The notes below the pieces were generated by a model. That model was not told the DNA's origin, ran no database searches, and saw nothing but the letters and a program-made list of their open reading frames with translations. Source: Paracoccus sp. IB05 (GTDB lineage: Bacteria > Pseudomonadota > Alphaproteobacteria > Rhodobacterales > Rhodobacteraceae). From it: a stretch of DNA of 64,000 nucleotides. The stretch is taken from positions 1-64,000 of the forward strand of contig NZ_JAEFCF010000029.1 in assembly GCF_016405985.1 (NCBI RefSeq). Reading direction: 5' to 3'. The translations under genes were made by a program, and so were the position numbers. Positions 1 through 64,000 of this stretch are shown here, one piece after another. The number at the start of each line of letters is the position of its first letter. Position 1 is the stretch's first letter.

Positions 1-18
1 ACCCGCTGACTCACAAAC

Positions 19-372
19 ATGAATCCGCAGATCAGAGGAATAGCGCAACAAAGCCCACTGGACCACACAAAGGGGGCGCTTGGTGCGGTTCCCATTGCCG
101 CCCGCCCTATCCTTATCAAGCGAGACGGCAACCCGATTAGCTACCGCTACATGGCTGATTTGATGCTGAAAGAGCGCAAGCGGCTGGGGCTGGAAGCCTA
201 TGACCTTCACGCGCTGCGCTATCGCGGGGTGAAGGAATTGGCATGGGCCGGATGCGATGATGACGAAATCGCCGCATATTCCGGCCATGCCACCAAAGAG
301 ATGATTGCGAAGTACGCAGGCGAGGCCCGGCAGGAAATGCGGGCGCGTCAAGCGCGGGAGAAACGGCAATGA
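19..372 (+). CDS. Tyrosine recombinase C-terminal fragment (integrase remnant)
   Basis: This 117-residue ORF holds only the C-terminal catalytic part of a phage-type tyrosine recombinase. Visible motifs are the H-x-x-R box (YDLHALRYRG), the second-histidine GH in YSGHATKEM, and the tyrosine in IAKYAGEA. The first arginine region and the N-terminal core-binding domain are missing. An in-frame TGA at 7-9 precedes the ATG and the first ~40 residues do not look like integrase, so it is probably a decayed or recombined remnant. It ends 82 bp before a 47-bp tRNA-Cys-like core, the position an integrase gene takes beside its own att site. It therefore looks like the integrase end of a neighbouring element in tandem. 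Confidence 0.7.
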   Translation: MNPQIRGIAQQSPLDHTKGALGAVPIAARPILIKRDGNPISYRYMADLMLKERKRLGLEAYDLHALRYRGVKELAWAGCDDDEIAAYSGHATKEMIAKYAGEARQEMRARQAREKRQ

Positions 373-453
373 ACAGAACAGGCACAGAACAGCAACCTGA
401 TACCCTGGGTGATACCCTCGGGCCGGTCATGTCTGCTAAGTCATTGAAAAATA

Positions 454-500
454 TGGAGGCGGGTACCGGAATCGAACCGGTCTTCACGGATTTGCAATCC
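454..500 (-). repeat. Attachment-site core, left copy (3' half of tRNA-Cys)
   Basis: This 47-bp stretch is identical to 9135-9181. Read on the minus strand it is the anticodon arm (GGATTGCAAATCC, anticodon GCA), T-arm (GGTTCGATTCC) and 3' acceptor ending in CCTCCA of a tRNA-Cys. The D-arm and 5' acceptor (expected GGCGGGT) are absent on the adjacent side, so this is not a complete tRNA gene. Upstream flanks of the two copies are also similar (GCTAAGT..TTGAAAA), as expected when each copy follows a related integrase gene. Confidence 0.88.
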
Positions 501-601
501 CACAGCAAGCGTTGAAATATAAGGGAAACTCTTCAAAAGGCATGGTTTTTGTCATTCCAGAAATCAACGGCTTATCCCGTAGTTACAAAACGCGGACGCG
601 C

Positions 602-1988
602 CTATACACTGTGAATGTAGTTCTGCGTCATTGGATGTCCCATCAAACGGCCTCTAGCTTTGTCTGACCAAGGCAGGTCGCGCATAGTAAGCAAGAAACA
701 CAGTGCTTCGACAGCGTGGATGACGCGAGCAAGATCGGCAAACTCTTCCTGACTGCGAACTTCAATGTGGTTGTGCGCCGCTTCTCCCCTCAATCCTTGG
801 GATCGCTTAAGTTCTGCAACAAACTCATCTCTCGACTTTGACACGTGGTTGTTCGGCCAGACCAAAGAGACCAACCGCCGGAACCTCGCATCGTGAGATT
901 CCTTTATGAGCGGTTTGAGAATGCCCCGGATTCGCCCCAAATCTACATTAAGCCCATTTTCAACACCCGCCACCCGGGCAGCGCCAGCCATCGCTTCGAC
1001 AACTAAGTTATCAGTAACTAACTCAGGGATGGCGGTTGGTATTCGTTCAAGCCATTTGCAAGCTGACAGCAATCTTTCTGATGAAATCTCACGGTGCATT
1101 CGTAAGCAGCCCGCCATATGCACATAGGTGTTTTTCCAATCATCCAATCTATCCATCCACGCAACAAGGCACTTGGTAAGGTTGGAAATTTCGTCAGAGG
1201 AGTTCCCCCATGCGGGGCTTCCGTGAAAAGATATATGGCTTGGCGGGTCATCGAGGGGGTGACCGAGGCGTATCTCGTGATGTTCGTGAATTTCGGCGTG
1301 ACTTTCAACCGATGCAATAAATTCTTCCTGAGTTTGCCTGCTTATTTTCCGATCAGTGTCATCCAGCAAGAAACCTAAGCAACCAGAAAAGAACCATTTG
1401 AGAATGCTTAAATATTCAAGATGCTCCCCAAGGGGAACGGCATCGTGAAACTCGATCTCAAATCCACAGTCAAAGTCTGTGTAGCCATCTCCCCATGCCA
1501 TTCCCCTTGCGGTGTAGTAAGCTCGCAAGTTTGCCAGAGAGGCCGTTACTGAGAATATCTCGAAGCTCTCTTCGGTGCGCCTGCCTTGACTGAGGGATCT
1601 TAGTTTTTCGCCGTTCCAGAACATTCGCATTGCATTTGGCATCCTGAAGTTGACGCGCCTAATGCGATCAGTGGGTATCCACTCATTTGTTCCAATTATT
1701 GCGCAGTTGGAATATATTGGCAGCCAGAATGCTGTGGTTTGTGCGTTCGGCCCATTTCTTCGGCCCGGTCCGCCAATAATGTTGTTGTATAGAGAAATTA
1801 CTTTCAGCTTTTCAGATAGAATAAAAACTGGCTGATCTTCTTTGACATGGGGGAAAATCATCAAATGTGTATATTGTCGCCAGAATTTCGCTAGAATCAT
1901 ATTTAAATGTGCAGGGGTGGCGTTTGCCACTCACAAGTTCGATGCACTGCACCGTTTCTTTAGGCTGAATGTCGAAGCTGCTTGTCAA
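602..1988 (-). CDS. ApeA-like HEPN-domain protein, apparently frameshifted near the N-terminus
   Basis: The main frame (602 to about 1861) gives a protein ending in a HEPN-type domain with an R-x4-H motif (RGEAAH), the catalytic signature of HEPN RNases. The layout, a beta-rich N-terminal part and a C-terminal HEPN domain, resembles ApeA-type abortive-infection proteins; that assignment is by pattern only. The ORF can open at GTG 1930, but an in-frame stop lies directly upstream. A second frame, open from TTG 1988 with a Shine-Dalgarno-like GGAGCGG before it, runs coding-like until a five-base C run (1849-1853 as G on the plus strand). One base fewer there would join the two frames. The gene is AT-richer than its neighbours and lies at the left end of the element, a typical cargo position. 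RNase activity is inferred. Confidence 0.6.
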
Positions 1989-2201
1989 GGTTATCCGCTC
2001 CCACCTCTTGGCTCCCTATTTTCGATAGCTCACGTTCGCAAGCCTCGCAACGCCTGTTAACTCCGCCGCGCGGCATCACAGCCCCGCGCCCCCTCATTGC
2101 CAGACCTGAACTGATCTGCCCCGATATTTGACATGGAGATAGGATATAATGCCGCCCGGCATCCGCCGGGCGAAGAGGGTGCGAGGCGAGAACGGGGCAT
2201 T

Positions 2202-2402
2202 GTGGGGCAGATAATGCCTAGACGGGGCAGCCGTGGGGCAGTGTCAGGGGCAGGCTGAACTATAGTTTTCTGTTTTTTTATATATACTTATATGATCCTG
2301 GGGCAGATGGGGCAGTAAACCATAGCGGCCAACCAAAAAAATAGCGCAACTCGGTAAAACGCTAGAAGCTAATAGGGGGAAGTCGCTGCCCCATCTGCCC
2401 CG
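2202..2402. repeat. Iteron-like block: eight (T/C/A)GGGGCAG octamers around an AT-rich core
   Basis: Octamers of the form NGGGGCAG start at 2213, 2223, 2234, 2246, 2299 and 2308 on the plus strand and at 2386 and 2395 on the minus strand. Between the left and right groups lies an AT-rich stretch (about 2258-2298) with a T run and TATATATACTTATAT. Repeats flanking an AT-rich segment are the usual form of a replication origin or a multi-site operator. No initiator or primase gene was found nearby. The whole interval 1989-2605 has no convincing gene apart from this block. Confidence 0.6.
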
Positions 2403-2605
2403 GATTCTCTTATCTTGTTGAATTGGCGTTATAAACCGGACTTTCGCATTGCCCCCCGACTGTCCCCGCCACGCCCCGGACTACGCTGCCCTTGCCCTGT
2501 TGCGGTAAGTGCCTGCCGCATCGCGCGGTGCCGATACGGCTCTTAAGGTTCCCTCCTGCATCTTGATCCGGTGGCAGTTGATTGCCGGGCCAGAGGGATG
2601 GGACC

Positions 2606-3178
2606 ATGGAACAGATGCACGGCGGGGCGGCGCTACAGCGGGCAACCGGGTTGAACCGGACCCGGTTCAAGTCGCACCGCGAAGGCGCGGCAGCGCCGCT
2701 GTTCGTGGCGGCCAGTGTCGAGGGCATCGACCTTGCGCCCCTCATGCAGACGGATACGCCGCGTAACCAGTATTCGGCCGAGTTCGTGATGGTCGCGGCC
2801 ATTGCCCGCCCTTTGCTGGACTGGGGTGTTTTGGCAGCCGATGCCTACCGCATCGGTATGAAGTTTGCCTTCAGTGCTTTGGGGGCCGAGGGCCACCCGC
2901 CGCGCTTCGACCCGCTCTATGATCTGGGCGAAACGCTGCTGATCCTGACCGATCCCCGGCCGTTCCGTGATGACCTGACCGCCCCCGGCGTGGATGGGTT
3001 CGCCATCGTGTCCGATCACTACGCGCCGGGGTTGGCCGCCGCTGCCATGCAAGCGCGCGGGGATGAAGCCGAGCCGGTGCTTATCGTCAACCTGTCGGCG
3101 CTTTGCCGCCGGGTTGCCGCCGTGCTGGGGCTGGACCCTGCAACCTTTTTGCGCCCGGTGGCGCAAGTGGCCGCGTGA
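2606..3178 (+). CDS. Unknown 190-residue protein of the satellite-like element
   Basis: I do not recognise this family. The start at 2606 is chosen because AGAGGG lies 8 bases upstream; the same frame also opens at 2582 without such a site. The protein begins with a basic stretch around RTRFKSHREG and continues as a globular alpha/beta-looking protein without membrane segments or cysteine motifs. It is the first plus-strand gene after the iteron-like block and precedes the capsid module by about 700 bp. Its position suggests an early or packaging-related role in the element, but nothing in the residues shows this. Confidence 0.5.
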   Translation: MEQMHGGAALQRATGLNRTRFKSHREGAAAPLFVAASVEGIDLAPLMQTDTPRNQYSAEFVMVAAIARPLLDWGVLAADAYRIGMKFAFSALGAEGHPPRFDPLYDLGETLLILTDPRPFRDDLTAPGVDGFAIVSDHYAPGLAAAAMQARGDEAEPVLIVNLSALCRRVAAVLGLDPATFLRPVAQVAA

Positions 3179-3271
3179 TGCTGGCCGCAGCAAATACCAT
3201 TCGGGCGGTTCTTCAAGGGTGGCCGCCCGGATCAGCGCCAGCGGGGTTGTGGTGTCCCGCGCTGGTGTCGC

Positions 3272-3333
3272 GGGGGGGGGAAGGCCGGGCGAAAGGTCCG
3301 CGCCCGTGTCGTCGGGTGCGGCCCGGCCTTCCC
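3272..3333. other. G9 run followed by a 13-bp perfect inverted repeat
   Basis: Nine consecutive G (3272-3280) run into GGGAAGGCCGGGC (3278-3290), which is the exact reverse complement of GCCCGGCCTTCCC (3321-3333), with 30 bases between the arms. The interval 3179-3498 has no gene I can support, although one frame stays open through it. A GC-only stem of this length would form readily in RNA or cruciform DNA. No T run follows, so it is not a standard terminator. Confidence 0.55.
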
Positions 3334-3498
3334 GTTCCGCCCCTGACAGAAAGCGCCCTGGACTCGCCCCCACCCCCGTTAGGTTCTTCCCGGAAAAAGA
3401 CATGTGGGGGTATTCGCGACCGCATGACTCGGGGCAATGTGAAGAATTTGCGTGGCGGGTTTTTGGGTTGGGGTTGTTGTTATGAAAGGGAAATTCGG

Positions 3499-3906
3499 AT
3501 GCTGCGGCATGATGTGAACCAGAATACCCCACCCGGATTTATGGCGGTGGATCGGGCGGACGTGGTGGCGGCCTGTCTGGCCGTGCTGATCCGCGAATTG
3601 CATGGCCTCGGCCTGAAGCGCGAGGTTGCGCTGGCCGTGCTGCGCGATGCGGCCGACCGGATCAACGCCGCCCTGACCCGTGGGCCGCGCGCCCTTGTGC
3701 TTTACCGGCTGGACCGGAAGGCCCCGATTGGCATCGTCTCGGACGATGACGCCCGCCTCGCCACCTTCACCGCCGAGGCTGAAGCCTCGGGCACGGGTTT
3801 GATCGGGCTGAACCCCTATCGGGTCGCAGTGCTGGCCGCCAAGGCAAATTCCGAGGGTTGCGCCACGCTGAAGCAAGGGGGGCAGTATGACCGTGCGCTT
3901 CACTGA
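3499..3906 (+). CDS. Unknown 135-residue protein upstream of the capsid gene
   Basis: The start at 3499 follows GAAAGGGA by about 8 bases; the same frame is open much further upstream but that part looks non-coding. The N-terminal half is helical (VAACLAVLIRELHGLGLKRE, then RDAADRINAAL) and the C-terminal half contains an alpha/beta-looking region (ALVLYRLDRKAPIGIVSDDD). No known motif is seen. Its last 20 bases overlap the start of the protease/capsid gene, so the two are very likely translated as a coupled unit. A morphogenesis or packaging role is only inferred from position. Confidence 0.55.
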   Translation: MLRHDVNQNTPPGFMAVDRADVVAACLAVLIRELHGLGLKREVALAVLRDAADRINAALTRGPRALVLYRLDRKAPIGIVSDDDARLATFTAEAEASGTGLIGLNPYRVAVLAAKANSEGCATLKQGGQYDRALH

Positions 3907-5770
3907 TCCGGGCGCGGGTTCTGCCGGGGGCGTGGGGGCCGAAGATATGGCAACCCGCATCGGTGCGGCCGTTCTGGCTGAAGCCGAAGCTGGCGACGAG
4001 CGCAGCGTGGCGCTGTCATTTTCCTCGGAAGCGCCGGTGCTGCGCGATTACCACTTCGGCACCGGCTGGGAAGTCCTCGGCCATCTGCCCGCAGAGGTGG
4101 ATCTGGCCCGCGTGGCGGCGAATGCCGTGCCCCTCTTGGCCGATCACCGCCGCAGCCTTGACGCGAAGCTGGGGTCCGTGACCTCGGCCCAGATCGTCGG
4201 GGCGCGGGGGCGGGCAGTAGTCCGCTTTGCGGAAACGCCCGAAGCCGATGCAATGCTTGCCCGCGTTCGCGCGGGCGAGGTGCAAAGCGTGTCTGTCGGA
4301 TACGCGGCCCACGCCTTGGAGGTGGTGGGCGATCTGGACGGAATCCCGGTGGTCCGCGTGACCCGCTGGGAATTGTTGGAAATCTCTCTCGTCGCCACCC
4401 CGGCCGACCCTTCGGTGGGTATCGGCCGTTCACTTGCCCCCGCCCTGAAAGGACTGACCATGACTACCCCGAACCCCGCGCCGGTCACTCCGGCACCCGC
4501 CGCCCCGGCCACGGCCGTGATGGAAGCCACGCGCGCCGAACGCGCCCGTGTCCGCGAACTGCAAGCCGGTGCCCAGCGTTTCGACCTCCCCGCCGATATG
4601 TTGGCCGCCGCCATCGAAGACGGCACCACCGTTGGAGCCTTCCAGCGGCAGGTGCTGGAACACATCGGCTCGGACACGTCCACTGCCACCCGCCAGCGCA
4701 TGAACGCCCCGGCAATTCGGCGCGGTGGCGAACGTGAATATTCGCTCCTGCGCGCTGTCGCCGCAGAGTATTCGGGCAACTGGTCGGAAGCCGGGTTCGA
4801 GCGTGAGGTGGCGCAGGAAACCACCCGTGCCGTGGGCAAGTCCGCGACGGGCTTCTATGTTCCCCCGGCGGTGCTGGGCCGCGCTGTCATCACCACCGCC
4901 ACCGCGCCCTCGCTGATCGGCACCGATCAAATGGCATCCGCCTTCATCGACGCCCTGCGGCCCGAAGTGCAGGTGATGAGCCTTGGGGCCACGGTTCTGC
5001 CGGGGCTGGTGGAGAATGTGGCGGTGCCCCGCATGGTCTCGGGCACCGGGGCCGAGTGGGTGGCTGAAGGTGTGGCTTCGACCGAGTCCTCGCCTGTTTT
5101 CGACTCGGTGCCGCTGTCGCTGAAGCAACTTTCGGCCCGCAGCCAGCTTTCGCGGCGGCAACTGAAGCAGTCCCTGCCGGGGCTGGACGTTCTACTGAAG
5201 AACGACCTGCGCCGGTCAATCGGCATCGAACTGGACCGGGCGGCAATCTCGGGCGCGGGAACCGCGACCGTCCCGCGCGGCATCTTGAACACCGTGGGTA
5301 TTGGCAGCGTGGCAATCGGCACGAATGGCGGCACCCCGCACTTCCCGTTCCTGACCCGGCTTATGGCCGAGGTGGAAGCCGACAACGTGGCGGGCACGTC
5401 CTATGGCTGGCTGACCAACCATTTCGTGAAAGGCTCGCTGCTTTCCACGCAGACGGCGGACGGTGCGCAACAGATGATCCTGCAACGGAACGGCACCGAC
5501 TGGGCCATTGCCGGATACAAGGCCGCCTTCAGCAACCTTGTGCCCGCGAATGGCACTAAGGGCACCGGCACCAACCTGTCGACGCTGATCTTCGGCAATT
5601 GGTCGGACCTGCTGATCGGCCAATGGGGCGGCATCGACCTTGTGGTCGATGACATGACCGGGGCCGATACCGGCAACGTGCGGATCGTGGCCCATTCGGA
5701 ATGGGACATTGCGGTGCGGCACCCCGAGTCCTTCGCTTCCATCCGCGATGCCGTAACCACGGCCGCCTGA
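3887..5770 (+). CDS. HK97-type prohead protease fused to major capsid protein
   Basis: Residues 1-185 are an S78-type prohead maturation protease. The probable catalytic histidine is in LLADHRRS (H87), the serine is in VQSVSVGY (about 134-136), and the family's WELLEISLVATPADPS follows. From about residue 190 the protein becomes an HK97-fold major capsid protein: a Pro/Ala-rich, helical scaffold-like delta region, then the shell domain with RAVGKSATGFYVP, AEWVAEG and the C-terminal VAHSEWDIAVRHPESF. The combined length of 627 residues equals both proteins together. An ATG at 4460 (M192) is preceded by AAAGGA at 5-base spacing, so free capsid protein could also be made by internal initiation. 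The protein would form and mature the procapsid. No portal or terminase gene accompanies it. Confidence 0.9.
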   Translation: MTVRFTDPGAGSAGGVGAEDMATRIGAAVLAEAEAGDERSVALSFSSEAPVLRDYHFGTGWEVLGHLPAEVDLARVAANAVPLLADHRRSLDAKLGSVTSAQIVGARGRAVVRFAETPEADAMLARVRAGEVQSVSVGYAAHALEVVGDLDGIPVVRVTRWELLEISLVATPADPSVGIGRSLAPALKGLTMTTPNPAPVTPAPAAPATAVMEATRAERARVRELQAGAQRFDLPADMLAAAIEDGTTVGAFQRQVLEHIGSDTSTATRQRMNAPAIRRGGEREYSLLRAVAAEYSGNWSEAGFEREVAQETTRAVGKSATGFYVPPAVLGRAVITTATAPSLIGTDQMASAFIDALRPEVQVMSLGATVLPGLVENVAVPRMVSGTGAEWVAEGVASTESSPVFDSVPLSLKQLSARSQLSRRQLKQSLPGLDVLLKNDLRRSIGIELDRAAISGAGTATVPRGILNTVGIGSVAIGTNGGTPHFPFLTRLMAEVEADNVAGTSYGWLTNHFVKGSLLSTQTADGAQQMILQRNGTDWAIAGYKAAFSNLVPANGTKGTGTNLSTLIFGNWSDLLIGQWGGIDLVVDDMTGADTGNVRIVAHSEWDIAVRHPESFASIRDAVTTAA

Positions 5771-5782
5771 TCGGAGCTATCT

Positions 5783-5805
5783 GCCCGCCCCTAACCGGGG
5801 CGGGC
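5783..5805 (+). terminator. Hairpin after the capsid gene
   Basis: GCCCGCCCC and GGGGCGGGC form a perfect 9-bp GC stem around TAACC, 12 bases after the capsid stop codon, followed by TTTCCCC. The T run is short, so it may only attenuate transcription into the tail-tube-like gene 27 bases further on. Confidence 0.55.
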
Positions 5806-5831
5806 TTTCCCCATTTCGGAAAGGGCCAGCT

Positions 5832-6221
5832 ATGGCAATCATTCACGGCAAGGACGGGATTGTGAAGATCGGCGCGGCCGATTTCGGCCATGTCCAAAGC
5901 TGGAATCTGGACGTGACGGCCGATGTGGCCGAAGCCTATTCCATGGGCGAGGACTGGAAGGATGCCGGGGTGGGCGTGAAGGGCTGGTCCGGTTCGCTGG
6001 AATGCTATTTCGATCCGGCGGACGGCACCCAAGACGACATCGAGGTGGGCACCGTGGTGGCGCTGAACCTCTATCCGGGCGGCGATGACACAGGCGCGGC
6101 CTATTACAGCGGCAATGCCGTTGTGTCGGGCATCCCGCTGTCGGGGGCTAAGGACGGGTGGGTGGCAATCACCTTCAACTTCACGGGCAAGGGCGCGCTG
6201 GCGAAGGCTGTAGCCGCCTGA
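5832..6221 (+). CDS. Phage tail tube-like protein
   Basis: A 129-residue, beta-rich protein that opens MAIIHGKDGIVKIGA and contains EAYSMGEDWKDAGVGVKGWS, SLECYFDPADG and a closing VAITFNFTGKGAL. This layout is typical of small major-tail/tail-tube proteins of siphovirus-like elements. A good ribosome site (GAAAGGG) precedes the ATG, and the gene follows the capsid gene after a hairpin. It would form the tail tube or a head-tail joining ring if particles are made. The family assignment is by pattern; no other tail gene is present in the element, which is odd for a working tail. Confidence 0.65.
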   Translation: MAIIHGKDGIVKIGAADFGHVQSWNLDVTADVAEAYSMGEDWKDAGVGVKGWSGSLECYFDPADGTQDDIEVGTVVALNLYPGGDDTGAAYYSGNAVVSGIPLSGAKDGWVAITFNFTGKGALAKAVAA

Positions 6222-6298
6222 TCGGCCGCCCTCGGCCTTCACCGCCTCTGTGCGGGAAGGTCAGGGCAAGGCGGGGAAGAAAAGGCGGACGGCCTTCT

Positions 6299-6649
6299 TC
6301 ACATGGGCGCGGGGATAAGGGTTTCAGGGCGGCCGCCAAGTGGCCGCTTTGTCATTTCCGGCCTCGGCCGATCCGGCCGCAGGGCGCGCGCTTCCAGCGC
6401 CAATAGCGCGCGGGCATGTACAAGCTGCCCGGTGGCCCAGCCGATACCCTGCCGGGTGACGATATAGCGGCCGGGTGCCACCGGATGAATGAAGCCCTGC
6501 CGCAGCGCCATGCCCACGGCCATATCGAGGCCGTAGGGGTCAAGCCCTGCGGCGCGGGCCAGTGGGATTTTCGGGGCTTCCTGCACGGCCGCTACGGCAC
6601 AGAGGAAGTCCAGAAGGTTCCGGTTGCTAAAGCCCCGGCGCTCACGCAT
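6299..6649 (-). CDS. Unknown small protein, winged-helix-like, coupled to the gene upstream
   Basis: A 116-residue protein starting at 6649, where the ATG overlaps the stop of the preceding minus-strand gene (ATGCGTGA) and GAGGTGGGG lies just upstream. It looks helical at first (SNRNLLDFLCAVAAVQEA) and then like a winged-helix fold (RAAGLDPYGLDMAVGMALRQ, then a short strand in GRYIVTRQG). No catalytic motif is visible. With its partner it forms a two-gene unit transcribed away from the HTH gene, so it may have a regulatory or establishment role; this is inference from layout. Confidence 0.5.
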   Translation of the reverse strand: MRERRGFSNRNLLDFLCAVAAVQEAPKIPLARAAGLDPYGLDMAVGMALRQGFIHPVAPGRYIVTRQGIGWATGQLVHARALLALEARALRPDRPRPEMTKRPLGGRPETLIPAPM

Positions 6650-7190
6650 CCAGACGCCCCACCTCTTCGCGCTTCTCTGCCTCTGCACCGGAACCGGGTA
6701 CCACGCCGCCCCATGCGGTTAAACGCCAGATGCGTTCGCGATGCTGGCGGGCCTGATCCATCGTCATCACCTCGGCCCGGCCGAGGCGCAGCAAGGTCAC
6801 TGCGGTGCGCAGGCGGCCCAAGGCCCCGCCGTTGCGGGTGGTGGCCGGATCGGCGGCAAGTTGGACGAAGACCTGTTCCGGGTCTTCCATGTTCACCGCT
6901 ACGGTGAGCATTCCGCGCGCGGCACATTCCTGAAGCCCGGCCCATAGCTGCGCGGGCGTCAGGTTGTATTCGCCCGCCGCCTCGGCCAGATCTATCCATG
7001 CGGAAGCCTGCTGCATGTCCGCGACGGGTTCGCGGGCCGCCAAGCTGTCCATGGCCTCGGAGAAGTCGATAGACAGGGCGAAGACCCCGGCGGCCGCGTA
7101 TTCGTTCAAGCTGATCCGGCGGCCGTCTGTCCCGGAAAGCCGGGCCTGCATTTCCGTATAGGCGCGGCGGTCAAACTGAAGCGTTTCCAT
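6642..7190 (-). CDS. Unknown 182-residue protein, divergent from the HTH regulator
   Basis: The start at 7190 (METLQFDRRAYTEMQ) is favoured over GTG 7199 because AAGGAAGG sits 8 bases before it. The protein is alpha-helical and acidic, with no motif that I recognise. It is transcribed divergently from the XRE-type gene and shares with it a 90-bp control region holding four phased CTA(G/T) boxes. It overlaps the next minus-strand gene by 8 bases. A role under control of the divergent regulator is likely, but its biochemical function is unknown. Confidence 0.5.
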   Translation of the reverse strand: METLQFDRRAYTEMQARLSGTDGRRISLNEYAAAGVFALSIDFSEAMDSLAAREPVADMQQASAWIDLAEAAGEYNLTPAQLWAGLQECAARGMLTVAVNMEDPEQVFVQLAADPATTRNGGALGRLRTAVTLLRLGRAEVMTMDQARQHRERIWRLTAWGGVVPGSGAEAEKREEVGRLDA

Positions 7191-7212
7191 GATATGCACC
7201 TTCCTTTCGCGT

Positions 7213-7240
7213 CTAGAAACCTAGCGGTCTAGCCGTCTAT
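7213..7240. promoter_or_regulatory. Four CTA(G/T) boxes at exact 8-bp spacing (probable operator)
   Basis: CTAG occurs at 7213, 7221 and 7229, and CTAT at 7237. Each begins an 8-bp unit (CTAGAAAC, CTAGCGGT, CTAGCCGT, CTATCCGA). CTAG is rare in high-GC proteobacteria, so the array is unlikely to be chance. It lies in the divergent region between the minus-strand pair and the HTH gene. Confidence 0.6.
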
Positions 7241-7297
7241 CCGATTATGGGCTATCATCACCACTACGGTGACAAATGCACTATGAAGGACATTTTC

Positions 7298-7540
7298 GTG
7301 GTGACAAGCGCACAAATTAGGGCCGCTAGGGGTCTTCTCAACTGGACCGTGCGCGATCTTGCCGAACGGTCGGGCGTTCACCGCAACACGGTGACGCGGG
7401 TTGAAACCGAAGCAACCGGGCCGGGCCATTCAATCGCAGCGATCCGGGTGGCGCTGGAAGCGGCCGGGGTGGAGTTCATCCCCGAGAATGGCGGGGGTGC
7501 CGGGGTGCGTCTTGCCAAGCCGGGCGGCGCGGGCGCGTAA
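7298..7540 (+). CDS. XRE-family helix-turn-helix regulator
   Basis: A small XRE/Cro-type DNA-binding protein. The start of its helix bundle (TSAQIRAARGLLNWTVRDL), the turn and recognition helix (AERSGVHRNTVTRVE) and a closing helix (AIRVALEAAGVEFIPENG) are all visible. GTG 7298 is preferred because AAGGA ends 7 bases upstream; the frame also opens at ATG 7283 and 7247. It is divergent from two minus-strand genes and faces the phased CTAG boxes, its likely operator. It probably acts as the element's repressor or copy-control switch. Confidence 0.8.
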   Translation: MVTSAQIRAARGLLNWTVRDLAERSGVHRNTVTRVETEATGPGHSIAAIRVALEAAGVEFIPENGGGAGVRLAKPGGAGA

Positions 7541-7566
7541 CAGGGCTTCCCTAAGATTGCCCTAGC

Positions 7567-7593
7567 GAAATCGCGGTGCGCGCTGGCGATTTC
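7567..7593. other. Hairpin after the HTH gene
   Basis: GAAATCGC (7567-7574) and GCGATTTC (7586-7593) are a perfect 8-bp inverted repeat with an 11-base loop, 26 bases after the HTH gene stop. A TTTTT run occurs about 40 bases later, too far to be a classical terminator. Otherwise nothing is seen in 7541-7763. Confidence 0.4.
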
Positions 7594-7763
7594 AGCCGAT
7601 TTCCTTAACTGCACCTTGCCGAGTTCTGTTGCTTTTTAAGGGCATCAAGACGCTTGCAGGCGGGACGGTGCGATGCGGACGGCGGCACAACGGCAATCGA
7701 CATTTCTTTTGCACGATGCGTCACTACCGGCGACCGGCACCCCTGCGTCGGAGGTGAATGCTC

Positions 7764-8003
7764 ATGTTTGAATTGATTTCAGGCGAAGACCTTGCCCGGC
7801 AGATGCTGTTTTCCGGGGTCAATGGCGCTTTCCGCGACTGGTGCGCCCTTATGAAAATCCACCCGGTGCCGGGACGGCGCGGGGTATATGACCCGGCGCT
7901 GGTGCGGCTCAGGCTGGATGAAGCGCAGGGCCTTGCCACCGGCGACGGGGCGGCCTCGGGTGCGGGTCTGGTGGCCCAGCGGCGGGCGCGTCGTGGTGCG
8001 TAA
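7764..8003 (+). CDS. Small excisionase-like / HTH protein preceding the integrase
   Basis: A 79-residue protein with a strong GGAGGTGAA site; spacing favours ATG 7764 over ATG 7758. The core (GAFRDWCALMKIHPVPGRRG, then VYDPALVRLRLDEAQGL) has the shape of the small winged-HTH proteins often found before integrases in alphaproteobacterial elements, where they act as recombination directionality factors or DNA-binding adaptors. Its 3' end overlaps the integrase start. The excisionase role is inferred from size and position, not from an invariant motif. Confidence 0.6.
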   Translation: MFELISGEDLARQMLFSGVNGAFRDWCALMKIHPVPGRRGVYDPALVRLRLDEAQGLATGDGAASGAGLVAQRRARRGA

Positions 8004-9060
8004 CCGCCAGCGCCTTCCCCCCGAAATCAACCGGGTGCGGGCCAAGCTGGCGGACGGCACGGTGCGCTATTACTTCTATCTGACCCACCGGAAGGGCGCG
8101 CGGTTCTGGGTTGATAGCCAGCCGTTCCCCACCGATCCCGCCTTCTTCGCCGCCTATGTCGCGGAACAGGAAAAGGGGCGGCCGAAGGTCGGGCACCTCG
8201 TGCCCGGCATGGTGGACGCCTATCTGTCTTCGGCCGAGTTCAAGGCCAAAAGTCCCCGCACCCAAGACGATTATCGCAAATGGGCGCTGCGCTTCGCGGC
8301 CGAGTTCAAGGACGATCCGGTGGCGATATTCGAGGAACCGGCATCGCGGGGCGAGGTGAACGAATGGCGGCAACAGTGGGCACATTCGGCCAAGCAATTT
8401 GACTATGCCGGAACGGTGGTCACGCTGATCCTGAATTGGGCGCGGGATGCCGGGAAGATCGCGGAGCATCATTGCGACCGCTTGCCCAAGGCATACAAGG
8501 CCGACCGGGCCGAGGTGGTCTGGACGGAAGCCGACCTTGCCACCTTCACCGCCCTTGCGCCGGAATGGGTCTCGCGCATCCTTCTGGCCGCCTGCGAAAC
8601 CGGGTTGCGGCCGGGCGATCTTATCAAGCTGTCCCGCGCCCATATCGAAGAGACGCCGGGCGGGCGGCGCATCCGCATCAAGACGAACAAGCGCGGCCGG
8701 GTGGCGCATATCCCGGTGCTGCCCCGCATGGCCGCCATTTTGGACGCCACGCCCAAGGACCGGCTGTTGATCCTGACCAATGCCAACGGCCAGCCGCTGA
8801 CCGAACACCGGGCTTCAGAAGGCGTCCGCCAGTGGCGTGACAAGGCCAAGCTGTCGGACACGCTGCGGCTTCAGGATGCCCGAGGCACGGCCGCCACGCG
8901 GCTGTTGAACGCGGGCCTTAGCCTTGCGCAGATCGCGGGCTTCATGGGCTGGGGGCTGCGCCATGCGCAGAACGTCATCGAGCATTATGCGCGCCTTGCG
9001 CCGGGCGAGTCCGACCGCATCCTTGAGGCCCTGACGGCGGCCAAACGGGGCGTAGCATGA
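7993..9060 (+). CDS. Tyrosine recombinase integrase of the element
   Basis: Site-specific recombinase of about 355 residues with an N-terminal SAM-like core-binding domain (PGMVDAYLSSAEFKAKSPRT) and a C-terminal catalytic domain. Visible catalytic features are the first arginine in CETGLRPGDLIKL, the lysine/beta-hairpin region, the second arginine in QDARGTAATRLL, tryptophan in place of the second histidine (MGWGLRHA) and the tyrosine in IEHYARL. The residue normally histidine in H-x-x-R is glutamine here (Q-D-A-R). Likely starts are GTG 7993 or 7996, overlapping the upstream small gene; the longer ATG frame from 7888 overlaps that gene fully and is unlikely. The gene ends 74 bp before the right att core and would integrate at tRNA-Cys. 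Confidence 0.88.
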   Translation: MVRNRQRLPPEINRVRAKLADGTVRYYFYLTHRKGARFWVDSQPFPTDPAFFAAYVAEQEKGRPKVGHLVPGMVDAYLSSAEFKAKSPRTQDDYRKWALRFAAEFKDDPVAIFEEPASRGEVNEWRQQWAHSAKQFDYAGTVVTLILNWARDAGKIAEHHCDRLPKAYKADRAEVVWTEADLATFTALAPEWVSRILLAACETGLRPGDLIKLSRAHIEETPGGRRIRIKTNKRGRVAHIPVLPRMAAILDATPKDRLLILTNANGQPLTEHRASEGVRQWRDKAKLSDTLRLQDARGTAATRLLNAGLSLAQIAGFMGWGLRHAQNVIEHYARLAPGESDRILEALTAAKRGVA

Positions 9061-9134
9061 ACAGGTTTTCAAAACGCTTTTCAAAACAGGCCCCCGAAAG
9101 GGTCGCGCATTTCAGCTAAGTGTTTGAAAAGATT

Positions 9135-9181
9135 TGGAGGCGGGTACCGGAATCGAACCGGTCTTCACGGATTTGCAATCC
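9135..9181 (-). repeat. Attachment-site core, right copy (3' half of tRNA-Cys)
   Basis: Identical 47 bp to 454-500. It carries the tRNA-Cys anticodon arm, T-arm and acceptor 3' end on the minus strand. Sequence to the right (GGTCAGAAAGCC...) does not supply a D-arm or a matching 5' acceptor strand, so this too is a partial tRNA. It is therefore an internal att junction of a tandem array rather than the outer end at the intact tRNA. Confidence 0.88.
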
Positions 9182-9352
9182 GGTCAGAAAGCCAATGAAA
9201 TCAAAGCCCCTCTGTTTCAAAACAGGCCCTGACAAATCAGGAACATAAAGCGAAAGTTTCAACGCCTGTCTTGGCACGAATCGTCGCCAAATCCGTGCGC
9301 GGAGAATGGGCGCCTGCCGGATACGTCGATCCGCATGCCGCCTTGCTTGCCA

Positions 9353-10708
9353 TCAACTCATCCCGCCCCACCCGCCGGGATGCAGGGTTTTGCCGTCCCG
9401 CTCCACGCGCGGAAAGTAATCGCGTTTCGGGATCTCCAGTTGCAGATCCAGCGCGGCCAGCACGACCTGCGCCTGGGCATGCAGCCCGTCTGCGAGTGAC
9501 TTGCTTGCGATCTTCGGGGCCAGGTCGGCAATCGCACGGACTGTAGCTGCGACAACCCTCAATCCCCGTTTGGTCGACGACTTCGCAAACCCGAGATCCG
9601 TCATCAGCGCAGCGAGCGCGTCCTGGTCAAAATCCTCGGCGAACCGGGCTTTGCCATGGTCGAACGAGAACTGGTGCGTGACTGTTGTGTCCATGAAGAC
9701 AGGGACGACATCGTAGAGCGGTGCCAGCCAGATCCCCTGATCCTTGTAAAGCAGGCTCGCATTCTTGGCATGATTGTCCGTATTGCCAACCAACAGGTTG
9801 AAGATCGTATGTTCGAAGAACCCTTGGGTCATAATCCCGGGAACCGTCACTTGGCGCGCGATCTGCGCTACGGCGGCTGCCGAGAAACGATGTTGGGGGT
9901 TTGAGCTCTTGCGTTCGTATTTCAGCTCTGCCGCAAGACCCAGTGCCTGGCAGAAGTCCTCGGCATGGACCCGGCGGATCAGTTCCACCCCGTCTTCGAG
10001 CCGCTGCTCGCGATCGAAGCGCCGCGACTGGAGGGCGTTGATGTGTCGCCCATCGATATCGAAGGTCAGGGCCAGTGTGGCGGCGGTTTCGATATCTGCG
10101 GCCTGCGCGATGGCAAGCAGGGCCACCTCGTGCTTCGTGATCTCGGGATCGGCCTGTGGCGAGACTTTCAGGATATGCGTGGTCGGCGCTCGGGAGCCTT
10201 CGCGCGGTATGTAGAAATCATCCCCGTCAGCCACGACCGCGATCTTGCCCTGGACGCCCGCCACCGGCGAGGGATCCCGTTCGCCTTCCGGCATCCGGCG
10301 GTGCAGGTGCAGCGACAGCACGATCTCTTCGAGGCGCTTTCGGTTGAGAAGTTCGTAATCGCCAGGGAAACGACCCGGCATCTTGCCCGGCCCAGTCCCT
10401 TCTGGGGTGATCGAGATGGCGCCCGGGCAGTCAGCCCCGAGATGGAAGAGCAGCGCACCGTAGTCGTCACGGTCAACCTTGAAGCTGGAGAGCACGCGGT
10501 CGAGCTGCGGCCCCTCGAACAACAGATTGGCAAAATACCCTCGGCAATCGGCATCGCCATATGGCTCGGGCCGCACAGGAAGCGAGAGCGAGATTTGCCC
10601 GCCGTTGGCAGCCCCCTCCGTATAGGCGAAACTCAGGGTCTTGTCGTCGGCACGGGTCAGCACGCCGACGGGCGTCTCTCGCCCCTCGATCCAGACATCC
10701 ATTCTCAT
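9353..10708 (-). CDS. hipA: HipA-type serine/threonine kinase toxin
   Basis: A 451-residue HipA-family kinase. Family features in order are an N-terminal beta domain ending near QISLSLPVRPEPYG, the ATP-loop region GVQGKIAVV (about 150), THILKVS, the SRRFDRE motif, NTDNHAKNASLLY with the catalytic Asp/Asn (about 310), and LAPLYDVVP. HipA kinases phosphorylate glutamyl-tRNA synthetase or related targets and cause dormancy. The start ATG overlaps the hipB stop by 4 bases (ATGA). The control region has two copies of a palindrome. It lies just beyond the att junction, convergent with the integrase, and could be cargo of the next element. Confidence 0.9.
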   Translation of the reverse strand: MRMDVWIEGRETPVGVLTRADDKTLSFAYTEGAANGGQISLSLPVRPEPYGDADCRGYFANLLFEGPQLDRVLSSFKVDRDDYGALLFHLGADCPGAISITPEGTGPGKMPGRFPGDYELLNRKRLEEIVLSLHLHRRMPEGERDPSPVAGVQGKIAVVADGDDFYIPREGSRAPTTHILKVSPQADPEITKHEVALLAIAQAADIETAATLALTFDIDGRHINALQSRRFDREQRLEDGVELIRRVHAEDFCQALGLAAELKYERKSSNPQHRFSAAAVAQIARQVTVPGIMTQGFFEHTIFNLLVGNTDNHAKNASLLYKDQGIWLAPLYDVVPVFMDTTVTHQFSFDHGKARFAEDFDQDALAALMTDLGFAKSSTKRGLRVVAATVRAIADLAPKIASKSLADGLHAQAQVVLAALDLQLEIPKRDYFPRVERDGKTLHPGGWGGMS

Positions 10709-10917
10709 CCCCGGCCCTCAGCGAGCAGGTCTATGCCAAGCGCCTGGCAGAGTCGCAGATAGGTGTCAAACTTGGCGGTGGCCGCTCCGCGCTCGATTTT
10801 CGAGAGGTTCGCCTGGGGGATTCCGGTGAGGGATGCGAGATCTTCCTGGGTCATGCCGACGGCGTTTCGCCGGTCACGAACGACCTGCCCCAGTTCGGCT
10901 TCAACGGTGATCTTCAT
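10705..10917 (-). CDS. hipB: HipB-type XRE antitoxin/repressor
   Basis: A 70-residue XRE protein with a clear helix-turn-helix (VGMTQEDLASLTGIPQANLS, then KIERGAATAKFDTYLRLCQ). The start at 10917 follows GAGGG; the frame also opens upstream at 10962. It is coupled by ATGA to hipA. As in other HipBA pairs it should neutralise the kinase and repress the operon by binding palindromic operators, two of which lie upstream at 10961 and 11011. Confidence 0.88.
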   Translation of the reverse strand: MKITVEAELGQVVRDRRNAVGMTQEDLASLTGIPQANLSKIERGAATAKFDTYLRLCQALGIDLLAEGRG

Positions 10918-10960
10918 CTTTGCCCTCAATCCAAACGTGCCGCGCGAACGCGCAGGATCC

Positions 10961-11026
10961 ATGGTGATTTTGCCATATTATTGCGCAAGAATCGCTGCCA
11001 GGCAATCAGTATGGTAATTTTGCCAT
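10961..11026. promoter_or_regulatory. Duplicated palindromic operator of hipBA
   Basis: ATGGTGATTTTGCCAT (10961-10976) and ATGGTAATTTTGCCAT (11011-11026) differ at one base and start exactly 50 bp apart. Each has inverted ATGG/CCAT arms. Between them, on the minus strand, lie a TTGCCT and, 17 bases later, AATAAT, a plausible -35/-10 pair reading into hipB. Two spaced sites allow cooperative HipB binding. Confidence 0.7.
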
Positions 11027-11235
11027 GCAACGGTGTGTAACGGGGCGCTCACAGTAAAATATGTCGAAGCCACCATATTCCTCCGGCAACGAGGCGGGCG
11101 GGCAAAAATGGCTGGCCAGATCATCTATGCCGGGCAGAGCCGCTGCAACTGCAGTGTCGGTCGGTGTCCGCCATCGGGTAGCAAAACGGCCTAACAACTG
11201 CCGCCGCCAAGTTGGTTGTCCCAAACGGTTAGACC

Positions 11236-12630
11236 CTAATGGCAGCTGCAAGGACGCGGATAATTAGGCATACTCCAACGCCCGTTGGTGGATTCGACCC
11301 GAACTGTAGCGTCTGGCAGCGAACTGCCGATGCACCGCACGCATAACCTATATGGGCTGGCAATGAATCCATGGGCAGGAGCAGTAACCCTGTGGCCACC
11401 ATTTCGAACCAAGATCTGCTGCGTCTGATGGCCAACCCAGTCATCAATTATGCGGTAACTCTCATCGTTGTGACTCGAGGCGTGGTGCGGGGCGGTCACG
11501 ATCAGATTTCTGTGGCTCGGCAAGCCTGTTGTGGGCTTAGCAAAAGGTGTGCCTTGGGTAGTGAGACGTGAATCGGCGGTGAAGAGCACCGCTGGCTCCT
11601 TTTCATCCTCATGACGGAGGAAGGCCAAGCACTGACGGTTCGCGCGCGATAGTGTCAAGGCGTAGAAAATCTGTTTCGGCGACACTACGCTTGGCACTGG
11701 CAGCACTTCAACCGCATTGACGGGCGTCAAGAATCCGTGATCCCCGCCACTCGCGCCGCCGCCCGCGTTCCTGCGGCCTTGCTCGAACTGTTCGAAATCG
11801 AACCAGCGGATTGGAATCCCGAAAGTAATGCAGCTTGCGACCGTCTGAGAGATCCGCTCATGCGTATCGAGCGCATCGTGTGCTAACTTCATCGCAAGGC
11901 CTTCGTCCGGATGCGCATTCGGCAGCTCGTCCCGCTCACGCAAGTCTATGGCCAAACTGGATGCCAAACATTCGTGGCTATTCCAGATCGGCGCGTTGCC
12001 CAAAAACACGCGCAGGAAGGCATCCGGGAAGACAGATGCATCCGGCCCTTCGACTTGAAATGCCTCTTCGCTGTGTCCGACCGGGCGCTCGTCCTCTCGA
12101 ATCAGAAAAAAGTTGCTAAATAGGTCGCTTTGGGAAGCCGCGCGGCGAATGGCCTCTTCAAAGTGCTCATGGTCCCGATCTTCCGGTAACGGCACCCGAT
12201 CGTGTGCTTTATTCCGCTCACCAGAAATTTCGTGCATGGCTTTCGCGATCTTCGGTGCCGCTTCGAATGCTCCTTTGACTATGCGGCTTCGAACCCACTT
12301 CGAACGGCGTGGCCCGGCGCCAGCCGGAGCCCATAATGCGGGCAGCCAAACCTCTTCGATACTGCGGCCAGTCTTCAACCAACTTGCTATGAACTGCGGC
12401 GCGCCCTCGCAATGATCCGCGTCTTCGTGGCTGAGGATCAGGCGATCGATCTTACGAAGATCCGGCATCATGCCAGTCAAAAAAACACAAAGTGAGTTGT
12501 CGAGATCCCCCTTCCCAAGGCGCCAACCTGTGTCGACCAGGACCGCCTTGTCACGGTTTTGGTGGGTTGTCCGCAGCAGGAAACTTTCTCCTTTGCGAGG
12601 TAGCGGGATCGCCAGAAACGTAGAAGCCAT
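11236..12630 (-). CDS. MBL-fold metallo-hydrolase, divergent from a membrane nuclease
   Basis: A 464-residue metallo-beta-lactamase-fold hydrolase. The metal-binding motif HEDADH (68-73) is a variant of HxHxDH with Glu at the second His position, as in the ComEC-type branch. Later motifs are TADSR (about 350) and APHHASSHN (about 385), also ComEC/competence-like. The C-terminal ~60 residues are Cys- and His-containing (CVRCIG, PCSCH). There is no signal peptide, so the protein is cytoplasmic. GAGGAACC precedes the ATG. It is transcribed away from the membrane-nuclease gene across a 318-bp gap. The substrate is unknown; a nucleic acid or nucleotide substrate in a defence pair is inference. Confidence 0.75.
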   Translation of the reverse strand: MASTFLAIPLPRKGESFLLRTTHQNRDKAVLVDTGWRLGKGDLDNSLCVFLTGMMPDLRKIDRLILSHEDADHCEGAPQFIASWLKTGRSIEEVWLPALWAPAGAGPRRSKWVRSRIVKGAFEAAPKIAKAMHEISGERNKAHDRVPLPEDRDHEHFEEAIRRAASQSDLFSNFFLIREDERPVGHSEEAFQVEGPDASVFPDAFLRVFLGNAPIWNSHECLASSLAIDLRERDELPNAHPDEGLAMKLAHDALDTHERISQTVASCITFGIPIRWFDFEQFEQGRRNAGGGASGGDHGFLTPVNAVEVLPVPSVVSPKQIFYALTLSRANRQCLAFLRHEDEKEPAVLFTADSRLTTQGTPFAKPTTGLPSHRNLIVTAPHHASSHNDESYRIIDDWVGHQTQQILVRNGGHRVTAPAHGFIASPYRLCVRCIGSSLPDATVRVESTNGRWSMPNYPRPCSCH

Positions 12631-12948
12631 GGTTCCTCATAAGGAAATGCGTGGGCGGTGCCATCGGATCATAGTTTGGTGCCGGCTGAAAATTCTGATT
12701 ATACGGTCTGATTGTAGCCGTCCTCCCTAGATGCGTATTTCGAAGACATCGCCCGAAGCAAGCATCATGTGATGTCGTCGCAAGCCATAAAAACCTTGCC
12801 GAGGGGCCATCGTCCTCGCACTACAAATTGACCCGCGACCGTAACCTATAGTCAAATCCTGTGTATGACTGGTAGGGTCACCTCAGGATTATTTGACTTG
12901 TCGACCACCTTTATCGTCGAGTTCCGAGCGGAGCGGTCAGGAGATAGA

Positions 12949-15243
12949 ATGCAAAATCTTGACGTGACCGCCAACATCACACCAACAAGTATTGCCGCCG
13001 GATTCGGGCTGGCTGGTCGCCGCGAGATTTGTGGCTTGCTGGCACTACTCGAAATCGCGGGAACCACCGAGATCCTGAAAGGGCTTGCGGCAGCGGCTCA
13101 ATCCAAACTGATCAAGGCGCAGGCAGCTGACAGTGACCGCTTGGCCCAGATCAGCGAGGCTTTGCTCGTTACAACGCGTTCCACTGACGCACTCCGACTC
13201 CAGCTTTGGTGCGAAGTTTCACAGATCTTGGGGCTTCCGGAGAGCATCCCGCTTTCTATGCGCAACATTCAAGGCGCAGCGGCTGCATTGGGTGTTCGAG
13301 CGGCCGAAATATTGAAACCATCGGTTCTTGCGGCGCGCGCGGCCGCTGCTGACGCGGGCACTGCTACAAAAGTCGGGCGGAAGTTTGTTAGGGCGCTTCC
13401 AAAACTTCAGCGCAATTCGCGTGATGAGGGGGTCAGCTTTCCGGATGTGGTTGCTTCGGAACTCATGGCGCTGATGGGCGGGTTGAGCCAGTTCGATCTG
13501 GCAGGGACCGTTGACCCTGATGTCGCCGCAGCGATTCAAAAGGGTCAGACAGCTATATCCGCTGCTGCGGTCGCCGGTGGTGGATGGGCGGCTTTCGCCA
13601 CCGCCGTGGGGTCAGCGGGGTTCGCACCCTATATAGCCGCAGCGCAGCTCTCGGCGGTTGTGCCATTCGTCAGCGGACCGGCGCTGGTTTCCTTCCTTGC
13701 CGTCATGACCAACCCGATGACAGTCGTCGCCGGAACCGCTGCCTTGGGATATTGGGCCCTCAAAGGGCAGAGCGTATCGGCGAGAGAGACGGCCGCTGCC
13801 CGGGTTGCAATCCTGCTGGCCGTGGGAGGCATGCAAGATCAGAGCACAGGAGTGGAAACCCTCGCGTCCGTGCTCCGCCGCGGCCATCGGCTTAGTGAAG
13901 CGGAACTGAGCCACCTGAGCCAGAAGACGCGTGACGGACTGATCTTGCGCGGAGGCCAACTCGAACACCGCCTTTCCGGCGAGGTTCCGTCGCCAGCATC
14001 TTCGGCCCCGGGAGCTTGGGGTGTTCCCATAAAACATGCGCCTTTGCCCGCAGGAGCAGACGCAGCCGTGGTTGCGGGGTTGACCGCAGGCGACATGCTT
14101 TACCATGCAGCCGCAATTGACCCAGCGGTGCTGAGGGCAGCTGATTTTTCCCGGACAGTCGATCTTGACAGCCCGCTGGACCTGGCTGCCCACGTGGCCT
14201 CCTTTGCCACAAACGGAGCACAAATTGCGGTCCGGGGCTACGCCGCCGAACAACTCGTAATGGCCAGCCTGGTCGAGCAAGGGCATGTCGTTGAACTCGC
14301 CGCCAGCAGCACGATGCCGGGCTATGATCTGCTTATCGACGGCAATCCCGTGCAGGTGAAATGCGGAGCAAGCCTGTCCCTGCTGCAGGAGCACTTTTCG
14401 AAGTATCCCGATATTCCGGTGATTGCCAACGCTGACCTTGCCAGAATGGCTGAAGCGTCAAGTGAGCCATGGGCGCATATGGTGAGTTCGGTCGAGGGCT
14501 TCGACCTTGATTACGTTCAAAGTATTCTGGAAAGGTCATTGGATGCCGCAGAAGCGATGAGCGAGAGCATGGTGCCAGCCTATGCCATGATCGTAGGCGG
14601 TGTGCGGGCTGCACGTAAGGCCTGGACAGGAGAAATTCCGGTCGAAGATTTGCCAGCATGGCTGGTGATTGATCTCGCGATCCGGGGTGGGCTCTCGTCC
14701 GTCGGGCAAATCGGTGGTGCTTTTGTCGGCATGTTGGTGATTGGCCCTGCGGGCGCTCTCGTCCTTGGGCCAGCGGTAGGTATTGCGGCACTTTTTGGCA
14801 CTGGCCAGTTGCACGGCCTGCTTGACCGGGCAATCCGCAACCCCTGGCACTCATCGGTCATGGAGGCGGCCGAGCGCCTGCGTCATGCCCTTGTGGCTTC
14901 CTGCAACCGGCGACTGGAGATGATGCTCGAACGACAACTCCGTCTGAGAGATTCCGCTGAAAGCTTGCCTGGGGAGTTGAGCGGTTGGCTCGACAGGCGC
15001 ATGGCCGATGATGTCATACACGTCTGGGAAACGCTGGATGGATACGGGCCAGTTTCGACGATCCGCGATGCGATGGAACTCTTAATACACGCCTCCAAAG
15101 TTGGGATGGCAGACCCGGAGGTTCTTACGGCACGCAGGCACCTGACATCGCTCATCGAAGCAAAACCGTCGACTGTGGCCTCGCTGCGGCAGGTTGGTGA
15201 GAAGATTACTACGCTTGCTCAGACAGTTCCTCGACGCGGTTAG
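12949..15243 (+). CDS. Membrane-associated PD-(D/E)XK nuclease-like protein
   Basis: A 764-residue protein not matching a family I can name. Two glycine/alanine-rich hydrophobic blocks, about residues 205-275 (for example SAVVPFVSGPALVSFLAV) and 565-620 (VGQIGGAFVGMLVIGPAGAL), look like membrane-inserting helices. Between them is a compact restriction-nuclease-like domain: a glutamate in GYAAEQLVMASL (about 430), then GYDLLIDGNPVQVKCG (about 457-473) giving the D...QxK pattern of PD-(D/E)XK enzymes. The start at 12949 follows AGGAG; the frame is open further upstream. The C-terminal part is helical. Its neighbours are defence genes on both sides. A membrane-anchored effector nuclease is the inference. 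Confidence 0.6.
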   Translation: MQNLDVTANITPTSIAAGFGLAGRREICGLLALLEIAGTTEILKGLAAAAQSKLIKAQAADSDRLAQISEALLVTTRSTDALRLQLWCEVSQILGLPESIPLSMRNIQGAAAALGVRAAEILKPSVLAARAAAADAGTATKVGRKFVRALPKLQRNSRDEGVSFPDVVASELMALMGGLSQFDLAGTVDPDVAAAIQKGQTAISAAAVAGGGWAAFATAVGSAGFAPYIAAAQLSAVVPFVSGPALVSFLAVMTNPMTVVAGTAALGYWALKGQSVSARETAAARVAILLAVGGMQDQSTGVETLASVLRRGHRLSEAELSHLSQKTRDGLILRGGQLEHRLSGEVPSPASSAPGAWGVPIKHAPLPAGADAAVVAGLTAGDMLYHAAAIDPAVLRAADFSRTVDLDSPLDLAAHVASFATNGAQIAVRGYAAEQLVMASLVEQGHVVELAASSTMPGYDLLIDGNPVQVKCGASLSLLQEHFSKYPDIPVIANADLARMAEASSEPWAHMVSSVEGFDLDYVQSILERSLDAAEAMSESMVPAYAMIVGGVRAARKAWTGEIPVEDLPAWLVIDLAIRGGLSSVGQIGGAFVGMLVIGPAGALVLGPAVGIAALFGTGQLHGLLDRAIRNPWHSSVMEAAERLRHALVASCNRRLEMMLERQLRLRDSAESLPGELSGWLDRRMADDVIHVWETLDGYGPVSTIRDAMELLIHASKVGMADPEVLTARRHLTSLIEAKPSTVASLRQVGEKITTLAQTVPRRG

Positions 15244-15262
15244 TTAGCGACACCCTCAAAGT

Positions 15263-17647
15263 TCATGACGGCTCAAGATTGAACAGATCGAGCAGAAGGT
15301 CTGGATTTGTCCCACGACCTTCTAACTCTTCCAACAACTGTAGCAAGATTGGTTTATATCGGGAAACTGCCGCAGTCTTTTGATGGTCGCGAAGCGATGT
15401 CTTGCCGAAATCCGCGAGAGTCCTATGAATTGCCTCAGCCAACTCATCGGCCAGAGCATCTCGCCCAACGACAAGTGCTCCGGGATATTTCATTCGCCAG
15501 CGCAGCAATCCGGCAAGCAAGAATGGTGCATATTGGAAACGAGTATACTTCGTCCCCAATTCCTGTCTGAACTCAATCAATACCCGTTTGCCCAGTAAAT
15601 CTACATGCTTTCGTTCCAGCCGGAGTGGCGCAGTTTCAGACCGAGACAAAAGAAACGCGATCGCAGCGGTTTCACAACGATAGCTCCACTCTTTGATCGG
15701 GACTGAGAATAGCAGAGAAAATGCGCGACTTTCGTCCCGCTGTGAACGACAGGTCCGACCAAGCCCCTGAAAAATAAGAACCCAGTTCATCGAGTGTGTC
15801 ACAAAGGGATGCCGAAACAGCGGATTGCGGGCTTCCCATGCATCCAGTAGAAGGCCGGGAAGCTCTGGTGGAGAACGTTTGAACTGCCAGGTCAAAAATT
15901 TCAGGGATTCATTATTCGCGACCGTCTTTCCGCTGATCCGATCTCGGATATGCAGCATCGCACGTTCCGTCATCTTATCAAGCAGTTGAGTGGTGTCGTC
16001 GGGCAGCCCTTCCGGAATTCCTCCATCGCTGGAGATACAATACTCCCGGTTCGGGCGCGATGCGATGCGAGCCGCAAGACTGGCCCAGTCGACGGTCTCC
16101 TTGTCATCATTTTCCCGCAGGAGAGTGTAGAGGCCAGAGGCGCGTGTGCTATCCTCCCACGCCCCCAAACCACAGGGCAGAACCATCCGGTTCGGAATGG
16201 TTGCAGGGGCTGTGCCCAATTCCGCGATGAGATCATCCCATGGCTTTTGCACCTCTTCGGCGCTATTCCAGTCGATGGTGAACTGGCGGGAAATCGTGGG
16301 GGCGTCGATGATCAGCCTCGCACGTCCGGCCGCAGGCATCTGCTCAACTCTCAGTTCAACCTGAACTGCGGTTGGCACACTTGAGCCAATCTCAACCCGC
16401 GCCTTGCGCGGCCAAGGTTCAAGATCCTTGCACAAATGCACGCTGAACTCTGATTGATTGGGCTGGATTGCAAACCGTGCCGGGCGTGGGGATCGATAGA
16501 TTCGCCCGGCGGGAAGCGTCTCGGTGCTCTCGACGAGATCATAGTTTGCCGCCCCATCCTGACCAAGGACAATGGTCGAGATGCCCGGGAGAAAGTCAAA
16601 ATAGACCGGCTCACCCGCAGCATATCGCTTTGCAGCCTCGAGTGCGCCGTTGGCTACATTCGCAGAATCCGGGATAATAAGGGGACACGAAACCATGTCG
16701 CGCAGATCCTGCGCAATGGCAGCTCTGATCTCGCCCGTTGTCAAGGTTTCGAGAATGACGAAATCACAGCCTTCAAGTGTATTCAGATCGCTTGCGTTGA
16801 AATCCACTGCATCAAGGACAATGTCGGAGTTCATGGCGACCTGAGAAAACCCACCCCGCGCGTTCCGGATCAGTTCCGGCTCGCAATCCGCATCAAATGC
16901 CCAGGCCGATGGAGAGCGCGCGTGTTCTTTCCAGCCTGGATCGGGGGCGGAGCCTGATGTCTGAAGTTGACTTCCGATACGGGAAAGCAGGCCAGCATAG
17001 CCAAGGCAGGAATTCAGCAGCGTTGCCGCCTGCTGTCGCTCGGGCGCGAAGACCGACAACCGTGCTTCAGCTTCAAGGCGCAATGTCAGCTTCTGGATTG
17101 TAAAACCTTCACCAACGTGGCCAAGGACACCAATTTTCAGACCGTCCTTGGGTTTCACTTGGTCTGGCATGGTGGTCAGCCAACCCAGAACACTGAGCAC
17201 AGAGCGCCAGACCAGCAAACCCCGCCCGAGCCGGGCGGAAGCGACTGCCGAAAGCAGGCGTTCTTGCAGTTGTTCGCCAGTGCCGGGGTGATCGTCAATC
17301 GAGATCGCACAGTATTTCGCACCATGCGCATGCCCTGACAGTGCTGCCGCCAGAGCTGTGACCGGGGTTGCGTGATCCGCCAGCATTGCCCGCACCAAAC
17401 GTCTGCGATCAGATGCGCCGACATCTCCCCAGCCGCCACCGCGACCATGGGGCGCAAGCGCTGCTTGTGAGCCACCAATCCAGCTTTCGCTGTGACCTGT
17501 GCCTATCCGAACAACCGCAGGATTGAGGATTGCCCCTCCAAGATGCTGCCCTTCGATGACCTCTTCGCCATCTTCCATGACTCGCCAGTTGCGAGCGGCA
17601 CTGTCCTTCCAACCGTTGAGATCATACCCACAAAGTTTTCGCGACAT
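15263..17647 (-). CDS. Hsp70-like ATPase (CnuH-like) of a CoCoNuT-type system
   Basis: A 794-residue protein whose first ~400 residues have the actin/Hsp70 nucleotide-binding layout. There is a phosphate-1-like loop near the N-terminus (CGYDLNGWKDSAARNW) and a phosphate-2-like strand-loop around residue 175 (GVLGHVGEGFTIQKLTL). The rest is less recognisable, with a helical C-terminus. Start and upstream stop overlap as TGATG, so it is the last gene of a coupled five-gene operon. Hsp70-like proteins are described in the CoCoNuT branch of McrBC-type systems, where they are proposed to bind RNA or ribosomal components. Assignment rests on these loops and on context. Confidence 0.55.
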   Translation of the reverse strand: MSRKLCGYDLNGWKDSAARNWRVMEDGEEVIEGQHLGGAILNPAVVRIGTGHSESWIGGSQAALAPHGRGGGWGDVGASDRRRLVRAMLADHATPVTALAAALSGHAHGAKYCAISIDDHPGTGEQLQERLLSAVASARLGRGLLVWRSVLSVLGWLTTMPDQVKPKDGLKIGVLGHVGEGFTIQKLTLRLEAEARLSVFAPERQQAATLLNSCLGYAGLLSRIGSQLQTSGSAPDPGWKEHARSPSAWAFDADCEPELIRNARGGFSQVAMNSDIVLDAVDFNASDLNTLEGCDFVILETLTTGEIRAAIAQDLRDMVSCPLIIPDSANVANGALEAAKRYAAGEPVYFDFLPGISTIVLGQDGAANYDLVESTETLPAGRIYRSPRPARFAIQPNQSEFSVHLCKDLEPWPRKARVEIGSSVPTAVQVELRVEQMPAAGRARLIIDAPTISRQFTIDWNSAEEVQKPWDDLIAELGTAPATIPNRMVLPCGLGAWEDSTRASGLYTLLRENDDKETVDWASLAARIASRPNREYCISSDGGIPEGLPDDTTQLLDKMTERAMLHIRDRISGKTVANNESLKFLTWQFKRSPPELPGLLLDAWEARNPLFRHPFVTHSMNWVLIFQGLGRTCRSQRDESRAFSLLFSVPIKEWSYRCETAAIAFLLSRSETAPLRLERKHVDLLGKRVLIEFRQELGTKYTRFQYAPFLLAGLLRWRMKYPGALVVGRDALADELAEAIHRTLADFGKTSLRDHQKTAAVSRYKPILLQLLEELEGRGTNPDLLLDLFNLEPS

Positions 17648-19146
17648 CAGGTTGCTCCCCAGATGTCGCGCTGCAGGAATGCTCGGATAAAATTGCGCCC
17701 CGCATTGAGTGATGGCCCTGCAGCATCAAAGGCGATGGCCTGAACAAATGCTCCATTCCTATCCGCCTGTGCGGCCTGCGGTTGGTGGTGCCCGGGCGTA
17801 AGGATAAGACCGTGGCGGATGCGCTCCTGCTGGTTTGACACCTTCATGAGCTGAGAAACGCGCAGCCCGGCCTCCTCTGCTGCCGTTTCGAGGTCCAACC
17901 TGTCCATTGCGTGGGGGGTCCAAACCGCAACGCGATGAGGAAATGCGGTTGCATCGAAAGGGTTTGAAATGCGTAGTGCGACATGCGCACGCGCATGAGT
18001 CAACAAGGTTCCGGGAACCTCTGGTCTGGCCATGACTTCGACAACGCGGCCAAGAGACTTCACCCAGAAAACCGCAATCGGACGTTCCTGTTCAAACCAA
18101 ATTCCGTTCGCTGCCTCATCCCGAAATTGGATTGGAGCCTGTGCAACGAGTTGAGCACCGTCCATCTCGCCTAATGCCAGGACCATCGCCAAAACTGTAA
18201 AATCCGTCCATGTCTGCGCTTGCCAGGCCCAGAGCTCGTCCAGCGCCTTTTCGCGCCGCAACAGCGCTTCCCATGCTTCGCGTATCTCGCGGTAAACCCT
18301 GTCCTCAAGCAGGACATAGTTTGGAGTCATATCAGCCGAAGAAATGCCGACACCGAGTTGGACAAGCTCTGCTGCAAGGCTTTTGCACAGCTTCACATAG
18401 CTCAGCACTGCCTGATAGCGACTGCTGCCCTGCGCCTTGGGATGTTCGCGTATCCATTCGCGGCCAACATCGCCTGCCAATCGCAGATAGGCATGGGTCA
18501 CGCGGTTTTCGAGCGTATCGAAATTCTCGTGTCGGACAACCGCCAAGATGCGCTGTGCTGCACCTGCACGTTCTGCAGTTGATCGTCCCGGCTGTCGTGA
18601 AAGCCATTGCATGGAGCCGCGGTCCATCTCCTGCACGCGATCAAGAGGTGTCAACTCGCGGTTTCGCCTCAGAACGCGACGGATGCGCTCCCGAAATTGC
18701 TTGAGAACGGGTGACATCTCTCGTGCCTGCCGCACAATTTCGGCCATACGAGGGTCTTCTTCCCGTTCCGCCCGGTCCCAGGCCGCAGCAAGGTGCCGCC
18801 AAAGAGTAGAAGGATCATCAAGTGCTTCGCCAAGTTCCTGCACGCGGGCGGTGACCTCGTTCATTCGGGCCAGAGCCGCAAATGCATCAGGATCGGCTTC
18901 TTCTCCGGCTTTTCCGCGCGGTCGAAGCGGGAACCCCTCACGAGTTGGCGCTTTGGAGGAGTGCCTTTTCGGATAGGGATGCTGGAGCAGATCTCGCCGG
19001 CGCTCACCGATCTTGCCGCGCATGATGACGACATGTTCGCCAGCCGACTCGACGCCATCACTCTCGGACAATAGACAATGGGAACGTCCGAAGGACTCGG
19101 CGTCCGGCAGTGACGCGTCCGACCAAGGCCGCTGCAGCCGAAGCAT
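17647..19146 (-). CDS. DUF2357 / McrC-like protein
   Basis: A 499-residue protein. The central block, with RHENFDTLENRVTHAYLRLA at about 210 and a helical segment to about 320, is typical of DUF2357 and McrC-like proteins that partner McrB-type NTPases. The first ~110 residues are low-complexity and charged. I do not see an unambiguous D...ExK nuclease motif in the C-terminal part, so the nuclease may be degenerate or absent. It overlaps both neighbours as TGATG, directly after the McrB-like gene, the usual McrB-McrC order. It probably couples the NTPase to the effector. Confidence 0.6.
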   Translation of the reverse strand: MLRLQRPWSDASLPDAESFGRSHCLLSESDGVESAGEHVVIMRGKIGERRRDLLQHPYPKRHSSKAPTREGFPLRPRGKAGEEADPDAFAALARMNEVTARVQELGEALDDPSTLWRHLAAAWDRAEREEDPRMAEIVRQAREMSPVLKQFRERIRRVLRRNRELTPLDRVQEMDRGSMQWLSRQPGRSTAERAGAAQRILAVVRHENFDTLENRVTHAYLRLAGDVGREWIREHPKAQGSSRYQAVLSYVKLCKSLAAELVQLGVGISSADMTPNYVLLEDRVYREIREAWEALLRREKALDELWAWQAQTWTDFTVLAMVLALGEMDGAQLVAQAPIQFRDEAANGIWFEQERPIAVFWVKSLGRVVEVMARPEVPGTLLTHARAHVALRISNPFDATAFPHRVAVWTPHAMDRLDLETAAEEAGLRVSQLMKVSNQQERIRHGLILTPGHHQPQAAQADRNGAFVQAIAFDAAGPSLNAGRNFIRAFLQRDIWGAT

Positions 19147-21155
19147 CAGCGAATAACCCCTTTCCAGACGAATTGCCCGGTTCCTTCTGCGGCATCAACC
19201 GATTGCCGGATAGCGTCCGCAAGCGGCTCATCCCCCAAGTCCTCGGAGAGTTTGCGCAGACGTTCAAAGTTCTGGCTCATATCCTCCACGTCGACCCCCC
19301 GGAGCTTGGGAAGCAGCCGCATCTCGATCTGATCAGCAAGTGCAACAGAAATCCGATCCGAAACTCCCTCCACTTCGGGATAGGCCACGGTGAATGCAAG
19401 GATGGCCCGGCCAAGCCGATGGCCAAAAGGCTTGCCAAAATCCTGCATCATAGCGAGCATCTCTTCGATCCGCCCCTGGGCTCGGTTCAGATCGGCAGGT
19501 GGAAGGCCGCGGGCACACCAGCGATCCCATTGCCTACGGCTGAGCGCGCGCTCTTCGGGGGGCTGGCTCGTCACATTGGCCTGAACCAGATGCCGGGGCG
19601 CCCCGAAGCGCATCACATTGGCACGGTCGACGACCTTGTCTGACAGGGATTGCGTGCTTTCATCCTCGTTCATCGTGCCTGCAAACAGCAGATTATAACC
19701 CGGAAAAATGCGCTGCTGTGCCTTGGGGATTTCCAATTCGATTTCTGCGTCCTTGCGCAGGTTCGCATCGGACTCGCGCCCCTTTGCAGGACGGCTTTCA
19801 AGACGACTGAGGAAATCAGAGAAATAGTATTCGACGCGCGCCAGATTCATCTCATCGAGAAGGATCATCAACATACGGTCTTTGATCGCGGCCTCATTAT
19901 TCTGCTCATCAAGCGCAAAAAGAGCGCGGGCCATGTCCGTGGGACGGAAACGCCCTTCGATATAGTTGTAAAAGCCCATCAGATCCTGAGGGCTGTCCCA
20001 TCGGGGTTGAACAGGAACCTGCAAAAACCCGATCCCCATGCCAGCAGCATATTGGCGAGGCAGCTGGCTTTTCCCCGTGCCGGAAATACCCGCAAGGACG
20101 GCCATCTGTGTGGTGTCGTTCACCTTCATGGCGGTGTGGAAAGCGTGCAGAATCCGGTCTGGATAGGTCAGGCCGAAAGCCTTGAAGCGGTCCTTCACGC
20201 GTTTCAGCGCATCGCCTTCGTTCATGGCCTCTGCCTGCCGCCAGGACATCAGGCCGGTCACGACTTGGGGTGCTTGCTTCAGCTCACGTAGCGGATCGGC
20301 CTCGCCCGCTCCCCCTGCGGTGAGGCCGCGCGCCTTTTCGATGTCGCGCTCAAGGCTGGCCTTGCGGGCTTCGAGAGCGTTGATCCGATCTCCTGCTGCT
20401 GCCTGTTCCTGCGCGAGATCGTTGCTGCGCTGCCGTGCAGCGGCAAGCCCAGCTGCAAGCCGCTCGGATTCATCGCGCTGAGTTCCCAGATTGGCGCGAG
20501 AAGCCGAAAGCCGCTCCTCAACTTCGCTAAGCTCAGCTGATTTTGCTGCAAGTCGCCCTGTCAAAGTAGCAGTTTCTGCCTCCAGTTGACGTGCTTCCTC
20601 GGCCAACGATGCCACCCGCGCCTCTGCCGCCTGCAAAGTCTGCAATCTGTCGCGGAGCTCATTGACCTGTGCATCAAGCCTGTCGCGTTCCTGGTTGAGA
20701 GCTTCAATTCGATGATCGATCGCTTCGGCCTTGGCCAGCCTGTCCTTCACCTCATCGTAATCGGCTCTTGCCGTAGCCAGCGAGGCATCTGCTTCAAGCT
20801 TTTCTGTCCGGGCAGCTTCTGTCTCATGGCGGATGGCTTCAACCTCCGCCCGCCGGGCTTCGGATTGGCTCCACTCCGCCAGCAAGTCATCGCGCTTCCG
20901 CTCCAGCGCATCAACTTCGGCACCAATCTCGGCGACATGGGCAAGTGCCTGACGGCGCTTCTCCAACTCCGCCTCGATATCTGAGATGGTTTTGCGTTTC
21001 TCTTCGATACGGGCAGCGACCGCCCGCTCTTCCTCCAATGGCCCAGCCAGTGCCACGGCCTTGTCATGTTGGGTGGCCAGAAAAACCGTGACCAGAGCCA
21101 GGACAACAAGTGCCACCGCAAGTGCAAGAAAAACAAACATGTTTGCTGTAAACAT
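19146..21155 (-). CDS. Membrane coiled-coil McrB-like AAA+ NTPase
   Basis: A 669-residue protein with a single N-terminal membrane helix (about 6-27, LALAVALVVLALVTVFL), a coiled coil of about 240 residues and a C-terminal McrB-type AAA+ domain. The domain shows Walker A GISGTGKSQ (about 355), Walker B MILLDEMNLARVEYYFSDF (about 428), and at about 490 GTMNEDESTQSLSDKVVDRA. That last stretch corresponds to McrB's MNxxDR signature but with Glu-Ser instead of Asp-Arg. The GGCGGGA site precedes ATG 21155. Membrane anchor plus coiled coil plus McrB-like motor is the hallmark of CoCoNuT systems. It would hydrolyse GTP or ATP to drive the DUF2357 partner. Confidence 0.75.
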   Translation of the reverse strand: MFTANMFVFLALAVALVVLALVTVFLATQHDKAVALAGPLEEERAVAARIEEKRKTISDIEAELEKRRQALAHVAEIGAEVDALERKRDDLLAEWSQSEARRAEVEAIRHETEAARTEKLEADASLATARADYDEVKDRLAKAEAIDHRIEALNQERDRLDAQVNELRDRLQTLQAAEARVASLAEEARQLEAETATLTGRLAAKSAELSEVEERLSASRANLGTQRDESERLAAGLAAARQRSNDLAQEQAAAGDRINALEARKASLERDIEKARGLTAGGAGEADPLRELKQAPQVVTGLMSWRQAEAMNEGDALKRVKDRFKAFGLTYPDRILHAFHTAMKVNDTTQMAVLAGISGTGKSQLPRQYAAGMGIGFLQVPVQPRWDSPQDLMGFYNYIEGRFRPTDMARALFALDEQNNEAAIKDRMLMILLDEMNLARVEYYFSDFLSRLESRPAKGRESDANLRKDAEIELEIPKAQQRIFPGYNLLFAGTMNEDESTQSLSDKVVDRANVMRFGAPRHLVQANVTSQPPEERALSRRQWDRWCARGLPPADLNRAQGRIEEMLAMMQDFGKPFGHRLGRAILAFTVAYPEVEGVSDRISVALADQIEMRLLPKLRGVDVEDMSQNFERLRKLSEDLGDEPLADAIRQSVDAAEGTGQFVWKGVIR

Positions 21156-21165
21156 CTGTCCCGCC

Positions 21166-22659
21166 TCAATCGTTCGTTTCGCCGGGCGCAGACGCCGGAT
21201 CGTTCACTGGTGTCGGAGTTTCACCATTTGCCGCCGGGAGCACGCTGGAGGACTCCGCCGCAGCAATCTGGGCCTGCAGCATGGAGAGCCGCGCTTCCAG
21301 CGCAACAACTTCTGGTGTCAGAGCGGCACGCCGTGTTTCCAATCCTTGGACTTCGGCATCCAACTGGTCCTTTGATGTCTTGCGCAGGGTGATTGCCTGA
21401 CGAACGGTGACCTCGGCAGCTCTCGCATCGGAGAGGCGCCCTGCCGCCGTGGAAATATCAGCCTCAACGGAAGCAAGGCTGACGCGGGCAGTTTCAAGCG
21501 CCGTGGTCCGCTCTGCCAATTCCGCAGCCACGGCCGAACTCCGGGCCTCAAGCGCAGATATTTGCTGCTCGGCGTCGACTATCCGTGCGAGGATGGCACC
21601 TCTGTTGGCAATCTCAAGCGAAAGCCGCGAAATCTCATCCCGCGCCGCATCCCGTTCAGTCACAGCACCTGCGGCCTCCTGACGTGCAGTGGCAAGAGCT
21701 TGTTGTTGCTGGGTGATGCGGGAGGTCAGATCATCCAATCGAGTTTGAAGCGTATCACCCTCTCTGCCGAGCTCGGCGACACGCGCTTCTGCCATGCCAA
21801 CATCGGCAGCCAGACGTTCACGCTGCGATGCGAGCCCCGATATTGCTTCCACAAGACTGGTGCGATTCGCACTGGATTGGCCAATCTCTGTTCGCAGGGG
21901 GCCGATTTCACCTTGAAGGCGTGCGAGTTCGGCCTCCATGGCCGCAACCTCTTGCTGTCGCGCAGCAAGCCTCGCCTCGATGCCATCCAACTCTTCGGCG
22001 CGGGCAGCCAAGGCGGTCATGCGAACGGTGAGTGCATCAAACTCTGATCTCAGTGCTGTCAGCTCGGTTCTTCTGGCCGCAATTTCGGAATCCAGGCTCG
22101 CGCGTTCATCCCGCAGACCAGCGATTTCCTGGGTCAGCCCATCGCGCGAAGATATCTGATCAGAAACGGCACGCTGAAGCGTGTCCCGCTCGGACGTCAG
22201 GACGGCTATGCGTTGCTCAAGCTCACGCACAGATCGTTCCAACGTTGTGATTTCTCCTGTGAGACCGGCTGCTTGCGCGATGGTTTCGTTGGCCTGGGCA
22301 AGCCGTGCAGCAAGGGCATCAATCTCGGCAACCGAGGTATCACGCCGCGCGACTGCTCCGTCACGCTCTGCAGATATGCGCGCCGCATCCTGTGTAAGGC
22401 CACGCAGTTCGTCTTGCCGCGCCGACAGGTCGCCCTCGATTGTCGCCCGATCCGCCAGCAGGGCATCACGACTGGTGCGAAGCCTGTCACGCTCACCAGA
22501 AAAATAGTCGATATCACCGGCGATTTCGCCATAGCGCTGATGGAGGGCGTTGGTTTGGAACCCGAGCCAGCCAACCCCGCCGATTGCAAGAACCGCAAGC
22601 ACCGTCGCCACGGTCGTATGGGTGCGCTGCCTACGCGAGGTCTCGTTCGATGAGGTCAA
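21166..22659 (-). CDS. Membrane-anchored long coiled-coil protein
   Basis: A 497-residue protein: short basic cytoplasmic N-terminus, one membrane helix (about 16-34, TTVATVLAVLAIGGVGWLGF), about 400 residues of heptad-rich coiled coil and a disordered Pro/Glu tail. The start is TTG 22659, with GGAGG at 7-base spacing, overlapping the helicase gene by 29 bases. No enzymatic motif is visible. It lies between the helicase and the McrB-like NTPase, whose own membrane helix and coiled coil are similar in kind, so the two may pair into a membrane scaffold. It is a structural component by inference. Confidence 0.6.
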   Translation of the reverse strand: MTSSNETSRRQRTHTTVATVLAVLAIGGVGWLGFQTNALHQRYGEIAGDIDYFSGERDRLRTSRDALLADRATIEGDLSARQDELRGLTQDAARISAERDGAVARRDTSVAEIDALAARLAQANETIAQAAGLTGEITTLERSVRELEQRIAVLTSERDTLQRAVSDQISSRDGLTQEIAGLRDERASLDSEIAARRTELTALRSEFDALTVRMTALAARAEELDGIEARLAARQQEVAAMEAELARLQGEIGPLRTEIGQSSANRTSLVEAISGLASQRERLAADVGMAEARVAELGREGDTLQTRLDDLTSRITQQQQALATARQEAAGAVTERDAARDEISRLSLEIANRGAILARIVDAEQQISALEARSSAVAAELAERTTALETARVSLASVEADISTAAGRLSDARAAEVTVRQAITLRKTSKDQLDAEVQGLETRRAALTPEVVALEARLSMLQAQIAAAESSSVLPAANGETPTPVNDPASAPGETND

Positions 22660-25600
22660 GACATGCCTCCATATCCTTGGCTAATTCATCCACCCAGAAC
22701 CTACGCACGCGCCAGCCGAGTGATTTCAGTTGATGGTCACGCCAATGGTCGGACAGCTTCCGTCCACCGTCTGTGCCTTCGTGAAAAAGGCGGCCGTCCA
22801 CTTCAAGGTCGAGCTTGATGTCACCGGCGCCAAAAAGCGCGAAATCGAGTCTTCGGCCTGCAATTTCGTATTGCGGCTTCGGAGAAAGACCGCGCCCCAG
22901 AAGGGCATGATAGAGCCTGCGCTCCCAATCACTGTCAAAGACGCCTTCTCCGCTACGTTTTCGGGGTTCGGTCGCTGCGGCTGCAAGCGCCGCAAGAGTT
23001 CGGACCTTGCCGCTGCGGGCATAGTCGAGATCACCAAAAACATGGGCAACCGCCCTTGCGCGCGAAATGGCAACATTCAAACGCCGATGGTCTTTTTGCA
23101 AGAATGTCACGGCTGACACCCGGCTGCCCGCCCCGAGAGTCGGAGAAAACAACATGACATCGCGTTCCTGGCCTTGAAAACCATCCACCGTCGCCACGCG
23201 GAACTCAGCTGCCTCGAGTTTGTGGGCGGGGATCTTGCTCCGAACGGCCTGCTCGATCGCATGCACCTGGCCCCTGAAGGGGGAAGTCACACCTACGGTT
23301 CCGTCATAACCTTCGCGCAGCAGGAGAGCCTCAAGATGACTGACGATGGCTGCAACCTCGGCCGAATTAACATTGCTCGCGTCCATCGCCATCGGTGCGA
23401 GAACATGCGTCCAATCCAATCCCGGCTTGCACCCCTTCGGTGGACGGATCGTCGCCGGGTCATACGCGGTCCGCAGTGCCTGACCGTAGAACTCCCGGCT
23501 GATATAGTCGACGATCGGACCTGCGGAGCGATATTGCTGCCGAAGCAGAATCCGTTCGCACCCCGGCACTCGCCGCGCAAAGTCGAACAGGGAATTGCGG
23601 CTTTGGGCGTAACGGCTCATACGGGTGACCGGCAAACCTTGCGCCTGCATAAGATTGCGATCCTGTGCCTGTCCCAATTGGGCAATAAAGCTGAGCTGTC
23701 TATTGTCACCAACAACAACCGCACGGCGCGCCCTTGCAAAAAGCGGCAGGGCAGATGCGATGTCACACTGGCTGGCCTCGTCGAAGATAACCAGATCGAA
23801 CAGACCGTCATCCAGCGGAATACGTTTTGGTGTGCCCAGAACGGAAGCCAGCCACAGCGGCCGATGCTGAACGACGGCCTGGGTGAGATCACTGGGCAGC
23901 GGCCCCTTGGCCCCGTGAAAATCGAGATCAGCCTTTGCATGGTCAAGCTGCTCGCGCTTTTCCGAGGAAACAGCAGTGCGTCCTTTCAGAACAACCGGCA
24001 GAAGTTTCTTTGCCAGTTCGGCGATGGAACTGCTGAGCGCCACCGTGTCACCCGGTATGGAAAGGCCGTCTCTTTCTCCTCGCCGGAATGACAGTTCCCG
24101 CACGATATCAACGCCTTCTGACGCGGGATGGGTGTTTCTTGCGCTTTGACGGAGGAAAAGTCGACGTAACCAGGCGATCAGTTTTGCTATGCCCCGGACT
24201 GTCTGGGGGGCATCGCGGCCGCGGTCTGCGATGTCGTCCGACTGCAGATGCTTGATGCGGGCCTCGAGGCGCTCGATAAGGTCCGCGATTTCGCATTCAA
24301 GCGCAGCCCGCTGTGTCATGATGTCCAAAGCGGTGCCGCGGTCTTCGGCCATTTGGCAAAGCCGGGCGAAAAGCGCTTCGTCATATGGGCGTGCAGAACC
24401 ATCCTGTCCTGCGATGATTTCAGCAAGAACAGACAAGAACGACCTGTCGATATCGCGCGCCGGATCGAGCGTGCGGACCAGGAATGGTGTATCCGATGCA
24501 AGCGCGCCGATCCTGTCCTCAACGGCATCAAGTGCCTGGTGATTTTTTGAGGCGACCAGAACCGATCCGCCCGCAAAGAGCACGGAAGCTGCAATGGACA
24601 CGATGGCTTGCGATTTACCGGTCCCTGGAGGGCCAGTGACGACGGTCAACGCGTTGTGGCACGCTGATCTGACCGCAGCGATCTGTTCGGCATTGACCTG
24701 ACCAACGTTGATCGCAGGAAATGGTTTTTCTGACGCTGGCGCAGAGAGGCCAAGCACGGGGCCGAGGGCGGTGCGGGCAAGCCGCTCATGTGGCCAGGCT
24801 GCGATCTGGTCGAGGTCACGAACCGCACCTGCCGTAAAGCTGCTGTCATCCGGCAGGAAAAGTGCTGTCGCATCATAGATGCCCTGGCTGTCCGCGTCGA
24901 CTTCCGATGCGGCCCATTCTCCCGTGACCTTCATGCGGATCTGACCTGCGGCGGCATCACCAAGCCGCGACAGGAAATCTTCCCCCATGAGGCCGACGCC
25001 ATCGCTTTGAACAAAGACCTCAGCCAGATCCTTTGCCCGCCAGCCTGTCATGCGAGCGGCACCTTTCAGCCAGTCGGGATTGACCAGAACGTCATTTGCA
25101 GCGATCTCGACATGCAATTGCCCATCGGCGCGTCGCCATTCTGCGGCTATCAGACCGACAGGCCAGATTGCGGGCACGCCTGATCTGCGCCCGATCGCGA
25201 TAGGCCACCCGATCGCAAGAGCGTTTTCGTTGGCCTCTCGCCGCAGGAGGGCAGCCCGGAAGTCCGATGACAATGCATCGAGATCAATTGTCAGGATCGT
25301 TGTCTTCCCCTTCTCGGGGAGAATGGGACCCCGACCTGCCACCAGATGCCAGGCGCTGCCGTGACGATCTGGGGCTTCTGTAGTCGCACCACGCGGATCG
25401 GCACGCAAGGCAGAGCGCCAATAGCGCAACAGCGCCTGTGGCTCGATCTGGCTGTCCGCCTCACCGTCTGATAGATCCTCTGCCTCTACGATATCCCGGA
25501 CAGAACGGCTGAATGGAGCTGCGACGAGCGTGGACCTCTCACCTGGGGCTCCATTGTCTTGCAGGCGCGGTTCCTTCAGATTCTTCAGTGTCGGCGGAGC

Positions 25601-25780
25601 AACGGGTATCCATTTTCCATCGCTACGGCGACGGATGGCGCCATTGGCGGACAGATGCTCCAACTCGGCAATAACTGCCATACGCCCATCGTGCTGAAAT
25701 GCCGTGCCCAGAAGGACTTGAAGCTCCTCGACAGTTCGTCCGCGCGGGAACGCCTGAATTGTGCGCAATACGGCTGACAT
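22631..25780 (-). CDS. UPF1-like SF1 helicase with C-terminal Vsr/DUF559-like nuclease domain
   Basis: A 1049-residue protein. There is an N-terminal winged-helix-like region (RTVEELQVLL, HLSANGAIRRR), then the SF1 helicase core: Walker A TGPPGTGKSQAIVSIAAS (about 385), DEASQ in LVIFDEASQCDIASALPL (about 665), GDNRQLSFIAQL, QQYRS, VDGFQGQERDVMLFS and NVAISRARA. The last ~100 residues (FDSDWERRLYHALLGRGL, then DLEVDGRLFHEG and RDHQLKSLGWRVRRFW) form a very-short-patch-repair or DUF559-like nuclease. It is the first gene of the five-gene operon. The helicase would unwind nucleic acid and feed or carry the nuclease; in CoCoNuTs an RNA-directed role has been proposed. Confidence 0.8.
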   Translation of the reverse strand: MSAVLRTIQAFPRGRTVEELQVLLGTAFQHDGRMAVIAELEHLSANGAIRRRSDGKWIPVAPPTLKNLKEPRLQDNGAPGERSTLVAAPFSRSVRDIVEAEDLSDGEADSQIEPQALLRYWRSALRADPRGATTEAPDRHGSAWHLVAGRGPILPEKGKTTILTIDLDALSSDFRAALLRREANENALAIGWPIAIGRRSGVPAIWPVGLIAAEWRRADGQLHVEIAANDVLVNPDWLKGAARMTGWRAKDLAEVFVQSDGVGLMGEDFLSRLGDAAAGQIRMKVTGEWAASEVDADSQGIYDATALFLPDDSSFTAGAVRDLDQIAAWPHERLARTALGPVLGLSAPASEKPFPAINVGQVNAEQIAAVRSACHNALTVVTGPPGTGKSQAIVSIAASVLFAGGSVLVASKNHQALDAVEDRIGALASDTPFLVRTLDPARDIDRSFLSVLAEIIAGQDGSARPYDEALFARLCQMAEDRGTALDIMTQRAALECEIADLIERLEARIKHLQSDDIADRGRDAPQTVRGIAKLIAWLRRLFLRQSARNTHPASEGVDIVRELSFRRGERDGLSIPGDTVALSSSIAELAKKLLPVVLKGRTAVSSEKREQLDHAKADLDFHGAKGPLPSDLTQAVVQHRPLWLASVLGTPKRIPLDDGLFDLVIFDEASQCDIASALPLFARARRAVVVGDNRQLSFIAQLGQAQDRNLMQAQGLPVTRMSRYAQSRNSLFDFARRVPGCERILLRQQYRSAGPIVDYISREFYGQALRTAYDPATIRPPKGCKPGLDWTHVLAPMAMDASNVNSAEVAAIVSHLEALLLREGYDGTVGVTSPFRGQVHAIEQAVRSKIPAHKLEAAEFRVATVDGFQGQERDVMLFSPTLGAGSRVSAVTFLQKDHRRLNVAISRARAVAHVFGDLDYARSGKVRTLAALAAAATEPRKRSGEGVFDSDWERRLYHALLGRGLSPKPQYEIAGRRLDFALFGAGDIKLDLEVDGRLFHEGTDGGRKLSDHWRDHQLKSLGWRVRRFWVDELAKDMEACLDLIERDLA

Positions 25781-25910
25781 TAATTCTCGTTGACCCGGAT
25801 AATATTGTGAGCATCTCGGCCACGCTGTAGTTCCCCCTCGAGGCTTTCGGCGCAGACGGATCCATATTCGTCAATAGGTTGCACGTCCGCGTTACTTTCT
25901 CAACGAGAAT
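25781..25910. repeat. 11-bp inverted repeat flanking the upstream region of the helicase operon
   Basis: ATTCTCGTTGA (25781-25791) recurs inverted as TCAACGAGAAT (25900-25910). The 130-bp interval directly precedes the helicase ATG and should contain the operon promoter. Beyond it, 25911-26191 holds no gene I can support; short frames there are broken. Confidence 0.4.
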
Positions 25911-26191
25911 GAGGCGCTGAGCCTGAAAAGCGGTGCCGCCTGAGCATACATGTTTCCAAGCTCGATGCCCCCGGAGCCACGGTATTTCGTTAATTCTTCA
26001 GGTCATCGGCACATCCGCGCAAGACCTCGCCCCGCAGTTCCGGCTCAGCACTCACTTGATTTCACAGCACAAGTCATCGAGATCCTGGCTGCGATCGGCC
26101 AGCGACACTGCTGCCCGATGTCGTCAAGCACAAAGGCATCGGGCTGGATGTCCGGTCTGGCACTGGCAAACGCATGAGGTGCCATGGAAAT

Positions 26192-26602
26192 CTACCAGAT
26201 TCGGCCCTTCCATACCGCAAAATTGTCCAGTCCGACGAAGGCGGTATCCTTGGATACGAGCGGGCACGCCATTTCGATGGCTGTTGCCGCGATCATGCGG
26301 TCGAACGGGTCCGGGTGATCCCACTCCATTGACCCGGACAACATTGCCATCCGGGCCGTATAGGGGGCGATGCGGAACCCCTGGGTGGAGCACAGGCTGT
26401 CGAGGCTGCCCGCATATGGCAACATCTCATCCCACTTGCCTTTCCGCACCTTCAGCGCAATCTCATGGAGGGCGCAGGGCGGAACATGGATCGTTGCACC
26501 GCTTTCGAGCAGGGTTCTGACCCCGGTCGACAGGAATGACGGCGCAACCAACGACCAGGCCAGCACATGGGTATCAATGACGGCATGGCTCAACCGCCCC
26601 AC
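26192..26602 (-). CDS. vapC: VapC-type PIN-domain ribonuclease toxin
   Basis: A 136-residue PIN domain with its acidic metal-binding residues visible: D in AVIDTHVLAW, E in PCALHEIALKVRKGKW, D/D in WDHPDPFDRMIAATAIE and D in LVSKDTAF. PIN toxins of this type cleave tRNA or rRNA under Mg2+ or Mn2+. The start is a GTG at 26602, overlapping the antitoxin gene by 13 bases. The pair stands alone between two large minus-strand defence operons and is transcribed in the same direction. The cellular target is unknown. Confidence 0.88.
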   Translation of the reverse strand: MGRLSHAVIDTHVLAWSLVAPSFLSTGVRTLLESGATIHVPPCALHEIALKVRKGKWDEMLPYAGSLDSLCSTQGFRIAPYTARMAMLSGSMEWDHPDPFDRMIAATAIEMACPLVSKDTAFVGLDNFAVWKGRIW

Positions 26603-26826
26603 TCCGCAAGGTCTTCTTCGCTCATGGGCTCCAGAAAGTCGGGAATGGACCCGGGGCTGACGACGCCTTCCAGAAGGCCCAGCCGCACGCCTGTCCTGGC
26701 CACCGGCACAAGCCGCGCGGCAGGAACGCCGCCCCGGGCGATAATCACCTCCTCACCCGCATCCACCGCAGCAAGAAGCTCTGACAGCTTCGCCTTCGCT
26801 TCGGCGACATTCATCTGCACAGTCAT
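26590..26826 (-). CDS. Phd/YefM-type antitoxin of the VapC pair
   Basis: A 78-residue antitoxin of the prevent-host-death family: the N-terminal DNA-binding part MNVAEAKAKLSELLAAVDAG and EEVIIARGGVPAARLVPV, followed by an acidic toxin-binding tail (PDFLEPMSEEDLAEWGG). The start at 26826 follows GGAGG at 7 bases; the longer frame from 26856 is unlikely. It should block the PIN domain and, with it, repress the operon through the palindrome just upstream. Confidence 0.88.
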   Translation of the reverse strand: MTVQMNVAEAKAKLSELLAAVDAGEEVIIARGGVPAARLVPVARTGVRLGLLEGVVSPGSIPDFLEPMSEEDLAEWGG

Positions 26827-26850
26827 GGCGAACCTCCATGATTTCATATG

Positions 26851-26884
26851 GACCAAGCATGGTCTATGCGGGGTGCGGAGTCAA
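26851..26884 (-). promoter_or_regulatory. Promoter and palindromic operator of the vapBC-type operon
   Basis: On the minus strand TTGACT (plus 26879-26884) and CATGCT (26856-26861) are 17 bases apart, a near-consensus -35/-10 pair. GACCA-N4-TGGTC (26851-26864) covers the -10, so a bound antitoxin complex would block RNA polymerase. The antitoxin start is about 25 bases downstream. Confidence 0.65.
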
Positions 26885-26981
26885 TCTGAAGCGCATGATG
26901 GGTTCTTGCGGGAACGATCCTGATCCGGTTTAGTGCCCGGCACATACCCTGTGGCCGAGATGGACCCGATGGAGCGAGCGA

Positions 26982-29900
26982 TCATGCCTCGACAATCGGC
27001 CGCAGGCCTATCTGTAGCCGCTCAAGATCGAGACCCTCATGGTCAGCCTTCAACCGTGACAATAGCGTCATAAGATCGTCCTGCCGAGGCTGTCCGAAAG
27101 CCAGGCGGTAAAGCGCAACTGAGCGTTTCAGCCAGCCAAGCAAAGCAGCTTCCTTGCTGAATGGCAGCGTCAGGGTAAAACGCTCGACGCTTGTGCTTCC
27201 CTCAAGGAGCCAGAATGGCTCCAGATCACCCGGCCTTGCAGCCATTTGATGGGCTCTCGTGAACATTTGCGCCCAAGGGTCCGACTGCGGATCAGCCTGC
27301 CTCAGCCACCCTGCCTCCTGTTTGGCCAGATTCAGCCGCACGGCGTGGTTTTTGTATCGATGAACGCGGCCTTCACGCTGCTCCATATCAACAGGGTTGG
27401 TTGGCAGGTTCCAATGCACCAACCTATGGCAATAGGGGTGAAAATCGAGGCCTTCCTGCCCGATCGAAGTCGAAGCCAGAACGAACGGCCTGAAGGGAGA
27501 ATTGAAAGAGGATCTGACGGTGTCTGTCCTTTGTGCCGCCCCTCCCTCCTGGGCTTTTTGCAAAAGACGTGTCGCGAAACGGCCGCGCATGTGGAATGTG
27601 TCCGTGATCTGCAGGCGATCCGCGCGCGCCTTATAGGTGCGAAGGCTGATCGTGGCCGGTCGCAAAGAAATCGCCTCTTCAATGGCTTCTGCGATGCGGG
27701 TGACCACCTTGTCAGGGCCGGTATCGGCAAGGCCCTCTGCTTCCAGCAGGATGTGAACATATTCGTCCAGAACCGATTGAAGATCATGGTCCTGGCTATA
27801 GCGCAGGACAGAACGCCAATAGACGCCGCTGCCGTCGCCGCGTAAAAGAGATTGGCTCTCGGGTTGGTTGAAAAGCCCCCGGAAAGCCATTCCAACCTTG
27901 CCCGCCGCGCTTAGAAGCACAGGGTTGTTCAGCTCCATATCTGGCGCAACGCGATGCAAGGCCCGCAGCGCACAGGTGGCAGGGCTGCCAAGAGCAAGGT
28001 CTGTCAGGTGATCGAGAAGCGTGTTCCTTTGTGGATCTCCGATCAGGTGATCCGCGCCCGCGGCATTGGCCAGCGCCACTGTGTGATCCGACCAGGCCTC
28101 TTGTCCATCATCCCTAAGCCCCCCCTGCAATCCGGCCCCCGTCCGTAACCACGCGAGATAGCCAGGCGTCTCTCTGTCAGCCCAGGCGGCGGCGGCCCAA
28201 TCCCAGGTTTCGACCCGGGCGCCATCGCTATCGTCGTCAGAGGGGAAATCCCTGTCAGCCGTCCTCTGTGGCATGGGCCGCTGAGCAAAGAGAATATGAT
28301 CTGCGATGGGCTCCAGATATTGCCGGGCCGCAGCCCGCATCGCGCCATGATCTTGCAATGGCCCCTGCCTGCGCCAGATATCAAGGGGATCCACGGCAGC
28401 GGCCAAAGCTGGCGACGGGATGACCAGCGGCAGTGCCCGCAACCCGGTTAACCTGTCACGGGTGTGGCGGAAGTTCAGCAATTGCGTCTGCTTGGCGAAA
28501 GCCTTTGAATAGGGATGGCCTTGCTTCGCCATGCCCATTGCCCGTTCGCTTTCAAAAGACAAGATCGCAGCTACGGCATCGGGCACCATCGCCCATTGCG
28601 AGAACAGCAGGAGTTTGCTGGCAGCAATACGATCACCAAAGTAGGGCAAGCTGGGCGGAATCCACAACCGCGTCGCGAGGTCGTTCTCAAAGGCAAGCTT
28701 GCAAAGCGCGCGCATGCGGCCATTGGGGATCGCAAGGGGCTTGTATTCCTCGATGCTGTTCAGATCGATCTGGACGTTTTTCGCCTGACGGATCGCAGAC
28801 AAAAGTGCATCGGAGGGGTTATCCTTCTGGGCTTCAAGCTTCTGGCCCAATTTGTAATCGCGAAGGAAGCTGAGCAGGTATGGGGCGGATTTCCAGTATT
28901 CCACGGTGCCGGGTGCATCCGCAGCCTCGGCAACCCTTGCGACAGCCACGGCTTCGAGAAGGTCACCCGGCTCGACAGTGACTGGAATATCAATGTCGCG
29001 CATCATCGCATCGCGGTCCTCCGTCTCTGCCACACGCTCGGTGCGGGCGATGACCTGACGCAAAGTGCCTTCGATCATGGTTTTGAGGGACAGCGCATCG
29101 TCAAAGCCATTCGGCAGGGTTTGAAGCGCCTGACGGAAGCGCCGCATTTCACCTTCGAGCTCGGCACGGATGTCCGCTCCCTTCTCATCAAAGAGAAAGT
29201 CGATGACATCCAGAAACTCCTTGTAATGGTCGCCGGCATCCGCCTCGTCATCGCGCAATGACAGCATGCGGTATGGCGTCGCCGAGAGCAGAAGTATCCT
29301 TGGCAGGCGACCGTTCGACCCGGCGGCGTTAAACAGTCGGCGCGCCAGTTCGGCCGCTTCACCATCCCCCTGCATCACCTCGGTAAAGCGCTGGAACTCA
29401 TCCAGCACAATCAGATCTGGCTCAAGGGCCTCGGCGCTCTCACGGGCGAGAATGCTGCGAAACTCCCCCACAATCGCTTCACGGCGGCGGTTAAGATCAC
29501 GGCTATTTCCGCGCAGCCCTTTGTAGGCTTGTGCGCAGTTCTCAAGCTCGGCCAACAAATCCGGGCGTTTTGAGGTGGCCGCAGCAAATCTAGAGATGAT
29601 GGATTCTTCCAACTCCTGCTGGTCAATCCAGTTCCGCGTTGTGCGCCAGCCATCCGCGCCGGCATAACCTTGCAACATCTTTGCCACGGCGCGGCGGTCA
29701 TCCAGATGCTCCCAGAGCAGGCGCAAAATCAGTGCGCGCTCTTCTTTCATGCCCCCGCCGCTTTTGAGATCCAAAGAGGTGCCAGGGGTCAGGCTGAAGA
29801 AATTGACGCCCTCTTGCTTGATCCCGCCTGCCTTGGCCAGTTCAATTGCCAGCATGGTGAGCCGTGTCGGCAAAACGCGTGCCTGCGTTTCGCCCATCAC

Positions 29901-30173
29901 ATTCAGCCGCGTGACGTTCTGACGGGCAATCGCGCCGTTCGAGCAAATATAGACAATGTCGATGCGTTTGACGCTGGTTTGCAGCGCCTCGATCGTTCGG
30001 GCGATGACCCCACGCGCGATCATTGTTTTGCCAAGCCCGACCTCGTCGGCCACGAGAAAGTGCCGCACGGGATCCGGGTCAGACAGCAAGCGCCGTGAAA
30101 CATAATCCACAGTGGCGCGCTGGAAGGCCTTGAGGCGGCGCAAGGCGGGTTCAGCGGTGAAGCGCTCGGTCAT
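26982..30173 (-). CDS. DEAD/SNF2-type SF2 helicase with phospholipase D and DUF6361 partners
   Basis: A 1063-residue SF2 helicase. It has a short N-terminal region FQRATVDYVSRRLL, motif I in VADEVGLGKTMIARGV (about 45), motif II as LDEFQRF (about 256), motif III LLSATPYRM (about 296), and C-terminal motifs V/VI in IGQEGLDFHPYCHRLVHWNL and EQREGRVHRY (about 904-935). A long insert separates the two RecA lobes. It is the last gene of the ten-gene minus-strand array, and its start overlaps the upstream stop as TAATG. HepA/DISARM-like helicases paired with phospholipase D proteins occur in defence loci. It likely translocates on DNA and hands it to the nuclease partner. Confidence 0.8.
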   Translation of the reverse strand: MTERFTAEPALRRLKAFQRATVDYVSRRLLSDPDPVRHFLVADEVGLGKTMIARGVIARTIEALQTSVKRIDIVYICSNGAIARQNVTRLNVMGETQARVLPTRLTMLAIELAKAGGIKQEGVNFFSLTPGTSLDLKSGGGMKEERALILRLLWEHLDDRRAVAKMLQGYAGADGWRTTRNWIDQQELEESIISRFAAATSKRPDLLAELENCAQAYKGLRGNSRDLNRRREAIVGEFRSILARESAEALEPDLIVLDEFQRFTEVMQGDGEAAELARRLFNAAGSNGRLPRILLLSATPYRMLSLRDDEADAGDHYKEFLDVIDFLFDEKGADIRAELEGEMRRFRQALQTLPNGFDDALSLKTMIEGTLRQVIARTERVAETEDRDAMMRDIDIPVTVEPGDLLEAVAVARVAEAADAPGTVEYWKSAPYLLSFLRDYKLGQKLEAQKDNPSDALLSAIRQAKNVQIDLNSIEEYKPLAIPNGRMRALCKLAFENDLATRLWIPPSLPYFGDRIAASKLLLFSQWAMVPDAVAAILSFESERAMGMAKQGHPYSKAFAKQTQLLNFRHTRDRLTGLRALPLVIPSPALAAAVDPLDIWRRQGPLQDHGAMRAAARQYLEPIADHILFAQRPMPQRTADRDFPSDDDSDGARVETWDWAAAAWADRETPGYLAWLRTGAGLQGGLRDDGQEAWSDHTVALANAAGADHLIGDPQRNTLLDHLTDLALGSPATCALRALHRVAPDMELNNPVLLSAAGKVGMAFRGLFNQPESQSLLRGDGSGVYWRSVLRYSQDHDLQSVLDEYVHILLEAEGLADTGPDKVVTRIAEAIEEAISLRPATISLRTYKARADRLQITDTFHMRGRFATRLLQKAQEGGAAQRTDTVRSSFNSPFRPFVLASTSIGQEGLDFHPYCHRLVHWNLPTNPVDMEQREGRVHRYKNHAVRLNLAKQEAGWLRQADPQSDPWAQMFTRAHQMAARPGDLEPFWLLEGSTSVERFTLTLPFSKEAALLGWLKRSVALYRLAFGQPRQDDLMTLLSRLKADHEGLDLERLQIGLRPIVEA

Positions 30174-32017
30174 TATTTCTTACCATTTGCTTTTGGCATC
30201 ACGGCCTGAAAAGAGGCCCAGAGCTTGCGGAACTCAGGTGGGATCAGCGGGCCGTCCGGCCCCTCGGCATCCCCGAGGCGTGTGATCAGCCGATCGACAT
30301 CTCGCAGTTGCCGCCCATCGCCCGAAAGCGCACGCACGAGATCTTCAAGTATGGGGGCGTCTTGCGCGATCCCGTCCCCCCAGTCAGCACCACCACCGGC
30401 TCCTGCGGCGAGGAGCGTCTTAACGGCGTCAGAGACATCGCCCAAAAGCAAACGTATATAGCGCAGGAATGCTTCCCGGTTCTCGATGATGGCGCGCAGG
30501 ATTTCCTCGGTTCGGTTCTCTGGCAGATCGATCAACTCCGATCCCAGAGTGATGTCGCGGCAAAAACCGGTTTCCCTGTCCTGAAGCCGGAGCCCGATCC
30601 AGCGGGTCACATCCCGCAGGGCGTGGCGCCCCAGCAATATCTCCTTTTGCGAAAGAAAGGTGATATCGACGCCCCAGGATTCTCCCGGAACCAAAGGCCA
30701 TGCGCGCAAACCAAGAGCTTCAGGCACCTTCACCGCCTCCTTCACCGACAGGTAAAGCGTGACGGAGTTTTCTGGGCCAACCTCACAGCGAAGCCGGGGC
30801 GAAGATCTCGCGATCTGACGCAACAGCTCATCGACGCGCCGCTCGGCCTGCTGCTCCAATTCTGTGACATCAGGGGCATGAGGCACGAAATCGCGCAAAA
30901 AGCGCCCAAGGTTTTCCGGTGACATTTGCGCCTCAACCGAGCCGATATCCCGGGTATAGCCAGAGAGTGTTGCAAAGACCTCGACATTGGCGCCGCTCAG
31001 CAATGCCGCCGATGTGGCATTCCCCGAGCCCATCGTGATTTCTGTGCTCGAGTAATGCTCGGTTACAAAGGCTTTGGCATGCAGGCCCCGAACAGGCCCC
31101 TGATTATGCGCAGTCTCCGAAGCATCCTCGCCGTCCTCGGTTTCCGCCATTTCATCCAAAACCCGGATATGGCCAAACTTTTCGAGGGTTTCGCCCGAAA
31201 GCCCCGCCAGTTCCTCCGAACGCCCGAGGAGCCAGGCGTTTTCGGCGGTCACTTTTCCGAGCAGCGCCCCAAGGGCCGCATCGGTCACAAAGGGCGAAAT
31301 GACCCCGAGTTTTGCACCAATCTTCGGGCGCCAGACTGTCTCGCCAAGGCCATTCACCGCGAAGCTGACGCGTCGCATGGTCGGCGGACAGATCCACTTT
31401 GCGCATTCGAGATCTTTCGCCAGCGAGGTCAACATGGTCCGAACATGCTTTGGCGGCTTCTGGCCGGACGCCATATTGGGAAGCGCACGAAGCAGCCCAA
31501 CAATCGGCGCATTCGTGCGATCTGCCTCCGCCCCGATTGTGCCGTCGAGCGCCAAAGACAGATCCCATGACATATCGGTTGTCAGGTTGCGCGACAAAAT
31601 CGCAAGCCTTAGCCGTGGCTCCTCCCGTCCAGAGATCGAAGTGAAGCGCAAGAGCCAGAGCTTGGGATGAAAGGCACCGCCGCGCGGGGCCACGACCTCG
31701 GTCACCGTATCTTCCAGCAGTGCCGTCAGCCTGTTTGCACCGCGCGGGATCCCGGCAATACGCCCGCCTTCGCAGAAGATTGCCACCTTCTTCGCGACAC
31801 GCTCCAGCCCCTCCAGAAGTGCGAGCGGCGTATCGAGTGTCTGCTTGCGGTTTTCTGCCGCGTGGAATGCAAGGGTTGCCGGGATGACCAAGGCCGTCTC
31901 GAAATCGAGCGAATAGGTCGTCGCCACGGCTGCGTCCAACTCATAACCAGGTGGCGCACGCAGTATTTCGCCATAGAGCACGCGGTTTTCAGGGTCGAGC
32001 GCGATATTATCCGGCAC
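30173..32017 (-). CDS. Phospholipase D-family (HKD-like) putative nuclease
   Basis: A 614-residue protein with two HxK motifs of the phospholipase D superfamily. The first is HPKLWLLRFT (about 117), followed by LRLAILSRNLTTDMSWD. The second is LHAKAFVTEHYSSTEITMGS (about 312), followed by GNATSAALLSG. In both the trailing Asp is replaced by the N/D-rich SRN/SGN patch seen in bacterial PLD-type nucleases. The C-terminal half is helical. The start is GTG 32017, with GGAGG upstream inside the end of the DUF6361 gene. It is probably the DNA-cutting subunit for the downstream helicase, as in DISARM-type pairs; activity is inferred. Confidence 0.75.
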   Translation of the reverse strand: MPDNIALDPENRVLYGEILRAPPGYELDAAVATTYSLDFETALVIPATLAFHAAENRKQTLDTPLALLEGLERVAKKVAIFCEGGRIAGIPRGANRLTALLEDTVTEVVAPRGGAFHPKLWLLRFTSISGREEPRLRLAILSRNLTTDMSWDLSLALDGTIGAEADRTNAPIVGLLRALPNMASGQKPPKHVRTMLTSLAKDLECAKWICPPTMRRVSFAVNGLGETVWRPKIGAKLGVISPFVTDAALGALLGKVTAENAWLLGRSEELAGLSGETLEKFGHIRVLDEMAETEDGEDASETAHNQGPVRGLHAKAFVTEHYSSTEITMGSGNATSAALLSGANVEVFATLSGYTRDIGSVEAQMSPENLGRFLRDFVPHAPDVTELEQQAERRVDELLRQIARSSPRLRCEVGPENSVTLYLSVKEAVKVPEALGLRAWPLVPGESWGVDITFLSQKEILLGRHALRDVTRWIGLRLQDRETGFCRDITLGSELIDLPENRTEEILRAIIENREAFLRYIRLLLGDVSDAVKTLLAAGAGGGADWGDGIAQDAPILEDLVRALSGDGRQLRDVDRLITRLGDAEGPDGPLIPPEFRKLWASFQAVMPKANGKK

Positions 32018-33194
32018 GATGAAGGTCCTCCAGATGGCTTTGGGCGATGCTCCATCGGAAGTTCAGCTCTCCGAGGCCAGATGCGCCGCCCCACCGCGCC
32101 AGTGCTGCCTCGTTACGAAAGCGCGACTTACCCTTCTTGAGAAAAATCTCGCGCTCGCGAACCAGCTGACGCGCCTGATCGTCAGCACCTACCTTCATCT
32201 TGCTGCGGCGCACCGCGTCGAGCCAGGCCGCGATGAAGTCTCGGGTCCGGGGCGAGATACGATGCACGGTGGCCGCTGTCAGATCCCAAAGCTCGGCAAG
32301 CAACCAGCCGTCAAACAGCCCCTGGGGCGTATCGTCGGCCCATGTCTTGAGCCGCGCGTCATAGTCCGCGCGCCGATCATGCCAGGCGCTGGCATCTGCG
32401 CCATGTCGCTTGACCGCCTCTTCACAGAGGAGAAGATTGTAAAGCAACGACGCTCCATGCATCAACCGTGAGAAGCGTTCTGCATGCAAAACAAGGGATT
32501 GCAGGTCGGCAGGCCAGTTTTTTCGGTCAGGATGCAGCCAGATGAATTTGCAGTCGACGGTTTTCTGCACGCGAGACAGTAGCGTAAACAGACTGACGGG
32601 TGCCTCTTTTACGAGCCGATCACGCAGGAAATCAGCCTCTTGCGGGGTCATTTGGAAATCGACCTTGAAACCCGGATCTTGCAAAAAACCATCAGGTGCC
32701 GCGGGCAGCCCTGCGCTCCAAAGCTGATGAGCCTCACCGGGGGAGGCCTCGAGGCAGGCATTTCTGCTGCCATCAAACTGCCGAATGCCGAGGCTGCGCA
32801 GGCCCGCCCAATAGACATCGCTGGGCAGGCGTTTCAGGCTCTCGCGTGCTTCGCTCCCAATTACCCCTTTACTCTCGCCGCCCCGATCCAAAGCGTCGAT
32901 CAATCGGATCTCCAAGGCGCGGGCGTAATCCCTTCGGGAAGCCACAGACCCCTTTCCTTGCCCGGCAATCTGATAGATCCAGGGCACAAACATCATATAA
33001 CGTAGCCGCGTCTGGATGGTTGATGTGCCAGGAAACAGCAGATCCGCCACAGCATCACGGATGGCTCCAAGACCGAGTTCGTCGCGACTGTCCTCGGCGC
33101 CGAACAGATCCATGATGCGCCGCGTTCGGTCGCGATCCGCCTGATCAAAATCAACCCATCCGAAAAATGACACGTCCAACCTCGGTTTCTGCAA
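32007..33194 (-). CDS. DUF6361 family protein
   Basis: A 395-residue protein with the recognisable DUF6361 opening (SFFGWVDFDQADRDRTRRIM, then SRDELGLGAIRDAVADLLFP and GTSTIQTRLRYMMFVPWIYQ). The start appears to be TTG 33194 without a clear ribosome site, which is the weakest start in this operon. No catalytic motif is known to me for the family. It is regularly seen next to a phospholipase D protein and a helicase, and here the gene overlaps the PLD gene by 11 bases. A DNA-recognition or adaptor function is a guess. Confidence 0.75.
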   Translation of the reverse strand: MQKPRLDVSFFGWVDFDQADRDRTRRIMDLFGAEDSRDELGLGAIRDAVADLLFPGTSTIQTRLRYMMFVPWIYQIAGQGKGSVASRRDYARALEIRLIDALDRGGESKGVIGSEARESLKRLPSDVYWAGLRSLGIRQFDGSRNACLEASPGEAHQLWSAGLPAAPDGFLQDPGFKVDFQMTPQEADFLRDRLVKEAPVSLFTLLSRVQKTVDCKFIWLHPDRKNWPADLQSLVLHAERFSRLMHGASLLYNLLLCEEAVKRHGADASAWHDRRADYDARLKTWADDTPQGLFDGWLLAELWDLTAATVHRISPRTRDFIAAWLDAVRRSKMKVGADDQARQLVREREIFLKKGKSRFRNEAALARWGGASGLGELNFRWSIAQSHLEDLHRAG

Positions 33195-33290
33195 TATGTT
33201 ATGCGATCAAAAAGAACCGCGAGAATAGCCTTCGGCGAACGCCTCACGCCCTGCAAACTGGCGCTGGATCGAAGGACGGAGCGTGGCCGG

Positions 33291-36200
33291 TCAACTGGTT
33301 TCGGCTTGCGTGAGGTGATCAGACGGCATGACGCCCCTGGCCAGCTCCAGCCGCCCATGATCAACCCAAAATACTGCCACCCCATGCAGCGGATGCTGCG
33401 GGAACAGGCGGGCAACCAGCCCGGCATAGGAAGAAAGCTGCGGCCAATAGGGGCCGAAGCCCGCTCCGTCCCCGCCAGATTTATGGTCGATCAGCAGCGC
33501 ACCCTTGGGGCCGACGGCCATAAGGTCGATGGTTCCGGGGATCTCGGCGCCATCGGGCGTATGGCTGAGGACGGGGATTTCGGCCCTGAGATCGGTATAG
33601 CCCTCGGCCTTGAGCCATTCCTTCAGCGCTTCGGCACGGTTCGACACGAGTGTCAGCGTGGCCTCGTCCAGCCCGGTTGCGCGGAGCAGCGCCGGGGAAA
33701 GATCCGGGCGGGTCAGACAGGTGCGCAGAGCCAGGTGCAAGGCAGTGCCGCGTGCGGCGTCATTGATGGCTTCGGGCCACGCCGCGCCAAGGGAGATACT
33801 TTGTGTGGCGGGCGCTGCGGCAGTGACCCGCGCCTGCGAGGGTTGTAGCCGCCAGGGCGTCAGGGTCGTTGGGGGCAATGGCATGGCATGGCCGAAGCGG
33901 GCGGTATCGGCGTCGCCACCGGTTGTATACTGGGTCAGTCCCGCCTGTTCGGGCAGCTGCAAGATCTGTGCCGGACACAGGGCGGTGCCTATGCGCAAAG
34001 TGCCGTTGTCGATCTTTGGGGCACAGCAATCGTTGAAAATGTGGAAGAGGTTTTTTGCCTCGGGTGCGTCCTCATCGCGGTCCTTGAGGAAGCCGGGCCA
34101 CTCCAGCACCAGCCGGTCGCGGGCGCGGGTCAGTGCTACATAAAGCAGGTTTTTCGCATTGGCCTCGAAGGCCTCGCGTCGGTCCTCGATGAAGCGGCGC
34201 TCGGCCTCGGGCGCGGAAAAGCCCGGGGTGTGGATCAAAGCCGCTGATCCCAGCACCACGGCCATATCATCGATCCGGTCCAGGGCATCGAAGCGGGTTG
34301 CTGTTGAGCCAGGCCATTCCTCAATGCCATGGTCGAATTCGGCTACAACCGTGATCGGCCATTCCCGACCCTTGGAGGCGTGCCAGGTGACGATCTCGAC
34401 CGCCTCGGCGCTGTTGGCCGATGGGTCGGGGTGGCGGTCGAAATCGCGCTCGCCTGCACGGGCGTCCAGCCAGCCAAGGAAAACCTTGGCCGTTTCGCCA
34501 TGGAAGCCCGAGGCTGCCTTGAGGTCGCGGTGGGCCGCCTCGAACTCCGCCGCCTCAGACTCCAGCCGCAACAGATCGGCGCGTGATTGGGCCGCGTCAG
34601 GTTGGCGATCCGCCCAAAGGCGCAGACCGGCTGCGTCAAGCACCAGATCGAGGCTCGCACCAACCGGCAAAAGCGCAAGCCGGTCGGAGAGGCCCGCAAG
34701 CCGCATCAACACCGGATCATCAGCCAGCCGTCCGTCGATCTGGGCCGAGAGCGCGTCCTGCAAAGGCAGCGGCTCGGGCCCCAGGGTGCGCAGCAAAAGC
34801 CCCGCATGGATATCTGCCGGATTGGCGGCAAAGGCGAGGCCCGCGCGGGCGGCCACGACCACCGTGCTTGCAGCCCAGCCGTCTTCATTGATGCGGACCG
34901 GCACGCCGCGCGCGCGCAACTCTTCTGCATAACGGGCGGCGGTGGAGTGACGGCAGACCAGCAGTGCGATGTCCGACGGGCGGACAGGACGTGCGGCCTT
35001 GCTGTGCCGGTCGGTGATGTTCTCTGTCCCGGTCAGGATCTGCGCGATACGTTCGGCGATATGCTCCGGAGGCTGAGAGTATTTCTGAGATCGCCGCCCT
35101 TGCGTGGCATTCAGCACCTCAATCGCCGGGCCGGGCACCGGGTCGCGGGTCGGGGCCAGCGGGTTGTAGCCCGCGCCAAAGAGGCCCGCCCCCATCGCAT
35201 TGACGAATTCCATCACCGCAGGCGTCGAGCGCCAGTTGCGATCCAAGGGCTGCGTGGCATCCGGGTTGGCGGCCGCCAGAGCCTGCGACAGGCGCGGGTC
35301 GGCACCCTGAAAGCCCATGATCGACTGCTTGACATCGCCCACCAGAAGCGTGCGCGGCGCATGTGCGCCCAACTGCCAGAGCAGCGCGAATTGCACCGGG
35401 TTGGTATCCTGAAACTCGTCGATGATGACGCAGTCGATCTCGTCCAGCACAGCCTGACGCACCGCCGGGTCGGTCCGCAGCAGTCGTTCTGCGCCGGTGA
35501 TCATATCGGCAAAGTCGATCAGGCCGAGCGATTTCTTGCGCGCCTCATAGGCCTCCATCACCTCTTGCGCGCAGGCGATCAGGCACGACAAATGCAGTTT
35601 TGCATCCGCCAGCGGGCCGGGATGTGCGGGCAGAGCATCGGCCGCCTCCATGATCGCTGTGGCAAGGTCGTCATAACCCGGGGGCGTTTTCGTGCGGCTG
35701 TTCGAGGTGAAAAGCCCGCGCAGCCCCTGCCAGACCGACCAGTCTCGGTTCAGCAGGTCCGGGGTTCGTGCCACGCGCTGGAACTGGGAAAGGTTCTTCT
35801 CCAGCGTCTCGCGCGGGCCTTTGGCGGTGACGGTGGCCATGCCGCCTTCGGGGAAAGCCGCCAGCATCGCCTGCACCGCTGCGCACAGCGCCTCGCCGGC
35901 GGCAGCAGGATCGGCCAACACCTCACCATAGACCGCATCAAGCCGGCCGAGTGCAGGCGCGATCAGGCCGGGGTCGCGCCCCTTGTCACCAAGTCCGCGC
36001 AACAGGTCGATCATCGCCAGCACGCGGGCGCGCAGGCTGTCTTCGACCGTCTCGCCCTTTTGCCAATTCGCCTCATAGCCGAAACGCTCCGGCTCGGCCT
36101 TTATCGGATCCAGCGACTTCGCATGGGCCAAAGCCTGCCGGATCAGCAGGTCACGCTCGGCATCACCCAGATGTCGCGGCTGCGGCGAGGCCCCCGCCGC

Positions 36201-36491
36201 CAGCGCATGTTCGGTCAGAAGACGCAGGCCAAGCCCGTGGATGGTCGAGACATAGGCGCGTTCAACCGCCATCGCCTCGGCAACCAGCCCATCGGCCAGC
36301 AGGCCCGCGCGGATCCTTTCGCGCAATTCGCCCGCTGCGGCCTCGGTAAAGGTCACGGCGAGGATACGCTCGGGCCGCACCACGCCGCGTTTTACCCAAT
36401 CTGAGAGCTGGGTCTTGATGCGGTGGGTCTTGCCCGCGCCCGCACCGGCGGGGACGATGACCAGACCGTTTTCGGTGGGTGCCATGGTCAT
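33291..36491 (-). CDS. AddA-like UvrD helicase-nuclease
   Basis: A 1066-residue SF1A helicase fused to a RecB-type nuclease. Motif I is VPAGAGAGKTHRIKTQL (about 15-25), motif Ia/Ib region AVTFTEAAAGELRERI, motif II VIIDEFQDTNPVQFALLWQL (about 355), motif III GDVKQSIMGFQGAD, and motif V TWHASKGREWPITVV. The C-terminal nuclease shows GTIDLMAV (about 990), LLIDHKSG (about 1005) and YWPQLSSYA (about 1020), the D...DxK...Q-Y pattern of AddAB/RecB nucleases. It overlaps the AddB-like gene by 4 bases (ATGA). This pair is probably a second, accessory AddAB specialised for the array, rather than the housekeeping recombinase. Confidence 0.82.
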   Translation of the reverse strand: MTMAPTENGLVIVPAGAGAGKTHRIKTQLSDWVKRGVVRPERILAVTFTEAAAGELRERIRAGLLADGLVAEAMAVERAYVSTIHGLGLRLLTEHALAAGASPQPRHLGDAERDLLIRQALAHAKSLDPIKAEPERFGYEANWQKGETVEDSLRARVLAMIDLLRGLGDKGRDPGLIAPALGRLDAVYGEVLADPAAAGEALCAAVQAMLAAFPEGGMATVTAKGPRETLEKNLSQFQRVARTPDLLNRDWSVWQGLRGLFTSNSRTKTPPGYDDLATAIMEAADALPAHPGPLADAKLHLSCLIACAQEVMEAYEARKKSLGLIDFADMITGAERLLRTDPAVRQAVLDEIDCVIIDEFQDTNPVQFALLWQLGAHAPRTLLVGDVKQSIMGFQGADPRLSQALAAANPDATQPLDRNWRSTPAVMEFVNAMGAGLFGAGYNPLAPTRDPVPGPAIEVLNATQGRRSQKYSQPPEHIAERIAQILTGTENITDRHSKAARPVRPSDIALLVCRHSTAARYAEELRARGVPVRINEDGWAASTVVVAARAGLAFAANPADIHAGLLLRTLGPEPLPLQDALSAQIDGRLADDPVLMRLAGLSDRLALLPVGASLDLVLDAAGLRLWADRQPDAAQSRADLLRLESEAAEFEAAHRDLKAASGFHGETAKVFLGWLDARAGERDFDRHPDPSANSAEAVEIVTWHASKGREWPITVVAEFDHGIEEWPGSTATRFDALDRIDDMAVVLGSAALIHTPGFSAPEAERRFIEDRREAFEANAKNLLYVALTRARDRLVLEWPGFLKDRDEDAPEAKNLFHIFNDCCAPKIDNGTLRIGTALCPAQILQLPEQAGLTQYTTGGDADTARFGHAMPLPPTTLTPWRLQPSQARVTAAAPATQSISLGAAWPEAINDAARGTALHLALRTCLTRPDLSPALLRATGLDEATLTLVSNRAEALKEWLKAEGYTDLRAEIPVLSHTPDGAEIPGTIDLMAVGPKGALLIDHKSGGDGAGFGPYWPQLSSYAGLVARLFPQHPLHGVAVFWVDHGRLELARGVMPSDHLTQAETS

Positions 36492-39091
36492 TCCTCCTCA
36501 ACCTGACGGATGAACGCGGTGACGAGGGTTGAGCCGTCGGTCAGCGCATAGGGGGTGAAGCCCGCCTCTTTCTTAAAAAACGCCTCGTCCTGCGAGGTGT
36601 TCAGCACCACCTGACCCGCGCCAAGTTCCGCCAGCCGCTGGGCCAGCATCTCAACCGCGCCCGCATTCACCGCATCCCCCATGTCTCGGGCGGGAGACCC
36701 TTCAGGCAGCGCAAGGCCCGAGGTCAAGAGCCCGCCGTCATTCATCAGGTGATAGGCGACGGCGACCTTGCGCCCGACCAGCGGATCCATCCCGTCATCC
36801 TCGCGCCGATGCGGGCGGGCGATCATGTCCGCGTAAAGCCCGGCTTGCAGATCCCAGCCCGCCTCCATCCGCGCACGCCGCCCCTTGGTGCCGCTTTTCT
36901 TGTGGTCAACCACCAGGAGCGCACCGTCCGGCAGTTCGAGGATCGCATCGGCCTTGCCATGCAGGTTGATGCCATGCGCCTCACCCGCCAGCCAGATCTC
37001 ATTGCCGATGATCTTCGCCCCAAGCGCCAGCAGATGTTCGCGCCAGCGCAGGGCGGCGGTCAGGATCTCGCGCTCCAGCCCGCGGCGCTCCATTTCCCAT
37101 GAGGGGCTGCGCAGGAAACCGGCATGGCGGGTCAGCGCGCGGTCATAGGCCTCGGGGATCAGCGTGGCCAAAGCGTCTGGGTCGGGGATGCCAGCGTCTG
37201 CCGGGAAGACATGCTCGAACACCTCATGGGCGATATTGCCCTTGGCCATGACGTCAAGCTCCTCGGCGGACCAGGACATGTCTTCGGCCCCCACCTCGGC
37301 CAGAAGCCAGGCAAGGGGGCTGACCAGCAATGTCTCCAGCCGCGAGGGTGATTGCGGTTTCGCCGTCCCGTCATCACGTTTTCTGAGCGAGAGGAGGTCG
37401 AGGCCGGGGAAGGTCAGCGCCTCGGGAAGATCAGGCGGCTCGACCAAAGGCGGCAGGTGGTGATGCGCCACCGGCCAGTCTGCGGGGGCGATGCGCGACA
37501 GATCAAGGATCAGATCCGCCGCATCCTCAATCCCCTCGACGGCGCGGGCCACCAGCGACAGCCCGGCCGAGGGTTGCAGCCGTGCGCCCGCCAGATCACG
37601 CCAGGGGATCAGAAAGGTGACGCTGTCCGAGACCGCCTGCAACTGTTGATCGAAAAGCGAGATCCCCTGCGCCAGCCCCTCAGCCCGGCCACGCAGTTGC
37701 AGGCCGGTCCCCGCACGGATCGCCGTAATCTCGCTGTCGAGGAACAGCGGATTGGCGCGCGGGCGGGTCGGATACAGCCCGTCGGTGAAATCCGTGATGA
37801 TCAGATGGGCGCAAGGACGCCAGGGGCTTTCATGCGCCGACCACAGGCTGACACCTTCCAGATTGCGGTCCGCATCGGGCATTGTCGGCGGCATGACCGG
37901 AATGGCGCGCAGGATCGCCTCCCAATCCGGCGTGCCGTCGCCCGGGGGGACGGCCAGACGGGCGCGAACCTCATCGCCACGCGTGATGTGCTCGCAGATG
38001 CGGTCCAGCAGGTAACGAAGCTGCGCAAGGCTGCCCGCCGAGGCGCGGATATTATCCCAAAGCTCTTTATGCGCGGGCGTGGCGGCAAGGATCGAACCCC
38101 GGAAATCGCCGCCCATCAGGCTTTCCGCCAGATCGCGCCCGGTTTGCGCACCCCAGGGCATCAAGGGCGACAGCGCAAGGCTGGCCAGCACCATCGCAGG
38201 CATCGGCGGGCGTTTCGCCAGTGCCAGATGCAGGGCGGTCTCGCCAATCACATCGCGCTCGGGCGCCCGGCCGGGCAGGCCAGAAAGCGGCACGCCCTGC
38301 GCTGCAAAAGCCCGGGCAAGCTGTCGCGCATCCCCTGCCGTCAGCACGGCGATCTGGCGTGCCGGGGTGCCGGATTCGATCAGGGCACGGGCGCGGGCGG
38401 CGGCAAAATCAGCACAGGCCGCAGGGTCGCGCAGGCCAAAAAAGGCAAGGCTGGGGTCTGTCGGTCCGGGCGTGATATCCGGCGCAGTCACTCCGCCTTG
38501 CAGCGCATTAAGCCGGCAACCCTGCGATGCGGCACGGGGCCTGTCAGAGGCCTGAACCGCACCGAATTCGTGTTTCAGCCGTTCATAAAGCGCCCGAAAC
38601 ACCGCCGGGGCCAGCGGATCAAGCGAGCCTTCGACCACCGGCAGCGGATCGAGAAACTGCCCCTGGGGCAAGGTCAGCACATGGCGCACCGGGGAAAGTC
38701 CCTCGGGCAGTGCCTCGCCCAATTTGCACCAAAGCCCGATCAGCGCGGACAGATGCCGTTTCGCGCGGCTGTCGGGCAAAGCATCGACATGCGGCACCGC
38801 CAGGTCCGGGGTGGCCAGAACCAGATCCGTCAGCGCGGCAGTCACCGCCGAAATCGTCTCGACCGGGGCATTGGCAAGGCTTTCGGCCCAGACCGGGTCC
38901 GGCACTTCGGCAATGGCACGCCCCGGCGCCCATTCCGGCGCAACCCTGGCCAGCGAAAGCTCGGCCAGAGTTGTGTCATTCGGGCGATATTGCAGGCCGG
39001 AACGGGGATCGGCGACGAGAAAGGGATAAAACATGAGCTGCCTGCAATTCTTGATTGTGAATACTTTGAGGGAGAGGCCGGGCAAGATCAA
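36488..39091 (-). CDS. AddB-like PD-(D/E)XK nuclease partner
   Basis: An 867-residue protein. The N-terminal ~600 residues are a degenerate helicase-like region. The C-terminal part is a RecB/Cas4-like nuclease with E in NIAHEVFEHVF, D in NLHGKADAILEL (about 710), VVDHKKSGTKGRRA (about 725) and WDLQAGLYADM. This is the AddB arrangement, but no iron-sulphur cysteine set is visible. The frame opens at TTG 39091 overlapping the upstream stop as TTGA; ATG 39034 (MFYPFLVADPRSG) is an alternative start. It is coupled to the AddA-like gene downstream. Together they would degrade DNA ends. Confidence 0.72.
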   Translation of the reverse strand: MILPGLSLKVFTIKNCRQLMFYPFLVADPRSGLQYRPNDTTLAELSLARVAPEWAPGRAIAEVPDPVWAESLANAPVETISAVTAALTDLVLATPDLAVPHVDALPDSRAKRHLSALIGLWCKLGEALPEGLSPVRHVLTLPQGQFLDPLPVVEGSLDPLAPAVFRALYERLKHEFGAVQASDRPRAASQGCRLNALQGGVTAPDITPGPTDPSLAFFGLRDPAACADFAAARARALIESGTPARQIAVLTAGDARQLARAFAAQGVPLSGLPGRAPERDVIGETALHLALAKRPPMPAMVLASLALSPLMPWGAQTGRDLAESLMGGDFRGSILAATPAHKELWDNIRASAGSLAQLRYLLDRICEHITRGDEVRARLAVPPGDGTPDWEAILRAIPVMPPTMPDADRNLEGVSLWSAHESPWRPCAHLIITDFTDGLYPTRPRANPLFLDSEITAIRAGTGLQLRGRAEGLAQGISLFDQQLQAVSDSVTFLIPWRDLAGARLQPSAGLSLVARAVEGIEDAADLILDLSRIAPADWPVAHHHLPPLVEPPDLPEALTFPGLDLLSLRKRDDGTAKPQSPSRLETLLVSPLAWLLAEVGAEDMSWSAEELDVMAKGNIAHEVFEHVFPADAGIPDPDALATLIPEAYDRALTRHAGFLRSPSWEMERRGLEREILTAALRWREHLLALGAKIIGNEIWLAGEAHGINLHGKADAILELPDGALLVVDHKKSGTKGRRARMEAGWDLQAGLYADMIARPHRREDDGMDPLVGRKVAVAYHLMNDGGLLTSGLALPEGSPARDMGDAVNAGAVEMLAQRLAELGAGQVVLNTSQDEAFFKKEAGFTPYALTDGSTLVTAFIRQVEEE

Positions 39092-39684
39092 CGTATCAGC
39101 GCCGATGTTTTACGGGCCGAGGGCCGTAAAAGCGCCAGAAAAAGACCCGATAACGTATAAGGATCATCGCGCAGGACCGGCTGACCCGCATCGGTTTGCA
39201 CAAGCCCTTGTGCCACCAGCGCCGCTTGTGGTGCCAATGCGGCCCAGACATCGGCCTCGTCGAGATTGCAGCACCAGGCGAGGGCGGCCTCATCGGAAAG
39301 CCCGGTTTCCCGTCGCAACACCGCGGTGAAATCCGCGATCATCCTGCCGCGCTGTTGCAGCGCGAGGTGGCTCAGGATGACCGTCTCAGATGGGCCAAGG
39401 CCCAGATGTTCCGCGATGACACGCAGACGGGCGAGAGGCTGGTCATCGGGCACGACAGTATGCTGAAGGCGTGTCTGGAGATGAGCCGCTAACGCCCGCC
39501 AATCCTGCGCCTCAACTCCGGGCTTGTGACGCCCCACCGGGGAGATCGGGGGTAACGGCCCGAATATCTCGGGTCGACCGCCGAGCCAGCCTGCCAGTAT
39601 CAGCGCCTCGGCCCGGTTCGCCGGGATAGCATCGACAAGCCGCGCCACTATGCCGTGGAGCATATAGGTTTCGATTGTGTTCAT
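39088..39684 (-). CDS. Stand-alone N-domain paralogue of the double-AAA ATPase
   Basis: A 198-residue protein that aligns by eye, end to end, with residues 1 to about 185 of the AAA protein encoded at 42104-44107. HGIVARLVDAIPANRAEALI matches LDLVARLACRFGPASRMAKE, both are followed by GWL, and EHLGLGPSETVILSHLAL (93-109) matches GHFGLSQVEIGILTFVAL (86-102). The LSWFCRTEEAEIRAAL/WCCNLDEADVWAAL region and a GLVQ segment also match. It then stops, lacking both ATPase domains. It is coupled to the AddB-like gene. It may act as a regulator, adaptor or decoy for the AAA protein; a truncated second ATPase gene is the alternative. Confidence 0.65.
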   Translation of the reverse strand: MNTIETYMLHGIVARLVDAIPANRAEALILAGWLGGRPEIFGPLPPISPVGRHKPGVEAQDWRALAAHLQTRLQHTVVPDDQPLARLRVIAEHLGLGPSETVILSHLALQQRGRMIADFTAVLRRETGLSDEAALAWCCNLDEADVWAALAPQAALVAQGLVQTDAGQPVLRDDPYTLSGLFLALLRPSARKTSALIR

Positions 39685-39746
39685 CCTGCCCTCGGTGGTT
39701 TGAGGGCAGGATGGAGGTGGGCTGCGTCAGATTCGGGCGGATCAGT

Positions 39747-40322
39747 TTAGTCGATGGTCAGTTTTACCATTTCGTCACCGACCTGCTTTATCTTCTTCAT
39801 CTTGTCCGCATCGAGGGTCTCATAGTTGATGTTCACCTCTGTCGATGCAAAGAGGACGTAACATCCTTCATGGTCCTTCTCTCTGACCACGTTGCCGCCT
39901 TTTTGAATGGTGTCTACTGGAATATATTTTCCACCCGCGACATCGTATTTATCGACCCTGAGCGTGATGATGTTATCGACAATATCAACGGTAAATTCGA
40001 ACTGATGCTTGCCGCTGTCAGCCGTGACGGCTTTCCAGAACATTTTTTCGTCCCAAATTATGACAGGGGTCATATGCTGCCACTCTATATATGCACGATC
40101 TTTCGGGATTGATTTAAAAGCAATATCCCACAGCTCACTCATGCGCCGAATGAAGTCCCTTCGCACATGCGCAGCAGCAACAAGTGCATCATTGAATTCC
40201 AGATACTGCTCGCTGCTTTCAGCCTCTATCGACTGCCTGCCAGACAACATGCTGATCAGGCCATCTATTGCCTGCCTGAACCTGTCGTCGTTGAAATATT
40301 TCCGGAGCGGGGGCGTGGTCAT
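39747..40322 (-). CDS. Unknown 191-residue protein paired with a PD-(D/E)XK nuclease
   Basis: I do not recognise this family. The N-terminal half is helical and charged (RQAIDGLISMLSGRQSIEAE) and the C-terminal half is a beta-rich domain (HQFEFTVDIVDNIITLRVDK, GCYVLFASTEVNINYETL). There are no cysteine or catalytic motifs. The ATG lies 2 bases after the stop of the nuclease gene, so the two are coupled. Both are clearly AT-richer than the rest of the array and may have entered as one unit. The beta-rich half might bind nucleic acid or the nuclease; this is speculation. Confidence 0.5.
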   Translation of the reverse strand: MTTPPLRKYFNDDRFRQAIDGLISMLSGRQSIEAESSEQYLEFNDALVAAAHVRRDFIRRMSELWDIAFKSIPKDRAYIEWQHMTPVIIWDEKMFWKAVTADSGKHQFEFTVDIVDNIITLRVDKYDVAGGKYIPVDTIQKGGNVVREKDHEGCYVLFASTEVNINYETLDADKMKKIKQVGDEMVKLTID

Positions 40323-40324
40323 GT

Positions 40325-41122
40325 CTATTTCTTTTTTCCTTGCTTGAAGGCGCCAATTCGAGACCAGAGGTGGAAGAGGAAGTTCTGGAATGGCGGATCA
40401 TCTGTCATTTCCATCTGGTTTAAATTCAGCCAGAAACGGTGCCATGAAATGAATCGCCACGATCGGCGCACAGAATATGGCAATTTCGAAAATTCATCTG
40501 GATTCAGGCCAATGACGACAAGGTCAAGATGGCATTCCGGAAGCTCATTCCTGATGAACTCATGGTATGAGTTTAGCTGACGCTCTGTAAGTTTATGGTT
40601 GAATTTTGTTTCGACAAGAAGAACATTCTTTCCGTTTTCACCCCAGCGACACAACAGGTCAATACGTTGTCTTCCTGCGAAAGACTCTGCTTCCGCCGTG
40701 AAGTCTGAAAGCTGAGCAAAATCCGGCGAAAATTCGCACCCCATGGCGCGAAGAAATGCCTGAGCGCGCGCCAGTCTCAACTGGTCATTGTCCGCGTCCA
40801 ATAAGCTGCCAAGGGCTCCTGTTACCTGCGGCTCGCTCATATGCAATCCCCAGCTTAAGCGCGAATAATCGAATGGATGGCTTTTCTGGTGGAGTGCAAA
40901 GGTGCGTGACACCCCGCTGTCGTCATAAAGCAGATTGATGGCCCCTGCGGAAATTTCTTTGTTGATATTACTGGAGTATGTCAGAAATAGTCCTTTAAAA
41001 TAATCTTGAATCCGATCCGACACGCCAGGGAAGTCCAGTTCAAGATTCCCGATATAACCAACTTCAATTTTTTCAGCTTTTTTTCTTCGGCTCACTTTAT
41101 GCCGCCTTGTTTTTTTATACAT
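40325..41122 (-). CDS. PD-(D/E)XK nuclease superfamily protein
   Basis: A 265-residue protein with the classic nuclease core in its middle: E in MSEPQVTGALGSLLDADN, D in GRQRIDLLCRWGENGKN, ExK in VLLVETKFNHKLTERQLNSY, then Q and Y of the alpha-helix. This resembles the PDDEXK_4-type family. The N-terminus is strongly basic (MYKKTRRHKVSRRKKAEK), suggesting nucleic-acid binding. It starts 2 bases after the WYL regulator stop and is coupled to an unknown gene downstream. Base composition is lower in GC than the flanking genes. It is probably an effector or accessory nuclease of the array. Confidence 0.72.
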   Translation of the reverse strand: MYKKTRRHKVSRRKKAEKIEVGYIGNLELDFPGVSDRIQDYFKGLFLTYSSNINKEISAGAINLLYDDSGVSRTFALHQKSHPFDYSRLSWGLHMSEPQVTGALGSLLDADNDQLRLARAQAFLRAMGCEFSPDFAQLSDFTAEAESFAGRQRIDLLCRWGENGKNVLLVETKFNHKLTERQLNSYHEFIRNELPECHLDLVVIGLNPDEFSKLPYSVRRSWRFISWHRFWLNLNQMEMTDDPPFQNFLFHLWSRIGAFKQGKKK

Positions 41123-41124
41123 GC

Positions 41125-42054
41125 TTAGCTTATAATCTCAACCATATCCCCCCACCTCGCCAGATACCATTCCATTTCCTGCCGTCCTCCAGCGCGGAAG
41201 CGGACGATCAGAGAGCCGTCTTCTTGTCGCTCCATGACCTGTTTGGGGTGGAATACATAGCCCGCCGCATCATCGGCAACATCGGGTAGAAACCGCCACT
41301 CCACATCCTGCGGTTCCTCGCGCCAGATACCGAAACTTTCTGACAGCCATTCTTGCAGATCAAATCCCTCGGGGCGGGTATAAATATCGGTCTCCAGCGA
41401 AACCCGTTCAAATCCAGCCAGTGAGAAAAGCCTCAGGTCATCCTGATATTCGCTCCAGGCCAGCAGATATTGACGACCTTGCCCAAGCAGCATGGCAATC
41501 GGGCCGAGGCGGGTATTGCGCGACAGTTTGCCAGAGCCGCGCGCCCGATGATCGGTCGAGACCATGACACCGGCCAGAATGGCTTCGCGCAATTGCGTCA
41601 GGATCTCGAGCGAGAGATTTTCACGCGGGCCGGGGCGAAAGGCAACGCCATCTGCCATCATTTGCGCCTCGAGATCAGGTTCCAACCTGCGCAGCCGGTC
41701 TGCCCGGAACATAGCCTTCACCTTGGCCAAAAGTCGCTCCAGCGCCTCGGCAGTCAGATCGTCGCCTTCCCGGCGCGCAATCGCCACGGCCCTATGGCCC
41801 GCCGTCAATTCGTCCAACGTGGGTTCGACCATCTTGCCCAGCGACCCCGGGGGAAACCGCCAGTATTTGCGCCCCATATCGCCTGCGATTTCCTCGATTT
41901 GCGGATAGGCGTTGCGCAGGGCATCGCGCATGCGCTCGGCCGTGCGGCGCGAGACCGCGAATTCGCGCTCGATATCCGTCAGGCAAATACCCTCGGCCGA
42001 GCCCTGCATCATCAAAGCCAGCTTTTGCAGATCTTCCTGACGGGCGTAACGCAT
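41125..42054 (-). CDS. WYL-domain transcriptional regulator
   Basis: A 309-residue regulator with the start at 42054, where GGAGG precedes the ATG; the frame opens earlier at 42114 inside the AAA gene end. An N-terminal winged helix (MRYARQEDLQKLALMMQGSA, then LTDIEREFAVSRRTAERM) is followed by a WYL domain (GPIAMLLGQGRQYLLAWSEY, then LFSLAGFERV) and a WCX-like C-terminus. WYL regulators of this shape (BrxR/CapW type) repress defence operons and respond to nucleic-acid ligands. It lies second in the array, 49 bp behind the AAA gene, so it probably controls the array. No operator could be assigned with confidence. Confidence 0.82.
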   Translation of the reverse strand: MRYARQEDLQKLALMMQGSAEGICLTDIEREFAVSRRTAERMRDALRNAYPQIEEIAGDMGRKYWRFPPGSLGKMVEPTLDELTAGHRAVAIARREGDDLTAEALERLLAKVKAMFRADRLRRLEPDLEAQMMADGVAFRPGPRENLSLEILTQLREAILAGVMVSTDHRARGSGKLSRNTRLGPIAMLLGQGRQYLLAWSEYQDDLRLFSLAGFERVSLETDIYTRPEGFDLQEWLSESFGIWREEPQDVEWRFLPDVADDAAGYVFHPKQVMERQEDGSLIVRFRAGGRQEMEWYLARWGDMVEIIS

Positions 42055-42103
42055 AGGGCCTCCGGGCAATACTGCGCCACTTTTGCGGCGCGGTGTCAGC
42101 GCG

Positions 42104-44107
42104 TCAACGGCCAAAGCCGATCGGGCGTGCCGCCCCCTCTTTTGCCTCTGCCTCTCGGGTCAGCTCACGCAGGATCTCGTGCGGGCCTGTCTCACCAAGG
42201 GCACGCATCCTGCGGGCAACATTGGCGAAATCTCCTGGTGTCAGTCGGTCGGGCAGCAGAAGACCCACAGGCACCTCCGCCGCGAAATGGGCGCGCCAGG
42301 CATGCGTCAGCTGATCCCCCGTGAGGTAATCAAAACGGATGCGGAAGGTGAACCGGCGCTGCGTGGCAGGATCCAGGTTTTCGATCAGGTTCGTGGTGCA
42401 GACAAAGGGCAGCGGATGGCATTCCATCCAGGTCAGCATCTCGTTGACCTGGGCAACCTCCCACGAATGCCGGGCATTGCGGCGATCCGCCAGCAGGCTG
42501 TCGGCCTCATCAAAGATCAAAAGCGCACCATCTGCGCGTGCCTCGGCGAAGGCGCGTGCAATGTTCTGCTCGCTCTCGCCCACCCATTTCGAAATCAGAT
42601 CGGAGGCGCGCTTTTCCAGCACAGGCATGCCGAGGATCCGGGCCAGATGGCGGGCCCATGCGCTTTTGCCGGTGCCCGCAGGGCCGTCGAGACAGAAACT
42701 GATCCGTCGGGGGGCGTCAGACGGGGCCAGCCGCGCCGCGATCAGGGCCAGGTCGGTGTCGGTATTGGCCAGATCCGCTTGCCAGGGCACTTCGGAATGG
42801 TGACGCGGCGGGGCATCAATGCCACCCCGGGCCAGCCGCGCCGCTGCATCCAGCACCTGACTGACCATGGTATCGCCGCCCTGACACAGCAGCGCCACCC
42901 GCATTGCGTCTGACACCAGCGCCGGCGCCTGATCGTGGCGTTCGGCCAGATGCGGCAGAGCCTCGGGGCCGAGGCCCGCACCGTGCCGCGCCTCCAGCCG
43001 TTGCCAGATCCGTGCGCGGACCCGACCAGAAGGCGGCCGCATCAGGGCGGAATAGCTCATCCGCCGCAGGAAGGCCGGATCGCAGGATTCGACCGAGTTC
43101 GTGGTCCATATTACAGGGATCGGGTTCGTTTCCAGCATCCGGTTCGCGTGAACCTTGGACGGGCGATCATGGCCGAAGAACGGGTTCGAGCCGCCAAAGA
43201 GATCCTCCATCTCGTCAAAGAGCAGGATCGTATCGGACCGCTCACCCAGCATCCGGCAGGCCATGCCCATCTCGGCCAGTCGTTCGCGGCGCGAGGGCTC
43301 GCCCCCGTCATCATCGTGCTCGCCAACGGCGCGCAGTTCGGCGCCGATCTCACGGGCCAGAACCTTGGCGAATTCTGTCTTGCCGGTGCCGGGCGGACCA
43401 TAGAGCAGGATGTTCACCCCCGGAACGCGCTCAGCCAGGGCCCGCGTCATCAGGTCGCGCATCAGGGCCGCATCCTGACCCAATCCTTCGAAATCTTGCC
43501 ATTCGGCATCGGGTTTCGGTGTGGCCGGAAACATCTGGCCGATCAGATCACCGACCCCGCCCACATCAGCCAGCAGCGCCATCAGCAGCCGCTCTGAAAG
43601 ATCGAATGGTATCCGGTTGTGGCGCCGGCTGCGCATGCGCTGCACCAGGCCGGAGGTGACGAGTCGCCCCGATGGGCGCAGAGCCGCGCGGATCTCTGCC
43701 TCCTCCGTCCGGCAAAACCAGGACAACAACAGCGGAATCGTCACCTCTTTCGTTTCGACCGCACCATCGATGACATGCTCGAAACCGTCGAACTCTTTGT
43801 AAAGCGCGACAAAGGTCAGGATGCCGATCTCAACCTGCGACAGGCCGAAATGCCCGCCAAGAACGGTGCAGTTGCGCTCGAGGATTTCACCTTCGCCACC
43901 CCCCGCCTGCGGCACCAGCTCGCGGCTGAGGTGGCGGACCTTCTCCCACCAGATCGCACCGGGGCGGGAGGGTGGGCGCTCCGGGCATTCGACCTCGGTC
44001 AGATACTCCAGCCAGCCCGGCAGCTCTTTTGCCATGCGGCTGGCCGGGCCAAAGCGGCAGGCAAGGCGGGCAACCAGGTCGAGGGTGAGGTGGTGCTCGT
44101 GGCTCAT
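42104..44107 (-). CDS. Double-AAA+ ATPase, first gene of a ten-gene array
   Basis: A 667-residue protein starting at 44107, chosen because GGAGAA lies 4 bases before this ATG; the longer open frame overlaps the divergent gene. Residues 1-185 are a helical/winged domain duplicated at 39088-39684. The first AAA+ domain has Walker A YGPPGTGKTEFAKVLARE (about 237) and Walker B LLFDEMEDLFGG (about 297). The second has DGPAGTGKSAWARHLARI (about 474) and LLIFDEADSLLADRR (about 529) with QRRFTFRI as arginine finger region. It could be a remodelling or sensor ATPase. It heads an unbroken minus-strand series down to 26982. Confidence 0.78.
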   Translation of the reverse strand: MSHEHHLTLDLVARLACRFGPASRMAKELPGWLEYLTEVECPERPPSRPGAIWWEKVRHLSRELVPQAGGGEGEILERNCTVLGGHFGLSQVEIGILTFVALYKEFDGFEHVIDGAVETKEVTIPLLLSWFCRTEEAEIRAALRPSGRLVTSGLVQRMRSRRHNRIPFDLSERLLMALLADVGGVGDLIGQMFPATPKPDAEWQDFEGLGQDAALMRDLMTRALAERVPGVNILLYGPPGTGKTEFAKVLAREIGAELRAVGEHDDDGGEPSRRERLAEMGMACRMLGERSDTILLFDEMEDLFGGSNPFFGHDRPSKVHANRMLETNPIPVIWTTNSVESCDPAFLRRMSYSALMRPPSGRVRARIWQRLEARHGAGLGPEALPHLAERHDQAPALVSDAMRVALLCQGGDTMVSQVLDAAARLARGGIDAPPRHHSEVPWQADLANTDTDLALIAARLAPSDAPRRISFCLDGPAGTGKSAWARHLARILGMPVLEKRASDLISKWVGESEQNIARAFAEARADGALLIFDEADSLLADRRNARHSWEVAQVNEMLTWMECHPLPFVCTTNLIENLDPATQRRFTFRIRFDYLTGDQLTHAWRAHFAAEVPVGLLLPDRLTPGDFANVARRMRALGETGPHEILRELTREAEAKEGAARPIGFGR

Positions 44108-44294
44108 GTCATTCTCCATCTGTTGGGGCAGAGATGACGGCACGATACGCCAGATATGGACGCATGCCTGTTGCGGGGTTGTGCAGGTGTGTAGGGGCCG
44201 CAATCCAGCATACGTCCGAATCTGTCGCATTGTCGGGCCAATGTGCTTTCTATTCTCTGCTTCAAAGCGAGGCTGAGAACAGGAAAGGACGAAC

Positions 44295-44636
44295 ATGATG
44301 CTGATTCCCGAATACCATTCGCTGAAGGCGGAGACCCACGAAGGAACGATCGAAGTCGCTGTCAGCATCGACGGCAGTTCCCGTCTGATGCCGAAAATCA
44401 GGATGGAGCCGCATGTCCTGGGCAGGCTTGTCGAAGCCTTTTTCTCCGGCGAGTTGAGCTTCATGTCGTTTGACGAACACCCCAAACGTCTGACTGGCAT
44501 GAGCGTGACGCGCGTGGACAAGATTCCCGCAGTCAAGCTGACTGCGCGATCCCTTGGAGATGACGACCAGCTTCCAGCGGATTGGGAAAATTCCGATCCG
44601 CAGTTCTTTGGGGCGCTCCATGGAACGGACAGATGA
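44295..44636 (+). CDS. Small unknown protein upstream of cobB
   Basis: A 113-residue protein with a strong AGGAAAGGA site before ATG 44295 (44298 is a second ATG). The fold looks alpha/beta (EGTIEVAVSIDGSSRLMPKI, then RLVEAFFSGELSFMSF). No known motif is seen. Its end overlaps the likely sirtuin start, so the two form an operon divergent from the AAA-headed array across a 187-bp gap. Function unknown; it may be a partner or substrate of the deacylase. Confidence 0.6.
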   Translation: MMLIPEYHSLKAETHEGTIEVAVSIDGSSRLMPKIRMEPHVLGRLVEAFFSGELSFMSFDEHPKRLTGMSVTRVDKIPAVKLTARSLGDDDQLPADWENSDPQFFGALHGTDR

Positions 44637-45333
44637 AATGACCGGGCCTTCGCTTGTCGTCCTCACCGGTGCTGGCATTTCGGCAGAGAGCGGGCTTGGG
44701 ACTTTTCGCTCGCGCGACGGGATCTGGGCCAAATACGATCTTTACAAGGTCGCGACACCGCAGGCCTTCGCATCGGATCCGGCCATGGTGCATGATTTCT
44801 ACAATTTGCGGCGTAAAGCGTGCCTGAAAGCCAATCCGCATGCCGGGCATACGGCGCTCGCCTGCCTGCAACGGGAATGGCGTGGAGAGTTTCAATTGAT
44901 CACGCAGAATGTGGATGACCTGCATGAGCGCGCAGGCAGCGAGAATGTCCTCCATATGCACGGCGAGCTTCTGCGTGCCCGATGCCATTCATGCGGTCAT
45001 CGTTGGCCCGCACCGCGTCGGATGGATCCCAAGGACGAATGCCCCAAGTGTTTTCGGGCGGCGACGCGGCCCGATGTGGTCTGGTTCGGCGAGGAACCCT
45101 ATCACATGGATGAAATATACCGCCTTACCCGCTTGGCGGAGGTGTTTGTTGTGATCGGCAGTTCAGGTCAGGTCTATCCCGCAGCAGATCTGGCGGACAT
45201 CGCAATGGGGCGCGGCGCGAAAACATATGAGCTAAATATTGAGCCGACTGGTGGCCCATTTATTTCGGGGATTTATGGGCCAGCCAGTGAAACCCTGCCT
45301 GAATGGGTGGATCGACTTATCGGTGCCCAGTAG
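44620..45333 (+). CDS. cobB: NAD-dependent protein deacylase, CobB-type sirtuin
   Basis: A 237-residue class III sirtuin. NAD-binding motifs are VVLTGAGISAESGLGTFR, the substrate/NAD loop ITQNVDDLHERAGS, the catalytic histidine in LHMHGEL, and four zinc cysteines (CHSC and CPKC), then RPDVVWFGEEPY and VFVVIGSSGQVYPAADL. It removes acyl groups from lysines using NAD+. Length and motifs are those of ordinary CobB rather than of the larger SIR2 defence effectors. ATG 44620 overlaps the upstream gene; ATG 44638 is also possible. Its position beside a defence array is noteworthy but may be accidental. Confidence 0.88.
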   Translation: MERTDEMTGPSLVVLTGAGISAESGLGTFRSRDGIWAKYDLYKVATPQAFASDPAMVHDFYNLRRKACLKANPHAGHTALACLQREWRGEFQLITQNVDDLHERAGSENVLHMHGELLRARCHSCGHRWPAPRRMDPKDECPKCFRAATRPDVVWFGEEPYHMDEIYRLTRLAEVFVVIGSSGQVYPAADLADIAMGRGAKTYELNIEPTGGPFISGIYGPASETLPEWVDRLIGAQ

Positions 45334-45700
45334 CCCTTGGATTCACCATTATGGGGATGTCATGAGCGCGTGATGCGTTCCTTTAAGAGGCAGTGACTGA
45401 TCGCTGGGAAGAGAGCGCCGGCTGCGGCTATTGACTGCATCCGGTGCTTGTCGGGGTAAGCTGATCTGATGTAGGCAATGCGGGCACCTCGACCTGATTG
45501 GCCAGTTCTCTCGCATTGTGCGATCGATTTTGCGTTTGGTGGGACGATGCGAACGGTCCGATCGCCACACTGTGTAACCATCTGCGCTCCAGGTCTTCAT
45601 GCTCGCAGGTTCTATCTTGCCACATTCCAGCCCGCGGCACCTCAGACACGTTCGGCCGAAAGAACCCGTTTCACCGGTTCGGAGCCTGATTTTCGGCATT

Positions 45701-45973
45701 TGTAACGTATGGGGAAGGCGTTGAAACGCCCAAAGTTACAGTTAACATACTGTTTTACATGAAAAATAGTGAATTGTAACCGCTTGGCCGCTGTAACGCC
45801 CCGCAAATATATATTTATGCATGGGTGCGAGCGTGCGTGCGTATACACGTATATATATTTATTTCTATTTATAGATACACAGTTACATACATACTCTTTG
45901 TTGAATAAAATCAGACGGTTGCGATGTAACCGGGGGTGTAACCGAGCCGCAACCAAGCGGCGGACTTCGTTAC
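45701..45973. repeat. Iteron-like block: seven TGTAAC hexamers around a TA-rich core
   Basis: TGTAAC begins at 45701, 45775, 45792, 45925 and 45937 on the plus strand and is inverted (GTTACA) at 45735 and 45882; a related GTTAC lies at 45969. Between 45806 and 45910 the sequence is strikingly AT-rich with TATATATATTTATTTC and ATATATATTTATGC. The design, short repeats on both sides of an AT-rich core, is the same as at 2202-2402 with a different repeat. The rest of 45334-46353 has no gene that I can support. Confidence 0.55.
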
Positions 45974-46353
45974 GCCTTTGTTTTTGCTTGATTTATGATG
46001 ACATCCTATCGGCGATGACGCCTCATCGCGGTCAATTCTCCGGCTGTTTGCGGTGGAATGGGTGAGGATCGGCTTGGCGGGGATCACGGCAGAGATGGTC
46101 CAACCCGCGATTTGAGTGCCGGACGTTGGCAGTATTGAAGAGTTGCGCTGCCGGTCGTCATTCAACACGACTTCCGTCTTGCTCTGTGGGGCAATAGCCG
46201 GGCCACCCGCACGGGTCTTCTCCGGTTCTCCACAAAAATCGCATCCGCCTGCGTTGTCAGACGCCCCTGCGCTGCCTAAGAATACGGGTAGCCCCCAGGC
46301 GCGGTCCGGTTTTCCGCGCAAAATCCGTATTTTACCGCAAGGCACGTCCCCGA

Positions 46354-47907
46354 ATGACCGACGAACAGAAACGTAAGCTCGAGCAGAAGCTCTGGGACAT
46401 CGCCAACACGCTGCGCGGCAAGATGGGGGCAGACGAGTTCCGCGATTACATCCTAGGCTTCATCTTCTACAAATACCTGTCCGAGCGGATGCACGGCTAC
46501 GCCGACCGGATCCTCGGCGACGATGGCATGGCCTATACCGACATCCCCGAGGGCACGCCGCAGGGTGAGGAGTTCCTGTCCGCCGTGCGTGACGCCTCGC
46601 TGGAGGCGCTTGGCTATTTCCTACGCCCGTCGGAACTCTTCACGGCCATCGCCCGGCGGGGTGCCGAGTGGGCGTTTATCCTGGGCGACCTCAAGACCAT
46701 CCTCAACAATATCGAACGCTCGACCATGGGCACGGAATCCGAGGAGGATTTCGACCATCTGTTCGAGGATCTCGACCTGTCCTCGACCAAGCTTGGCCGC
46801 ACCGAAGAGGCCAAGAACGAGTTGATCAGCCGCGTTCTGACCCATCTCGACGCCATCGACTTCGCGCTGGACGATGCCGACAGCGATGTTCTGGGCGACG
46901 CCTACGAATATCTGATCGGCCAGTTCGCGTCCGGGGCGGGCAAGAAGGCAGGCGAGTTCTACACCCCGCAAGAGGTCTCGACGATCCTTGCGCGCATCGT
47001 CACCACCGGCAAAACGCGGCTGCGCTCGGTCTATGACCCGACCTGTGGCTCGGGCTCGCTCCTCCTCCGGGTCGCGCGTGAGGTTGCGCAGGTCGATGAC
47101 TTCTTCGGGCAGGAGATGAACCGCACCACATACAACCTCGCGCGGATGAACATGATCCTGCACGGGGTATCCTACCGCAATTTCAACCTGCGGCAGGAGG
47201 ATACGCTGGAACACCCCCAGCATGAGGGGCAGTTGTTCGAGGCCATCGTCGCCAACCCGCCGTTTTCGGCGAAATGGTCGGCGCGGCCGCTGTTCCTGAC
47301 CGATGACCGTTTCGCGCAATATGGGCGGCTGGCCCCGGCGTCCAAGGCCGATTTCGCCTTTGTCCAGCACATGCTGGCGCATCTGGATGACAACGGCGCC
47401 ATGGCGGTGGTGCTGCCGCATGGCGCGCTGTTCCGGGGCGGGGCCGAAGGGGCGATCCGCGAATTCATCATTCGTGAGAAGAACTGGCTGGATGCGGTGA
47501 TCGGCCTGCCGGCGAACATCTTCTACGGCACCGGCATTCCAACCTGCATCATGGTGTTCAAGAAATGCCGCGAGACCGAGGATGTGCTGTTTGTCGACGC
47601 TTCAAACTGTTTCGAGAAAGCGACCAACCAAAACTACCTGGGAGCGCGAGACATTGACCGGATTGTGAAGGCCTTCCGCTCACGTGAAGAGGAGCCGCGT
47701 TTCTCCCACAAAGCCAGCCGAGAAGAGATTGCGGCGAACGGTTGGAACTTGAACATTCCCCGCTACGTGGAGACTTTTGAAGCCGAACCGGAAATTGATC
47801 TAACGGCAGTGGTCGCGGGGATTCGGCAGATTGACGCGGAAATGGTCGGGATTGATGCCCGAATTCGTGCCTTCTGTGCAGAACTCGGGCTGGAGGCGCC
47901 AGTATGA
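46354..47907 (+). CDS. hsdM: Type I restriction-modification methyltransferase subunit HsdM
   Basis: A 517-residue N6-adenine methyltransferase of the type I family. It has the helical N-domain (KLWDIANTLRGKMGADEFRD, then FKYLSERM-like FIFYKYLSERMHGYADRIL), a SAM-binding motif DPTCGSGSLLLRVA (about 228) and catalytic NPPF in IVANPPFSAKW (about 302). It looks like the EcoR124/type IC branch. It modifies host DNA with HsdS and forms the restriction complex with HsdR. Its stop overlaps the hsdS start as ATGA. A 7-bp inverted AATACGG/CCGTATT pair lies upstream at 46281 and 46325. Confidence 0.92.
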   Translation: MTDEQKRKLEQKLWDIANTLRGKMGADEFRDYILGFIFYKYLSERMHGYADRILGDDGMAYTDIPEGTPQGEEFLSAVRDASLEALGYFLRPSELFTAIARRGAEWAFILGDLKTILNNIERSTMGTESEEDFDHLFEDLDLSSTKLGRTEEAKNELISRVLTHLDAIDFALDDADSDVLGDAYEYLIGQFASGAGKKAGEFYTPQEVSTILARIVTTGKTRLRSVYDPTCGSGSLLLRVAREVAQVDDFFGQEMNRTTYNLARMNMILHGVSYRNFNLRQEDTLEHPQHEGQLFEAIVANPPFSAKWSARPLFLTDDRFAQYGRLAPASKADFAFVQHMLAHLDDNGAMAVVLPHGALFRGGAEGAIREFIIREKNWLDAVIGLPANIFYGTGIPTCIMVFKKCRETEDVLFVDASNCFEKATNQNYLGARDIDRIVKAFRSREEEPRFSHKASREEIAANGWNLNIPRYVETFEAEPEIDLTAVVAGIRQIDAEMVGIDARIRAFCAELGLEAPV

Positions 47908-48539
47908 GCGAGGGAGTGAATGCTGGGGGACTGGTCACCTTCAAGGCCGGCTTGATGCAGAAGTTGTTCTCCGGGAAGTTACGTTTCGCCCGTGTAGATG
48001 GAAGACAATTCCCAGATTGGGTGGAAATTTCTCTGGGGGAGGCTTTTGAAAATCGGGTGGAGAAGGACACCTCCGGACTTCCGATCTATGCCGTTACTCA
48101 AAGGGACGGTATGGTTCCTCGTGAAAGCTTGGACCGCGATTTCGGGGGAAGCGAAGAGGTCACGGGCTATCGGCGGGCAAACGCAGGAGATCTGGTCTAC
48201 AATACAATGAGGATGTGGCAAGGTGCCGTTGCAATTGCGCCGGTGGACTGTGCCGTAAGCCCTGCTTATGTAATTCTTAATCCCAGGGCGGGCATCGTTT
48301 CCGAGTTCTTTGCATATTGGCTGAAAGAACCGGGGATGGTTCGGAGGCTAAAAAATCAATCCTATGGCCTGACCGAAGACCGACTGCGCCTCTATTATCA
48401 CGATTTTGCCAATATCCGTGTATTGCTTCCTCATTCTGATGAGCAACGCAAGATTGCTGACGCGCTGCTGACTATTGACGGCAAAATCGCCGCTTTGACT
48501 AAGAAGCTCGGTGTTCTCGAAAAGTTCCGGGGGGGGTAA
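47904..48539 (+). CDS. hsdS: Type I specificity subunit, first half (HsdS, TRD1)
   Basis: A 211-residue half of an HsdS protein: a conserved region (FKAGLMQKLFSGKLRF), one target-recognition domain (about 35-165) and the helical spacer HSDEQRKIADALLTIDGKIA. It ends in LEKFRGG just where a run of eight G (48529-48536) meets TAATG. A normal HsdS would continue into a second half. With nine G the frame reads through as FRGGVMHKLFSGK, which aligns without gaps to the start repeat FKAGLMQKLFSGK. So the split is likely a switch state or indel rather than a separate gene. It sets the first half of the DNA target. Confidence 0.85.
   Translation: MSEGVNAGGLVTFKAGLMQKLFSGKLRFARVDGRQFPDWVEISLGEAFENRVEKDTSGLPIYAVTQRDGMVPRESLDRDFGGSEEVTGYRRANAGDLVYNTMRMWQGAVAIAPVDCAVSPAYVILNPRAGIVSEFFAYWLKEPGMVRRLKNQSYGLTEDRLRLYYHDFANIRVLLPHSDEQRKIADALLTIDGKIAALTKKLGVLEKFRGG
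48529..48536 (+). other. Eight-G run at the junction of the two HsdS halves (probable phase-variation tract)
   Basis: The run sits precisely at the linker between the two TRD-spacer halves. Eight G end the first half at TAA and leave ATG (TAATG) for the second; nine G would give one 411-residue HsdS. Homopolymer G tracts at this position are known to switch NgoAV-type hsdS in Neisseria. Confidence 0.75.
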
Positions 48540-49141
48540 TGCATAAACTGTTCTCTGGCAAGATAAAATTTTTCAAATCGAATGGTGAGGCCTTCCCCGA
48601 TTGGCAAAAGATGCAATTCAGGGAAGTCGCGATGCGTTCAACGGAAAGGGCAGATCCTCGGCGCACTCCTCTCGGCGATCAAGTGATCGATTTGGAGAAC
48701 ATCGAGACCGGCAGCGGTCGTATCTTGCACTTGGGAGCGGTTGAGGACAGTGTCAGCCTTAAGATTGCATTCAAAGCGGGCGACGTCCTGTTCGGAAAGC
48801 TGCGCCCCTATCTCCGCAAATTTGCGCGTCCAGATTTCGATGGCTGCTGCTCATCTGAGATCTGGGTCTTGCGGGGTAAGAAGGTTCTGAACGAATTTCT
48901 GTTCTATCTGGTTCAAAGCTCTCGATTTATAGAACTGGCCACAATCTCTTCCGGATCGAAGATGCCGCGGGCTGATTGGTCGATCATTGCGAGTGCAGAG
49001 TTTGAAATTCCCCACCCCGACGAACAATGCAAGATCGCCGATGCCCTCTCGGCCATGGACATCAAAATCGCCGCCGTAGCCGATCAGATTGCCCATATGG
49101 AGACCTTCAAGAAGGGCCTCCTGCAACAGATGTTAGTGTGA
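48539..49141 (+). CDS. hsdS: Type I specificity subunit, second half (HsdS, TRD2)
   Basis: A 200-residue half-subunit repeating the pattern of the first: MHKLFSGKIKFFKSNGEAFP, a different recognition domain (about 28-155, with GDVLFGKLRPYLRKFARPDF), and the spacer HPDEQCKIADALSAMDIKIA ending in METFKKGLLQQMLV. The ATG overlaps the upstream TAA, so it can be translated by coupling. Alone, such halves can dimerise to read a palindromic target; fused, they read a bipartite one. This half is as intact as the first, which argues against ordinary decay. Confidence 0.85.
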   Translation: MHKLFSGKIKFFKSNGEAFPDWQKMQFREVAMRSTERADPRRTPLGDQVIDLENIETGSGRILHLGAVEDSVSLKIAFKAGDVLFGKLRPYLRKFARPDFDGCCSSEIWVLRGKKVLNEFLFYLVQSSRFIELATISSGSKMPRADWSIIASAEFEIPHPDEQCKIADALSAMDIKIAAVADQIAHMETFKKGLLQQMLV

Positions 49142-49146
49142 GCCCC

Positions 49147-49857
49147 ATGGATTACATCAAGGAAGATCTCAGCATTCCCGACCAGCACCAGCGCATTGCC
49201 CTCTGGGCCTGGGAAAATTTTGAACGCCCTGTGCGCCATGATGAGCTCGGCATCGACGAGATCGACAACCCGGTTGCTTTCGCGCTGAAGCTGCAGGCCG
49301 ATCCCGAACGGGCCTGTGACCTCTGGGCGCGGATGATCCGCCACGCCTATCGGCGAGCCGGAATCTTCCGCAATGAGATCATCATCATGAAAGAGGTCGG
49401 TCGGGCCTATCCCAAGGATTTTGACCGTTTCGAGCCGACACCCGGCGAGGTTATCACCGGGTCGATCCTCTCGATCTGGCCCCGGTTCATGGGGCACGAG
49501 GTCGTTCTTTGCCTTTTCGACGGGATGAACCCTCGCGATGGTCTGATGATCCTCGACGGTGATCCGGAGGCGACAGCACTTTTGCGGCAGATCAGCGATG
49601 CTACTCTCCACAGGATTTTCAACGCCATTCTCGCTGGGCATGAGCGTTCCGGCAGCCACTGGCTCCGGGCCTTGTGCGAAACCGAACCGCTGACGGATGA
49701 GCGCGCCGATGCCATCCGCGCGGAGCTCGACCATTCCGGCCAAGCCCGTGATCTGATCGCCATGATCCGGGCTTGCCAGGCGGGAAAGTGGAGCGTCAGC
49801 CCGATCAGCCCGGCCTATGTTCGCGACAAGCTGGCCGCGATCAGGGAGGCGATATGA
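49147..49857 (+). CDS. Unknown protein inserted between hsdS and hsdR
   Basis: A 236-residue protein starting at 49147, 5 bases after the hsdS stop; the open frame is longer upstream but overlaps hsdS. It has an N-terminal helical region (DQHQRIALWAWENFERPVRH, PERACDLWARMIRHAYRRAG), a central alpha/beta part (PTPGEVITGSILSIWPRFMG, HEVVLCLFDGMNPRDGLMIL) and a helical C-terminus. I do not recognise the family. Position inside the hsd operon suggests a helper of the type I system, for example an anti-toxin, anti-restriction-control or additional effector component; the residues do not settle this. Confidence 0.55.
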   Translation: MDYIKEDLSIPDQHQRIALWAWENFERPVRHDELGIDEIDNPVAFALKLQADPERACDLWARMIRHAYRRAGIFRNEIIIMKEVGRAYPKDFDRFEPTPGEVITGSILSIWPRFMGHEVVLCLFDGMNPRDGLMILDGDPEATALLRQISDATLHRIFNAILAGHERSGSHWLRALCETEPLTDERADAIRAELDHSGQARDLIAMIRACQAGKWSVSPISPAYVRDKLAAIREAI

Positions 49858-49919
49858 CCCGCCATCCCGCCTTTGCTTCAGTCGTCAAGCATTCCTTAAC
49901 AACTGCCGGACACCAGAAC

Positions 49920-49955
49920 GGGCAACCTGTAAGGAACGCTTACAGGTTCGTGCCC
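49920..49955. other. Perfect 10-bp hairpin between the accessory gene and hsdR
   Basis: AACCTGTAAG (49924-49933) and CTTACAGGTT (49939-49948) form a perfect stem with a GAACG loop, bracketed by GGGC and GCCC. It lies about 30 bases before the hsdR ATG with no T run, so it could be an operator, an attenuator or a translation-control hairpin for hsdR. Confidence 0.55.
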
Positions 49956-49978
49956 GCAATACGATGAAAGCCTGACGC

Positions 49979-52885
49979 ATGACCGTGCAGACCGAATCCC
50001 AGCTTGAATCCGCCCTTGTCACCCGCTTGCAGGGCAAGGGCTGGGAGCCGGTGCGGCTGGCATCCGAGGCCGAGCTTTGGGCGAACCTTCGCGGGCAGCT
50101 TGGGTTGCACAACGGCACGGTATTCTCGGACGGCGAATTCGCCCGCATCCGCAACCATCTGGAAAAGGGCAACCCGTTCGAGAAGGCGCATACTCTGCGC
50201 GACCGGTTTCACCTGACCCGCGACGATGGCACCTCCTTCTACGTCCAGTTCTTCAACACGGAATTTTGGTGCCGCAACCAGTATCAGGTTGCGACCCAGA
50301 TCGGCCTGACCGGCGCCCGCAAGAACCGTTATGATGTCACGCTGCTGGTCAACGGGTTGCCTCTGGCCCAGATCGAACTGAAGCGACGCGGCGGGGATCT
50401 GAAACAGGCCTTCAACCAGATCAACCGCTATCAAAAAGACAGCTTCGCCGCCGCCGGCGGGCTGTTCCAGTTTGTCCAGATCTTCGTCATCTCGAACGGT
50501 GTCGATACCCGCTATTACGCCAACAACCGCCACCAGAGCTTTGAGCAGACCTTTGCCTGGGCCGGAATCGACAACAAGCCGATCAACCGGCTGGACGCCT
50601 TCGCCGATATCTTCCTCGAGAAGTGCCAGCTCTCCAAGATGATCGCCAAATATGTCGTGCTGCACCAAAGCGACAAGGTGATGATGGTGCTGCGCAGCTA
50701 CCAGTATTACGCCGCCGAGGCGATCCTCGACCGCGTGGCGCATCACAAGGGCAACGGCTATGTCTGGCACACCACCGGATCCGGCAAGACGCTGACCAGC
50801 TTCAAGGCGGCGCAGAACCTGGTGGCGCTGCCCAAGGTGGAAAAGGTGGTCTTCGTGGTCGACCGAGCCGATCTGGACGACCAGACGGTGCGCGAATTCA
50901 ACGCCTTCAAGGAGGATTCGGTCGATCAGACCGACAACACCCACCATCTGGTGCGCCAGCTGGCCGACCCGACCGCGCGGCTGGTGATCACAACGATCCA
51001 GAAGCTGAACAACGCGATCTCGGGCGAGCGTTATGCCGGGCGGCTTGAGGGGATCCGCGAAGGCCGCGTAGTCTTCATTTTTGACGAATGCCACCGCAGC
51101 CAGTTCGGCGAGACCCATCGCCGGATCGTCGATTTCTTCCCGCGTGCGCAGCTCTTCGGTTTCACCGGCACGCCGATCCTGGTGCCGAACGCCATTGGTC
51201 GGCGCACTACGGCGGATCTGTTCGGCGACCGGCTGCACACCTATGTCATCACCGATGCCATCCGCGACCGCAACGTGCTGCGCTTTTCGGTCGAATATAT
51301 GGGGGTGGAGCCGCCGAAACCCGAAGAGACCGGCGACAAGGAGGAGGATCGCCGCCGCCGGAAACTGTCCGATCGGCTCTATTCCTCACGCGCCTTCTTC
51401 GATCATCCGGATCGGATCGACGCGATCACGGATTGGGTGATTGCCAACCACGACACCAAGACCCGGGGCCGCCAGTTCGGTGCGATCATGGCGGTGCCCT
51501 CGGTTGACGCGCTGATCCAATATTACGAGACGTTTGACGCCAAGCGCCGCGCCGGTTTGCACGACCTGAAGATTGCCACCATCTTCACCTATGCCGCGAA
51601 TCCTGATGATGTCGAGGCCGATGGGCTTTTGCCCGACACCGGCTTTCCTGACAGCGTAGCGCCGCGGGACGCGCCCAAGCGCGACAAGCTGGCGGAGTTC
51701 GTGGCGCACTACAACGAGACCTATGGCACCAATGAATCCGTGTCGGACGGCAAGGGCTTCTACACCTATTATCGGTCGCTGGCGAAACGGGTGAAATCTC
51801 GCGACCGCAAGCCGTTCGATGCGGGTCAGGGCGTCGATATCCTGCTGGTCGTCAACATGTTCCTGACCGGGTTCGATGCCCGCACGGTCAACACGCTTTA
51901 CGTCGACAAGAACCTGCGCTGGCATGGGTTGATCCAAGCGTTTTCGCGCACCAACCGCGTGCTGAACGCAGAGAAATCGCAGGGCAATATCGTCTGCTTC
52001 CGCGACCTGAAGGAAAACACCGACGAGGCCATCGCGCTTTTCGCCGACAAGAACGCCCGCGAGGTGATCCTGATCGGCAGCTATGAGGAGCATCTCGCCC
52101 GCCATGCCGTGGCGGTGCAGGCGCTGCTGGAGATCACCCCCAACGCCGACGCCGTAGACGATCTTGTCGACGAGGAGGAGCAGGCTGCCTTCGTCAAGGC
52201 GTTCCGCGATGTGATCCGGGTGAACAACGTGCTGGCAAGCTTTGCCGAGTTCCAGCCCGACGACCTGACTCTGCCCGCCCAGGATTTCGAGGATTTCAAG
52301 AGCAAGTATCTGGATCTGTCGCAGCGCGGCAAAGGCGGGGGCGAAGGCGATCCCACTCCCGGCGCTCTGGAAGATATCGACTTCGAGCTGGAACTCCTGC
52401 GCCGCGACGACATCAACGTGGCCTATATTCTTGCGCTTCTGACCTCGCTCAGCGCGGCGGAAAAGGGCGGCAAGGCCAGCCGGAAATCGCGCGAGATGCG
52501 GCGGCGGATTTTTGAACTTCTGCTTTCGGAGGTGCAACTGCGCGACAAGCGTGAGCTGATCGAGGCCTTCATCGACCAGAAGATGCCGATGCTCGGGCCC
52601 GAGGACGATGTCCGCGCCGCCTTCGCCGCCTTCTGGGCCGAGGAGCGCGCCAAGGCCTTTGCCGGGCTGATCGAGGCAGAGCATCTCGACCCGGCAGGCT
52701 TCGAGATCCTGACCCGCGAAATGCTGATCACCGGCAAACGCCCCGCCCACGACGCGGTGGTGGCGATCATGACCCAGAAACCCGGCATCCTCGCCCGCAA
52801 GGCGGCCATCGCTCGTGTCCTCGACGGTATCGAGACGCTGCTGGCGACATTCGATGATGGGGTTGGCGAGCTGGATGGGGCGTGA
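49979..52885 (+). CDS. hsdR: Type I restriction endonuclease subunit HsdR
   Basis: A 968-residue motor/nuclease subunit. The N-terminal PD-(D/E)XK domain shows NRYDVTLLVNGLPLAQIELK (D...ExK, about 120-137). The SF2 translocase follows with Walker A HTTGSGKTLTSFKAAQNL (about 270), VVFVVDRADLDDQTVREF, DECHRSQFGETHRRI (about 369), GFTGTPI, and later LLVVNMFLTGFDA and the Q-x-x-R-like QAFSRTNRV. The C-terminal third is helical and binds HsdM. It cuts foreign DNA after ATP-driven translocation. It is separated from the hsdS halves by an accessory gene and a hairpin. Confidence 0.92.
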   Translation: MTVQTESQLESALVTRLQGKGWEPVRLASEAELWANLRGQLGLHNGTVFSDGEFARIRNHLEKGNPFEKAHTLRDRFHLTRDDGTSFYVQFFNTEFWCRNQYQVATQIGLTGARKNRYDVTLLVNGLPLAQIELKRRGGDLKQAFNQINRYQKDSFAAAGGLFQFVQIFVISNGVDTRYYANNRHQSFEQTFAWAGIDNKPINRLDAFADIFLEKCQLSKMIAKYVVLHQSDKVMMVLRSYQYYAAEAILDRVAHHKGNGYVWHTTGSGKTLTSFKAAQNLVALPKVEKVVFVVDRADLDDQTVREFNAFKEDSVDQTDNTHHLVRQLADPTARLVITTIQKLNNAISGERYAGRLEGIREGRVVFIFDECHRSQFGETHRRIVDFFPRAQLFGFTGTPILVPNAIGRRTTADLFGDRLHTYVITDAIRDRNVLRFSVEYMGVEPPKPEETGDKEEDRRRRKLSDRLYSSRAFFDHPDRIDAITDWVIANHDTKTRGRQFGAIMAVPSVDALIQYYETFDAKRRAGLHDLKIATIFTYAANPDDVEADGLLPDTGFPDSVAPRDAPKRDKLAEFVAHYNETYGTNESVSDGKGFYTYYRSLAKRVKSRDRKPFDAGQGVDILLVVNMFLTGFDARTVNTLYVDKNLRWHGLIQAFSRTNRVLNAEKSQGNIVCFRDLKENTDEAIALFADKNAREVILIGSYEEHLARHAVAVQALLEITPNADAVDDLVDEEEQAAFVKAFRDVIRVNNVLASFAEFQPDDLTLPAQDFEDFKSKYLDLSQRGKGGGEGDPTPGALEDIDFELELLRRDDINVAYILALLTSLSAAEKGGKASRKSREMRRRIFELLLSEVQLRDKRELIEAFIDQKMPMLGPEDDVRAAFAAFWAEERAKAFAGLIEAEHLDPAGFEILTREMLITGKRPAHDAVVAIMTQKPGILARKAAIARVLDGIETLLATFDDGVGELDGA

Positions 52886-52897
52886 GGTCAGCGTAGT

Positions 52898-53908
52898 ATG
52901 ACGGGGCAAACCGCAGCCGGGATCGCATCGGAATTTTTCGTTGAGGATGAACCAGGTGCGCTGGTGTCTGCCAGCCGTCTGGGCGCCATTATCGGCCGGA
53001 TACATGCCGGGCAGTCTCTTTCGAGTCTTCAGGAAAAATTCCTCGAAGATCGAGGCTACCATGCGCTTCTCGGCTTGGCTCGAGGTGACCTGGATCCCGC
53101 CACGTTTGCCGCTGCCTCCGGGGCGGAGCAGGCGGCACGGGCCGCTGAAAAATCGGCTCTCGCCCATCGTGTCGAAGAAGAGGCTCGCCTACGACAGGCG
53201 GAAACCGACAGGAATAACGCCAGATTTTTTGCGGCAGCCGAGCAGAAGCGGGCCAAACGCAAGCTCTTTGACGACTTCGACATAGGATATGTCGAGCACA
53301 AAAATTTTGCCCGGGTGCGGCAGATATTGCTTCAGGTTGTCGGCGGGACTGCCGTTTCCACGGTGGATCTCACCTGGTTGGCGGCCGCGGGCCGGCAATA
53401 CTGGACCGATCCCCTGCGCCGCGCCCATCACAGAATATTGGCGCAGGAACTGACCCAGGAATGGCGGGAGACCGGCGACCTGCGGAAGGCCGTCAATGCC
53501 TGCGCCCAATGGCGAAAAGCGGATAAACCAGCCGAGGGACTGGAAATCATTCAAGCTGCTTTGAAAAAAGGCACGTCACCCAAGCTTCGCTCAGCCCTGC
53601 TGACCACTGGCGGCGGCGCATTCCGGGATCTGGGTCAGTTTGACGATGCCATCCGGAACGGCACTGAAGCGCATGGTTTGACCCCGGATGATTTTCGGCC
53701 CTGCACCTTGCTGGGCGCCGTGCATATCGAGATGGGCGACTATGCCGAGGGGGCGGCCTGGTATGAAAAGGCGGAAGCCCGGGGCGCGGAGCGCGATCTG
53801 ATCGACCGGGAAATCCACGCCATCCTGGTCGCCGCGAAACCTGAGGATCGGAATGCGATACGCGCGGCGCTGAAGAAGCACAATGCCATGCGATTTAAGC
53901 ATTTTTAG
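52898..53908 (+). CDS. TPR-like helical-repeat protein downstream of hsdR
   Basis: A 336-residue protein starting 12 bases after hsdR. It has a charged helical, probably coiled-coil stretch (about 75-120, AARAAEKSALAHRVEEEARL), a short linker with DFDIGYVEHKNFARVRQI, and a C-terminal series of helical hairpins like tetratricopeptide repeats (AFRDLGQFDDAIRNGTEAHG, LLGAVHIEMGDYAEGAAWYE). TPR proteins are scaffolds. The gene appears to be the last of the hsd operon. A role as an accessory of the type I complex is inferred from the tight spacing only. Confidence 0.65.
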   Translation: MTGQTAAGIASEFFVEDEPGALVSASRLGAIIGRIHAGQSLSSLQEKFLEDRGYHALLGLARGDLDPATFAAASGAEQAARAAEKSALAHRVEEEARLRQAETDRNNARFFAAAEQKRAKRKLFDDFDIGYVEHKNFARVRQILLQVVGGTAVSTVDLTWLAAAGRQYWTDPLRRAHHRILAQELTQEWRETGDLRKAVNACAQWRKADKPAEGLEIIQAALKKGTSPKLRSALLTTGGGAFRDLGQFDDAIRNGTEAHGLTPDDFRPCTLLGAVHIEMGDYAEGAAWYEKAEARGAERDLIDREIHAILVAAKPEDRNAIRAALKKHNAMRFKHF

Positions 53909-54068
53909 TCGGAATCGTGTCATGGTGACATTGGCGGTTGGAGTCGGATGCCTCAGTTGCTTGCGCCAATCCGGTCGATTGTGCGGCTTGCCCTACGACG
54001 CCGAGGTCACTATGCATATGCGTGAGATGAGGGCGCGGGATTTACCAGTTACCCCGGATCATCTCGTG

Positions 54069-54093
54069 AAGCCCGCCCCTGAACGGCGGGCTT
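54069..54093. terminator. Strong hairpin in the gap after the hsd operon
   Basis: AAGCCCGCC and GGCGGGCTT form a perfect 9-bp stem around CCTGAAC, followed by ATTACTT. It is a candidate terminator for the hsd operon, about 160 bases after the last stop. The rest of 53909-54620 holds only short, non-convincing frames and an A8 run near 54375. Confidence 0.5.
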
Positions 54094-54620
54094 ATTACTT
54101 CCTTGACCACAGGTTCTCTCCGGCGTGTCTGATCAGTGCGAAAGTCGGCAGGCTTTCGGCGGCATGGGGCCTGCGGAATAAAAACCGTGACCTTAACGCA
54201 TACAGTTCATTCGCCAGAAACCATCGCAGAAAAAATGACACGAACAGCTCCCGGCCGGCCGCTCGAAGGTGTCCGAAACCTGAACGATTCGTCTCGTGAG
54301 GCGGTGAGCATTGGGTTTTCGGCGCGCTTGTCCGACCGAGGCCCGAGCGCCGACCAGATTTCTTACCCGCAAAAAAAATGAACCGACCTGGCGGCTAAAG
54401 GGCCTTCCTGTAATAGGAAACGCCAGAAATCAGAGGCCGGAAAAAATACAACCACTTGAAAACGCTTTATTTTATGTCTTGCGTGACTGCAGGCGCGATG
54501 CCTATCTAAGTTTTGCGCTCCCCGTGGCGCGCCGAAACACCCTGATCTGCACCACCACCGCGCAGCGGTTGTCGGGCTTATGCCCGCTGATCGCGCACGC
54601 CCTCGCTACAGGTGAACCCG

Positions 54621-55892
54621 ATGGCCCCTATCGTCGACGCACTCGATCTCTTGATCTGGATGCCGGGTCAGCGTCAGCCCGTCGTTGCCGGGCAGGTGGT
54701 GGACAAGACGAATGTGGTCTCCTTCCGCTATGAGGCCGGCTACCTTGAGCAACCGGACGCGATCAGCCTCTTCGACCTCGATCTGCCGCTTGGCGATGGA
54801 CAGCAGCTGCCGCAGGATCCGCACAGGATCTCGCCTTCGCTGCGCGACGCATTGCCGGACAGGTGGGGGCGGCGTGTCATTGCTGCCGGGCTGCGCGCCG
54901 ATGGCATCTGGTGCGGGGCCGAGGACGAGATCGACGACATCACCCTGATGCTGCGCACTGGTCTAGACCGGATCGGCGCGCTCGGTTTCTGTCGCCCCGG
55001 CACAGTTCTGTCCAACACAGAAACGGCCTCGCCGCCGCTGGAGGAGTTGGTCCGGCTCGTCGACATCATCGACGATGGAGAACCGGTGCCATCGGAACTC
55101 CGTCCTCTGTTGCCACATTGCGCCTCTGTCGGCGGCGCCCGGCCTAAAGCGCTGTTCAGCGACGCCCAGGGGCGGAGGTTCATCGCCAAGTTCGGGATGG
55201 CGGACGATTATCCGGTCGTGCAGGGCGAGTTTGTCGCCATGCGGCTCGCGGAACATGCCGGGATCAGCGTTGCCCCTGCTCGGATCGAGCAGGTCGACGG
55301 GCGCCCGGTGCTGCTGGTCAGGCGCTTTGACCGACAGCCCCATCCCGCGGGCGGAGAGATGCGGCATCACATGGTTTCGGCGCTGACCTGGATGCAGGTT
55401 GGTGAGATGTCGGCGCGGCACATCACCTATCCGCAGCTGGCCGCCATCATGGAAGCCAGTTTTGCCGATCCGGTGAGGGACAAGGCCGAGATGTTCGCCC
55501 GGATCCTGTTCAATATCCTTGTGGGCAACACCGACGACCACGCGCGCAACCATGCCGCATTCTGGGACGGCGAGGCGCTGCGTCTCACGCCGGCCTACGA
55601 CATCTCTCCGCAGCGGCGCAGCACGCGCACGGCAAATCTCGCGATGGCGCTGGCAGACGGATCCCGCGCGGCGACACTGGCCAACGCGGCGGCCGTCGCC
55701 CCGGCATTCGGGATTTCCGATGCGGCGTTCCGGCAGATCGTCGACAGGCTGGTGGGCACCATCACCAGCCACTGGTCCGCCGTATGTCACGAGGCTGGCC
55801 TTTCGCGGTCTGAGCGCGAGAGGCTGTCCGGGTGTCAATTCCTGAATGAATATGCATTCGAAGGGATGGGGCGCACCCCGCGACTTCAATGA
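54621..55892 (+). CDS. Orphan HipA-family kinase
   Basis: A 423-residue HipA-like kinase with the usual motifs in order: SVGGARPKALF (about 170), FIAKFGMADD, LLVRRFDRQPHPAGGEMR, NTDDHARNHAAFW with the catalytic residues (about 303) and LTPAYDISPQ. The start at 54621 follows AGGTGA at 6 bases. Unlike the pair at 9353-10917, no XRE antitoxin gene is found on either side: 700 bp of gene-free DNA lie upstream and a DUF6634-type gene downstream. It may be controlled by an antitoxin elsewhere or act in another way. Confidence 0.85.
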   Translation: MAPIVDALDLLIWMPGQRQPVVAGQVVDKTNVVSFRYEAGYLEQPDAISLFDLDLPLGDGQQLPQDPHRISPSLRDALPDRWGRRVIAAGLRADGIWCGAEDEIDDITLMLRTGLDRIGALGFCRPGTVLSNTETASPPLEELVRLVDIIDDGEPVPSELRPLLPHCASVGGARPKALFSDAQGRRFIAKFGMADDYPVVQGEFVAMRLAEHAGISVAPARIEQVDGRPVLLVRRFDRQPHPAGGEMRHHMVSALTWMQVGEMSARHITYPQLAAIMEASFADPVRDKAEMFARILFNILVGNTDDHARNHAAFWDGEALRLTPAYDISPQRRSTRTANLAMALADGSRAATLANAAAVAPAFGISDAAFRQIVDRLVGTITSHWSAVCHEAGLSRSERERLSGCQFLNEYAFEGMGRTPRLQ

Positions 55893-55932
55893 CGGGCCTC
55901 TGCCAGCCCGTTGATTATCTTTGGAGATGCCG

Positions 55933-56322
55933 ATGCCGAGTATGATCGCCGTAGCCGCCGCCGAGGCGCAGACGGATCCCACGCCAGAGATTCTGGCTGA
56001 CGCGCCCCTCCTGTGCAACTGGCTCGCCGCGATCGATTTCGCAGGTGTGCTATGCCTAGCGGGAACCGTCAGTGGTCACCCGAGGCTGGAAGATGGCAAG
56101 CGGATTTTCACTTCGGTGCTGGTTGCGCTCGATCCTGGCGGGGCATGGGCCCGTAGTCGCAGCAGATGGTATCGACTGGACACCGAATGGCCGACGGCTG
56201 GCCCGCCCGAGGAAGTCACCCTTCGCGGCTACACCTGGCTGCGTCGGGATGACGCCGTCCATCTCGCCAAAAGCTTGCGTTTCTCGGTCCTTAACCGTCA
56301 CGGTCGGCAATTCGATGCCTGA
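55933..56322 (+). CDS. DUF6634-like small protein
   Basis: A 129-residue protein. ATG 55933 is preferred because TTGGAG precedes it at 5 bases. The central part (DAPLLCNWLAAIDFAGVLCL, then GTVSGHPRLEDGKRIFTSVL and SRSRWYRL) matches my memory of the DUF6634 family from Rhodobacterales accessory DNA; I am not certain. No enzymatic motif is visible. It opens a plus-strand run of six genes that also encodes a small protein, three metallophosphoesterases and a HAD hydrolase, with short gaps or overlaps. Confidence 0.6.
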   Translation: MPSMIAVAAAEAQTDPTPEILADAPLLCNWLAAIDFAGVLCLAGTVSGHPRLEDGKRIFTSVLVALDPGGAWARSRSRWYRLDTEWPTAGPPEEVTLRGYTWLRRDDAVHLAKSLRFSVLNRHGRQFDA

Positions 56323-56338
56323 CAAGAAGGGTGTTCGG

Positions 56339-56599
56339 ATGGCGAAAAAGAAAGCAACACTCGCCCACCTCTCGTCGGCACTGGCAGACGCCACCGATGA
56401 TGCGGCTGTTGTCGAGGACATCCTGGTGCTGATGCATCTGGCGGGCGCAGCGCTCGAGCCGGCGACCGCAGGCGCCGTGTCGAGCGGTGCGATTATCGCC
56501 CGTCAGCACATGGCAAGTCTGCGCGACAATCTGCATGCCGCACGGCGCGAACTGGCCAGGCTGCGGCATAAAGATCGGCCCAAGGAGCACAGCACGTGA
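56339..56599 (+). CDS. Small helical unknown protein
   Basis: An 86-residue, almost entirely helical protein (TLAHLSSALADATDDAAVVE, then IARQHMASLRDNLHAARREL). The start at 56339 follows AGAAGGG at 6 bases; MPDKK at 56315 is an alternative. Its last bases overlap the GTG start of the metallophosphoesterase gene. No motif is recognised. Linked by position to the phosphoesterase cluster. Confidence 0.5.
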   Translation: MAKKKATLAHLSSALADATDDAAVVEDILVLMHLAGAALEPATAGAVSSGAIIARQHMASLRDNLHAARRELARLRHKDRPKEHST

Positions 56600-57414
56600 C
56601 GACATGGTTCACTGCAGACCAGCATCTCAGCCATGAGAACATCATCGCGTTCTGTGGGCGGCCGTTTCCGGACGCGACAGCTATGGATGCTGCAATCATC
56701 GCCGAACTGCAGGCGCGAGTCCGCGACGAGGATGATCTTTGGATTTTGGGGGATTTCGCGGTCAGCAAGGCGACCGGTGCGCAGCGTGCCGCCGTGCGCG
56801 CGATGTTCGACGCGATCCCGGGCCACAAGCATTTGGTGGTCGGGAACCACGACAGGGCATGGATCCGCGATCTGCCCTGGGACAGCATTGCGCCGATGGC
56901 CGATATTCTCGTCGAGGGGCGCCGCTTGTGCCTTTGCCACTATCCGATGATCACCTGGCCAGGGGCCCGCAGAGGTGCCCTACAACTGTTCGGCCATGTC
57001 CATCAAAACTGGCGGGGCACCCGCAATAGCGTCAATGTAGGTGTCGATATGTGGGACTTCCGCCCGGTGCCCCTGCCGGAGATCGAAGCGCGCGCGGCGT
57101 GCCTTCCAATCAATCGGCACTGGGACCAGGTGGAACCTGGCTGCTCCTTTCCGACTGTGCTTTGCGTCGGCTGCCATACAGTTCTGGATCCGCAGCCTCC
57201 CTCCGGCCACGCCGTCATGCGCGGCGAGAGCATTGTTGTCTGGGATGATGGCGAGATCATCGCCAGCCTAACCGCAGACTTCCCGGCATCGTTCAGTGAT
57301 GGCGATCACCTTTGCGCGCAGTGCATCGGCGGCCATCTTTCCGTCCGCAACCTGACCATCGCGGAAGGCTTCCGCTACGACGAGAGAATCAACCGGAGCT
57401 ACCCGGATGCATGA
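56596..57414 (+). CDS. Calcineurin-like metallophosphoesterase with extra C-terminal domain
   Basis: A 272-residue protein starting with GTG 56596. Residues 1-170 are a compact metallophosphoesterase: DQH in TADQHLSHENI, GDFAV, GNHDRAW, LCHYPMITWPG and GHVHQNWRG supply all metal ligands. This short form resembles YjeQ/Icc-like phosphoesterases that often act on nucleotides or small phosphodiesters. A second domain (about 185-272) has CVGCH and CAQCIG cysteine pairs, a probable zinc ribbon. It overlaps the HAD hydrolase gene by 8 bases. The substrate is unknown. Confidence 0.78.
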   Translation: MTTWFTADQHLSHENIIAFCGRPFPDATAMDAAIIAELQARVRDEDDLWILGDFAVSKATGAQRAAVRAMFDAIPGHKHLVVGNHDRAWIRDLPWDSIAPMADILVEGRRLCLCHYPMITWPGARRGALQLFGHVHQNWRGTRNSVNVGVDMWDFRPVPLPEIEARAACLPINRHWDQVEPGCSFPTVLCVGCHTVLDPQPPSGHAVMRGESIVVWDDGEIIASLTADFPASFSDGDHLCAQCIGGHLSVRNLTIAEGFRYDERINRSYPDA

Positions 57415-58036
57415 TCCTGATCATCGTGCTGCAGTCCGCGCCGTGGCGTTCGATTGCTTCGGCACCCTGCTGAGGATCACTGAGCCGACAAATCCGTGGC
57501 GATCCCTGTTGGCGGAGGTTCGTCGCCACCCCGGGGCGCAGGCGCTTGACCCGCGGCGCGAGCCGATCTTGACCATCGAAGAATTCGCTGCGGCTTGTGG
57601 TGTGCCGTTCCGCGCGCAATGGCGCGTCGATCTGGATCGGGAAATCGCCAGCATAGAGGTGATGCCTGACGCGCTTGCCGTGCTATCTGCCCTGCGGGCG
57701 GGAGGTTTCCGGCTTGCCTTGGCCAGTAATCTGGCCCCGTCCTATGTCGGACCGGCGCTGGCGTTGCTCGGGGAATTCATCGACACAGACTGCCTCTCCT
57801 GCGATCCGGACATCCGCGCGGTAAAACCGACGGCGGCTTTCTTTACCGCGCTTCACGGCAAGATGGCGCTTCCCGCTGCCGAAATTCTGATGGTGGGCGA
57901 TAGCCTCGCCTCGGATGTTCAGGGCGCCAGGGCGGCAGGTATGTCGGCGCTGCACCTGGTTCCCGGTGCGGCCGCGCCAAGCCCGGGTCAGGTCCGGTGC
58001 CTTGCTGATGTCACGCGGTTCCTGAACCTCAATTAA
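57407..58036 (+). CDS. HAD-superfamily hydrolase
   Basis: A 209-residue haloacid-dehalogenase-like phosphatase. Motif I is FDCFGTLL, where the usual second Asp of DxD is Cys-Phe-Gly as in the dehalogenase/YjjG-like branch. Motif II is the serine in LALASNLAPSY, motif III is KPTAAFF, and motif IV is VGDSLASDVQGARAAG. It should cleave a small phosphorylated metabolite or nucleotide. It overlaps the preceding phosphoesterase gene, so the two probably act in the same pathway. There is no signal peptide. Confidence 0.82.
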   Translation: MHDPDHRAAVRAVAFDCFGTLLRITEPTNPWRSLLAEVRRHPGAQALDPRREPILTIEEFAAACGVPFRAQWRVDLDREIASIEVMPDALAVLSALRAGGFRLALASNLAPSYVGPALALLGEFIDTDCLSCDPDIRAVKPTAAFFTALHGKMALPAAEILMVGDSLASDVQGARAAGMSALHLVPGAAAPSPGQVRCLADVTRFLNLN

Positions 58037-58105
58037 CCCGGCGCGGCGCGCCTGTCTCTGCAGGCGTAACCGGCTCGACATGCGCTATTTCGAAAGACAA
58101 ATCAG

Positions 58106-58927
58106 ATGTCCGTTCTGGTGCTTGCTGACCTCCATCTCGACATGTGGCTTCAGGTCGGGATCGACCCGTTCCTCTGGCTTGCCCACGGCCAGTATGACAT
58201 CTTCGATGGGCTGATCATCGCGGGCGATCTTTCGAACAAGCCCAAGGTGCGCTGGCCGCATATGCTCGCGCATCTGAAGCGCTACATGCCCGCCGAGAAG
58301 ATCTACATCGTGCCCGGCAACCACGATTATTATGACCATGTGCTTGATGGTGACGATCGCCTGGCCGCGATCTGCGCTGATGCCGGGGTGAATTTCGCCC
58401 AGAAATCCGAATTCTTCATCGGCGGCCTGCGGTTTCTCTGCGCGACCCTTTGGACAGACTTCCAGCTGGACGAGGCGCCGGAATGGGCGATGGAGGTCGT
58501 GGAGCGCCAGATGAACGACTACCGCTATATTCGCCTCGCCTCAGAAGGCTATCGCAAGATCCGGCCCGCCGACACGATCCGGGTTCATGCAGACCACCGG
58601 GCATGGTTGGAAAGCCGGCTTTCCGAAGCCTATGACGGTCTTACGGTGGTGGTAACGCATCACTGCCCGCTGCCAGAGCTGATCAGCGAGGGTCCGCGCG
58701 ACGAGATGGATTTCGCTTATGGGTCGGACCTTCGGCGGCTTATGACGAAATATCGGCCACACCTTTGGCTGTTCGGTCATACCCATTTGCATAGCAAGGG
58801 ATTTGGCGGTGTGGGAACGCTGGTGCAGAACGTCTCGGTTGGCTACCCGGATCAGATGCATCCTGAGGATCTGACAGGTTGCATGATCCGCGGCCTTGTC
58901 GCCCTGCCAAGGCCGCGGGGCGATTGA
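58106..58927 (+). CDS. Metallophosphoesterase (first of two tandem paralogues)
   Basis: A 273-residue calcineurin-like phosphoesterase with all ligands visible: DLH in VLVLADLHLDMW, GDLSN, PGNHDYYDHV, VTHHCPLPELIS and FGHTHLHSKGFG. It aligns well with the next gene (both open VLADLHLD and share NHDYY, TLWTD, THH and GHTH), so the two arose by duplication. GAAAGAC precedes the ATG. It probably hydrolyses a phosphodiester in nucleotides or nucleic acids; the substrate is not shown by the sequence. Confidence 0.82.
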   Translation: MSVLVLADLHLDMWLQVGIDPFLWLAHGQYDIFDGLIIAGDLSNKPKVRWPHMLAHLKRYMPAEKIYIVPGNHDYYDHVLDGDDRLAAICADAGVNFAQKSEFFIGGLRFLCATLWTDFQLDEAPEWAMEVVERQMNDYRYIRLASEGYRKIRPADTIRVHADHRAWLESRLSEAYDGLTVVVTHHCPLPELISEGPRDEMDFAYGSDLRRLMTKYRPHLWLFGHTHLHSKGFGGVGTLVQNVSVGYPDQMHPEDLTGCMIRGLVALPRPRGD

Positions 58928-58978
58928 TCCGCTCTGCCGCGCCGGCACATCCCGCTCTTCGAAAGGCCAGCTAAATAC

Positions 58979-59827
58979 ATGAAAATACTTGTCCTCGCCG
59001 ATCTGCATCTCGATGAAATCACCGACCGCGATCTCCTGCACCGCCTCGGCGAAGAGATCGCGCATGTCGGCCAAGAGGCCGATGCCCTGATCGTCGCAGG
59101 CGATCTGGCGGAGAATGCGGCACATAAATGGCCAGGCGCGATCAGGTGGCTCGGCGCCCACTACCCATTGGCGAAGACTGTCCTCCTACCTGGTAACCAC
59201 GACTATTACGGCGGCAACCTCGATACGCTCGACAACGATCTGAATAAGATCTGCCGGGAGGCCGGATGTTCCTTCGGGCAGTGCCGTCGTATGGAACTGG
59301 GCGATACACGCATTCTGATGGCGACGCTCTGGACCGACATGCGGCTGTTCGATGCCGAGGGAGAAGCCGCCGTCGAGGATTCTCTTTGGAACGCGCGGAT
59401 GATGCCGGACTACGGATATGGCGCGATCCTGATCGGTGATCCCGAACGGGGGCTTGAGCCCGAAGATACCATCGCCGTCCACGAGCGGCAGAAATCATGG
59501 CTGATCTCCGAACTGGCAAAACCCTGGTCCGGCAAGACCGTGGTGATCACGCATCATGCCCCTTCGGCGGCGGTCACGGGCGCCATGACCCCGCTGTCGC
59601 CGTGTTTCGCCAGCGACCTCGACGATCTGATAGACCGCTACAGGCCGGATGCCTGGATCTTCGGCCACACGCACAGGCCCGCAGAACTGCGGATGCCTGG
59701 CGGCTCGCTGCTACGCAACGTCTCGCTCGGCTATGAGCACGAGCTCCGCAGTGCAGATATCGGAGACCGGGTCCGGCGGGGGCTGATCGACCTGAAAAGC
59801 GTTTCGGGGCAGGAAAATGGCGATTGA
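58979..59827 (+). CDS. Metallophosphoesterase (second of two tandem paralogues)
   Basis: A 282-residue calcineurin-like phosphoesterase with ADLHLDEITD, AGDLAENAA, PGNHDYYGGN, ITHHAPSAAVTG and FGHTHRPAEL. It is the paralogue of the gene 51 bp upstream and about equally long. GAAAGGCC precedes the ATG. It ends the phosphoesterase cluster; mqsRA follows after 110 bp. Two close paralogues plus a third, more distant one in one operon suggest successive steps on a related substrate or dosage against an inhibitor. Confidence 0.82.
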   Translation: MKILVLADLHLDEITDRDLLHRLGEEIAHVGQEADALIVAGDLAENAAHKWPGAIRWLGAHYPLAKTVLLPGNHDYYGGNLDTLDNDLNKICREAGCSFGQCRRMELGDTRILMATLWTDMRLFDAEGEAAVEDSLWNARMMPDYGYGAILIGDPERGLEPEDTIAVHERQKSWLISELAKPWSGKTVVITHHAPSAAVTGAMTPLSPCFASDLDDLIDRYRPDAWIFGHTHRPAELRMPGGSLLRNVSLGYEHELRSADIGDRVRRGLIDLKSVSGQENGD

Positions 59828-59920
59828 ATCGCAACGACTGTAAGCTGGCTTTACGGCTGATACCCGTCTTCCGAGCGCTTCATACCGGAAGAGCTGTCTG
59901 TGGCAGCGGGCTTGATTTTA

Positions 59921-59933
59921 CACCATAGTGGTG
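59921..59933. promoter_or_regulatory. Palindromic operator before mqsR
   Basis: CACCA-TAG-TGGTG lies four bases before the mqsR ATG. The N3 spacing is that of the MqsA operator of E. coli (AACCT-N3-AGGTT), though the arms differ. It overlaps the expected ribosome-site region, so binding could stop transcription or cover the site. Confidence 0.6.
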
Positions 59934-59937
59934 CAAT

Positions 59938-60267
59938 ATGACTGAAAAGAAGAAACCAACCTACGATCTGAAATCCATTCAGGATGCAGCCTCGACCATG
60001 TTGGTTACCCGTGCCGCCCTCATGGGGGCGGCGGAACTCGGGATGACCCGCAAGGAGATAGAGGAGGTTGTCCTGCACCTCACCCGCAAGGATTTCTACA
60101 AGTCCGTGACCACGTTCGCAAATCACGCAGTCTGGATGGATGTCTATCACGGGAAGCAGGAGATCGAATGGAACAGCGAGGTGGAGACGGTGACGATTTA
60201 CATCAAGTTCGTTCAGGATGTGGTGGCCGAATTCAGCCTCACCTCCTTCAAGGAGAAGCAGGAATGA
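59938..60267 (+). CDS. mqsR: MqsR-family toxin
   Basis: A 109-residue RelE-fold mRNA interferase of the MqsR type. Residues HLTRKDFYKSVTTFANHAVW, MDVYH and the C-terminal TIYIKFVQDVVAEFSLTSFK track E. coli MqsR (DFYKSMTTY, WQDVY, VIVSFKEK) closely. MqsR cleaves mRNA at GC-rich sites such as GCU. A 15-residue insertion (GKQEIEWNSEVETVT) lies before the last strands. It is coupled to the antitoxin by ATGA, with toxin first, the usual MqsRA order. Confidence 0.85.
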   Translation: MTEKKKPTYDLKSIQDAASTMLVTRAALMGAAELGMTRKEIEEVVLHLTRKDFYKSVTTFANHAVWMDVYHGKQEIEWNSEVETVTIYIKFVQDVVAEFSLTSFKEKQE

Positions 60268-60707
60268 CAGCGCGGGAAAAGAGCCGGAAGCACCCCGTCA
60301 ACGGCAAGGAACTGCTACGCGGAGAACGTGAGATCACCCTGACATTCCGGGGCCAGACGAAGCAGGTCATGATGCCGGGCTGGTATGCTGCGGACGACCT
60401 GACAGGGGATGACGGGCTTCACGAGCCTGCCGACATGAAGGTTTCGGACCGTGTGATGAACAGTCTCAAGGCCGAGGCGGCCGGCTTGCTGAACCCGGCC
60501 GAGGTGAAGAGTATCCGCAAAAGGCTGCGGATCACGCAGCGCGAGGCCGGAACGATCATCGGCGGTGGACCAAACGCGTTCCAGAAATACGAAACGGGCG
60601 ACATACTGGTCAGTAAGGCCATCGACACGGCTCTGCGTCTGCTGGCGCGGGACCCCACCCGGCTGCAGGAACTTAGGACAGAGGACCAGGCCGTTCGCGC
60701 AGGTTGA
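60264..60707 (+). CDS. mqsA: MqsA-family antitoxin lacking the zinc-binding cysteines
   Basis: A 147-residue antitoxin. The C-terminal XRE-like DNA-binding domain (LLNPAEVKSIRKRLRITQRE, GGGPNAFQKYETGDILVSKA) is typical of MqsA. The N-terminal toxin-binding domain normally has two CxxC zinc pairs. Here the first pair is HPVNG instead of CPVCG and the second is WYAADD instead of WYCxxC, while the surrounding pattern (ITLTFRGQTKQVMMPGW, HEPADMKVSDRV) is retained. So the fold may be kept without zinc, or toxin binding may be altered. It overlaps mqsR by ATGA. Confidence 0.82.
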   Translation: MTAREKSRKHPVNGKELLRGEREITLTFRGQTKQVMMPGWYAADDLTGDDGLHEPADMKVSDRVMNSLKAEAAGLLNPAEVKSIRKRLRITQREAGTIIGGGPNAFQKYETGDILVSKAIDTALRLLARDPTRLQELRTEDQAVRAG

Positions 60708-60723
60708 GGGGCGACCGGGAGCG

Positions 60724-62250
60724 TCACTTTTCCACGACCCAGATCGGATGGCGCCCGGCGCGAAACGGCTCGGGCGGTTTGGCGGCGGGCTTATCGCCGG
60801 TCAGGGTCCAGAAGCCGCTTTTGCGACCATGCGTGGCCCGCAGAGTCTCGCGGTATTCTTCATGCAGGGGAAATACCGCTGGCCGGGCAGGATCGGCATC
60901 CGCATCCCGGGCCAGAAGGGCAAGCCGTTCAAGGTGTTTCGCCCCATGCGGATAGGCCTTCGACCGCGCCCTGGCCAGAATGTCGTCGAGAAGCGCGCGG
61001 TAGAGGATCGTTGCGGCCAGCGGATGCTCGTGCTGCAGCTGATCGGCAATATCCGGCAGCGTATACCAGTCGCGCCCGTCCCAGGCCTCGTGCCGCGTGA
61101 CAATCAGCCTTGCCGCCAGATCGCGGCGTGGCCAGGCAAGGAAGAAGTGCAGCGCGCCCATGGGTTCGGGATGGTGCATGGTCAGCGCCATGGCGCGTTC
61201 CTCGGCCTCGATATCCTCGAAATCCGGCAGGGTTTTGAGGTGTTCGCGCAGGAGGCGCGGTGAAAGCGTCTCGGTGAAACGGGCCCAGAGCAGTTGGCTG
61301 GCCTCGGGTTTGCGCCCGAGGGCGGCGAGAATGCGGGCCTCAAGGCTGGCCTGAAGGATGGCGGGGTCGTGCTCCGCCTCCGCTCCCTCGTCCTCGACGT
61401 CGAAATCATCATGCGCACGGCGTGTTGTCGGGGCCGCGCGGCGCACCCAGATCAGCGCCTCTTCGGCGCGACCCGCCTCCAGCAGCTTTGCAGCAATGGT
61501 GAGACTGTCCTGGCTTTGCTCTGGCTTTTCTCGCTCCAGCGCGATGACCTGGTCGAGATCGTCTGTCGCCGCAGCGATCACCTGACGGATCTCGCGCCAT
61601 TCGCCGGTCATCGAAGGAAACCAACGCCCCGAGGCGCGCTGTCCGGCCTCGACGGCATCGCGCTCGGTGATACGGGCGGCGAGGTCGGCATCCCAGGTCA
61701 GAAGTGCCTCAGACGGCATATGCAGGATCACGCGTTCAGCCACGGGCTTGAGATAGCCGTGGTCCGTCTCGCCAAGCACCGCCATGATCGCCTCGGGCAA
61801 CGCCTCCCGCACGCCAGTCGGCATCCCCTCGGCGGCTGGAGCCATGGCCTCGATGGCCTGCCAATAGACATCCTGAATCCGACCCGAGGAATCGTCGATG
61901 CGCTGGAACACCTGTTCATGCGTGGCGATGAACCGCAGAAGCCGCACGGCGGCGAGCGCCGGACCGGCGGGCAGCAGCTCCTTCGCGATGCTGTCGCACA
62001 GCCCCTGAAGGTCATCGCGAAAGGCGCGCTCCTTATCCAAATCGACAAAGCTGCGGGCGCGTTCAAGCCCGGCAAGCCGGCGGTCGATCAGTTTTGCGAT
62101 GGCGTCAGGACCTGATTGTCCGGCCAAAGCCGCGTTGACCCGCCGTTTGAACCCGGGATTGCTCTGCGTCTCATCCAGAACAAGGGCGGCAAGCTTTTCG
62201 GCGCCGAGGGCGGCAAGGGTTTCAGCTGAAAGGGCGGGCTTGCGGGCCAT
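60724..62250 (-). CDS. DUF6880 family protein
   Basis: A 508-residue, mainly helical protein. The start at 62250 follows GGTGAGG; the open frame begins at 62310. The opening (RKPALSAETLAALGAEKLAA, then NPGFKRRVNAALAGQSGPDA) and long helical repeats ending in HGRKSGFWTLTGD match what I know as DUF6880, a family of unknown function common in alphaproteobacteria. No catalytic motif is seen. It is convergent with mqsRA. A perfect 8-bp palindrome lies about 60 bases before the start. Confidence 0.7.
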   Translation of the reverse strand: MARKPALSAETLAALGAEKLAALVLDETQSNPGFKRRVNAALAGQSGPDAIAKLIDRRLAGLERARSFVDLDKERAFRDDLQGLCDSIAKELLPAGPALAAVRLLRFIATHEQVFQRIDDSSGRIQDVYWQAIEAMAPAAEGMPTGVREALPEAIMAVLGETDHGYLKPVAERVILHMPSEALLTWDADLAARITERDAVEAGQRASGRWFPSMTGEWREIRQVIAAATDDLDQVIALEREKPEQSQDSLTIAAKLLEAGRAEEALIWVRRAAPTTRRAHDDFDVEDEGAEAEHDPAILQASLEARILAALGRKPEASQLLWARFTETLSPRLLREHLKTLPDFEDIEAEERAMALTMHHPEPMGALHFFLAWPRRDLAARLIVTRHEAWDGRDWYTLPDIADQLQHEHPLAATILYRALLDDILARARSKAYPHGAKHLERLALLARDADADPARPAVFPLHEEYRETLRATHGRKSGFWTLTGDKPAAKPPEPFRAGRHPIWVVEK

Positions 62251-62307
62251 GGCCTCACCGGGTGGGAACAGGTTCTTGTTTCTGATGCCCGATACGTCCG
62301 CATCCTG

Positions 62308-62326
62308 CAAGCGTTCCCAACGCTTG
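62308..62326. promoter_or_regulatory. Perfect 8-bp palindrome upstream of the DUF6880 gene
   Basis: CAAGCGTT-CCC-AACGCTTG is an exact inverted repeat with a 3-base spacer. It lies 58 bases upstream of the likely start, a usual operator position. Gene-free DNA continues to about 62583. Confidence 0.5.
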
Positions 62327-62583
62327 AATTGCGACCCGCAATCAGCCCGATTTTACACTCACGAGTAGCGCATTTCGCACGCGATGGCGCAGGGGCAAAC
62401 CCGCAGATCAAGATGCCTGGGAAAAAGTATTTCCGAAAAATCGGCTGCTTCTCCAATTTTCAGGCCCGAGCGCATCAATCCTATCCCATTGAAAACCATG
62501 AGTTGTTTTGCACGAAAAAATAAAATTCGTCAAAAGTGAAAAAAACTTGGGCATCCGAAAATCCGGAACCTATAGAATCGTCA

Positions 62584-63066
62584 ATGGGACACAATGCATC
62601 GATATATGCGACCACGCACCCGGTCACGCGCAGTGATCTGAACCGCCACCTGGCGGCGTCCGCTCCTGTCGTCATGACATATATCGAAAAGATCCAATGC
62701 CGGGTGCTTCCCGGCGATCGTGTTGATCTGGTCGATCTTTGGCGTCGGATGTGGGGGATCGATCAGGTCCCGATTGCGATGGTGGCGGTCATGAAAAGGC
62801 CGCTGCTCACTGTCGATCATGTCGCGGAGTTGGTCAATGTGACCAGCCATACGATCCGCAGGGCTGGCAATACTCTCGATCCCAAATGGAATCTTCCCGA
62901 ACACGTCGACCTTGGTTCGCGTGTCCGCAGATATCTGCCGCTTCACATTCACTCATGGATCAACCGCTCAGCGCCCGAGCCCTGGCTCGTGCGCCGGCGT
63001 GGTCCTTTGGGGCCAATGGGTTTGATCCTGAAGAATACGAAATCCGAACTTCGGAGGGGCGCATAA
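62584..63066 (+). CDS. Unknown protein with a possible helix-turn-helix
   Basis: A 160-residue protein (start at 62584; GTG 62536 is also open, and neither has a good ribosome site). It begins with a low-complexity segment, then a helical stretch containing LTVDHVAELVNVTSHTIRRA, which has the spacing of an HTH of the MerR/excisionase kind. The C-terminus is basic (WLVRRRGPLGPMGL). Codon use is closer to AT-rich cargo than to the phosphoesterase cluster. It could be a regulator for the recombinase-like gene that follows. Confidence 0.45.
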   Translation: MGHNASIYATTHPVTRSDLNRHLAASAPVVMTYIEKIQCRVLPGDRVDLVDLWRRMWGIDQVPIAMVAVMKRPLLTVDHVAELVNVTSHTIRRAGNTLDPKWNLPEHVDLGSRVRRYLPLHIHSWINRSAPEPWLVRRRGPLGPMGLILKNTKSELRRGA

Positions 63067-63177
63067 CGCAACAACGAACACAGCTGAAAACGACGAAAAA
63101 TATGACGAACACCCGGAAGCTTTCGGGGCCGTAAACAGGGCGGGAGTTCGTCATTTCAAATAAAACAACGTGCAGAT

Positions 63178-64000
63178 ATGGAAATAACGAACATGACCAA
63201 TCAACCTTCTGATAATTCGCCTGACCATGAGAATACGATGGAGGACGCGCGCGAGTGTATTGCGTCCTCTGACCGTCTCTCTGAAAGGACCAAAGTGGAT
63301 TATATGGCACAGATCGCGAGGTGCCCGGTGATCTATAATGCAAACGGTCTTTCCGACATCTCGGCGGATCCGACTGCTTTCTGTGCCCGCTTCCCGAAGA
63401 AGAAACTTCCCGCAGAGCATTTCAAAAGTTACGCAGCATATAGGGCGTGGCGGAAAAAGATGATCTCCATCCTCAAACATCTCATGGGGGATTTCGTCCG
63501 CGCTACGGACAGGCAGGCACAGAACGATGTCTGGTCCGCCGTCTCGGAGGAGTGGGTCAGGATCCGTCCCGGCAAGTATATGGGAATCATTGCAATCAGC
63601 CTGCTTGCTGACGAAGCGCGCCGCAATGGACTTGAGCCGAAGGATTTGAGCCGAGATTGGATTATTCGCATTACCGACGATATTAACACTGGACGACGTC
63701 GTGCAATTTCCAACGCAATCCGCTTGCTGGAGAAAGCGCGTGGCGAGTCTGAAAGGCTTGACATGTTGCTTGGTGCGCAGCCTCTGCCAGATCCTGCCGT
63801 TATTCGCAGGGCTGGGATCACCGCGCTTCCCGCACACCTCGATCAACAGCTGATTGCCCTTGTCGATGCGCGCTGCAGCGGAGAGTTGGATGAGATATCC
63901 AACGAGTTCGTCGGAGGGAGAGCGGTGGCAACCTTCAATAGCTACCGGGCAGCATCTAGAAAGTATATCGCCACTGCTTTGCAGTGCGGCGTTCTTTCGC
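63178..64000 (+). CDS. Unknown protein, partial at the window end, recombinase-like layout
   Basis: An open frame from ATG 63178 (or 63193) runs to the last base without a stop; 274 residues are visible. It is helical throughout, with a charged middle (HFKSYAAYRAWRKKMISILK, then RQAQNDVWSAVSEEWVRIRP) and SNAIRLLEKARGESERLDML. The form recalls the N-terminal part of large site-specific recombinases or integrases in alphaproteobacterial islands, but no catalytic motif lies within the window. Position at the end of a mobile cargo region would fit. The assignment is weak. Confidence 0.45.
   Translation, partial: MEITNMTNQPSDNSPDHENTMEDARECIASSDRLSERTKVDYMAQIARCPVIYNANGLSDISADPTAFCARFPKKKLPAEHFKSYAAYRAWRKKMISILKHLMGDFVRATDRQAQNDVWSAVSEEWVRIRPGKYMGIIAISLLADEARRNGLEPKDLSRDWIIRITDDINTGRRRAISNAIRLLEKARGESERLDMLLGAQPLPDPAVIRRAGITALPAHLDQQLIALVDARCSGELDEISNEFVGGRAVATFNSYRAASRKYIATALQCGVLS

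Follow-up and report, generated by a model that had tools for sequence, protein, structure and literature searches.

An AddAB-like gene pair beside Azaca genes in a mosaic array of Paracoccus sp. IB05

Systems closest to the array

In its described form, the Azaca defence system consists of three genes. Azaca is listed with a PLD-like domain in PMC10952713. The window analysed here, 64,000 nucleotides of Paracoccus sp. IB05 (contig NZ_JAEFCF010000029.1, positions 1 to 64,000), contains a minus-strand run of ten ORFs from 44107 to 26982 (Table 1). This array shares with Azaca, as represented by the PADLOC models, the gene order ZacA-ZacB-ZacC and the family matches. It differs by an AddB-AddA-like pair (AddBA) closely spaced before ZacABC and by an additional AAA-WYL unit. 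The three-gene form without AddBA is carried by plasmids of Cronobacter, Halomarina and B. elkanii and was also found for 5 of 11 strong ZacA matches in two genome samples; Azaca as a system can therefore do without AddBA. Within the class, ZacA was found in only 8 of 385 sampled genomes, one of these matches being weak, and none was confirmed in viral contigs.

The window pair has the following features in common with AddAB: two subunits, a UvrD motor and a C-terminal nuclease in AddA, a nuclease in AddB, and an AddB-like fold. It differs by its separate clade, its low score to addA_alphas, and the lack of a conserved AddB cysteine set; it is carried in addition to a canonical AddA, and pairs of this type sit in defence loci and on plasmids.

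DISARM shares a PLD nuclease and an SNF2-type helicase with the array, but none of the ten proteins has a best or strong match to DrmA, DrmB, or a methylase, and the helicase matches ZacC best, not DrmD. An assignment to DISARM or ARMADA-like systems was rejected, since DrmA, DrmB, or a YprA-type helicase was never the best match among the ten proteins. The main text of the ARMADA preprint (PMC12458937) does not mention AddA, RecB, or Azaca. The AddA-like protein scores to the UvrD helicase models of GajB from Gabija; however, it has nuclease motifs of its own and an AddB partner, whereas Gabija has the OLD nuclease GajA. AddBA follows a relative of brxL of BREX-1 at 124 bp in 10 of 74 loci (2 of 54 without rows at least 95% identical), but no BREX gene occurs in the window array. 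UvrD, AddB, and RecB are absent from the main text of a BREX census (PMC12839542).

An AddB-like nuclease beside CRISPR-like repeats is reported in PMC10910872. This nuclease/helicase resembles the window protein in its AddB-like PD-(D/E)XK domain and inactive helicase part, but no interspaced repeat array of CRISPR type was detected at 26000-46500 of the window; the repeats in this region comprise seven direct-repeat families with 2-3 scattered imperfect copies each and one short tandem repeat. Cas4-like/UvrD fusions are treated as repair-like in PMC5704561. None of the papers among the matches listed deals with AddAB-like pairs in a defence role.

Gene content and composition of the array

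The intergenic spacing from 44107 to 26982 is -11, 2, 2, 62, -4, -4, 96, -11, and -1 bp. Type I RM genes at 46354-52885 form a separate set on the opposite strand. A simple scan of both strands at 26500-45400 revealed 3 promoter-like sites (5.1 in shuffles) and 25 terminator-like sites (15.9 in shuffles, sd 4.4); the latter are mostly short stems within genes. These sites neither establish a single operon nor divide the array.

Table 1. Genes of the minus-strand array in the order of reading.
Gene	Coordinates	Strand	Features
Double AAA+ ATPase, 667 aa	42104..44107	-	PF00004 x2; both Walker A/B pairs intact
WYL-domain regulator, 329 aa	41125..42114	-	WYL and WCX domains
PDDEXK_4 nuclease (predicted), 265 aa, slot gene	40325..41122	-	PF14281 E 1e-9; GC 0.46
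Unknown protein, 191 aa, slot gene	39747..40322	-	GC 0.48; no family above cut-off
AAA N-domain paralogue, 198 aa, without ATPase domain	39088..39684	-	Alignment z 13
AddB-like subunit, clade I	36488..39091	-	PDDEXK_1; nuclease motifs, no Walker A; top fold match AddB; probable start 39034
AddA-like helicase-nuclease, clade I, 1066 aa	33291..36491	-	UvrD motifs I-VI and C-terminal nuclease motifs
ZacA (DUF6361)	32007..33194	-	PADLOC ZacA E 3.9e-121
ZacB (PLD-type nuclease)	30173..32017	-	PADLOC ZacB E 2e-159; two HxK motifs
ZacC (SNF2/DEAD-type helicase)	26982..30173	-	PADLOC ZacC E 0, 1032.9 bits

Judged by near full-length PADLOC matches and the canonical order of adjoining genes (gaps of -11 and -1), the last three genes are assigned to the known Azaca system. 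An earlier note, made from the sequence of this DNA, had described the array as matching no named defence system. This needs correction for ZacABC, but holds for the AddB- and AddA-like genes, which match no Azaca model of PADLOC. Other parts of that description stand: ten genes run in one direction with small gaps or overlaps, their domain names agree with family searches, and DrmA, DrmB, and the methylase of DISARM are indeed missing. Four nuclease domains (PDDEXK_4, AddB, the AddA C-terminus, and ZacB) keep intact motifs, and the interpretation as a defence array of DNA-degradation type with an AddAB-like pair is upheld.

The AddA-like protein combines UvrD-type helicase motifs with C-terminal RecB-type nuclease motifs, as required of an AddA. 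It reached 152.6 bits to TIGR02784 (addA_alphas), far below the equivalog cut-off of 860.75. A second, canonical AddA in the same genome scores 1098.4 bits to this model, so that AddBA is additional to it. AddA-I, AddA-II, and canonical AddA form three supported clades, far apart in the tree. The order of these clades lacks support: I and II group together at 66/19, and the alternative orders have p-AU values of 0.28 and 0.44. Two separate recruitments of AddBA to Zac would thus be only one possible reading.

For the predicted model of AddB (mean pLDDT 85.8, pTM 0.63), the five top PDB matches in Foldseek were all to AddB from the AddAB enzyme of Bacillus. The best were 4cej_B and 4ceh_B (E 2.5e-20, prob 1.00, TM 0.50/0.40, rmsd 10.8), and we regard the predicted AddB fold with its C-terminal nuclease as a real but loose match. 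AddB of AddAB carries an iron-sulphur cysteine set. The window AddB family appears to lack this set in the alignments inspected: in 33 rows of clade I no column has Cys in at least half; in 28 rows there is one Cys column (15/28); and among 10 closer rows three columns have Cys in 8/10, all outside the C-terminal nuclease. For AddB, 39034 is the probable start rather than 39091, because 25 of 44 close relatives are unable to start before that residue (earliest possible start: an ORF of exactly 848 aa, counted from the earliest ATG, GTG, or TTG). The overlap with the preceding gene thereby becomes a gap of approximately 53 bp.

The AAA N-domain paralogue aligns to the N-domain of the double AAA ATPase with a score of 109 (shuffled mean, 38; top of 300 shuffles, 63). 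GC content by gene falls into three bands, 0.46-0.48, 0.59-0.63, and 0.65-0.66; the array is thus a compositional mosaic.

Neighbours of AddBA and exchange of the cassette

The genome-contig part of the AddBA-I locus set represents the best 80 of 110 relatives and leans to close ones. Three loci were left out: L086 (AddB match too short), L018 (short AddB fragment), and H10 (AddB-I match). AddB and AddA are adjacent in 80 of the 91 loci with usable AddB (genome-contig part: best 80 of 110). The remaining 11 are mostly broken or end soon past AddB. One of them, L057, continues for nearly 10 kb without AddA, which counts against the AddBA reading. Exclusion of these 11 and of 6 loci with <1.2 kb past AddA left 74. 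AddBA is the steady core of the loci, and its direct neighbours in the 74 (genome-contig part: best 80 of 110) are as follows: ZacABC in 13; an Azaca-like PLD-helicase trio in 28; and neither in 33. By gene, c4 lies directly downstream in 25, ZacA directly downstream in 13, and c5 directly upstream in 3. When the whole fetched stretch is considered, 37 of these loci have a relative of the double AAA ATPase and 48 one of the WYL regulator; a recount within set distances in 81 loci gave 36 and 50, with both in 35.

The trio (hypothetical-PLD-helicase, with AAA and WYL) occurs in Alpha-, Beta-, and Gammaproteobacteria and in Thermodesulfobacteriota. A weak match to ZacB was seen for c7 (E 2.6e-9). 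Distant homology of ZacA and c4 was not supported: the hhalign probability was 0.2%, obtained at low power with small alignments (3 and 6 rows).

Our preferred reading, with a probability of about 0.55, is a composite defence locus, in which a mobile AddBA of clade I stands in close coupling with a PLD-nuclease/SNF2-helicase cassette that can be exchanged (ZacABC in this array), with an AAA-WYL control pair and inserted slot genes upstream. It builds on established gene identities, intact motifs, the AddB-like fold, recurrent coupling, and cassette exchange. The rarity of ZacA in the genomes sampled and the presence of a further, canonical AddA also favour it. Alternatively, AddBA, often with its own WYL and with or without AAA, might be a self-standing defence system, adjacent to ZacABC through island clustering and acting separately. 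The 33 loci without either cassette directly adjoining, the presence of AAA/WYL and AddBA without a cassette in L016, L089, and L093, and the occurrence of ZacABC alone elsewhere all speak for this alternative, which we nevertheless consider unlikely given the spacing of the genes. Gaps between AddA and ZacA are -8 to 14 bp in 12 of 13 loci (96 in the window), those between AddA and c4 are -14 to -1 in 23 of 26, and c5 overlaps AddB with a gap of -4 in 3 of 3. Additionally, AddBA of a second, deep lineage stands immediately before ZacABC on rhizobial plasmids, namely in 5 of 9 plasmid ZacA loci chosen for reading from 45 records, and this recurrence was counted in favour of coupling.

An AddB tree of 54 rows requires 18 changes of the cassette label, and at least 9 changes of the Zac label are forced by well-supported branches. 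This tree was built by a quick method with long-branch warnings, after removal of 20 rows at 95% identity. The window AddB, AddA, AAA, and WYL are 76-86% identical to those of L061, L050, and L064, but ZacABC only 43-47%. Conversely, ZacABC is 57-68% identical to that of L066/L082/L083, whose AddB shares 41-46%. These comparisons show that the cassette beside AddBA is exchangeable and the locus a mosaic rather than one ten-gene system. Across 66 pairs of loci with Zac genes, however, AddB identity is correlated with ZacA identity (Pearson 0.79); much of the association is therefore inherited together and the loci are not independent, the exchange in the window being one of the exceptions. That defence genes cluster anyway also weighs against the preferred reading.

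A single conserved ten-gene system was rejected: the PD-(D/E)XK gene, the unknown gene, and the AAA-N paralogue had no cluster mate in 88 other AddB-region loci, clustered with a simple purpose-made gene caller. The single unit proposed in the earlier note is thus not retained, given also the GC mosaic. The co-occurrence of the ten families in order, proposed there as a check, was confirmed for seven of them, found elsewhere with a different slot gene (e.g. L050, L061), but not for these three. No relative of the PDDEXK_4 slot gene was found in plasmids or phages; the 191 aa protein had none in plasmids and none confirmed in viral contigs. One locus, L068, does have a different PDDEXK_4 protein, 73 bp past AddBA.

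Possible role of AddBA in defence

In the composite locus, ZacC and ZacB may recognise invading DNA and then cut or open it. AddBA, as judged from its motifs and fold, would load onto the ends so produced, or onto those of injected DNA, and degrade the molecule from there via two nuclease sites. Expression or activation may be set by AAA and WYL. Since AddBA accompanies the system, frequently on plasmids, it would supply a RecBCD-type end-processing step independent of host AddAB.

Of the 64 plasmid records with AddB-II, 40 are predicted to be conjugative; AddB-I was found on 11 plasmid records (7 conjugative) and in 1 viral contig (L119). The plasmid records would fit a service of AddBA in repair, recombination, or establishment of the carrier element instead of defence. 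We regard this as highly improbable, as close neighbours, where read, include defence genes: Azaca, BREX-1, Shango, Tiamat, GmrSD, and CD-NTase/E1/JAB.

Several defence systems are tied to host RecBCD/AddAB in recent work (PMC13192584, PMC12407980). According to these reports, the synergy of Druantia III with Zorya II depends on an intact RecBCD, and RecBCD inhibitors block it (PMC13192584); Gabija acts where phages antagonise RecBCD (PMC12407980). AddBA might be a backup or guard of host AddAB/RecBCD, a diverged copy that escapes the end-binding inhibitors of phages (Gam-, gp2-, or gp5.9-like) and thereby leaves DNA-cutting systems with an end-degrading partner. Besides these reports, the canonical AddA in the genome and the distance between the three AddA clades agree with such a role; its probability is nevertheless low, since the divergence may be neutral and the idea overlaps with the composite locus.

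More broadly, and tentatively, AddBA could be a portable plug-in degradation module. Its two deep, often plasmid-borne RecBCD-type lineages would be hitched in register to unrelated DNA-targeting systems (Azaca, its undescribed AAA-WYL-PLD-helicase relative, BREX-1, and Shango; in 1-2 loci each Tiamat, GmrSD, an AAA_5 set, and a CD-NTase/E1/JAB set) and would provide each of them with an end-processing hub that does not depend on the host and possibly resists inhibitors. The comparison also points to an Azaca-like trio spread over several phyla and classes. If the module is real, the role of AddBA could be tested through simple gene removal. A dedicated mobile AddAB-like enzyme in close register with such systems would make end processing a shared defence function that can travel, and would help to account for the working of plasmid-borne systems in different hosts.

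Gene content of the array and its surroundings

Ten minus-strand genes form a single run from 44107 to 26982, with spacings of -11 to 96 bp, as an earlier note on this DNA had described. The domain labels given there were upheld by domain searches. Namely, the order is a double AAA ATPase, a WYL regulator, a PDDEXK_4 nuclease, a protein without family, an AAA-N paralogue, AddB-like and AddA-like proteins (together AddBA), DUF6361, PLD, and a helicase. The accompanying interpretation is supported in part: the observation itself stands, but the statement that the set matches no named defence system holds only in part, because the final three genes are ZacA, ZacB, and ZacC, i.e. the Azaca system (PADLOC profiles). 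The array is an Azaca variant with a closely coupled AddAB-like helicase-nuclease.

Both Walker A/B sets of the AAA protein, the two HxK motifs of ZacB, and the helicase motifs of ZacC are intact. The 198-aa protein is a paralogue of the N-terminal domain of the AAA protein (alignment z 13). Promoter-like matches in the array region showed no excess over shuffles, and terminator-like matches were somewhat above them (25 vs 15.9, sd 4.4; both strands).

Other features of the window are listed in the table. In its composition, the gene set at 15263-25780 is similar to type IV restriction systems of the CoCoNuT type (PMC11090510). Given the prohead protease-capsid frame and integrase, the island may lie within or beside an integrated element.

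Coordinates of features in the window and in loci fetched for comparison (L-numbers)
Feature	Location	Strand	Remarks
Prohead protease-capsid fusion ORF, phage-type integrase	3887-9060	+	adjoin island
HipA-type gene	9353-10708	-	flanks island
Coiled-coil McrB-like AAA (PDC-M26A), DUF2357/McrC-like, coiled-coil, 794-aa protein, SF1 helicase with MTES_1575 nuclease	15263-25780	-	
Sirtuin-like reading frame	44554-45333	+	by-eye call; divergent from AAA gene
Type I restriction-modification genes	46354-52885	+	two successive half-length specificity genes
Half-length specificity gene	47904-48539	+	211 aa
Half-length specificity gene	48539-49141	+	200 aa
HipA-type gene	54612-55892	+	flanks island
Dual-specificity phosphatase/ADP-ribosylglycohydrolase fusion	L033:2953-4521		between WYL and AddB, as in many related loci
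AAA, WYL, hypothetical protein, PLD-type protein, SNF2 helicase; AddBA absent	L159:5897-14757, L160:5515-15010, L165:9722-20349		gamma-, beta-proteobacterial and Desulfosarcina plasmids
Multiubiquitin, E1-like, DUF6527 genes and a further 1133-aa UvrD-type protein	L139:8332-14157		adjoining clade II AddBA

Identity and distribution of the AddBA pair

In the AddA-like protein, helicase motifs I-VI are intact, together with those of the nuclease. The AddB-like protein likewise keeps its nuclease motifs, and motif inspection found no Walker A in it. In PADLOC, the AddA-like protein matches UvrD helicases, for example GajB and a helicase associated with RT; the AddB-like one has no match in that collection. 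By sequence alone AddB yielded only E 0.017. For a model from a 28-row alignment (mean pLDDT 85.8, pTM 0.63), the five top PDB matches were all Bacillus AddB (E 2.5e-20 to 2.5e-18; best match TM 0.50/0.40, rmsd 10.8), followed by AdnA and, lower, RecC. Judged by anatomy, the pair would act like AddAB; two AddAB features tested for were not found, and it is not classed as an AddAB orthologue. Canonical AddA is encoded on a different contig of the same genome (1098.4 bits, above the cut-off), so the array carries an extra pair. A role as a guard copy that withstands inhibitors made by phages seems improbable to us.

The pair is rare. AddB of the window's lineage (clade I) occurred in 1/385 genomes of an even class sample, the window's own; among 100 relatives, five had some match, three of them full length, the window's genome included. 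Clade II AddB was found in 8/385 genomes, once as a fragment. By tblastn, 11 plasmid records carry relatives of AddB, and 7 of these plasmids are predicted to be conjugative; clade II AddB is on 64 (40 predicted conjugative). Maintenance of such elements is a very unlikely function of the pair.

Recurrent coupling and exchange of cassettes

From named genomes, where the best 80 of 110 relatives were retained, 79 loci were obtained, Alphaproteobacteria by their titles; one viral contig was joined to the clade I set. AddA adjoins AddB in 80 of the 91 loci with usable AddB (92 examined). Cassettes were counted in the 74 loci where AddA is present and followed by 1.2 kb or more. ZacABC lies directly downstream of AddBA in 13, and the trio c4-c7-c5 in 25; c5 immediately precedes AddB in three. 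In the tested representatives, c7 is a ZacB-like PLD protein (E 2.6e-9), c5 is a SNF2/ResIII-type helicase, and c4 showed neither a family match nor detectable likeness to ZacA. Neither cassette directly adjoins AddBA in 33 loci, although at L021 c4 comes after the longer part of a split AddA and at L079 the trio is close by on the opposite strand. Action of AddBA as a stand-alone defence is doubtful but deserves consideration here.

Spacing is tight: -8 to 14 bp between AddA and ZacA in 12/13 loci (96 in the window), -14 to -1 between AddA and c4 in 23/26 (L021 counted), and -4 between c5 and AddB in 3/3. Since ZacA is rare (8/385 genomes of the class, one weak), its adjacency to AddA is not chance placement, with the caveat that defence genes cluster in any case. 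Among 11 strong ZacA matches from two genome samples, five have AddBA directly upstream (or a partial AddA at a contig end), five do not, and one could not be judged. Nine plasmid ZacA loci, chosen from 45 records, include five with AddBA and four without, one of the latter with an insertion sequence directly upstream.

Fetched stretches of the 74 loci contain an AAA relative in 37, WYL in 48, and both in 36. The slot between WYL and AddB often holds a phosphatase/ADP-ribosylglycohydrolase fusion (somewhere in 30/74 loci), which hints at signalling via ADP-ribose or NAD; a calcineurin-like phosphoesterase (L040) or an HNH protein (L045) also occupies it. BREX-1 precedes clade I AddBA in 10/74 loci (2/54 without near-copies). 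Downstream pairings seen in one or two loci each are Tiamat TmtA after one small gene (L084), GmrSD at 228 bp (L062), and AAA_5 genes at 366 bp (L060) and 134 bp (L081).

The cassettes also occur without AddBA. AAA, WYL, and the trio form a group on plasmids of Pantoea (Gammaproteobacteria), Desulfosarcina (Thermodesulfobacteriota), and Rhodoferax (Betaproteobacteria; trio judged by annotation and order only); in Desulfosarcina the WYL gene is on the opposite strand. This set looks like a candidate Azaca-like system; its c4 has no match to PADLOC 2023 models. ZacABC without AddBA was found on plasmids of Cronobacter, Halomarina, and B. elkanii.

A quick AddB tree (54 non-redundant rows; labels Zac, c4-c7-c5, or neither) required 18 label changes; of the changes involving Zac, 9 or more are imposed by branches with good support. 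Clustering of the Zac label was no stronger than in shuffled labels (277/500 shuffles as low), and that of the trio label was stronger (0/500). Loci L037 (Zac) and L033 (trio) share 94% identity in AddB and AddA. The window's AddB, AddA, AAA, and WYL are 76-86% identical to those of L061, L050, and L064, but its ZacABC only 43-47%; the closest ZacABC (57-68%) are in L066, L082, and L083, where AddB identity is 41-46%. Across all 66 pairs of 12 Zac-bearing loci, AddB identity nonetheless rises with ZacA identity (Pearson 0.79), so the two are passed on jointly outside such exchanges. GC content is 0.65-0.66 in AAA and AddBA and 0.59-0.60 in WYL and Zac; within the window's slot it is 0.46-0.48 in the PD-(D/E)XK gene and the gene of no assigned family, and 0.63 in the AAA-N paralogue. 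With these GC values and identities, the array is a mosaic, and the Zac cassette was probably swapped in as a block downstream of AddA.

A second lineage and the proposed function

Clade II AddBA precedes ZacABC on plasmids of Rhizobium, Bradyrhizobium, Agrobacterium, Mesorhizobium, and Shinella. Its AddA is 32-33% identical to that of clade I over about 260 residues; the similarity of AddB is hardly detectable. Both clades and canonical AddA form three supported clades, whose branching order is unsupported in the tree. Shango lies 2 bp before clade II AddB in L161 (SngA E 1.3e-103; the other two Shango genes assigned by position and annotation); L179 holds a related set. Further neighbours are a SMODS nucleotidyltransferase with E1 and JAB (L162), methyltransferase, helicase, and restriction genes (L164), and multiubiquitin/E1/DUF6527 genes.

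We tentatively favour a reading in which ZacC and ZacB would act upon invader DNA, AddBA would chew DNA from ends either created by them or injected, and AAA and WYL would serve as control. Druantia III-Zorya II synergy depends on RecBCD (PMC13192584) and Gabija targets phages antagonising RecBCD (PMC12407980), which provides published support for RecBCD-type enzymes as partners of defence systems. A bolder reading, to which we give a probability of about 0.4, takes AddBA as a portable module that may be employed by many defence systems.
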